IMG/VR virus record: IMGVR_UViG_3300025617_000097
Location: 1-26,137 of that record
Length of the DNA: 26,137 nt
Reading direction: 5' to 3' (one strand)
Source of the DNA: a virus
The position numbers were made by a program, and so were the translations under genes. Shown in pieces: positions 1 through 26,137 of the stretch (within the stretch, counting starts at the first letter, position 1; each line of letters starts with the position of its first letter). The notes under the pieces are model-generated. The model worked only from the letters and a program-made list of their open reading frames with translations, was not told the origin of the DNA and did not search any database.

Positions 1-1321
1 AACGATCTACAGCCATTTCTGTTGCATCTTCTCCGTACTTCTTTTTGAATTTAGAGATTATAGCTTTAGCTCTACCTTTCGGAGATGTTGGGTTTTCTAA
101 AAATTTATCGTATATGTCCTTTTTTGCTTCATTTATACCTCTCATATCGAAACCTGACATTTCTCCATGTTTTTTAAATTTAGATTTTTTTTCCTTTTCT
201 AAAGCTTCTATTTCACCGTCTTTATTATAGATGTTTGTTGCTTTAGTTTTACCATAACCTTTATCATAAGACACATTATAGTATGTTCTATCCATTTGGT
301 CTTTATCTACGAAAGTAACTTCGGCTGGGTGTCCAAGATATGTTACTTTGTCTCCTACTTTATATTCTTCTTTAGTTTCGTTAACATTTTGTAAAGCGTT
401 TAATCTTTTAGCTTCAGCATCTGCTCTTTCTTTAGTAGCAAAGTCAGTTACTATTTCATCTCCTAACCATACTTGGTATGTGTTATTTGATTTTGAATGT
501 TTAACTGTATGTTTTGATACATCTTCGTTTAGATCCTCTTCGTTAATTGAGAAAGTTAATTCTTTATTTAGTTCGTTACTATATTCTTTCTTTAAGGCGG
601 AGATATAGTTTCTAAATAGAGTGAAGTTTTGGTTTATAGTAGCTCTCATATCAATTTCTTGACTACCTTCAGCATTGAGCCCTTTTGCAGCTTTCATAAG
701 ATCTACAAATCTATTATCTAGATCATCTAAATAAGCTCCGAACGTCATTTCTTTAACTTCGTTAATTGTAGATTCTTTTAACTCTTCATACATACCTTTC
801 TTTAAGGTGATAGTAATGCCTCCTGCTTGATTAGGTTGAGCAAAGTAACCGTGCTTTTTAGCCTTATCTATTAGACGTTCTTTTGTAGCGTCATCTAAAG
901 GTTCAGAGATAATAACCTTATTACCGTGTCGTCTATAAGGAATACCTCCTACTACTTTATCTACATTTTCTTTTAATTCGTCCTTGTTTATTAAGGTTAG
1001 TTTAAAAGAGTCATGTAGACCAGTTTTCTTTTTACCTGCTTTACCGTTAGTAACTCTAACATAAGCATCATGTTTACCAACTTTTCCGTCTACTCTTTGG
1101 TAGATGTTACCGTGTTGATTTTTAACATAATCTCCTGGCATAATTTGACCTCCTTTAGCTTCACCTACTCTCTCTTTTAGAGCGTTTTTAGCAGATCTTT
1201 TATACATGTTATACATCATAATAACCTCTACCGGTTTATCTCTTATTGCTTCAAGTTTAGGAAGCTGTGCCGGAAAATGCTTCTCAAGAAAATCTTTGAG
1301 AAGGGTATAGTAATCTTTCAT
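1..1321 (-). CDS. Large modular protein, possible virion core/internal protein (3' end outside window)
   Basis: Open from an ATG at 1321-1319 for 440 codons to the left edge without a stop, so the C-terminus lies outside the window. I do not recognise the whole protein. It is charged and modular. Residues 1-57 are helical (start MKDYYTLLKDF). About 62-110 is lysine- and glycine-rich. About 284-307 is a small unit (VWLGDEIVTDFATKERADAE), and about 320-355 looks like a KOW/SH3-type barrel (KVGDKVTYLG...). (I/L)xE tripeptides fall in what look like linkers: INE at 186-188, INE 259-261, LNE 264-266 and INE 396-398. T4-type prohead proteases cut after this signal, so a head-packaged, processed protein is possible, but that is inference. 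It starts 21 bases after the stop of the fusion gene, with a variant of the late-type octamer between them. Real gene: confident; function: unknown. Confidence 0.8.
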   Translation of the reverse strand, partial: MKDYYTLLKDFLEKHFPAQLPKLEAIRDKPVEVIMMYNMYKRSAKNALKERVGEAKGGQIMPGDYVKNQHGNIYQRVDGKVGKHDAYVRVTNGKAGKKKTGLHDSFKLTLINKDELKENVDKVVGGIPYRRHGNKVIISEPLDDATKERLIDKAKKHGYFAQPNQAGGITITLKKGMYEELKESTINEVKEMTFGAYLDDLDNRFVDLMKAAKGLNAEGSQEIDMRATINQNFTLFRNYISALKKEYSNELNKELTFSINEEDLNEDVSKHTVKHSKSNNTYQVWLGDEIVTDFATKERADAEAKRLNALQNVNETKEEYKVGDKVTYLGHPAEVTFVDKDQMDRTYYNVSYDKGYGKTKATNIYNKDGEIEALEKEKKSKFKKHGEMSGFDMRGINEAKKDIYDKFLENPTSPKGRAKAIISKFKKKYGEDATEMAVDR

Positions 1322-1326
1322 ATAGT

Positions 1327-1334
1327 AATAAATA
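1327..1334 (-). promoter_or_regulatory. Variant of the late-type start-proximal octamer
   Basis: The sense strand reads TATTTATT, then ACTAT, then the ATG of the left-edge gene. It differs by one base from the TATTTATA core seen ahead of six other genes and has the same 5-base spacing as the copy at 21063. It fills most of the 21-base gap between two genes. It is a weaker match than the others. Confidence 0.4.
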
Positions 1335-1342
1335 GTATTGTA

Positions 1343-4300
1343 TTATAAAGAAGGTAGATTTAGCTTTTTAGCTTCTGGCCTCCATCGGTTAAGTATGTCT
1401 ACTTTAGCCTCTGCATCTATTTTTCCGTTATTTACAAAGATATCTAAATATGCTTCGGCTACTTCTTTGAAGGGTTTCTTCATCTTCTTTGCTTTGTAAT
1501 ATAGTCCTTGTAACATTGCCGGTATCTCTTTATCTAAAAGGTAGTAGTTACTTGCTGGCATTATACCTAATTGTTGTATATAGAATCTTAAATCTTGATC
1601 ATCCGGTAATTCTTTTGAAAGTATTACATTATACCCGGATTGTGTTAAGTGTTCAATTTCGTGTCTAACGATGTCTTTCAGGTCCATTGATATAGTAGAC
1701 CAGAGTCTAGGTAAGGTGCGGGGATCCACTTGAAAATACAGGGAGATGTTACCGTCCATGCCGGTATCTTCTACGTTACCTTCCTCGTCGTATGTTTCCG
1801 ACTCTCCTGCATCTGCATCACCGTCGGGTGAATATATACTCTCTTTAGTCTCTATGAAGTTGAGGTCTGCTTCTAAATCAAATACAATAGACCTTCCTTT
1901 CTTATTGAGAAGGTTGTAACTCTTTTCGAAAGATGCTTTTTTTATTGTACTATCTTTATCGAATTGTTCTTTCCATGCTTTGAATATGTCTGAGGATACT
2001 TGGGCAGTTATTGTATCGTATGTTCCTTCGTTTAGTTTAGGAGTATTGTCATGTCCGCATTTATGGCAGAGGTATGGTGATTTTCCTCCGGTTTCTTTTT
2101 TCCAGGACCATCCACAGTTCGAACATTCAATTCTATCTGCTGTTAGATCTTCCTCTAACTCTCTTGCTAATTCTACTGCGTATGCGTTTAGTCCAAATGG
2201 ATCTTTCTTTGTATTTTTTATGTTTTCATTTACGCTATCAGTCCAATTCCTGAATGTCATTGTACCTTTTAGGTTAGCTTCTTTCTCTAGATCGTTTAGA
2301 TTATCATCTTCGTGAGTGTTTGTAGTTGTTATATTTTCTAACCTTCCTTCAAGATTTTGCATGTGGTGAATCATTTCATGTGCAAATGATCTTACAATAT
2401 CTTTAGGGTGTCTTCCTTCTGTGTATAGTACTATTGTACTTGATGCTGGATCGTAGTAGGCAGTCTTTCCAAAGAAGTCTCTTGCATTTTCGGAATCTCC
2501 GTTTATAAATTTGACTGTAGGTAGAGGTTCAATCCTCATACCTTTAGCTTTCATATGATCTGTTAGTTTTGCTATCTTATACTGGACTTTATTATCTTTG
2601 TTGTAAGATGCATTTTCAACTAGCATAGATTTTATGGAGGTCTCAGGGTACTTATCCTTTAATCCCGCTACTGCGTCCACGTTTTTTTGAGAATCATCTC
2701 TAAACTCAATATTATTGTACCCTTTTTTGATTTGAGCTTCAATCCATCGAGATTTATCCTTTGGATCACTTGACCCTAACCCTACTACATAAGGTTCTAT
2801 GTTAAATTCATCCTTCAGGTACTTTTTAACCGGGTATCCTAGTAATCTTGCTGTTAAGATTGTAGTTTTTTCTGTCGGGTCGTTATAAGATTTTATTAAG
2901 TCTTGTATGTTATCCTCTAACGGTTTAGCTTTCTTTATTACAGAGCTAAATTCAGAGAAGTTAAACGTATCTCCTTCTTTAGGAACATATACTGCGTATT
3001 CGGCAGGTGTTAGTCCTGATTTGGTTCCGTCTTTATGAGTTATGTGTATTCTAGCGTCAACATGTACTAATGTATCGTCAAAATCAAAGACTCTTAATTT
3101 CTTCTCTCCCTTATTCTCTTCTAATCCTTTTGTTTTCTCTAAAGCATCCCCTGCTTTTTTAGCGTCTTTATAAGCGTTTGAGTTCTTATGAGATGCTTTC
3201 TTACCGGCTTTCTTCTTAGCGTTTATGTTAGCCCACAATCCCTCGTCTACTGGGATATAACCAGATCCGTATGGAGCTGCTTTTTCTCGGTTCTGTGGAA
3301 TAACGTTCTCTGTTTGAGTTTTCTTTCTCCTGTAGTATAGTACTAATGCTCTTCGAGATGGCTTAGATAGACCTTTCCATAATCCTTTCAATAGGTCTGG
3401 TTGGTTTTTCATTCTATCCAACATCGCTGCGTGCGGTTCCCATAGATCTGCTGCTGCATCAGTGTCTTCGACAATAACTTCCTCTTTTATCTCTTCTGCT
3501 AATCCTAGAGCGTTAATATACTCATCTGCAGTAATACCTGCTGGTATGTACTTTTCAACTTCTGACTTATCTCTATTTAGTAGTGCTACTCTTAAGTCTG
3601 TTGCTGAGGTGTTTCCTATACCGGCTGATTCAAAGCTATTTACTTCTACGTTCGGTAATTTTTCATCTATGTTTTTAAATCTTGCTTTATCATCTTTACC
3701 GAAGACTGCTATATAGGGTTGGTCTTTATTTGCTTCAAACTCTTTATAAGCTGCTAGTACTGGGGATTTTTCTGGAGATATTATTATATTAACGTTACTG
3801 GGTATGATATTCTTATCTTTAAGTATGTTGAATATTCTTAGGGACTGTTCTGCACTTATTGCTTCTTGTCCGTCTTTTGCTCTCGTAGAAGGGCTTATGA
3901 ATACAAGGACCTTACCTTCGTTCCCTACTTTTTCAGAAGCAGCGATAATTCTATTAACATGATCTTTATGAGGAGGTTTAAATGCTCCAGGAAAGATAGC
4001 TATTTTTGTTTTCTCTTCTTCCTCTAAATATTCTACTCTTAAACTATTACGTGTATTTGCTCTATAAGATTCCTCTAGTTGAGCTACAGTATCTAGTGCC
4101 TTCTGTTTAGTGTCTCCTTTGGGTGTACCTTTCTCTGCCGCTCCAACTTTAATAGATTTCTTAAAATAACCTTTTACTCTATTTTTGGAACGTTCGTTTT
4201 TTAGAGATTTTACTTTGGGTATTATGTCTTCAAACGTTCCATTAAGGTCGTAATCCTTGAGTAGTTTTCTAACGTCTTCGAAATTTTTAGATTGCCATAC

Positions 4301-4927
4301 TATATTACTATTTAATATCTTATAGTTGTCTCCGTAAGTAACAAGTCTCAAGGTTAGTCCAGAAGTATCTATATGAAATTCATATTCCTGTCCTTCCCCG
4401 GCTTGCGGTATGTTAGTAATATTTAATCTCTTAAATACGTCTTCTGGTTTTTCTTCTAGTAACGGTGTCTTTATTAACCCTAGTACTAGTCCTTGAATCT
4501 CTGCTGGGTAGTCTAGGATGGTCTTCTTAAACTCTCCTTCTTCTTTAGAGAGAGAAATTATGTTATCTACCTGTACAAACTCTCCTGGGATACCGGAAAT
4601 GGGGTACAGGTTAGAAACCATCTCTCCGTGGTTAATATACTTCCTCCCTTTGTATTTAGGATTTTGTAGCGGTGGTAGTTCGTTGTCGGGTAGGGATTGA
4701 AATAGATCTGCTATTGCCTTCTTAACTTCCTTTTTAGTTTTATCAGTTTCAATCGTTACTATAATATCGATATCTCCGAAATCCTCTTTCTCTGGCCTAT
4801 TAAATGAACCGGAAAGTTTAGCATCTTTAAATCCTCCTATCTTAGATAGTATGTTATCTGTATAGTCTTTTACTGTCTGCTCGACTGCAGATCTTGGTAT
4901 TCTGGTTCCTCCTGCTGCTCCTGACAT
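1343..4927 (-). CDS. Multi-enzyme fusion: nucleotidyltransferase + cytidylyltransferase-like + HAD + two HExxH protease-like domains
   Basis: 1194 residues. Order seen: (a) nucleotidyltransferase fold, GS at 40-41, D52-x-D54 and a third Asp at D121 (FVQVD). (b) Nucleotidylyltransferase superfamily (cytidylyltransferase/NMN adenylyltransferase type) from 308, GAFKPPHKDH at 314-323 and a TSATDLR signature at 440-446, close to ISxTxxR. (c) Lysine-rich linker 490-600. (d) HAD phosphatase, DFDDT at 615-619, ILTAR 690-694, RDD 743-745, resembling polynucleotide-kinase phosphatase domains. (e) Metalloprotease-like HEMIH at 850-854. (f) Zinc ribbon CSNC 935-938 with CHKC 954-957. (g) Second HExxH, HEIEH 1089-1093. 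(I/L)xE tripeptides fall in the linkers: 301-303, 476-478, 480-482, 485-487, 602-604, 769-771, 965-967. Its ATG overlaps the upstream stop (TAATG), so translation is probably coupled. Domain calls are firm by motif. Substrates, and whether it is packaged and cleaved, are inference. Confidence 0.85.
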   Translation of the reverse strand: MSGAAGGTRIPRSAVEQTVKDYTDNILSKIGGFKDAKLSGSFNRPEKEDFGDIDIIVTIETDKTKKEVKKAIADLFQSLPDNELPPLQNPKYKGRKYINHGEMVSNLYPISGIPGEFVQVDNIISLSKEEGEFKKTILDYPAEIQGLVLGLIKTPLLEEKPEDVFKRLNITNIPQAGEGQEYEFHIDTSGLTLRLVTYGDNYKILNSNIVWQSKNFEDVRKLLKDYDLNGTFEDIIPKVKSLKNERSKNRVKGYFKKSIKVGAAEKGTPKGDTKQKALDTVAQLEESYRANTRNSLRVEYLEEEEKTKIAIFPGAFKPPHKDHVNRIIAASEKVGNEGKVLVFISPSTRAKDGQEAISAEQSLRIFNILKDKNIIPSNVNIIISPEKSPVLAAYKEFEANKDQPYIAVFGKDDKARFKNIDEKLPNVEVNSFESAGIGNTSATDLRVALLNRDKSEVEKYIPAGITADEYINALGLAEEIKEEVIVEDTDAAADLWEPHAAMLDRMKNQPDLLKGLWKGLSKPSRRALVLYYRRKKTQTENVIPQNREKAAPYGSGYIPVDEGLWANINAKKKAGKKASHKNSNAYKDAKKAGDALEKTKGLEENKGEKKLRVFDFDDTLVHVDARIHITHKDGTKSGLTPAEYAVYVPKEGDTFNFSEFSSVIKKAKPLEDNIQDLIKSYNDPTEKTTILTARLLGYPVKKYLKDEFNIEPYVVGLGSSDPKDKSRWIEAQIKKGYNNIEFRDDSQKNVDAVAGLKDKYPETSIKSMLVENASYNKDNKVQYKIAKLTDHMKAKGMRIEPLPTVKFINGDSENARDFFGKTAYYDPASSTIVLYTEGRHPKDIVRSFAHEMIHHMQNLEGRLENITTTNTHEDDNLNDLEKEANLKGTMTFRNWTDSVNENIKNTKKDPFGLNAYAVELARELEEDLTADRIECSNCGWSWKKETGGKSPYLCHKCGHDNTPKLNEGTYDTITAQVSSDIFKAWKEQFDKDSTIKKASFEKSYNLLNKKGRSIVFDLEADLNFIETKESIYSPDGDADAGESETYDEEGNVEDTGMDGNISLYFQVDPRTLPRLWSTISMDLKDIVRHEIEHLTQSGYNVILSKELPDDQDLRFYIQQLGIMPASNYYLLDKEIPAMLQGLYYKAKKMKKPFKEVAEAYLDIFVNNGKIDAEAKVDILNRWRPEAKKLNLPSL

Positions 4928-5898
4928 TATTGTATAGCGTATTTTTTAAGGTTTGAATCGTCTGGAAGTCTTTTACCTGTTAGGTTTAATCTATCTTGAT
5001 TTTCTATCCAATACTTTTCTAGGTTCTCCGGTATGTGGGCAAAAGGACCAGTTCTATCGAGTATTTTTAAATAGATATCCATCACTTTACCGTAGTCCTC
5101 TTGTGAAAGGTTCTTTTCTAGAGCGGCGGATAATTCAAAGTAATCGTTTAGTTGATCCTGTGTTAGCTCTAGGCTGTATAACTTATTTAGAAGTGCAAGA
5201 GCTTCTTTGGGTGTTGAAGCTTCTACTTCTCTAGTTTCTTTATCTAATACTCCTTGTTCATGTTTGAACATTTTACCTTTAGCGGTAAAGAGTGCTAACA
5301 TTAGTTGAGTTCTGTGTAATCCTTTTACTACTCCTTTATAGATGTTTGAATAGTAACTAAATTTCAACCAGTCCGGGTCTCCTACATTTATGTCAACCTG
5401 TATTAGTTCTTTCTCTCTTGATCCGTTTTCGTTATATTGAGGGAATGCTAAGAATAGTGAATTTGAACCAGCAGATTTAGGATCCGCTTGGAGGATAGTG
5501 CTGTCGGTGTTAATCTTTTCTGCGATTAACGTAAGCATAGCTCTTAATTGAGATTGAGCTTCAGTTGAAGTTCTTGCTCTCTTTCTTATTTTTTCAAAGT
5601 ACTCGTTAAACTTTACTTCGTCTAGATCCCATCCTTCTAGATCGGGTTTACCGTCTTTAGTTAAATGTGTTACCGAGTAGGCGACGTCGATGTCTCCTGA
5701 CATGTCTTTCTTACCGGCAGAGCCTAGTTTTTCAAAGGAGGTGAAGGTAGAGGCTTTCTTTGGAAAGATTCTACCTATCTCTTCAACGAACTTTTCTAGC
5801 GTTGGTTCTATTTTTTCTTTTGCAATCGGAGCTGTTGTTCCAAATACGTTCCCTCCTTCAGTTATTAGTTCTTCTACGAGTGTGCGAAGTTTAATCAT
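4927..5898 (-). CDS. Nucleotidyltransferase-like protein with head-targeting-like leader
   Basis: 323 residues. It carries a polymerase-beta-type nucleotidyltransferase signature: GS at 59-60, D69-I-D71 in SGDIDVAYS, and a third acidic strand QVDINVGD with D169. This matches the N-terminal domain of the following fusion gene (GS...GDIDIIV...QVD), so the two probably share ancestry. The extreme N-terminus, MIKLRTLVEELITE followed by GG, resembles the capsid-targeting leaders of T4 internal proteins, which are removed after an (I/L)xE signal; here ITE at 12-14 and LVE at 7-9 fit. The C-terminal half is mostly helical. It follows the nuclease stop by 12 bases, with the late-type nonamer between, and its TAA overlaps the next ATG. 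The substrate is unknown: it could modify a host RNA, protein or small molecule. A CCA-adding-type tRNA role is not indicated. Confidence 0.75.
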   Translation of the reverse strand: MIKLRTLVEELITEGGNVFGTTAPIAKEKIEPTLEKFVEEIGRIFPKKASTFTSFEKLGSAGKKDMSGDIDVAYSVTHLTKDGKPDLEGWDLDEVKFNEYFEKIRKRARTSTEAQSQLRAMLTLIAEKINTDSTILQADPKSAGSNSLFLAFPQYNENGSREKELIQVDINVGDPDWLKFSYYSNIYKGVVKGLHRTQLMLALFTAKGKMFKHEQGVLDKETREVEASTPKEALALLNKLYSLELTQDQLNDYFELSAALEKNLSQEDYGKVMDIYLKILDRTGPFAHIPENLEKYWIENQDRLNLTGKRLPDDSNLKKYAIQ

Positions 5899-5902
5899 AT
5901 AG

Positions 5903-5911
5903 TATAAATAT
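5903..5911 (-). promoter_or_regulatory. Late-type start-proximal nonamer ATATTTATA
   Basis: The sense strand reads ATATTTATA, then CTAT, then ATG. Its first base is the last base of the upstream TGA stop, so the motif sits at the boundary between the nuclease gene and the suspected virion gene. It is one of six identical nonamers, five of which end 4-5 bases before a start codon. Confidence 0.55.
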
Positions 5912-6705
5912 CACACTTTTAGCTTAATACTTGTTGGAAGAACTTCTGTTATAGGTTTTAGGTTAGGCTGTTTGATTAAATAGATTTCATAAAGGTGTTT
6001 AAAGATTCTCTTACACTCTTCAAAAGGGGTAGTTGTTTCTTTTAGCTGCCACCCTTTTCCTTGTATAATGCCTTCTTTCTTGCTCTCTCCTCTAGTCGAG
6101 GCTTTTAGCCACAGTATACCCATTCTATCGATAGGTCTTTCAAAACTTTCGTTCCAAGATTGAGTATAGCATGCGAGCTGGAGGTCGTATGTATCGTGTA
6201 GGTAGTTGGAGGTTTTAATGTCTACCATCCATAATTCTCCTTTTATCTCAAGTATTAAATCCGCTGTTCCTGCTATCTTTAGTTCATCAGAAAATACATG
6301 TACTTCAGATTCTATAAGTGTAGGTTTATGTGTTTCCCAAAACTCTACAAACTTTAATATCATCTTCCAGACCTTAAGGCTATACTTAGTTTTACCCCAC
6401 TGGTCTAGCCAGTGAATCTCTTCTCCTTTTAGGTAAGCTTCGATAGCTTCATGTACCTGTGTTCCTTCATTACCCGCTCTTCGCATTATAATATCTGCGT
6501 TTGCTCCTACGTCTTTTAACCAGGTCTCAAAGAACTTACCTTTAGGGAAGTAGGAGAGCACAGTTGTGACGGAAGGGTAATATTTTTCTTGGTTTCTTTG
6601 GTAGAACCTACTGTCGGTTAGTGTTATTTGACGGGCAGTAGAGTCTGGATGTATAAGTCTTTTAACGAATGCATCTTTTTTAATGTCTTTGTTCTTTTCA
6701 ATCAT
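5911..6705 (-). CDS. PD-(D/E)XK superfamily nuclease (RecB/Cas4-like)
   Basis: 264 residues. It shows the RecB-family nuclease pattern: GTQVHEAIEAYL with H85, an acidic residue at E134 (SEVHV), GTADLIL with D149, the DIK catalytic core at 162-164 (VDIKTS), and motif QLACY with Q176 and Y180. These residues would bind metal and cut DNA. Stand-alone phage proteins of this kind act as exonucleases in recombination, DNA processing or host-DNA degradation. Its ATG overlaps the primase stop (ATGA), so the two are cotranscribed and probably translationally coupled, which points to a replication or recombination role. The start is fixed by that overlap. Whether it is exo- or endonucleolytic cannot be read from sequence. 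Confidence 0.85.
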   Translation of the reverse strand: MIEKNKDIKKDAFVKRLIHPDSTARQITLTDSRFYQRNQEKYYPSVTTVLSYFPKGKFFETWLKDVGANADIIMRRAGNEGTQVHEAIEAYLKGEEIHWLDQWGKTKYSLKVWKMILKFVEFWETHKPTLIESEVHVFSDELKIAGTADLILEIKGELWMVDIKTSNYLHDTYDLQLACYTQSWNESFERPIDRMGILWLKASTRGESKKEGIIQGKGWQLKETTTPFEECKRIFKHLYEIYLIKQPNLKPITEVLPTSIKLKV

Positions 6706-7628
6706 AGTTGAAATTTCTTTTCTATTAGGGTTCTAAATGTCAAGGGCTTACTCTTATGTAAGAGTTTAGTAAATTCTTCAAATCCGAGTTCAGAGGGATC
6801 TTTACCTCCTAACTCTATTAAAAAGACCTCTTTTCCGTGGTTTAGAAAGGTCTCACAGTATTCAAACGCTTGCTTTAAGGCGTCATTATCTAATGCGATA
6901 AATATCTGCTTAACACTAGATTCTACAATCTTATGCATTAACTTCTTAGGTATAGTTTTACCGAGTAAAGGTATTGCGTTTCTCTTAATTGCGATAGCGT
7001 CAAACATTCCTTCGCATATTATCAAAGGAGATTTCCAATTTACATGGAGGCCTAGAGGTAGAATGTCTTTAGAGACTTTTGGATTCTTATACTTGTAGTC
7101 TGAAGGTCCGAAGTTTCGACCTACAAAGTAGTTTAGCATTCCTTCCTCTGTATAAGAAGGTAGTATTATCATATCTCTATATTTACCGGAAGCACAGAAC
7201 CCTATTTCATATCTTTTAATTTCTAAAGGTCCTATGTTTCTACTCTTTAGGTAGCGTAATGCTTGTCTGGTTGATATATCGTTTATGTCTGGGTTATTTA
7301 GAGATCTGTACTCTTTAGGGAGTTCTATTACCTCTACGGAAGTACTTCTTTCTGAGTGGAAGGATATTTTAACATATTTCTTTAACTCCTCTAACTTATT
7401 AGAAGGAGCGGATGCTTTCCTAAAAAGAGAAGATATACTCTTACCTCGAGAATTACAAACCCAGCAATGCCAATGGTTTATACCTTCTTCATTCTCCTTG
7501 AAGTTTACTTCTAATTTAGTTTTACGGTGATTGCAAAACGGGCAATGATATGAGTAGTTAGCTCCGGAGGTAGGTTTTCCTTTTCCTAAAACACTATCAA
7601 CGAGGTTCACTAACAGGTGATTTACCAT
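6702..7628 (-). CDS. DNA primase, CHC2-type zinc finger plus TOPRIM
   Basis: 308 residues. An N-terminal zinc finger (C29-P-F-C32 and H-W-H-C55-W-V-C58) is of the kind DnaG-family primases use to read template. A TOPRIM catalytic domain follows: ICEGMFDA with E206 and D210, IALDNDA with D247 and D249, and GKDPSE at 275-280. The KSRNI...YEIGFC stretch (128-145) and the GRN at 170-172 are typical of the lead-in to TOPRIM in phage primases. It should make RNA primers for lagging-strand synthesis, like T4 gp61; no helicase domain is fused. Size agrees with phage primases of this type. It heads a two-gene operon with the nuclease, preceded by a 57-base AT-rich gap holding the TTCGTATATT element. 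Confidence 0.9.
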   Translation of the reverse strand: MVNHLLVNLVDSVLGKGKPTSGANYSYHCPFCNHRKTKLEVNFKENEEGINHWHCWVCNSRGKSISSLFRKASAPSNKLEELKKYVKISFHSERSTSVEVIELPKEYRSLNNPDINDISTRQALRYLKSRNIGPLEIKRYEIGFCASGKYRDMIILPSYTEEGMLNYFVGRNFGPSDYKYKNPKVSKDILPLGLHVNWKSPLIICEGMFDAIAIKRNAIPLLGKTIPKKLMHKIVESSVKQIFIALDNDALKQAFEYCETFLNHGKEVFLIELGGKDPSELGFEEFTKLLHKSKPLTFRTLIEKKFQL

Positions 7629-7640
7629 AATAATTATAAT

Positions 7641-7650
7641 AATATACGAA
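7641..7650 (-). promoter_or_regulatory. Candidate early/middle promoter element TTCGTATATT
   Basis: The decamer TTCGTATATT (sense) stands 12 bases before the primase ATG in a 57-base AT-rich gap. The identical decamer occurs ahead of the HD-domain gene at 25644-25653, 6 bases from its ATG. I saw no other copy. The differing spacing argues against a ribosome site and for a promoter element. It partly resembles the Bacteroidota -7 box (TAnnTTTG) but lacks an exact match. Confidence 0.35.
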
Positions 7651-7685
7651 CTTTTTTGCAGACAAACAAGCTCTTATCTACTTTA

Positions 7686-8132
7686 TTACTCTTCTATAAG
7701 GTCCTTAGGGTAAAACTTCCCAAGTATATTGGAGTTATATGAATCTTTCATTAATACTTCGAATAAGCATTGATAATGTAATTCATAGTAAGTTAGTTGT
7801 TTTTTTGAGAAAGTCAACTTTATAATTTCTCTTTTAAATTTATCTACACCTAACTCTTTTATATCCTCCAGAAGAGGTTTATTTGATCCCCAGTAGGAAA
7901 GCCAGTTGGATTCTTTAGTTACTTTCTTTTTCGTAGGTTTACGACCTGGTCCGGTTTGTTCAGAAAGTTCTTTTTTAGTAAGTTTTTTATTAAGAGTATT
8001 TAATAAAATTTTTCTACCTATATAGATTTTATTATTTTCTAGATTTGTTATTCTATATACAAAACCGTGACAATTTTCAGGGAATTGCTCTCTTGAGTTT
8101 ATTTCCTCATCTTGATATAACCATTTTGACAT
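7686..8132 (-). CDS. GIY-YIG endonuclease, probable free-standing homing enzyme
   Basis: 148 residues. The GIY-YIG core is recognisable: GFVYRITN at 23-30 in place of GIY, then YIGRK at 37-41, a basic linker (GPGRKPTKKK 61-70), SYWGS at 79-83, a candidate catalytic Glu at E117 (YYELHYQ) and an Asn-containing end (SYNSNILG 131-138). The domain cuts DNA using a metal bound by the Glu. Similar small proteins are scattered in T4-like phages as mobile intron-less homing endonucleases. It sits between tail genes and the replication pair, 14 bases from the preceding tail gene and 57 bases from the primase. It has no late-type nonamer of its own, consistent with insertion into the border. No separate DNA-binding domain is visible, so it could also be a repair or host-DNA nuclease. 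Confidence 0.75.
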   Translation of the reverse strand: MSKWLYQDEEINSREQFPENCHGFVYRITNLENNKIYIGRKILLNTLNKKLTKKELSEQTGPGRKPTKKKVTKESNWLSYWGSNKPLLEDIKELGVDKFKREIIKLTFSKKQLTYYELHYQCLFEVLMKDSYNSNILGKFYPKDLIEE

Positions 8133-8146
8133 AGAGTGTTTTGTTT

Positions 8147-9082
8147 TTATCTATCTAGATTAATAAGTATTGTTGTATCTGATGTTGTACTTGTAGGTAG
8201 GGGTTGTGCTAGTTTTGCAATTCCTAATAGTTCTTGATTATCATTATATAAACCTACTCCTGTTATGTACGGATTGAAGGTAGATCCTGTTGCGAAATCT
8301 ACTAAGGCACCTCCTTCAGGTTGATAGTAGCTACTGGAGTTATACGTAAAGGCGCTAGAGCCGGATAGTAGGGTTTCATTGAGTGAGAAGTTATACTCCG
8401 ATGGACTTACTGTGCATTTATATTGAGTTTCATATATGGTGTAGCAGGAGGAGAATTCGCATCCAAATAGAGAGCCTGTAGTGAAGGAATTTACTATCCC
8501 GGAAACATTATTTGTTAATATTGCAATACCATGTTGGTATATAATATTACCTACAATCTTATTAGGTGTAGAATTTAATATTAAGTTACCTTCTCCGTCA
8601 TCTGTTACCGTCCCTACAACGTAGTCCGTCATTAAGAAAGAGTTCGGCAGTATTTTATCTCCATATAAGTGTTTAGGTATGGAAAATACCCCGATTATAG
8701 CGTCAGATGCTGTTGGGAAGAATCTTTCAAACGTTAAATCTGTTTGTAAGTAATTATCGAATCTTCCTGCAGATGATGTAGGGCCGCTATCGAATTCATT
8801 GGGTATGAACTTCGGTACTGATACAGGGTCTCCATAGCTTGAGCTTTGATAATTTGAATAGTATAACTCTTTAGCGCTATTGTATATAAGTCTCTGGTAT
8901 TCAGTAGAAATGTCTCCGGTTGTTGCTTCGTTAGTTGAGAACAGTCCGGTTATATTTTTACCTAAGAATCTATCTACTCCTGAACCTGTAGCGGCTGCGG
9001 GGGTGGAGAAGGAAAAGTCTTTACTTACCTCTAGAGGAGTTACTAGTATATCCGATGCTAATAGTTGTTTGTAGACGCTCAT
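8147..9082 (-). CDS. Tail/baseplate structural protein, paralogue of the upstream gene
   Basis: 311 residues rich in Ser, Thr, Gly, Tyr and Asn, as in beta-rich virion proteins. It resembles the neighbouring 331-residue protein in length, in a central segment with Y-x-x-K-[IL]-LP-x-S, and most clearly at the C-terminus: VGLYNDNQELLGIAKLAQPL against VGLYNDTNELLAVAKLSKPL. Two copies in tandem suggest a duplication and either a heteromeric ring or stacked tail-periphery subunits. No enzyme motif or signal peptide is present. It is 5 bases downstream of its paralogue, so cotranscribed. I recall unnamed structural proteins with this GLYND ending in aquatic myoviruses, but cannot assign a T4 equivalent. 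Confidence 0.7.
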   Translation of the reverse strand: MSVYKQLLASDILVTPLEVSKDFSFSTPAAATGSGVDRFLGKNITGLFSTNEATTGDISTEYQRLIYNSAKELYYSNYQSSSYGDPVSVPKFIPNEFDSGPTSSAGRFDNYLQTDLTFERFFPTASDAIIGVFSIPKHLYGDKILPNSFLMTDYVVGTVTDDGEGNLILNSTPNKIVGNIIYQHGIAILTNNVSGIVNSFTTGSLFGCEFSSCYTIYETQYKCTVSPSEYNFSLNETLLSGSSAFTYNSSSYYQPEGGALVDFATGSTFNPYITGVGLYNDNQELLGIAKLAQPLPTSTTSDTTILINLDR

Positions 9083-9087
9083 TCATT

Positions 9088-10083
9088 TTAAAAGTCTAAC
9101 TTAACTCTTAATAAAGTTTCTTTTGTAAAGTCTTTAACTAACGGCTTAGATAGTTTGGCTACTGCTAGGAGTTCATTTGTGTCGTTATATAATCCTACAG
9201 TTGTCATAAAGCTCTGTGGGGAGTTTATTAAAGCGGGGAATATTACATCTCCAGTAGATCCAGAAATATAGGATGGATTTTCAGAGTAGTTAAATTCTGA
9301 GTTTCTTGCTCTTACGAATACAAAATCAGAGGATAGTGTTTCTTCACTATTAACCTTAAATCCTCCGGGGTCAGAATCAGCAGCTCCGCTTATTGCAGTG
9401 AATATTGTTGTAATATTCTCTCCTGGAGCATCATAAGATCTGCTCACCTCTACTCCGATTGAAGAACTAACGGCTAGGGGGTTTATAATTATAGTAGAGA
9501 TATCAGGTAAAAATAGTCCGTAAGATCCTTGGTTAGTAGAGTATCCTGTACCTCCATCGTGAGATGTTCCATCAGATCCTGATATTAGTTGGTAAACTCT
9601 ACCGCAGTCTAGAAAAGTATCTGTTGTTACTAGTTTAGAGTTATCTGTAAGTTCTAAATTATAGGATCCTGAAATTACTAAGTTTAAACTAGCTGGTAGA
9701 AGTTTTTCTTTATACCTTGCTCTTTCTATAGAGATTGCCCAGAATGTTTCTGAGGTAGTTCCTCCGAAGTTAAAATCGCTATTTTCATCTCCGTATATTA
9801 AGTTTCTGAATTGCCCGTATACTGTTCTAGTTGGAGTTTTACCTCCTACTAAGTCGTTGTATTGAGCACTCCCTGATCCTAATTTATCTCCGTATGCTAA
9901 TGCAAATTGAATATCGGATCGTGCGGAAGTTTTATATACGTTTTTATAATAGTTGTCGTTAGTACTTGATGTTGAAGACGTAAAAAAGGTTGTAAGAGTT
10001 ACGGTTTCGTCAGACCACACGGTAGAGGTGACGGTATCGCTACTTACTAGAAAGTCTTCTGGATCTAATCTTTTAAATGACAT
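9088..10083 (-). CDS. Tail/baseplate structural protein, GLYND-ending family
   Basis: 331 residues, Ser/Thr/Asn-rich, without enzyme motifs. Recognisable segments are FRNLIYGDEN (92-101), AISIERARYKEKLLPASL (about 116-133) and the C-terminal VGLYNDTNELLAVAKLSKPL, which it shares with the following gene. The IxIxRxxYxEKLLPxSL stretch looks like a conserved packing core. It lies 12 bases after the 218-residue protein and 5 bases before its paralogue, in one run of virion genes. A structural role is inferred from composition, context and the duplicated neighbour. The exact position in the particle (tail fibre base, baseplate edge or neck) is not determinable. Confidence 0.7.
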   Translation of the reverse strand: MSFKRLDPEDFLVSSDTVTSTVWSDETVTLTTFFTSSTSSTNDNYYKNVYKTSARSDIQFALAYGDKLGSGSAQYNDLVGGKTPTRTVYGQFRNLIYGDENSDFNFGGTTSETFWAISIERARYKEKLLPASLNLVISGSYNLELTDNSKLVTTDTFLDCGRVYQLISGSDGTSHDGGTGYSTNQGSYGLFLPDISTIIINPLAVSSSIGVEVSRSYDAPGENITTIFTAISGAADSDPGGFKVNSEETLSSDFVFVRARNSEFNYSENPSYISGSTGDVIFPALINSPQSFMTTVGLYNDTNELLAVAKLSKPLVKDFTKETLLRVKLDF

Positions 10084-10095
10084 ATGTTATTACTG

Positions 10096-10752
10096 TTATT
10101 GTACTTTAGTTACTGTTATTGGTATGGATACTCTAGCTCCAGAATCTCGACCTACTATTACTAAGGTAGCGGTTAGTGATGTATTAGTTCCGAATAGGGT
10201 ATTAATTGTTGTTGCAGTCATACTCAGGCTTGTACCAACTACTGTTCTAGATACTGAGGTTCCTATAGTACTAGTAGAGTTTAAAGCTTGTACTTCGGGT
10301 GTATCTATACCTACTCCGTTGAAACTATTTAGTAGCCTTACATCTGAGATAGTAAATGTATATCCGGATGTTTCGTTTACTGTACCTTGAGATAGATAAT
10401 TTAACGTATTAGGTCTTATAGTGAATGGAGTTCCTTGTTTAAATGAGACAGCAGAAACTGCTATATCTATTACAGGCATTCTAGCAGTTCCTCTAGGTAA
10501 GGTAACTAGCTTGTACTTCATTACTTGAGTCTCATCAGGGAATGCTTCTAGTAATGGCATATTCTCTATAGCTTCTCCGTAGAATCCAGACCCTGATGGG
10601 TGAGTGGGGTTATATAAAGTGTAATCTACCTCGTCATCAGATAATGCAAATTGTGTAATTCTAAAGGAGCCATCTCCTCTTGCTAGTAATTCTCTTCCCT
10701 TTTTCGTTAATATAGCGTCTAAGGTTACTGTTGTATTGTTTAAAAAGCCCAT
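10096..10752 (-). CDS. Virion structural protein with conserved MGFLNN N-terminus and Ig-like tail
   Basis: 218 residues. The N-terminus MGFLNNTTVTLDAILTKKGR (1-20), continuing GRELLARGDGSF and FALSDDEVDY, is a pattern I recognise from structural proteins of large T4-like aquatic phages. After about residue 120 the chain becomes Ser/Thr-rich with alternating beta pattern (GYTFTISDVRLL... SLTATLVIVGRDSG...SIPITVTK), compatible with an Ig-like domain of the sort that decorates tails and capsids. It begins a run of three virion genes. The preceding 49-base gap contains the late-type nonamer, here 17 bases before the ATG rather than 4-5. Function in the particle is unassigned. Confidence 0.7.
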   Translation of the reverse strand: MGFLNNTTVTLDAILTKKGRELLARGDGSFRITQFALSDDEVDYTLYNPTHPSGSGFYGEAIENMPLLEAFPDETQVMKYKLVTLPRGTARMPVIDIAVSAVSFKQGTPFTIRPNTLNYLSQGTVNETSGYTFTISDVRLLNSFNGVGIDTPEVQALNSTSTIGTSVSRTVVGTSLSMTATTINTLFGTNTSLTATLVIVGRDSGARVSIPITVTKVQ

Positions 10753-10769
10753 GTTTTACTTTTATTTAT

Positions 10770-10778
10770 TATAAATAT
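10770..10778 (-). promoter_or_regulatory. Late-type nonamer ATATTTATA, longer spacing
   Basis: Identical to the other five nonamers but 17 bases before the ATG, in a 49-base AT-rich gap. The spacer reads ATAAATAAAAGTAAAAC. The different distance argues that the element is not a ribosome-binding site and favours a promoter. Confidence 0.5.
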
Positions 10779-10801
10779 CTATTTTCTTTAAAGTTAATCA
10801 T

Positions 10802-13597
10802 TTAGTTTGTACGTGATATAGCCCCTACTCTTATAGCAACTTCTCTTGCATCGTATTGAGGGTCAAAATTCTCCGGGAGAAGTAGACCTTCTCCTGTATA
10901 TGCTCCTGGTTTATTTTTTGCTAGTATGTAGAATTCGGTAGGAATTCTTCGGATTATTCTAAAGTTTTGACTACTGTAGTCTGCAGGATCAGATAGCCCT
11001 TCCGTCTCCGGTAGTAATTCTAATAGGCTGGCGCTGTAGTTGAAGGGGTAGCTGGAGCCGGATCGTCTAAAGGTGGTAATAAAGTCGGGATTAGGGGCAA
11101 ATGATATTGTTCTCATACTGCTTATAGGTGATACCTGGCTATTACCTACTCTTATAGAAGTATCGAAACTTGCGGTGCTTGATACTCTTATGAAATCACC
11201 TCGTTGGATTGGGAAGTAGGTTTCTTCTGCCGGGTTTACAACTTCTTGAGTGTACTCGTTAGTTTTTGAATTGTATATATAAACGTTTCCCAAACTCTGC
11301 ATAGCAGAGGGAAAGTTGTTTGGATAGTTGGCGGGGTTAGAATTTATAAGGTCTATCCAAGCTCCTTCAAACTGTGAGGAGGTATATGGAATCCACATGG
11401 GTTGATTAAAGCTTGGGGAGACGCTATCGGGTAGGGCAACTAAGGATTGTGTTACTGCAATACCGTTGTGGAATCCTACGGGTCTATCGCTTGGGGAGGA
11501 ATAGGCGTAGGAAATTGCTCCATTTGGATAGTTACTACCTAGGTGTCCGGATCCCGCACTTCCTGATTTCATCAATATGGTTTGATATAGTTCCCCTACG
11601 GCTTCTAATTCTACTGCTCCTTCAAGTATTTCGTCCAGTGTGGCTGGTGCTATTGAGGGTCTATCTCCTTGCTTAAATAACTGTCCTATAAAATCTAGAT
11701 TTGTATTTTCAGAAGTTAGCGTTATAGTATCTTCTGTTTCAGCATTAATTAGCTGTGTTATATTAATATTTCCTCCTATGCCTATACCGAGTTCTGCAGA
11801 ATTATATATTCCGTTAAAGTGGGCAAACCATGGGGTTAATCTATCTGCCGGGTATCCGGTTTGAATAGATCTATCGGCGAAGGATTGATTAATATTTATC
11901 TCCCCGCTGTTTTTACTACCTAGATATCTCGGTGTTATACTCCTTAAACTCGTATAATTTGAATCCGGTACAATCGCAGGGATAGCGGATCCAGAGAGTA
12001 TTAAATCTATATTGACGGGGGTTCTTGCATTAGATGAATAGTCTACATCTTGGTAGAGTGTTGAAGCTCTATTATCCTCTACGTTGTTTAGTATTGGATC
12101 AGGGTTAATTGAATGTAATATTTGTGCAGTTGTAGTTGACCCGGAGTATTCTCCATTATAAAATTCATACTGTGATGATTCTATTTGAGTAACTAGCCCT
12201 GCAGGAGTTGAATAGCTTGCAGTCCATGCTTGATTAGAACCTGTTAAACTGTTAACAGAACCTCCAGGCCCTCCGCTAAATACTTCTATAGTACCTGCTT
12301 CATATCCTCTTGATTGAGGTTTGATAGATCCGGTAAGAGTTTCATCTCTTAATGTGACTTGGGCTGGCCTTACTCTATTTCTCTCCAGTAGATGTTGTTT
12401 TACTGTAACTCCGGTAGCTAGTCCTGCTCTTACCGGTGTAAAATCTTTTATCATCTGAAATACTGCGTTATCGTAGTATTTAGATAATCTTATATAGTCT
12501 TTGTAGTTGTAGCTTTTACTGTACTTGTTGAAGTACCTATTTTTTAAACTTACTAAATCAGGGTAATCTCTAAGAGGAGAGGTAACTTGTCTAGGGTCTC
12601 CAATATACTCTCCTATATTAAAGTATCCGTAGGTTGCGTTTATATCGTCATTTATTTCATTCTGAGGGGAGAGAGTGATTTCAGCATAGTTAACATCTCT
12701 AGTAGAGCTTTGGCTAATCTGTAGATTTTGCTGTATTTGTAATTGTGAGGATAAGACTTTATTATCTGGTATATTACTAAAGGTGGAGGATGTAAGAGGT
12801 AGTACTAGGTTAGGTCTTTTAATTTTATCTGATATTCTGTTTCGAACTCCTCCTAATACTTGATCAACTAGAATAGTTTCGTAGTTAGGTCCGAAAGAAC
12901 CGCTTATAAGAGTGAAGTTATTTCCAGTTGAGAAAGAATTGCTCTGTACTGCCCCTCCAACTCCAGGATGAATAGAACTTGATTGTGTGAATAATTCTCC
13001 TCCTAGACTTGCCCGGAAGGTTAAATCACTACTACCTTCTATAGAGTTAGGATTTTGAGTATAGGCATCAAATTGCTGCTCTGTTATAGTTTCTGTAAAA
13101 TATCTTAATTCTTGTAGCTGTCCGTTAAATGGTATGTAGGTTTTGGATAGAGTGGTCGTTGATCCTGATCCGGGGAAGTATACTGTACCTGCATTATTCC
13201 AATCTAATGATCCGGTAAAGGAATCAGTCGCTTTGAATCCTACTGTGTTTCCATCTACTCCGTCATATAGTTTATTTGCAGCATATAAGGTGTAGGTATA
13301 GTTATTACTCTGTGCTACCATTACAGACCACCAACCTCCATCTAAGAAGGGTAGGTATACACTTGCAAATGTTCCTATGTCTTCATGAGTGAACTTTAGG
13401 GTTCCGTACTTACTATATGGGTCTGGTATTGATCCAGAATATGATCCGCTTGCTAGTGATGAGGTATGTTCTAATACGACTGTGAATTGCGGGTCGTCAT
13501 CGTTGTCGATATTTACAAAAAGGGATTGAGAGGGGGGTGTATTTGCAGTAACTGCAGGGCTCTTAAATCTAAACTGTATGGTTTTTATTATCGACAT
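10802..13597 (-). CDS. Large tail/baseplate-periphery protein with LamG-like N-terminal domain
   Basis: 931 residues. Residues about 25-190 look like a LamG/concanavalin-type sandwich: GGWWSVMVAQ at 87-96, a run of aromatic beta-strands, and the closing FNGQLQELRYF ... NPNSIEG at 157-188. Such domains often bind glycans. A central segment (about 330-400), with NYKDYIRLSKYYDNAVFQMI and then FTPVRAGLATGVTVKQHLLE, is a recurrent block in large structural proteins of aquatic myoviruses. The remainder is Ser/Thr/Gly/Asn-rich without enzyme motifs. It is preceded by the late-type nonamer 4 bases from its ATG, and by the adhesin gene 20 bases upstream. A tail-fibre or baseplate-rim role is inferred. 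It may be the second half of one larger protein in relatives. Confidence 0.75.
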   Translation of the reverse strand: MSIIKTIQFRFKSPAVTANTPPSQSLFVNIDNDDDPQFTVVLEHTSSLASGSYSGSIPDPYSKYGTLKFTHEDIGTFASVYLPFLDGGWWSVMVAQSNNYTYTLYAANKLYDGVDGNTVGFKATDSFTGSLDWNNAGTVYFPGSGSTTTLSKTYIPFNGQLQELRYFTETITEQQFDAYTQNPNSIEGSSDLTFRASLGGELFTQSSSIHPGVGGAVQSNSFSTGNNFTLISGSFGPNYETILVDQVLGGVRNRISDKIKRPNLVLPLTSSTFSNIPDNKVLSSQLQIQQNLQISQSSTRDVNYAEITLSPQNEINDDINATYGYFNIGEYIGDPRQVTSPLRDYPDLVSLKNRYFNKYSKSYNYKDYIRLSKYYDNAVFQMIKDFTPVRAGLATGVTVKQHLLERNRVRPAQVTLRDETLTGSIKPQSRGYEAGTIEVFSGGPGGSVNSLTGSNQAWTASYSTPAGLVTQIESSQYEFYNGEYSGSTTTAQILHSINPDPILNNVEDNRASTLYQDVDYSSNARTPVNIDLILSGSAIPAIVPDSNYTSLRSITPRYLGSKNSGEININQSFADRSIQTGYPADRLTPWFAHFNGIYNSAELGIGIGGNINITQLINAETEDTITLTSENTNLDFIGQLFKQGDRPSIAPATLDEILEGAVELEAVGELYQTILMKSGSAGSGHLGSNYPNGAISYAYSSPSDRPVGFHNGIAVTQSLVALPDSVSPSFNQPMWIPYTSSQFEGAWIDLINSNPANYPNNFPSAMQSLGNVYIYNSKTNEYTQEVVNPAEETYFPIQRGDFIRVSSTASFDTSIRVGNSQVSPISSMRTISFAPNPDFITTFRRSGSSYPFNYSASLLELLPETEGLSDPADYSSQNFRIIRRIPTEFYILAKNKPGAYTGEGLLLPENFDPQYDAREVAIRVGAISRTN

Positions 13598-13601
13598 CTA
13601 T

Positions 13602-13610
13602 TATAAATAT
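13602..13610 (-). promoter_or_regulatory. Late-type start-proximal nonamer ATATTTATA
   Basis: The sense strand reads ATATTTATA, then ATAG, then the ATG of the 931-residue protein. It occupies about half of the 20-base gap after the adhesin gene. It is one of five copies with 4-5 base spacing. Confidence 0.55.
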
Positions 13611-13617
13611 TGATTTA

Positions 13618-16600
13618 TTATATTCCTCCAAGATCGTTTATTGTCCAGTTGTATGGAGGGTTTTGCAATACAGCTCTGGATGCAGAGGCTGGGGAGCTAA
13701 GAGTGAAGTGTTGTGCTACGTCAAAAGATACGTTGGATTGTATTATAGGTTGAGCTGCCCATCCTTGTAGTAGAGCATCATAATTTGTTTGTGAGAATGA
13801 ACTAGTACCGGCGGTTACTGCAAACATACCAGTTGCTTGTTGAAGTGATGAGATGTTCCAGGAAGATATATCTGCATTAAAGCTAGTTGCGTCGAAGAAC
13901 ATTTCAGACATATCAGTTACATTTCGTGTGTCCCATGAACTCACTCCTCCGCCTGATCCTGTACCGGCGAAAGATGTAGCTTCTCTAAACATTCCTCTCA
14001 TATTAGTTACGTTTTGAGTATCCCATGCACCGGATGCACCGTGGGATAGGTCCATATTAAATTCTGTAGCACCTTTAAACATGTATTCCATATTCCATAC
14101 GTTAAGGGTATTCCATATAGTTAGGTTGTTACCTGGGGCAGGTATATTAAATCCAAATGAAGTAGCATCGCTAAACATATAAGACATGTCTGCAACACCT
14201 GCAGTAGTGTCTGGGCTAGAAAATGTAAAGTTCTCGTTAAAGCTGTAGGCGTTTTGGAACATTCCTTTTAAGCTTCCTACGTTTGATATATCCCAGTTAT
14301 TAATACTTTGATTGAAGGACCTTGCTCCGTCAAACATATGCTCTAGGGTGATTCCAGAGTCTGTAACTAGGCCGTCGACTGGTTGGTTGAAGGCGGAGGC
14401 GCTGTGGAACATATGAGCAAAGGTAGTTACATTACCTGTATCCCATGATATTGGTTTGTTGTAGGATACTGCTTCAGCGAAAGTTCCGCTCATATCTGTA
14501 ACTAGCCCTGTATCCCATAGTAATGTCTGGTTGAAGTCTCTTGCGTTTTTAAACGTATGTTTTAGAGTTGTTACGTTAGAGGTGTCCCAGGGTAGAGGAG
14601 TGTTAAATCGTGTTGCATCTTGAAATGCTCTCTCCATACTGAGTACAGTTTTTGTATTCCATCTATCTATAGATCCGCTCAAGTTGTTAGCGCCTCTAAA
14701 GAAGTCTTTCATACTGGTGGTAGATACTCTAGGTTTATCTGTAGCAGTGAGTTTATATTGTAGAGATGTAGGTCTTGCACTCGGTCCTAATTCATCAGCT
14801 CCGTAGAAAGAGGCGGAGGTACTTAATTCTAGAGGTCCGAAACTTCTTATATCTGTTAGGCTGCTTGTATAACCGGTATTATTAAATGCAAATCCTTTTA
14901 TAGTTCCTGTTATTGTTACATATTTAGTTCCAGAAGTAGAGTAGTTATGTGTTTTTGCTGCATCATCCCATGCAGTAATTATATCTGTGCTTCCATCACC
15001 CCAGTCTACAGTCATGTTATAGGTTCCGTTAGGTACTAGGGGTAGAGATATAGGGCTTGTTGCTATCCATTCACTAACAAATCCGGCACCTTCCCATGGA
15101 GTAGAAACGTATCCTGACCCGGAAGTATTATAACTGTAGTTGTATTGATTATACCAGTTATCCCAGGTATTCACGTTTTTATCTTTTCCTCCAAATTCTG
15201 ATATTCTTAATATGGTGTCTGGTATTCCATAGCAGTTCAGTAGTACTCTTAATCCTGCAGTCGTTCCTTTCTTTTTCAGGAGATAAGGTAGGTTGTGGTA
15301 TAATCTCTTATAAATTAATTTCTGTGCATCATTAGAAGGTATGGTTTCTGCAGAAGCTGTTACGTAGTTAGTTATAAGTTCGCTTCCTGTTGGAGGTAGT
15401 GTTCCTCCAGTTTCCGTTATTCCTAATAATCCAGTAAATAGATCGCTGTTAGTAAAACTACTTTCGTATATATCTAATCCGTAGGATCTTAAAGCATCCG
15501 CAACTAGATCTATAGATATACCTCCACTTAAACTATTATCCCCATCTTGTCTATTCTCTAAGGCTTTAGTGTATATCCAAATCTCGTCAAACATTTGAGC
15601 GGTTAATTCGGAAAATAGTTTAAATTGAGAATTGTCCTCATCATCCTTAATGTAGCTCGGGAAAATTTCGTATAGGTTGTTTAGGTTTTCTCTATCGTAT
15701 GCAGAAGCAGAAGCTGCTTGAGCTGTTAACCAGTTAGTAGCTTCAGAGGAGGTATAAGAGTAGGGGGTGTAGGGTTTAGTTGAATTTTGTTTTGGCCAGG
15801 CATAGGAGCTACTTTCATAGTAGAGGTAATAGTCGTACCCGTCAAAATTCTTAATAATTCTTTTTATTTCTCCTTCATAAAATGCCTTACTTGCAGATAA
15901 TTCTGTTACCGGTGTTCCGGTTAATCCGTTTAGTGTTGCTATTTGAGCTTCATGGGATTCTATCTGGGTTGCTTTGTAGTTGAAGTTTGTTAACCTGGTA
16001 TTAACTGAACTGAAGAATGCAAAGTTACTATAGTCTGTGTAGTCTGTGTTAAGTTCTGCTCTATTTTCTGCTAATACACTTTGAAGTTGGTTGGTTATTC
16101 CTGCTGTAGATGCAGAGGTTAAGGTGTTAATAGATTTATACTCTGTAGTATTATTAGTTTGAGTTCCTGTTTTTAAATAAAGGTTAGGTCCTCTTAAGTA
16201 CTTCTTAGTATCTAATTGTATTTCTTCTTCGGGATATTGTACTTGGTATGCTTGGGAGTCGGCTTTTTTAGCTAGGAAGTTGAAATTTGAACCCTCTCCG
16301 AAGTTATTATCTAGAGGTTCATAAAGCTTAATTAATATGGTATCGGAATCGTAACCGACATTGACTGCAAATTCTAATTGATTTGATCCAAAGTCTAAAT
16401 AAAAGCCTTCGAATGTTCTAGTATCGTTTAGATCTGCAAGAAGTGTTTGATACACTCCTCTTAATTGGGGAGGTAGTAGGGTAGAACTGTTTACTCTTAG
16501 TTCTGTCCTATCTAAAGATACTTCCGATATAAAGAAGTTAGGATTATTATCTACAAGGGGAGATACAAAATTATACAGTACTTGATACTCTCCTCGAGTA

Positions 16601-16875
16601 TATCCATTAGACTGTAAGTCTTTTCCTGGAGATATTGATAGTGCTGCAGTCTCTTCCCCTACCGGTAATCCGTTGATTTCATATCCGGTAGTTATTCGGT
16701 CGATAAAGGTACCTTCTATATCGTATAGGTATGCTTGGATAATATCTGTCGATACATTGAAGGTGGAATTTAGAACTATACTGTTTATGTTAGCTCCATC
16801 TTCTGCTGATATTGTAGGTAATGTAGTTCCTTCTATAGTACCTACTCCTAGGGATATTACTGTTGGTTCTGCCAT
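13618..16875 (-). CDS. Tail adhesin: virion module, PKD-like domain and 12 BspA-like (DUF285) repeats
   Basis: 1085 residues. Residues 1-580 look like a phage structural module: Asn/Ser/Thr-rich, with LPYLLKKKGTTAGLRVLL (529-546) and GIPDTILRISEFGG (550-563), a block I recognise from large virion proteins of aquatic myoviruses. At 600-662 is a PKD/Ig-like domain (VDWGDGST at 623-630, then KTHNYSTSGTKYVTI at 641-655). From 721 to about 1020 run 12 units of roughly 24-30 residues of pattern MF-x-x-A-x-x-F-N ... W-D-T-x-N-V-T-x-M, the BspA-like/DUF285 repeat. The C-terminus (YDALLQGW at 1032-1039, YNWTINDLGG 1075-1084) matches the usual ending of Bacteroidota surface proteins with this repeat. 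A receptor-binding role is inferred. Its ATG overlaps the preceding stop (TAATG). Confidence 0.85.
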   Translation of the reverse strand: MAEPTVISLGVGTIEGTTLPTISAEDGANINSIVLNSTFNVSTDIIQAYLYDIEGTFIDRITTGYEINGLPVGEETAALSISPGKDLQSNGYTRGEYQVLYNFVSPLVDNNPNFFISEVSLDRTELRVNSSTLLPPQLRGVYQTLLADLNDTRTFEGFYLDFGSNQLEFAVNVGYDSDTILIKLYEPLDNNFGEGSNFNFLAKKADSQAYQVQYPEEEIQLDTKKYLRGPNLYLKTGTQTNNTTEYKSINTLTSASTAGITNQLQSVLAENRAELNTDYTDYSNFAFFSSVNTRLTNFNYKATQIESHEAQIATLNGLTGTPVTELSASKAFYEGEIKRIIKNFDGYDYYLYYESSSYAWPKQNSTKPYTPYSYTSSEATNWLTAQAASASAYDRENLNNLYEIFPSYIKDDEDNSQFKLFSELTAQMFDEIWIYTKALENRQDGDNSLSGGISIDLVADALRSYGLDIYESSFTNSDLFTGLLGITETGGTLPPTGSELITNYVTASAETIPSNDAQKLIYKRLYHNLPYLLKKKGTTAGLRVLLNCYGIPDTILRISEFGGKDKNVNTWDNWYNQYNYSYNTSGSGYVSTPWEGAGFVSEWIATSPISLPLVPNGTYNMTVDWGDGSTDIITAWDDAAKTHNYSTSGTKYVTITGTIKGFAFNNTGYTSSLTDIRSFGPLELSTSASFYGADELGPSARPTSLQYKLTATDKPRVSTTSMKDFFRGANNLSGSIDRWNTKTVLSMERAFQDATRFNTPLPWDTSNVTTLKHTFKNARDFNQTLLWDTGLVTDMSGTFAEAVSYNKPISWDTGNVTTFAHMFHSASAFNQPVDGLVTDSGITLEHMFDGARSFNQSINNWDISNVGSLKGMFQNAYSFNENFTFSSPDTTAGVADMSYMFSDATSFGFNIPAPGNNLTIWNTLNVWNMEYMFKGATEFNMDLSHGASGAWDTQNVTNMRGMFREATSFAGTGSGGGVSSWDTRNVTDMSEMFFDATSFNADISSWNISSLQQATGMFAVTAGTSSFSQTNYDALLQGWAAQPIIQSNVSFDVAQHFTLSSPASASRAVLQNPPYNWTINDLGGI
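13816..14715 (-). repeat. Coding region for 12 BspA-like (DUF285) repeat units
   Basis: Units begin near residues 721, 746, 772, 796, 820, 845, 870, 898, 930, 960, 990 and 1015 of the adhesin. Each carries an aromatic pair followed by A-x-x-F/Y-N, and most have W-D-T-x-N-V-T before the next unit. Units at 870-930 are longer, with insertions. They are diverged from each other at the DNA level, so this is an old array rather than a recent expansion. Confidence 0.85.
14890..15078 (-). other. Coding region for a PKD/Ig-like domain
   Basis: Residues 600-662 of the adhesin. VDWGDGST and the later HNYSTSGTKYVTITG are hallmark strands of PKD-type folds, which in Bacteroidota surface proteins commonly stand just before DUF285 repeats, as here. 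Confidence 0.65.
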
Positions 16876-17267
16876 TATGATACTGTATCTATATTATTTG
16901 CTAGATTTATTGCATCTGCTGCTGTTTTAGTTGCTAGCTGTGCTATCTGCTGTTGTAGAGCTATATTTTGTTCCCGTAAATCTGTCACCTCTGCAGTCAA
17001 AGCTTCTATTTCTGCATTTATGTCTTCTCCCCCTGCATATTCCCCGCTTCTATTGGCTAGGTATTGATGTGATTGAGTTTCACCTTGTTTTGGTATTTCT
17101 AAAAATAAAATATCATAAGCTTCAAAAAAGGTATTTACATCTACTTGAGATACAATACTCTCCTCAGGTTCTCCGGTAACTCCGAATTCAGTAAAAGAAG
17201 TATTTACTGCTTTAGTGAATTGAGCACGATTATAGGTTGTTAGGTTTATATCTACGTTTTCACTCAT
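16875..17267 (-). CDS. Small coiled-coil virion protein
   Basis: 130 residues, not recognised as a named family. The N-terminal 70 residues are mixed. Residues about 81-113 (EDINAEIEALTAEVTDLREQ and onward) form a clear heptad-pattern coiled coil rich in Glu and Gln, so it likely oligomerises, perhaps as a trimeric connector for the fibre-like proteins on either side. Start and stop both overlap neighbours: 8 bases with the 374-residue gene upstream and one base (TAATG) with the adhesin downstream. This tight packing supports a shared assembly and fixes the start. Confidence 0.7.
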   Translation of the reverse strand: MSENVDINLTTYNRAQFTKAVNTSFTEFGVTGEPEESIVSQVDVNTFFEAYDILFLEIPKQGETQSHQYLANRSGEYAGGEDINAEIEALTAEVTDLREQNIALQQQIAQLATKTAADAINLANNIDTVS

Positions 17268-18384
17268 TACTTATCTTAAACTCTTCTGTATCTTTAATAA
17301 GGACTGTATCTCCGATAGTAGTTTTTATTTCAATCTTATAGTATCTCTCCGGTTGTAATCCGTTTAAGTATAAGTCGAAGTAACTTCCGGTTGGATCACA
17401 ACTTATCTTAGTATAAGAAGAATCATATTCAATAGCAACTTCATTCGTATAAACATCTTTAACTCTGTAGAAGGATTCTGCTGGGAGAGCATAGTTTCTA
17501 GTATAGGAGGATCCTGTTTGGTATACCTTAGGAGGGTATGTAGGTCTTGCATTTACTCTAAATCTATTAACGCTTCCGCTGTAGAATGTCCCGGGGTTGT
17601 TTGAGAGTGTAAGTGTTGCAGGGAGTGTATTTAATACTGTAAGACTACCGGTGTTATATGTGAAGTCATCCCATTTAAATTCTAACTCTGGAGGAAATAT
17701 CGTATGTGTATCTCTTGAAAAGTATTTTAAAGTTGTTTGTTCATGTATATTATCTATAAACTCCTGAGATGCTGATTGTCTTACTATTATTCCGTAGTTG
17801 TTGAAATCAGAGGATGACCAGTTAGTTACTATATCGGTTATATTGGCTTGTATATCAGGGTCTGTGTAATATGAAAAAGAGTAAGATGCTTCAGATCCGG
17901 TATACCATACACCTCCTCCTGCAGAAGTTGAGTTGGTGTTTAAGTTAAATGATCCTGTTGTTCCAGGTGCAAAGGAAGATGTAGTCCATTGAGTACCTCC
18001 TTCATAAGTCCTGTTCTTCCAAGAAACTCCATTTTGTGTTTCTGGGAGGTCTAAGTATCTACCGGTGCCCATATTCCAATCCTCTGCTAGAGCATTAATA
18101 TTAATAGTGCTTGTTGATGTTAATCCAGTTACATTTGCTGTATAGGATTTAAAGTCCGCTCTCCATGTAGAATCTAATATCTTAGTGGCAAATATACTCT
18201 CTATTTCTGCTTGACTAAATTTTAAGAGGAATCTCGATACTTGAGGATTCGCTCCTTCTGTTTGGGGATTCCCGGTCTTAAAATCTGTACTTGCTTCTAA
18301 TATTTCATCTAACCCTGTATTGGCATCTACATACCCAGAGTATAGTGTTGCGTCTGCTGTTGGAAATAGTTTGTAAATGGCCAT
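17260..18384 (-). CDS. DNRLRE-like beta-rich tail/baseplate protein
   Basis: 374 residues. The opening IYKLFPTADATLYSGYVDAN (3-22) and the later DIQANITDIVTNW ... NYGIIVRQS (about 178-203) match the DNRLRE-domain pattern, a beta-sandwich common in secreted and cell-surface proteins. The C-terminal part has a fibronectin/Ig-like look (YKIEIKTTIGDTVLIKDTEE near the end). No catalytic motif. It heads the 374-130-1085 gene run, with the late-type nonamer 4 bases before its ATG, and follows the gp6-like wedge gene by 39 bases. The position next to baseplate wedge genes suggests it links baseplate and fibres. The structural role is inferred. Confidence 0.7.
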   Translation of the reverse strand: MAIYKLFPTADATLYSGYVDANTGLDEILEASTDFKTGNPQTEGANPQVSRFLLKFSQAEIESIFATKILDSTWRADFKSYTANVTGLTSTSTININALAEDWNMGTGRYLDLPETQNGVSWKNRTYEGGTQWTTSSFAPGTTGSFNLNTNSTSAGGGVWYTGSEASYSFSYYTDPDIQANITDIVTNWSSSDFNNYGIIVRQSASQEFIDNIHEQTTLKYFSRDTHTIFPPELEFKWDDFTYNTGSLTVLNTLPATLTLSNNPGTFYSGSVNRFRVNARPTYPPKVYQTGSSYTRNYALPAESFYRVKDVYTNEVAIEYDSSYTKISCDPTGSYFDLYLNGLQPERYYKIEIKTTIGDTVLIKDTEEFKISNE

Positions 18385-18388
18385 TTAA

Positions 18389-18397
18389 TATAAATAT
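18389..18397 (-). promoter_or_regulatory. Late-type start-proximal nonamer ATATTTATA
   Basis: The sense strand reads TCATATTTATATTAA and then the ATG of the DNRLRE-like gene; the spacer is TTAA. The 14 bases TCATATTTATATTA are identical to those at the copy near 23814. Confidence 0.55.
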
Positions 18398-18423
18398 GAG
18401 GAGTTATTAATCTTAGTTACTTA

Positions 18424-20283
18424 TTATAAGGATACCACCCTCCCTCTAATATCTGTATCCGGGTATTTAACTTCAAATACGCAAGGATCTAATGAAGGAT
18501 ATACTACGTTATTTTGAGTTGCTCCTTCTATGTCGTAAGCGTATTCAGAATATCCTTGAGAAACACCTGTTTTATTAGTAATGTAAATATCTTTAACTGT
18601 TTGTACTCCATTTATCTTATCTAGATTTATAAAGAGTTCTTTAAGTAGGATGGGCTGGTTGAAGGTCCAGTTATCTATTGCAAAATAATCCTGTAGTTCT
18701 TCTATACATCTACTTAATACTTCATTGTTATTAAAGTTGGGGAGTGTTATTATTTCAAAATCAATTGCTATATTAATTACAAATCCGTCTTTTATCTTTA
18801 CAGTATCTCCTATAATTCTATATTCGGATAAATAAGTACTTAAGTTCTGTTTAACTGTATTAGAGGATGTTATTAGGTGTTTAGCAGAGTCGAATCCTAG
18901 TACGTATAAACTTAACGTAGAAGGTATTTCTCCGGGTAAGGTGTTATCGTTAGCTTTAGTAGCTTCTACATAACTCTTTGCGATTGCTCCGTAATCAGAA
19001 GGCATAGAGAGGGCTCGTATCGCATAATCCTTAGTTGTTACGTTTCTTAATTGAGATTGAAAGCCTACTAATGTATTCTGCCTTATCTCCTCTAGAGTAT
19101 CTCCATCTCCTCCTCCGGAAGCTGCTAATTCATTATTTACTGTAACGCTTGAGAATATATAATTTGAAGTAGTACTGTTTAGATTACTATTTTGAAAAGC
19201 GATATTCCCTGTACTAGTTAATGTTGTTACAGTATCTGCTTCAACATTAGAGGAGACTCCTCCTCCTGTTAAGTATCGAATAGTTAGTGTTGTGTTTGCA
19301 GGAGCGATTCCGTAGGTATCGGTCTGTAGAAAGTTTGAAGGATCGAATGCGGTAGTTAGTTTTATTTGCTCGAACGGTAAACCTATGCCTACATTATTTC
19401 CGTTTGGTAGTATCTCTTCGTCAACGTCAGAGGTTGTTCCGGATCCAAACTGTATTTCTAGGGAGTTATCAGCTCTAAAGCGAGTGGTGAATCTTCTAGC
19501 GATCTTCTCGAGTTTTAATAGATATTGAGCGTCTGTATCTGTATAGCTGTTAGGGTCGTTGGTGTTTGTATTTTTTGTAGACTTATAAATTAACTCTTGA
19601 CCTAGATACGGTACTTCGTACCAGGTATTACCGTCTGAGTCTGTTATATCTAGAATTTTAATGATATTAGTGTCGGCGATATTTACTGTATCGAAAGGGG
19701 TAGGTGTTGTAAATGTTGCGGTCTGCGTTTGGATGGTTGATGATAGAGCTTTTCGCTTTTTCTTTAGAAGGTAGTATTGAGGATTACCGCCGCTAGTCTG
19801 GTAGATTGTAACCTCTGTCGGGTCTAAAGAACTTGATACAGTAAAATCTACTGTGTCTTGTATTAGAAAATTAATCCCTCCAGGGTCTGACTGTACTACT
19901 GTATTTTCTTGAAAGAAGAGTGCGTAGTCATAATCTGGAATGTATGTTCCTCCGGATAGTTTTGCAGGGAGTTGTTGGTATAGGTCTACCTCTACTGTAG
20001 AGGTTTTTGTTACTTTAGGTCTATATCCTAACATATATGCAAGATTAAAGATACTTTCAGTCTGCCTTGCGTATTGTACGAATGTCTCTTGTATTTGATT
20101 ATCTAAGTAGAAGGATAATATGTCTCCAACATAGGCGGACATCTCTAAGACCATCATTCCGGGTGAGGATGGAGAGAAATCGTTGTAGGTATTAGGGTAG
20201 TAGGTTTTAGTGAAGTCTACTAGTAGGTCTTTTAATCCTACGAAGTCTCTATTGAAGTATCTGATGTCTTTAATATTAGGCAT
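18424..20283 (-). CDS. Baseplate wedge protein, T4 gp6-like
   Basis: 619 residues. The N-terminal block with YYPNTYNDFSPSSPGMMVLE at 28-47, followed by AYVGDILSFYLDNQ and QTESIFNLAYMLGYRPK, is the characteristic gp6 wedge signature (SPGM ... AYVGD ... LGY). The C-terminal third has the baseplate-J-like pattern, including TLEEIRQNT, TKDYAIRAL, and ILLKELFINLDKINGVQTVKD. In T4, gp6 dimers form the inner ring holding wedges around the hub and drive the baseplate shape change at contraction. Length is close to T4 gp6. It overlaps the upstream gp25-like gene by 8 bases, the same partner order expected in T4-like wedge modules. Confidence 0.9.
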   Translation of the reverse strand: MPNIKDIRYFNRDFVGLKDLLVDFTKTYYPNTYNDFSPSSPGMMVLEMSAYVGDILSFYLDNQIQETFVQYARQTESIFNLAYMLGYRPKVTKTSTVEVDLYQQLPAKLSGGTYIPDYDYALFFQENTVVQSDPGGINFLIQDTVDFTVSSSLDPTEVTIYQTSGGNPQYYLLKKKRKALSSTIQTQTATFTTPTPFDTVNIADTNIIKILDITDSDGNTWYEVPYLGQELIYKSTKNTNTNDPNSYTDTDAQYLLKLEKIARRFTTRFRADNSLEIQFGSGTTSDVDEEILPNGNNVGIGLPFEQIKLTTAFDPSNFLQTDTYGIAPANTTLTIRYLTGGGVSSNVEADTVTTLTSTGNIAFQNSNLNSTTSNYIFSSVTVNNELAASGGGDGDTLEEIRQNTLVGFQSQLRNVTTKDYAIRALSMPSDYGAIAKSYVEATKANDNTLPGEIPSTLSLYVLGFDSAKHLITSSNTVKQNLSTYLSEYRIIGDTVKIKDGFVINIAIDFEIITLPNFNNNEVLSRCIEELQDYFAIDNWTFNQPILLKELFINLDKINGVQTVKDIYITNKTGVSQGYSEYAYDIEGATQNNVVYPSLDPCVFEVKYPDTDIRGRVVSL

Positions 20284-20686
20284 TGTTTAGGTTTAATTGT
20301 ATGGTGTCGGTAACTCCTGTGTTTGTTATAGTATAATTTATTACAGTAAAGAGTGTATTTCTATCCTCGTCTGCTCGTAACTCAACTGTAGCTTGTATAC
20401 TAGGAAAGAATTCTGCTATAGATACTTCTATATACTCTTGTATTTCCTCTATGTTACCTTGGCTTAGTTGTTCAAATATAAATGTTTGCAACCCTGCTCC
20501 AAATCCAGGCTTAAAAGGTCTTTCTCTAGGGCCGGTAAGTAGGAGGTTGATTAAATTGTATCTTATAGAATCCTTAGTAGTATAGGTTGTTTTAAATACT
20601 GCAGGACCGTTAAGAGGTAATGCTATACCTACTCCTTTACTAGGTTGATTATCTATTGGATATATTTTGGTTGCGTTAATGGCCAT
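20276..20686 (-). CDS. Baseplate wedge protein, T4 gp25-like
   Basis: 136 residues, the typical size for the gp25/lysozyme-like baseplate family. Key signature: IRYNLINLLLTGPRERPFKP at 41-60, then GFGAGLQTFIFE, then an Ile/Glu-rich segment with FFPSIQATVELRAD at 93-106. The family sits at the tail-sheath/baseplate junction and starts sheath assembly. Despite the family name, no lysozyme activity is expected. It overlaps the gp6-like gene by 8 bases and begins 2 bases after the stop of the 122-residue gene. Confidence 0.9.
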   Translation of the reverse strand: MAINATKIYPIDNQPSKGVGIALPLNGPAVFKTTYTTKDSIRYNLINLLLTGPRERPFKPGFGAGLQTFIFEQLSQGNIEEIQEYIEVSIAEFFPSIQATVELRADEDRNTLFTVINYTITNTGVTDTIQLNLNNA

Positions 20687-20688
20687 TA

Positions 20689-21057
20689 TTATCTTTTATT
20701 AATTAAGCCCATAATTTGATCCATGTTTACTTCACCGGGAGGTAAGGCGGAGCCTTGTCCGGTAGTATTAGCAGATGGTGGTGGGGTATATCCTGGTTGT
20801 TTTCCATACCCTTGGGCGTGGGTAGAGTTCATTGAGATTTCAGTCTGTCCGGGTCCCATTCCGTTTAGTAGGTTAGCGTACCTCTCCTTACCTATAGGAG
20901 TTGGTGTAGTTTTTAAATTACTTGCTAGGTTTTCGGTTACTGGTTGAGCTGTAGATTTAGGAGCTTTGACTGCTTCGAGGAGTATTTCTCTCAACTCCTC
21001 TCCGATAGCTTCTTTTACAGCTTCTTTGATCATTGCTTTTAATTCTGTAGATTTCAT
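20689..21057 (-). CDS. Small virion-associated protein with charged helical N-terminus
   Basis: 122 residues. The first 32 (MKSTELKAMIKEAVKEAIGE...) form one amphipathic helix rich in Lys and Glu. The rest is Pro/Gly/Gln/Asn-rich and probably disordered, ending MDQIMGLINKR. Proteins with this kind of start are frequent in the structural regions of aquatic T4-like phages, but I cannot name a function. It leads the wedge operon with gp25 and gp6 and has the late-type nonamer 5 bases before its ATG, so coexpression with the baseplate is likely. It might be an assembly factor or a small baseplate component. Confidence 0.65.
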   Translation of the reverse strand: MKSTELKAMIKEAVKEAIGEELREILLEAVKAPKSTAQPVTENLASNLKTTPTPIGKERYANLLNGMGPGQTEISMNSTHAQGYGKQPGYTPPPSANTTGQGSALPPGEVNMDQIMGLINKR

Positions 21058-21062
21058 TCTTT

Positions 21063-21071
21063 TATAAATAT
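21063..21071 (-). promoter_or_regulatory. Late-type start-proximal nonamer ATATTTATA
   Basis: The sense strand reads ATATTTATA, then AAAGA, then ATG: 5 bases of spacer. It sits in the 17-base gap between the 415-residue gene and the wedge operon. Confidence 0.55.
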
Positions 21072-21074
21072 TTG

Positions 21075-22322
21075 TTAAAATGCTTTTAGATTATCTCTAT
21101 CTATAATGAGTTTTAGTTCTTCAATTAACACCTTAGGGTTTTGAGTGAAGGATGGTTCGGTCTCAAGAGCTATTATTCCTTCTGTGTTTAATGCTTGAGC
21201 TATTCGACGCGTTACTGTTGGGTCGTTAGGTAGTTTAACTTCTACTATTTCAAACGTAAATCCTCTATAAGATTGTTGAGTGTTTGATTGGTTTGTAGTT
21301 TCTGCTTCTTGTACAAATCTTTTTGTTTCCGGTCCTGGTTCATTAGCTTCTAGTCCACATGTTTCCAGTAGCGGTTTTAGGAGTTTAAGGATTAGTAATA
21401 TTATATTTACTACAGCAGCAGCTAGGGAGAGGTAAAATGCTCCGTCCTTTAGTGTAAATTTCTTTTCCTTCTGTATAGGGGTTCCGTCTGCTTTAAATGT
21501 TAGGGCGTTTATAGCGTCAGTTACATCTGTGATTGCAGAGGTTATCCCGGAAGGGGTTGGGGCAGCTGCTAGAGGGGGAATTTTTAAAGCTTGATTTACT
21601 ACGGTCTTTGCGATTTCTAAAGCACTTTTTGCATTTAGACTACCGTTAATTACTTGTGTTGCTACGTTGAGGGTTGCAGAGGAGAGGTTTAAATAAAAGG
21701 AGGTCTCTTCTACTACGTTTAATAAATTATTATATTTGTCTAGTATCCTCTTACCTTCTTCTGGTGTTGCTGGACAGTAGGGAGGTTTTGTATTAATTAA
21801 ACTGAGGGCGAGTTCTTGTGCTTTAGGTTTAAGAGTCTGTAGTATTTCTTCCTTCGAAGGGGTTTCTAGGGAATCGAAGTTTAAAGGTAGTAGTTGGTCT
21901 GTGAATTGGTCTCCTATTAAAGTACCTAAGGTGCTTATTTCAGATACTTTAACTTCTACAGGGGAGATAGTTAATTTCTTTACGGGAGATTGTATATCAG
22001 CAGGTATATCGGGTAGGTTTAAGTCTTCGATATTTGCAGTGGGAGGAGGTATGGTGATGGAGGGGTCTCCAGACTCTACGCCAGATACTCCGAACTTAGT
22101 AGCTATCTCATTTAACTGGTCTGTAGCGAGTGTTTGAAGTCTTGCTACTTTTTCAAGTACTGTTTGGTTAACTTTATTAAGTCCTTTTAGCTCCTTGGGA
22201 GGGTCGACGGAAGAGATTCCACTTGTTAATAAGTCTTGTATATTCTTCTTAACTTGCTTCTGACCTGCTATACTCGCTCTTGTAGAGCGTCCATTAACTA
22301 ATTGCTTTATTCGTTCGTTCAT
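21075..22322 (-). CDS. Baseplate-region structural protein with one hydrophobic segment
   Basis: 415 residues, not recognised as a named family. The N-terminal 75 residues are helical and polar. About 85-120 is Pro-rich. About 155-250 is helical. A strongly hydrophobic stretch at about 293-316 (GAFYLSLAAAVVNIILLILK) could span a membrane. The C-terminal 60 residues (FTFEIVEVKLPNDP...) are a small alpha/beta domain. A transmembrane-like segment in a protein encoded between spike-like and wedge genes would fit a hub or tape-like component that contacts the host membrane during DNA entry. That role is inference. It starts 3 bases after the spike-like gene and lacks its own promoter-like motif. 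Confidence 0.7.
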   Translation of the reverse strand: MNERIKQLVNGRSTRASIAGQKQVKKNIQDLLTSGISSVDPPKELKGLNKVNQTVLEKVARLQTLATDQLNEIATKFGVSGVESGDPSITIPPPTANIEDLNLPDIPADIQSPVKKLTISPVEVKVSEISTLGTLIGDQFTDQLLPLNFDSLETPSKEEILQTLKPKAQELALSLINTKPPYCPATPEEGKRILDKYNNLLNVVEETSFYLNLSSATLNVATQVINGSLNAKSALEIAKTVVNQALKIPPLAAAPTPSGITSAITDVTDAINALTFKADGTPIQKEKKFTLKDGAFYLSLAAAVVNIILLILKLLKPLLETCGLEANEPGPETKRFVQEAETTNQSNTQQSYRGFTFEIVEVKLPNDPTVTRRIAQALNTEGIIALETEPSFTQNPKVLIEELKLIIDRDNLKAF

Positions 22323-22325
22323 AAT

Positions 22326-23471
22326 CTACTCAATATATACAGTTTCGGATTTAAGATTCTTTGCTAAGTCTTTTAACTTCACGATTTGAGGTTTAAGTAG
22401 GGTGAGTGCTTGTAGGTTTGCAATAGGTACCCCGGCGGCAGTGGCGGTGCTACTACTATTTATAATTTGCTCTAATAGTGCGATGATAGAAAGTAGTACG
22501 TCTTCAGTTAATTCTCCGTACAGTACAGGTTCTTTAGCGTCTTTACTTCCTAGAAGTATTTTTTCTGCCTGCATACTAACCTCTTCAGTGTCCACGTTAA
22601 GTGTTTTTTGACTATTGAGATTTATAGATTGCGGAGAGCTTAGGAAGATACTATCTGTTTTACTATTGAAAAATAATCTACCGGAATTTAATACTATCTG
22701 GTCTCCTCTATAATCTTTAGCAGGAGTAGGTAGTTTTTTGTAGCTATAGTAATCTCTAACACTGCTGGGTTCTAGCGGTATTTGTTGACCGTTAGTTAGG
22801 TATATACTAGAGTTATCGTTATTTATATTCTCTTCGGTTGGAAGAAATCCAACCTGCCCTTGTAGACCTTGGCCGTTTCTTAGAATAGTAATAGGTTGTC
22901 CGTTAAAGCTACCAGTAGACCAGTTACTTAAAGGTTTACCGCCTCTCTGTACTGTTGTCCCAAATCTTAAAGAACTTCCTACTCTACTCTCTACTATAAC
23001 ATCTCCTTCAAACTTCTTTAAAGGTTTTATATTGGATTGTTCTATAAAGTAATTCCCTAAATCTAACGGTGCTGGTCTATCTGAGATATTTTTATTTGCA
23101 CCGGTTTGGGTTTGTAGGTAATCTCGTTGTTCCGATTCCGGTATATCTTTATTCTCGATAATGTTCGGAATAGCGTTATGATGCTGACTACTCCAGACGT
23201 TTAAGGGTGTTATGTAGTAGTATGTTTCTCGTTCAAGATTTTCTTGTATGTCTGAGGATGGGAGTGAGAAGATATATACTAATTCGTTACGTAAAGGGTA
23301 GTTGCAGAAGTTAGGAAAGTATGGTTTTGCAAAGCCGGTAGATCTATAAGTACCTCCTTTAACTTTTTTAAATACTACAGTACCTACACCGTTCCATCCG
23401 CCGGCATCGGTGAAGTATTTACTAGTTGTATCTAGTACTATGTCACTAACTACTGCTGTTTCGAATTTCAC
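22326..23471 (-). CDS. Baseplate spike/hub-like protein
   Basis: 381 residues. The start is GTG, overlapping the TGA of the 113-residue gene (GTGA); no ATG lies nearby in frame. The N-terminal half has an OB-fold-like look (NELVYIFSLPS 62-72, TYYYITPLNVWSSQHHNAIP 83-102) with a recurring signature GDVIVESRVGSSLRFG at 156-171 that I associate with spike/hub proteins of T4-like aquatic phages. Residues about 253-310 have short repeating beta strands (QIVLNSGRLFFNS, DSIFLSSPQSINLNS, TLNVDTEEVSMQA), as in triple-stranded spike helices, closed by EPVLYGE at 314-320. A helical tail follows. It should form the membrane-piercing tip or hub plug. No lysozyme motif is visible, unlike T4 gp5. Confidence 0.7.
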   Translation of the reverse strand: MKFETAVVSDIVLDTTSKYFTDAGGWNGVGTVVFKKVKGGTYRSTGFAKPYFPNFCNYPLRNELVYIFSLPSSDIQENLERETYYYITPLNVWSSQHHNAIPNIIENKDIPESEQRDYLQTQTGANKNISDRPAPLDLGNYFIEQSNIKPLKKFEGDVIVESRVGSSLRFGTTVQRGGKPLSNWSTGSFNGQPITILRNGQGLQGQVGFLPTEENINNDNSSIYLTNGQQIPLEPSSVRDYYSYKKLPTPAKDYRGDQIVLNSGRLFFNSKTDSIFLSSPQSINLNSQKTLNVDTEEVSMQAEKILLGSKDAKEPVLYGELTEDVLLSIIALLEQIINSSSTATAAGVPIANLQALTLLKPQIVKLKDLAKNLKSETVYIE

Positions 23472-23809
23472 TTCTTATTACCTTCTTCAAGTTTATTAAC
23501 TTCCTGCATTAGTTGCTCTATCTCTTCTTCTGAGATTAATAATGTGTCTTCTGCAGAACCTTGAGAGTTTACTATTCTCTGTATGATTGTAGCCATTTTT
23601 ATTAAATGGTCGTCGTTTTTTATTCCTGCATCTAGATATTCCCGTATCAGGGGTACAATTATTGTAGCATCCCCTGTATCTTGAATAAGAGGTTGAAGCT
23701 CTCTAATCATAGCAGTTATTTGCTTACTCTTCTTCTTCTGATTAGTGTATATCTCTTCGAGTATGTCTGAGAATTTCTTATCTTTGAAGATTAATTTATC
23801 TAAACTCAT
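23468..23809 (-). CDS. Small helical protein of the baseplate operon
   Basis: 113 residues, predicted almost wholly alpha-helical, rich in Lys, Glu and Ile (FSDILEEIYTNQKKKSKQIT at 13-32; DDHLIKMATIIQRIVNS at 66-82), with an acidic end (EEEIEQLMQEVNKLEEG). No named family recognised. By position before the spike-like gene it could be an assembly chaperone or hub factor comparable in role to T4 gp26 or gp51, but there is no sequence evidence for that. Its stop overlaps the GTG start of the spike-like gene, and the late-type nonamer lies 4 bases before its ATG, so it leads that operon. Confidence 0.65.
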   Translation of the reverse strand: MSLDKLIFKDKKFSDILEEIYTNQKKKSKQITAMIRELQPLIQDTGDATIIVPLIREYLDAGIKNDDHLIKMATIIQRIVNSQGSAEDTLLISEEEIEQLMQEVNKLEEGNKK

Positions 23810-23813
23810 ATAA

Positions 23814-23822
23814 TATAAATAT
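23814..23822 (-). promoter_or_regulatory. Late-type start-proximal nonamer ATATTTATA
   Basis: The sense strand reads TCATATTTATATTAT and then the ATG of the 113-residue protein; the spacer is TTAT. It is in the 26-base gap between the sigma factor gene and the baseplate genes, exactly where regulatory genes give way to virion genes. Confidence 0.55.
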
Positions 23823-23835
23823 GAAGTGAATGAAT

Positions 23836-24582
23836 TTAGAAGCCTGTATACCCGTTCTCTAGATAGAATATATAATGCTTCTTATAGAGGGCTGCTAATA
23901 TCTTAGCTACTTTAGTAATTTTAGCAGTCTTTACGTCAGTTATCTCCCGTATATAGATGTAGAGTGCTTTTTTATTAAAGAGTGTAATATTGTCTCGTTT
24001 TCTAAAAAGTTCTAGGATTGCATCTGCTATTTTAGCATGCTCTTTTTTAGGAAAGAGTTCGTAAATGTTAGTAGAACAGTAGTAAATATACTCGTTCATA
24101 AAGTGTGTAAGATCACTTTCTTGACGTAGTAGTATATTTTCTGGTGTGTTTTCTTCGACGTCTAAGGGTTCGCCGGATGTATAGTGACTATCTTCTTGTT
24201 CTAGATGTATATTATCTAAAGAGACAACTTCTAATCTTTTCTTATAATTCTTTTGATTAGATGCGATAAGATACCTTTTAGCAACTGTACCGAAGTATGA
24301 ATAAGCCTTTGCTCCGTTTGTAGGGTCAAATTTATGTAATTTTGTTAGTAGGAAGGTTATAACTTCATGTTGAAGATCTTCTAGGTTAGCTTCTTCAGTG
24401 TAATAAAATTTAAAAGTATGAATAAGGTTTTGTGTTAACTTAAATAAAGGGTAATGTATTTCTTCTTGATATATCTTATTCTTCACTTCATAGTCTTCCG
24501 TTTCGTTATAACGGTTTATAGCGAGTTCAGTATCATGTGTAAAGTAGTTTTTAGACTTCTTTTTTCTCTTCTTCTTCTCCAT
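23836..24582 (-). CDS. Late-transcription sigma factor, T4 gp55-like
   Basis: 248 residues. A Lys/Arg tract opens the protein (2-11). Residues about 36-106 resemble sigma region 2: LFKLTQNLIHTFKFYYTEEA (46-65), then DLQHEVITFLLTKLHKFDPT and AYSYFGTVAKRYLI (93-106), the pattern of T4 gp55-type sigma factors, which bind core RNA polymerase and read the -10 box. The C-terminal part (about 215-240) is helical and basic (KTAKITKVAKILAALYKKHY). A hydrophobic clamp-binding tail like that of T4 gp55 is not obvious; the end is YLENGYTGF. Its first 32 bases overlap the end of the membrane-protein gene. It probably directs transcription of the tail genes that follow it. Confidence 0.85.
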   Translation of the reverse strand: MEKKKRKKKSKNYFTHDTELAINRYNETEDYEVKNKIYQEEIHYPLFKLTQNLIHTFKFYYTEEANLEDLQHEVITFLLTKLHKFDPTNGAKAYSYFGTVAKRYLIASNQKNYKKRLEVVSLDNIHLEQEDSHYTSGEPLDVEENTPENILLRQESDLTHFMNEYIYYCSTNIYELFPKKEHAKIADAILELFRKRDNITLFNKKALYIYIREITDVKTAKITKVAKILAALYKKHYIFYLENGYTGF

Positions 24583-24865
24583 CGATTAATTTAAAGTTAG
24601 TTAAGCCTTTTTGCATTCCTTTTATTTCCTTAAAGAACCACCCTATTTCGTCATCGCTTTCAAATGTACCTTTCGCATCTAACTTACTTAACTTTTCATC
24701 CATGTAAGTTATTGTCTTAGAGAGACTATCAAGATATGTTAGGTATTTTACTAGTATATCTTCCTGCTTCTCATTCTTACGGAGTACATTACGTATTACA
24801 TAGATAGCTACTAGGTTTAGTATACCGCTTCCTACTGCTGTATATATTAAGGTTATATTCTCCAT
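24551..24865 (-). CDS. Small membrane-anchored protein with cytoplasmic helical domain
   Basis: 104 residues from the ATG at 24865-24863. A TTG 12 bases further upstream could add four residues but lies inside the end of the HD gene, whereas the ATG begins one base after that gene's TAG stop, so I prefer the ATG. One transmembrane helix (about 4-25, ITLIYTAVGSGILNLVAIYV) is followed by Arg and Lys, so the C-terminus should be cytoplasmic. A heptad-like helix (about 30-66) and a conserved-looking segment DDEIGWFFKEIKGMQKGLTN follow. Proteins of this layout are familiar from T4-like aquatic phages but unnamed. It could be a holin-like or membrane-tethering factor; the long cytoplasmic domain makes a classical holin less likely. 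The 3' end overlaps the sigma gene by 32 bases. Confidence 0.7.
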   Translation of the reverse strand: MENITLIYTAVGSGILNLVAIYVIRNVLRKNEKQEDILVKYLTYLDSLSKTITYMDEKLSKLDAKGTFESDDEIGWFFKEIKGMQKGLTNFKLIDGEEEEKKEV

Positions 24866-24866
24866 A

Positions 24867-25637
24867 CTATTCGTCAAAAAAGCTAGTCATTATATTTTTT
24901 AAACCGTCGCTCTTAACATTGCCTAGAGCTTTAGTCTTAGCTTTCGCTTGGGCCTGTACCTTAGGTGCTGCTGTGAAATTTTTAGATATGTCCCTTGTGG
25001 GTGCATTTATATGCTTCTCTACTTCTGCTGCTAAAAAATCTGCTTGATGTAGTATAAACATAATTACGGATTTAGGACGGCTTTCTGGTATTCTTGATAT
25101 GAAGTATCCTTTATTAGCATCATCATATAATCCGTCGTGGGATCTGATGGCTAGCATTTCATTCATCGTATACGGTATACCTGCTTCTTGTAGTAGGAAT
25201 AGGGATCTATCTGGGATTGTCATAAATCCGACCTCTGCATTATAAGAGTAGTGTTCTCCTAGGTTTTTCTTTCTCCAATCATTAGTTGAAGGTACGTAAA
25301 GATCGTTAGTAGAATCCCCCACCTTACCTAAATCGTGATTGATTGCGGAGAATACTAATTCCTCTATGGTGAAGGTAGTCATATCCGCACCGAATTTCTC
25401 CCACATATCTCTAACTTCTAATGCAGCGTCAACCACTCTATTGACGTGCTCTACATAGCCTCCTGGGAAGCAGTTATGGTAGTTAACGTTTGCAGCAGCA
25501 GGCATTAATACAAACCTATCAGATTGATTTTTATAAAACTGTAAAAGTTTCTCTTTCCGTGGAGAGGAGATGTGAGTCTCTATATTATTAAGGAACTTCT
25601 CCCAATTGCTGCTTATCTGTTCTGCATTTAAATTCAT
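24867..25637 (-). CDS. HD-domain phosphohydrolase with PIP-box-like C-terminus
   Basis: 256 residues. HD superfamily metal ligands are visible: H64 (GGYVEHVNRVV), the H101-D102 pair (SAINHDLGKVG), H167 (IRSHDG) and D200 (LHQADFLAA). HD proteins hydrolyse phosphoester bonds in nucleotides or nucleic acids; the substrate here is unknown. After residue 220 comes an Ala/Lys-rich flexible linker and then a terminal peptide, DGLKNIMTSFFDE, whose KNIMTSFF (247-254) matches the spacing of a sliding-clamp-binding PIP box (QxxMxxFF) with Lys for Gln. It heads the HD-membrane-sigma operon. The TTCGTATATT element shared with the primase lies 6 bases before the ATG, suggesting early or middle expression. 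Confidence 0.8.
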   Translation of the reverse strand: MNLNAEQISSNWEKFLNNIETHISSPRKEKLLQFYKNQSDRFVLMPAAANVNYHNCFPGGYVEHVNRVVDAALEVRDMWEKFGADMTTFTIEELVFSAINHDLGKVGDSTNDLYVPSTNDWRKKNLGEHYSYNAEVGFMTIPDRSLFLLQEAGIPYTMNEMLAIRSHDGLYDDANKGYFISRIPESRPKSVIMFILHQADFLAAEVEKHINAPTRDISKNFTAAPKVQAQAKAKTKALGNVKSDGLKNIMTSFFDE

Positions 25638-25643
25638 AACTAC

Positions 25644-25653
25644 AATATACGAA
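25644..25653 (-). promoter_or_regulatory. Candidate early/middle promoter element TTCGTATATT
   Basis: Exact copy of the decamer at 7641-7650, here followed by GTAGTT and the ATG of the HD gene. It lies in the 24-base gap between the 64-residue gene and the HD gene. Confidence 0.35.
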
Positions 25654-25661
25654 AAATATTA

Positions 25662-25856
25662 TTAATCCGCAACTTCATTACTCGTAACAGGTTCTATAGA
25701 AATTAATCCCTTAAGATCTTCTAGACGCCCTTCCGCTTGATTTAATACCTCAATATAAGTTGTTAGAGGTTCTTGTCTTTGTACAATCCTTCGTAGAGTT
25801 TTTAAATCGCTCTCTATATTCTGTATTTTAGTGTTTGCTTGATATCTATATTTCAT
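25662..25856 (-). CDS. Small helical hypothetical protein
   Basis: 64 residues, not recognised. It is predicted to be two helices (IQNIESDLKTLRRIVQRQEP at 11-30; TYIEVLNQAEGRLEDLKGLI), with a short acidic end. Charged and soluble, with no Cys or His metal site. It is followed after 24 bases by the HD gene. A seven-codon reading frame ends on its start codon (TAATG). Ordinary composition for the window supports a real gene. Confidence 0.55.
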   Translation of the reverse strand: MKYRYQANTKIQNIESDLKTLRRIVQRQEPLTTYIEVLNQAEGRLEDLKGLISIEPVTSNEVAD

Positions 25857-25879
25857 TAGTTTCCGGACTTTTTACCCAT
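25856..25879 (-). other. Possible seven-codon upstream reading frame (MGKKSGN)
   Basis: An ATG at 25879-25877 opens MGKKSGN and ends with a TAA that overlaps the ATG of the 64-residue gene as TAATG. The same stop-start overlap links real genes elsewhere in this window. It may be a leader that delivers ribosomes by reinitiation, or chance. Confidence 0.2.
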
Positions 25880-25899
25880 ACTAATAAATTAATATCTTT

Positions 25900-26130
25900 T
25901 TACTTAGAAGGCAACTTATTTAGAGAAAAAATAGTATAGTCTAAAACCTCTTTAATAAAACCACACTTTTCATACTCTTCAGTACTTTCGAAATACTTCA
26001 TAGCTTTTAAAGCTGCTTTTTCGAATTCTGGGTTTGTATATGTTAGTAGGTACTCTAAGTGCTCTGGGGTATGTATATTTAATGCTGAAAGGTAGTTAAA
26101 TGCTTGAGTAAAGGTAAGGAATGTGCTCAT
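25900..26130 (-). CDS. Small hypothetical protein with UVR-like helical hairpin
   Basis: 76 residues, wholly helical in appearance. Residues about 39-66 (AALKAMKYFESTEEYEKCGF and IKEVLDY) recall the UvrB/UvrC-type short hairpin (EYEKCxxIKE), a protein-interaction unit, but the match is weak. The sequence before the ATG is AAAAGAG; upstream regulatory DNA lies outside the window. No function assigned. It is separated by 43 bases from the next gene, with no terminator-like hairpin seen there. Confidence 0.55.
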   Translation of the reverse strand: MSTFLTFTQAFNYLSALNIHTPEHLEYLLTYTNPEFEKAALKAMKYFESTEEYEKCGFIKEVLDYTIFSLNKLPSK

Positions 26131-26137
26131 CTCTTTT

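Follow-up and report, generated by a model that had tools for sequence, protein, structure and literature searches.

How is a phage protein of 1194 residues, in which several unlike enzymes follow one another and (I/L)xE tripeptides stand between them, to be understood? The protein is encoded in a 26-kb IMG/VR fragment (26,137 nucleotides, here referred to as the window), whose source is a marine, T4-related phage, and an earlier note on this DNA had proposed that it is a polyprotein cut by a T4-type prohead protease into enzymes that are packaged and injected. Our analysis suggests that the gene probably does encode a late-made polyprotein of packaged, injected enzymes, cut by the phage's own gp21-type protease. 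The gene and its modules are the following.

1343..4927, minus strand: putative polyprotein gene, ATG start, 1194 residues without an internal stop
4118..4927, minus strand: module 1, Pol-beta/family X-like nucleotidyltransferase, residues 1-270 (GS..DID), without a leader of its own
3512..4015, minus strand: module 2, NMNAT/cytidylyltransferase-like, residues 305-472 (PHROG cytidyltransferase, 1.6e-4)
3308..3466, minus strand: helical segment, residues 488-540 (AF2 helices 490-538)
3125..3241, minus strand: module 3, small basic GLWANI module, residues 563-601 (from sequence)
2624..3115, minus strand: module 4, HAD, residues 605-768 (PHROG polynucleotide kinase, 1.1e-7; DFDDT at 615)
2159..2614, minus strand: module 5, HExxH domain 1 (MP1), residues 772-923 (HEMIH at 850; HExxH and Glu conserved)
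2042..2125, minus strand: zinc ribbon, residues 935-962 (CxxC...CxxC at about 936-960)
1346..2026, minus strand: module 6, HExxH domain 2 (MP2), residues 968-1194 (HEIEH at 1089, conserved motif)

All the domains named in the earlier note (nucleotidyltransferase, nucleotidylyltransferase, HAD, two HExxH domains and zinc ribbon) were recovered by Pfam, PHROG, Foldseek or motifs, the catalytic motifs being judged by eye. Module 1 matched Pfam DNA_pol_B_palm above cut-off (1.2e-5) and, in Foldseek, DNA polymerase lambda (E 2.5e-6). Module 2 reached only 0.025 with Pfam CTP_transf_like, under the cut-off, and has HKDH at 320 as its site motif where many homologues have (T/H)xGH instead. The HAD region has low AF2 confidence and few homologues. 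HExxH domain 1 gave a weak Pfam match to Peptidase_M91 (0.019), and its structural neighbors in BFVD include IrrE-like names. The same domain was also found at only six loci in bacterial genomes, all of them metagenome-assembled, which are perhaps phage contigs. The zinc ribbon is mobile in position among homologues, and the GLWANI module is also found near the N-terminus, after a leader, at three other loci (L113, L015, L029). No sequence match was found in solved structures, none to the NMNAT and HAD modules in annotated phages by tblastn, and a search of a defense-system library returned just one weak match (0.007).

Each (I/L)xE tripeptide read between the modules in the earlier note is present and correctly placed, and four sites can be added to them: LEE 284-286, LEE 924-926, VDE 560-562 before GLWANI, and the linker site LWE 495-497. 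The predicted cut sites are located as follows.

4070..4078, minus strand: LEE 284-286, aligning to L(A/S/T/E)E of homologues
4019..4027, minus strand: LEE 301-303 (AF2 pLDDT <50 at 291-305)
3467..3502, minus strand: LAE 476-478, IKE 480-482 and IVE 485-487 (AF2 pLDDT <50 at 478-493)
3242..3250, minus strand: VDE 560-562, after AAPYGSGYIP and before GLWANI
3116..3124, minus strand: LEE 602-604 (AF2 pLDDT <50 at 591-627)
2615..2623, minus strand: LVE 769-771, before NASY (AF2 pLDDT <50 at 764-778)
2150..2158, minus strand: LEE 924-926 (AF2 pLDDT <50 at 913-929), LEE or LNE in other homologues
2027..2035, minus strand: LNE 965-967, before GTYD, conserved where HExxH domain 2 begins

Structure prediction, proposed in the earlier note as a check, agreed with this arrangement. 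An AF2 run on a 37-row alignment of the protein gave a mean pLDDT of 76.7 and a pTM of 0.37, the latter pointing to separate domains. Segments with pLDDT below 50 include residues 536-586 in addition to those listed above, and they contain every listed linker site except LEE 284, LAE 476 (at an edge), LWE 495 and LNE 965; the block 961-970 has a mean pLDDT of 65 and directly precedes a confident helix at 971. LEE 301-303 corresponds to the leader ends LIRPILE and LIKPFLTE of two homologues (L003 and L004), and linkers of the PYGSGY type also occur in L003, L007, L016 and L066.

The claim that such sites lie near every major boundary held for their placement and not for their total number. Counted over the whole protein, (I/L)xE is not in excess (13 vs 15.1 in shuffled sequences, P=0.77). 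With core limits set by the analyst from homology, 10 of the 13 fall within 253 linker residues (3.6 expected, P=2e-4), while the 941 core residues hold three where 11.5 were expected; these three (LLE 156, LEE 157 and IDE 420) bear out the earlier caveat that tripeptides also occur inside domains. Because the core limits were drawn in this way, a test of linkers among homologues weighs more.

For that test, 54 linkers of 6-60 residues from 49 non-redundant fused homologues were each shuffled. The motif [IL].E occurred 71 times against 27.2±4.5 after shuffling, homologous linkers being not fully independent, and the boundary enrichment across homologues anticipated by the earlier note was thereby found. 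At least one site was present in 46 of the 54 linkers (21 in shuffles, maximum 31 of 1000), and when the conserved sites that begin MP2 and MP1 were taken out, 47 still remained against 22.9±4.1. Control motifs in the same linkers ([IL].D, [IL].K, E.[IL], [IL]E and [IL]..E) showed no enrichment, with ratios of 0.84-1.04. At the MP2 start, 41 of 42 non-redundant sequences have Glu and 41 of 42 have Gly next, whereas the middle residue is free; the position three before the cut is L in 26, I in 7, M in 6 and V in 2 (41/42), and the pattern is kept behind unrelated upstream sequence. Likewise, where HExxH domain 1 begins with N(A/T)SY, (L/I/V)xE comes directly before it in five of five non-redundant cases, with unrelated sequence ahead of the site. 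Inside the modules, sites were fewer than expected in MP2 (observed/expected 0.22), NMNAT (0.63) and NT1 (0.68), and the bodies of leader-bearing late proteins had a ratio of only 0.94. A general depletion of folded cores was rejected as a rule, and site depletion is given little weight here, because neither MP1 (1.15) nor the upstream protein (1.33) is depleted.

These joints could also belong to an uncut, multi-domain 'polyvalent' protein, in which the tripeptides would be relics of the leaders of once separate genes or simply part of flexible acidic linkers. The linkers are Glu-rich, YGSFITDLIRPILE↓AEIG in L003 resembles a fused-in leader (the arrow marks a predicted cut), and the virion RNA polymerase of phage N4 is packaged without cutting (PMC5512222). 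However, no enrichment arose in shuffles that kept the composition or with motifs that were reversed or shifted, and just two residues, together with the Gly or Asn that follows the cut, are conserved in variable joints and among distant homologues. That the site residues are kept where the rest of the joint varies argues for continuing selection, and we consider an uncut protein unlikely.

For a polyprotein cut by a prohead protease, the rest of the genome is informative, and a gp21-like enzyme, which the earlier note suggested looking for there, was found. A 42-kb contig (G001; locus L002) matches the window with 100% identity across the window's first 20.8 kb, has an identical copy of the polyprotein gene, and encodes a Peptidase_S77 protease (PF03420, E 2.1e-32), as do 12 of 14 contigs in all. 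Genes for terminase, portal, the S77 protease, a scaffold-like protein and the major capsid protein lie on the same strand of this contig as the polyprotein gene, their names, with the exception of the protease, being assigned by position and similarity to Flavobacterium phage immuto (NC_055915), the nearest named phage. In immuto, Pfam identifies gp066 as Gp23, gp070 as Peptidase_S77 and gp074 as Portal_T4, and gp088/gp089 form the orthologous gene pair, with 37% identity and the same neighbors. Immuto gp088 is annotated as an NMN adenylyltransferase and nothing more; it has no HAD, basic module or ribbon, and gp089 has no leader. The cytidyltransferase of cyanophage S-PM2, considered as a known-phage parallel, was rejected because neither a leader nor a linker pattern of (I/L)xE could be clearly recognized in it.

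Across 80 viral loci the modules occur in many combinations, including the module 1 nucleotidyltransferase alone as a separate gene (L010, L011), and NMNAT joined to HExxH domain 1, in some cases together with the ribbon and HExxH domain 2 and in others not, extra modules being sometimes inserted. Single or N-terminal modules carry a leader of about 10-15 residues whose (I/L)xE end falls exactly at the module start, for example MNSLVKSLIQPILE↓QEKQKIAL (L008), MNELTKFLVNSILNE↓DEDAMG (L005) and MSKLSDFLVESILNE↓ADKK (L064). Stand-alone homologues of module 2 bear leaders, and those of HExxH domain 2 begin MIKLIDILKE↓GAYD (L151), MISLKTLIVE↓GRYD (L192) or MKYIKMFESFTLNE↓GRYD (L189). Some leaders are without the final Glu (...EILKD in L066, ...ELVGD in L006), which means that the pattern has exceptions. 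The 1194-residue protein itself starts MSGAAGG, with no N-terminal capsid-targeting leader, and the immuto-clade copies and their upstream gene likewise have none; internal leader-like segments are present in L003 (ITDLIRPILE) and L004 (TMELIKPFLTE).

The gene upstream of the polyprotein gene (4927-5898), which shares one base with it, has two parts.

5857..5898, minus strand: leader of the upstream gene, MIKLRTLVEELITE, with a predicted cut before GGNVFG
4930..5856, minus strand: second Pol-beta-fold nucleotidyltransferase, predicted mature part, residues 15-323 (Foldseek DNA pol beta, 5.7e-5)

In the window clade the upstream product begins MIKLRTLVEELITE↓GGNVFG or similar (...ITE↓GGNVF), with Glu right before GGN in six of six aligned sequences, and AF2 places residues 1-15 below pLDDT 50 ahead of a confident body. 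Ten orthologues in the immuto clade begin M-GGNVF, without a leader. Judging from these sequences, the same mature end would arise by cutting after Glu in the window clade or by removal of the start Met in the immuto clade.

We surveyed leaders with a strict pattern in five long contigs and immuto, using 200 shuffles. Leaders were found on 63 late proteins versus 15.5 expected (maximum 24 of 200) and on 30 early proteins versus 21 (maximum 33). As gene starts had been assigned mechanically, individual cases may be erroneous. When the genes of the window itself were included, the late versus early odds ratio was 2.95 (p=2e-6). The leader bearers include capsid proteins (MELNTLLNE↓SAQG, MSNINSLLE↓SAAG, MSTVQNLLE↓SANP), HAD/NT5C proteins and the S77 protease as well (MNNPLLINVTPFKGLLTE↓SKVK). 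Substrates in T4 have the same pattern (IPIII, MKTYQEFIAE↓A; IPI, ...TITE↓A; gp24, MAKINELLRE↓S). For the cut specificity of this phage's S77 protease we rely on T4, in which gp21 cuts L/I-X-E and the CTS is residues 1-10 of IPIII (PMC9026906), and in which the cuts in Alt fall at ITE-6 and LTE-619 (PMC5694885). An Asp at position 10 of T4 IPIII prevents its processing while leaving targeting intact (PMC9026906).

The distribution of sites also bears on the possibility that the HExxH domains of the polyprotein process it themselves, either ahead of packaging or once it has been injected. Iyer et al. 2017 (PMC5512222) proposed that such proteins are self-processed by their zincins, and both HExxH domains here have conserved motifs, but many homologues and leader-bearing single modules without one or both of these domains keep their xE sites, and the motif is that of gp21 and is carried by the capsid protein and by the S77 protease too, which makes self-processing very unlikely. 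Least probable of all is an ordinary fusion of intracellular nucleotide or RNA metabolism enzymes that is never packaged, as might be read from the NMNAT- and polynucleotide-kinase-like annotations, the adjoining primase and exonuclease genes and the lack of a leader on the polyprotein, immuto gp088 or gp089, since the gene shares its strand with the terminase-portal-protease-capsid block and its stand-alone module relatives carry leaders of the capsid-substrate type.

For the prohead-protease polyprotein, the modules, the sites at the joints, the stand-alone leaders and the protease of the same virus are present at the level of sequence. Since the joints bear the signal of a head-maturation protease, the enzymes are probably packed as one piece, cut in the head and injected; these three steps we infer for the polyprotein. 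Independently folded modules would be held on flexible linkers bearing (I/L)xE sites for a gp21-type (Peptidase_S77) prohead protease. Expressed late, the polyprotein would enter the prohead core alongside other leader-bearing proteins, probably by means of leader-like stretches within the chain or of a partner, for example the upstream nucleotidyltransferase. The S77 protease would then release separate enzymes beginning E↓GRYD, E↓NASY or E↓GLWANI, DNA would be packaged together with the cut enzymes, and after injection these may act at an early stage on nucleotides, RNA or proteins of the host, the targets being the most uncertain part. Entry into the prohead is the weak link of this mechanism, because the protein and its immuto-clade orthologues are without an N-terminal leader. 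The earlier proposal is supported in part, by its boundary sites and protease and, beyond what it had put forward, by the leaders on stand-alone modules and on known protease substrates; the protein's own leader, expected from a simple T4 analogy, is absent. By analogy with T4 Alt and IPI, a role for the enzymes in host modification and takeover or in evasion of defense is plausible.

As in T4 internal head proteins and Alt, the stand-alone modules have a short N-terminal leader ending in (I/L)xE and are late genes, and these phages have a Peptidase_S77 protease, a Gp23-type capsid protein and a T4-type portal. However, T4 cargo consists of one end-trimmed protein per gene, while here several enzymes form one chain that has sites where they join, and, unlike T4 CTS cargo, this chain has no N-terminal leader of its own. 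The polyvalent proteins (Iyer et al. 2017, PMC5512222) are similar in combining unlike enzyme domains in one phage polypeptide, in shuffled architectures that include zincin-like and Pol-beta nucleotidyltransferase domains (here by HExxH motif and fold), and in their supposed packaging. Processing by embedded zincins was proposed for them, whereas the joints here carry prohead-protease sites and the modules are also found as separate genes with capsid-targeting-like leaders. In phiKZ and SPN3US, many head or inner-body proteins are cut after xxE by the gp21-related gp175/gp245, and the cuts reported in the excerpts of PMC9026906 and PMC10052503 are propeptide removal plus the protease's own C-terminal cut, with no separation of multiple enzymes described there. 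In our search of open-licence papers, no phage multi-enzyme chain was described as split by a prohead protease, and our literature search found no virion proteomics of immuto or its relatives. The polyprotein joins features of T4 head cargo with those of 'polyvalent proteins'.

Polyprotein logic is familiar from RNA viruses. On balance we favor the view that tailed phages may also make unlike enzymes as a true polyprotein, split in the prohead by the capsid-maturation protease, which would let a single targeting event pack a matched injected set, with modules swapping between leader-bearing genes and the polyprotein and carrying the cut site along. If true, RNA-virus-like polyprotein logic would extend to tailed phages, where an assembly protease would do the cutting. 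A leader or linker ending in (I/L)xE would then be a sequence rule for the injected enzymes of marine Bacteroidetes phages related to T4, of whose cargo very little is known so far, and every leader-bearing late protein would be a testable candidate for packaging and injection.

Many unrelated proteins bear a stereotyped leader of a second kind, M.NFDLKKFL(V/T)E followed after the predicted cut by NK(L/I)T.NS; several of them carry an additional LxE a few residues downstream of it. It was located at the following positions:

Viral contig G009, 20746-21500
Flavobacterium phage immuto (NC_055915), 103806, 117631 and 118632
42-kb contig G001, 19781

Two further proteins are considered here:

Immuto 125626-126867, gp067, annotated as 'DNA polymerase phi-like'
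Window 13618-16875 (-), tail-region protein of 1085 aa

Despite its annotation, gp067 is probably the gp22-like scaffold; it is acidic with many (I/L)xE sites, and its gene is flanked by protease and capsid genes. The C-terminal half of the tail-region protein contains repeats of the type 'W DTSNVT.M..MF..A..FN', which by eye appear to resemble BspA.

The gene at window 7686-8132 (-) belongs to a family named 'NAD synthetase' in PHROG (phrog_447), a name that looks wrong because the immuto homolog (L001:8706-9143) matches the Pfam SegE GIY-YIG endonuclease (3.1e-26). At locus L011 (2874-3836), two ORFs (93 and 202 aa) replace the single upstream nucleotidyltransferase gene, reflecting either a frameshift or a sequencing error.

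Three polyprotein homologs (L007:3365-6979, L009:4326-7985 and L171) have a second nucleotidylyltransferase copy, preceded by a leader-like linker, SKTLIANLLE, predicted to be cut before QENN. In two others, an inserted module (L012 residues 471-524, L016 residues 494-527) weakly resembles the T4 RegB endoribonuclease, below cut-off in both (E 0.045 and 0.0012, respectively), and by this similarity is a candidate for an RNase carried as part of the cargo.

Follow-up and report, generated by a model that had tools for sequence, protein, structure and literature searches.

Initiation signals upstream of viral genes

The window analysed here, a stretch of viral DNA of 26137 bases with 24 genes, repeatedly carries the nonamer ATATTTATA just ahead of start codons, which raises the question of whether this element is a promoter or a translation signal, and what would read it. 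We consider it highly probable that ATATTTATA is a single-box late promoter read by a phage sigma factor, and that the copies near an ATG give leaderless mRNAs. Megablast of the window against phages returned no match, and a search of genome contigs with the baseplate protein returned 38 pattern matches, none of them a relative; the lineage appears to comprise relatives of Flavobacterium phage immuto, T4-like myoviruses whose hosts are of the Flavobacteriia type.

Distribution of the nonamer in the window

Six copies of ATATTTATA are present in the window, all on the minus (coding) strand, compared with a mean of 1.41 in 100 dinucleotide shuffles, none of which reached six. All six are intergenic, although only 352 of the 26137 bases fall outside the 24 genes. 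Their positions agree with the initial annotation: the copies end 4 nt before the ATGs at 5898 (box at 5903..5911), 13597 (13602..13610), 18384 (18389..18397) and 23809 (23814..23822), 5 nt before the ATG at 21057 (21063..21071), and 17 nt before the ATG at 10752 (10770..10778), the last being a putative leadered promoter. The first base of the box at 5903..5911 is also the last base of the TGA of the upstream gene, and the ATG at 18384 is the start codon common to the window gene and its immuto homologue. A one-base variant, TATTTATT, was likewise confirmed on the minus strand at 1327..1334, ending 5 nt before the ATG at 1321, a site for which a single, near-identical relative is available. 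On the plus strand, the core TATTTATA occurs just twice (22457 and 22820), both times within a gene.

The boxes had been described as heading sets of virion or suspected virion genes. For the clusters from 10752 to 23809 this is supported, either by homology or because of where they fall in the virion block of immuto; support is weaker for 5898, whose immuto homologue lies outside that block, and for 1321. Downstream of the candidate late promoter at 21063, on the minus strand, are two baseplate wedge genes, one at 20276..20686 (phrog_261, phrog_43) that is presumably gp25-like, and one at 18424..20283 (phrog_10646, phrog_219) that we take to be gp6-like. None of the primase, nuclease, HD and sigma genes has ATATTTATA ahead of it, as was also first noted.

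Place, strand and gene class among relatives

After contexts at least 80% alike had been collapsed, TATTTATA was found to be intergenic at 325 of 472 non-redundant sites in relatives, versus 10-24% for four control words (52/246, 63/267, 83/395 and 26/259), the T4 box TATAAATA being at control level (52/246). The gene caller accepted ATG starts only, and L001-L004 (the window copies) and L276-L290 (T4, gp55 phages and Mel-JY01) were excluded from these counts and from the distance and host-type promoter counts below. The other 147 of the 472 deduplicated copies were not counted as intergenic, and 144 of these are clearly inside genes. Flanking bases separate the two groups, with A at -1, +11 and +12 in 84%, 75% and 81% of the intergenic copies versus 31%, 33% and 43% of the 144 copies inside genes. 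Summed over 17 of 17 records, ATATTTATA has a strand bias of 236 to 17; the reversed word was unusable as a control because ATATTTATA is identical when read backwards.

With two near-copies (G001 and G013) left out, the box stands at 68 of 131 cluster heads in virion blocks, leaving 63 without it, versus 24 of 171 non-virion heads (Fisher p 1.3e-12), and it is absent within 50 nt of the immuto major capsid gene. The signal probably switches on virus-particle genes. No description of TATTTATA as a phage late box was present among the literature matches listed, a set that holds few subscription papers and does not extend to bioRxiv.

Variable distance between box and start codon

The distance from box to ATG is two-peaked, with 173 sites at 10-21 nt and a short preferred promoter-start codon distance evident from 73 sites at 3-5 nt versus 21 at 6-9 nt. 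In the immuto genome, by the gene calls made here, the distances are 1, 4, 4 and 4 nt, plus 20 sites at 10-33 nt. The spacing of 4-5 nt is thus a property of five of the six window copies, and among relatives it loosens to between 3 and more than 20 nt. Orthologous genes retain the box while its spacing shifts between 3-5 and 7-23 nt: it is present in 63/68 contexts of the 23809 gene (at 0-23 nt), 52/53 of the 21057 gene (3-14 nt), 37/40 of the 10752 gene (7-21 nt), 19/20 of the 5898 gene (4, 12 or 13 nt) and 4/4 of the 13597 gene (at least 55% identity), and for the 18384 gene it is present in 27/64 contexts and absent in 37/64. Homologues of 13597 below 55% identity and contexts lacking a nearby in-frame ATG were not included in these counts.

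These shifts bear on the possibility that the box is an AT-rich, Kozak-like translation-initiation signal at a fixed distance before the ATG, for which the distinguishing pattern, set beforehand, was an unvarying 4-5 nt in every copy. The spacing in five of six window copies agrees with such a signal, as does the preference of Bacteroidota, which lack Shine-Dalgarno (SD) sequences, for A-rich sequence before the ATG, described in PMC6847099. However, the identical box is found in the same orthologues at 0 to 23 nt, it is concentrated at the cluster heads of one gene class, and in Mel-JY01, annotated to a cyanobacterium, it is present mostly 27-39 nt upstream together with SD-like sequences. 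Since the box is kept in orthologues while the distance shifts, we regard it as a promoter, and a translation signal as very improbable.

Start point and leaderless mRNAs

At 169 leadered sites, the fourth and fifth bases beyond the box are A in 80% and 88%, respectively, and this A-rich position coincides with the A of the ATG at 4-nt spacing. We infer late promoters of the T4 kind with an altered box, many of which would yield leaderless mRNAs. At spacing 4, the start codon is ATG at 46 sites, GTG at 0 and TTG at 1, of 328. Transcripts would begin on an A approximately 4-5 nt beyond the box. For boxes 3-5 nt before the ATG, the starting A would fall at, or 1-2 nt from, the A of the start codon, yielding a leaderless or nearly leaderless virion mRNA, and for boxes 10-21 nt before the ATG the mRNA would have a short A-rich leader. 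Among the host-type promoters of these phages, the distance to the ATG again peaks at 4 nt (29/156), and the F. johnsoniae promoters described in PMC6847099 have 4-5 nt from the -7 element to the start.

The predicted start point could be off by 1-2 nt. A is found two bases before the ATG at 90% of the spacing-4 sites, so a 2-nt leader could be meant. Conversely, the late promoter box of T4 is numbered -13 to -6 in PMC1524935, a numbering that at spacing 4 places +1 one base inside the ATG, on its T. This last placement would suit a late promoter that is not leaderless, with initiation within the ORF and use of a later start codon. That reading seems unlikely, given that the proteins from 10752, 18384 and 23809 align with those of immuto from residue 1 and that ATG is strongly over-represented at the 3-5 nt sites, which would be pointless were that ATG unused. 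The comparative evidence, in which distances shift and the box stays, supports the original proposal of a -10-like late promoter read by the gp55-like sigma that the phage encodes, and suggests that start-codon-proximal boxes would give leaderless mRNAs.

Early, host-type promoters

Two boxes of a different kind, TTCGTATATT, are found on the minus strand at 7641..7650, before the primase gene at 7628 (TTG at 7667-7669), and at 25644..25653, before the HD gene at 25637 (TTG at 25670-25672). Both have TTG at -33, as do the early boxes of relatives, with 86%, 82% and 88% per base; by these motifs, early genes use a separate, putatively host-type promoter with TTG at -33. A fused form, CGTATATTTATA, is present in five genes. 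The late box matches neither TTG at -33 nor TAHHTTTG at -7 of the Bacteroidota primary-sigma promoter, and its profile from -40 contains no -35/-33 element, A at -1 being the sole upstream position to exceed 0.4 bit. TTTGG is found upstream in 3% of late sites versus 35% of early sites.

Late and early boxes are nevertheless both AT-rich and occupy the same place, the two are fused in the five genes just mentioned, and host-type promoters share the 4-nt peak before the ATG, all of which could be accommodated if ATATTTATA were a degenerate Bacteroidota -7 element for the host primary sigma, the phage sigma reading something else. We find this improbable: TTG at -33, at 82-88% per base in early sites, is missing from the late box, TATTTATA does not match TAHHTTTG, the late box is constant although early motifs vary by clade, and it accompanies the phage sigma into cyanobacteria-linked loci.

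The phage sigma factor and the orientation of the late box

The gp55-like sigma that had been recognised in the window is supported as a candidate at 23836..24582 (minus strand), comprising sigma region 2, on which the relation to gp55 rests, and an extra C-terminal helical domain. It matches Pfam Sigma70_r2 with E 2e-4 and 21.5 bits (curated cut-off 24) and the gp55 family by hhalign with E 4e-4 and probability 34.6 over 101 columns; full-length similarity to phrog_234 (gp55) is weak (E 0.085 for the window, 0.5 for immuto). Upon structural re-alignment SigB had Z 10.9 and T4 gp55 (7d7c_F) was second with Z 10.4; Foldseek with the whole sigma gave zero matches at E 0.001 and phmmer against the PDB 0 hits. 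The C-terminal domain alone (predicted structure, pLDDT 85.5) also gave zero Foldseek matches at E 0.001, and its best re-aligned row was sigma-E region 4 with a low Z of 5.2.

Eight loci were found through the sigma profile alone, and seven of them have the box before the next gene, the exception being L298. One of the seven is a Prochlorococcus contig whose sigma is 27% identical; with Mel-JY01 it makes two cyanobacteria-linked relatives in which box and sigma occur together. Family models for gp45 (PF02916) and gp33 (PF16805), both of which detect the T4 control, found neither in any of 10 relatives, a count that diverged homologues may escape. A phage bS21 remodelling ribosomes for leaderless mRNAs was considered and rejected, PF01165 being present in Mel-JY01 only (1/13 records) and absent from immuto and 10 other relatives.

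That the core resembles the T4 box in reverse had been called an orientation puzzle, which dissolves: TATTTATA and TATAAATA are both coding-strand readings, and they differ in two bases at the centre. Since TATWWATA is close to a palindrome, this change also has the look of a reverse complement. Were the sigma instead to read the box as TATAAATA, from the template strand, the T4 box would have been kept and strand-swapped, and TATTTATA is indeed the exact reverse complement of TATAAATA; but it is the non-template strand that gp55 and sigma region 2 recognise, and two substitutions in a near-palindrome are the simpler account. Such a swap would recall the AR9 nvRNAP (PMC9209446), but a structural hint of template reading was not found here, and we give the idea almost no credence.

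Proposed mechanism and comparison with known systems

Under the late-promoter reading, the phage sigma (24582-23836) most likely brings host RNA polymerase to ATATTTATA, presumably late in infection. Late transcription in T4 is the textbook case, with TATAAATA, gp55, gp33 and gp45, and a relative that is widespread and in part cultured, with a different box, a differently built sigma and possibly no clamp, offers a way to ask which of these parts are essential. Promoters abutting the start codon predict leaderless virion mRNAs in Flavobacteria, contrasting with mostly leadered host transcripts; of those host transcripts to which a probable promoter is assigned, ~87% carry leaders longer than 10 nt (PMC6847099). 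A fuller scheme, which we offer tentatively and with considerable doubt, is a relative of the T4 late system that works without a clamp. In it a single phage sigma, with a fused C-terminal flap-binding (region-4-like) domain replacing gp33, would read TATTTATA, and a large share of virion genes would be leaderless while host mRNAs are mostly leadered. A given promoter would be leaderless in one orthologue and leadered in another, and selection would act against leaders of 1-5 nt.

Like the gp55 late promoters of T4 (Straboviridae, Kyanoviridae), the element is a single 8-bp AT-rich box set back approximately one helical turn from the start point, without a -35 element, before virion genes and in the company of a small region-2 phage sigma. 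It differs in its sequence (TATTTATA here, TATAAATA in T4), in the extra C-terminal domain of the sigma, in that family models detect neither gp45 nor gp33, and in often lying 3-5 nt from the ATG. The early promoters of these phages match the Bacteroidota primary-sigma promoter and its 4-nt geometry, whereas the late box has no -33 element and another core. An ORF-adjacent -10 motif in Deinococcus-Thermus, described in PMC12340547, similarly gives leaderless mRNA from a promoter box only a few bp ahead of the start codon, but involves a host sigma and chromosomal genes rather than a phage sigma and late genes, and orthologues in the present lineage would, unlike those, switch between leaderless and leadered. 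Lastly, the late promoters of Aeh1 (CTAAATA), as given in PMC1524935, likewise pair a diverged gp55 with a diverged late box, the change being at the -13/-12 end in Aeh1 and in the centre of the box here.

Results

The genes of the window, which comprises a complete IMG/VR record (26,137 bases), lie on the minus strand, as do all six copies of ATATTTATA, a number never reached in shuffles of the window (1.41 copies expected). All six fall within the 352 intergenic bases left by the 24 genes placed, ending 4, 4, 4, 4, 5 and 17 nt before ATGs as the initial annotation had described; its one-base octamer variant 5 nt before ATG 1321 was likewise recovered, as TATTTATT. The 12 bp gap upstream of 5898 consists entirely of box and spacer, and the first base of that nonamer doubles as the final base of the upstream gene's TGA. 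Among the products of the cluster behind the late promoter at 5903 is a 1194-aa protein (1343-4927) whose segments resemble polymerase-beta-like nucleotidyltransferases, cytidyltransferases, polynucleotide kinases and, weakly, peptidases.

The window's proteins match those of Flavobacterium phage immuto (primase 41.5%), with gene order largely common to both, and also those of Microcystis phage Mel-JY01. A nuclease search of IMG/VR yielded 56 related loci, a baseplate-protein search at least 594 candidate stretches (80 kept), and a sigma profile search of genome bins eight loci, in Winogradskyella, Flavobacteriales and Flavobacteriaceae MAGs, two MAGs titled "bacterium", one "uncultured bacterium", one Paludibacteraceae MAG and one Prochlorococcus contig. 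From the kin phages and the bins bearing sigma loci, we infer that the hosts are mainly Flavobacteriia.

Strand bias of ATATTTATA was seen in 17 of 17 records (236 versus 17 copies summed, including a near-copy of the window, G001, and the near-copies G013 and G014). Across 12 records (1.007 Mb, 7.2% intergenic), 200 of 263 copies of TATTTATA are intergenic, and among 56 ranked anagrams it stands second to ATATTTAT. Once near-duplicates are removed, the late box lies between genes in 325 of 472 copies; the corresponding shares for the four control words are 21, 24, 21 and 10%. An A at -1, +11 and +12 is common to intergenic copies and not to those within genes, so it is probably the intergenic copies that function.

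Constant spacing of 4-5 nt, named in the initial annotation as the sign of a translation signal, was not observed. The box lies 0-23 nt from the start in orthologues of the 23809 gene (box in 63/68 contexts), 3-14 nt for 21057 (52/53), 7-21 nt for 10752 (37/40), 4-14 nt for 18384 (27/64), and 4, 12 or 13 nt for 5898 (19/20). Overall the distances form two peaks, at 3-5 nt (73 sites) and 10-21 nt (173 sites), with 21 sites at 6-9 nt and few farther. A ribosome signal would be expected to hold its distance, and a translation signal is thereby rejected; on this comparative evidence, the box is a promoter.

An unsupervised word count also recovered CGTATATT, the core of a second, early promoter class comprising a -7-like TATATTTA and a TTG 21 nt upstream (86, 82 and 88% per base), a sequence pattern that matches the Bacteroidota promoter. 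No upstream partner resembling this TTG was found at the late box in the relatives' sites profiled. The early motif differs among clades; the late box is constant. With genes classed by homology to immuto blocks that we delimited from its annotation, unassigned genes being outside the counts, the late box heads clusters at 68 of 131 virion-block genes versus 24 of 171 others (p 1.3e-12), and the early box at 4 of 131 versus 16 of 171. The proposed placement before virion clusters is upheld as an enrichment, though 24 other heads bear the box; a further 75 unassigned heads carry it, 72 alone and three with both boxes. Its reported absence before the primase and HD genes held, early-type promoters being found there instead (TTG 7667-7669 and box 7641-7650; TTG 25670-25672 and box 25644-25653, respectively). 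Early and late boxes occur together as fused CGTATATTTATA sites at immuto 90688 and 128591 and, in relatives' records, at G015 89813, G006 39798 and G011 14522; these perhaps serve genes expressed throughout infection.

At 169 late sites with an ATG 13-40 nt off, information content outside the nonamer is highest at the fourth and fifth bases past the octamer (80% and 88% A, respectively), and at spacing 4 the fifth is exactly the A of the ATG. Flavobacterium johnsoniae promoters have 4-5 nt between the -7 element and the start (PMC6847099), and host-type promoters in these phages likewise show a peak exactly 4 nt before the ATG (29/156 sites). Together these three lines predict that, at spacing 4, transcription begins at the A of the ATG or right beside it; T4 numbering would move the start by one base, and spacing-4 messages may instead have a 2-nt leader. 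At that spacing the codon is ATG 46 times, GTG 0 and TTG once (328 sites). The ATGs at 10752, 18384 and 23809 are probably real starts, since alignments of their proteins with immuto begin at residue 1. That virion mRNAs are leaderless is a strong prediction.

Discussion

In Mel-JY01, whose annotated host is cyanobacterial, the box precedes late genes most often at 27-39 nt, and an SD-like sequence precedes 29% of genes versus 6% background; in the window and immuto relatives the figure is 0-8%, under background in 8/8 records. Taken together with the sigma loci described below, the box thus travels with the sigma factor, and the spacing with the host's mode of translation start. Close to its prohead protease, Mel-JY01 (locus L287) also encodes the ribosomal protein bS21 (22183-22410), which was found neither in immuto nor in 10 relatives.

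The sigma gene (24582-23836, minus strand) contains sigma region 2 (Pfam E 2e-4) and weakly resembles the gp55 family (phrog_234 E 0.085; hhalign E 4e-4, probability 34.6). Structural re-alignment of a moderate full-length model (pLDDT 73, pTM 0.42) gave mostly sigma factors, with T4 gp55 second (Z 10.4, 114 residues, rmsd 4.2). The box precedes the next gene at 7 of the 8 loci found by sigma alone. At L298, a Paludibacteraceae MAG locus (GC 0.46), sigma is 28% identical with no TATTTATA boxes nearby, and a different late box may be in use.

Unlike T4 gp55, this sigma has an extra conserved helical C-terminal domain (23836-24147), well predicted when modelled alone (pLDDT 85.5), for which structural re-alignment gave sigma-E region 4 as the top match, a weak likeness (Z 5.2). 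The late box differs from that of T4 in two central bases. Family models of gp45 and gp33 found neither in any of 10 relatives and were positive in T4, though diverged homologues may escape such models; family A polymerases are among the annotated genes of immuto. Because the T4 box TATAAATA, tested as the late box of this lineage, was not found in that role, we do not class these promoters as T4-type, but as judged from sequence they form a late class that would work like that of T4.
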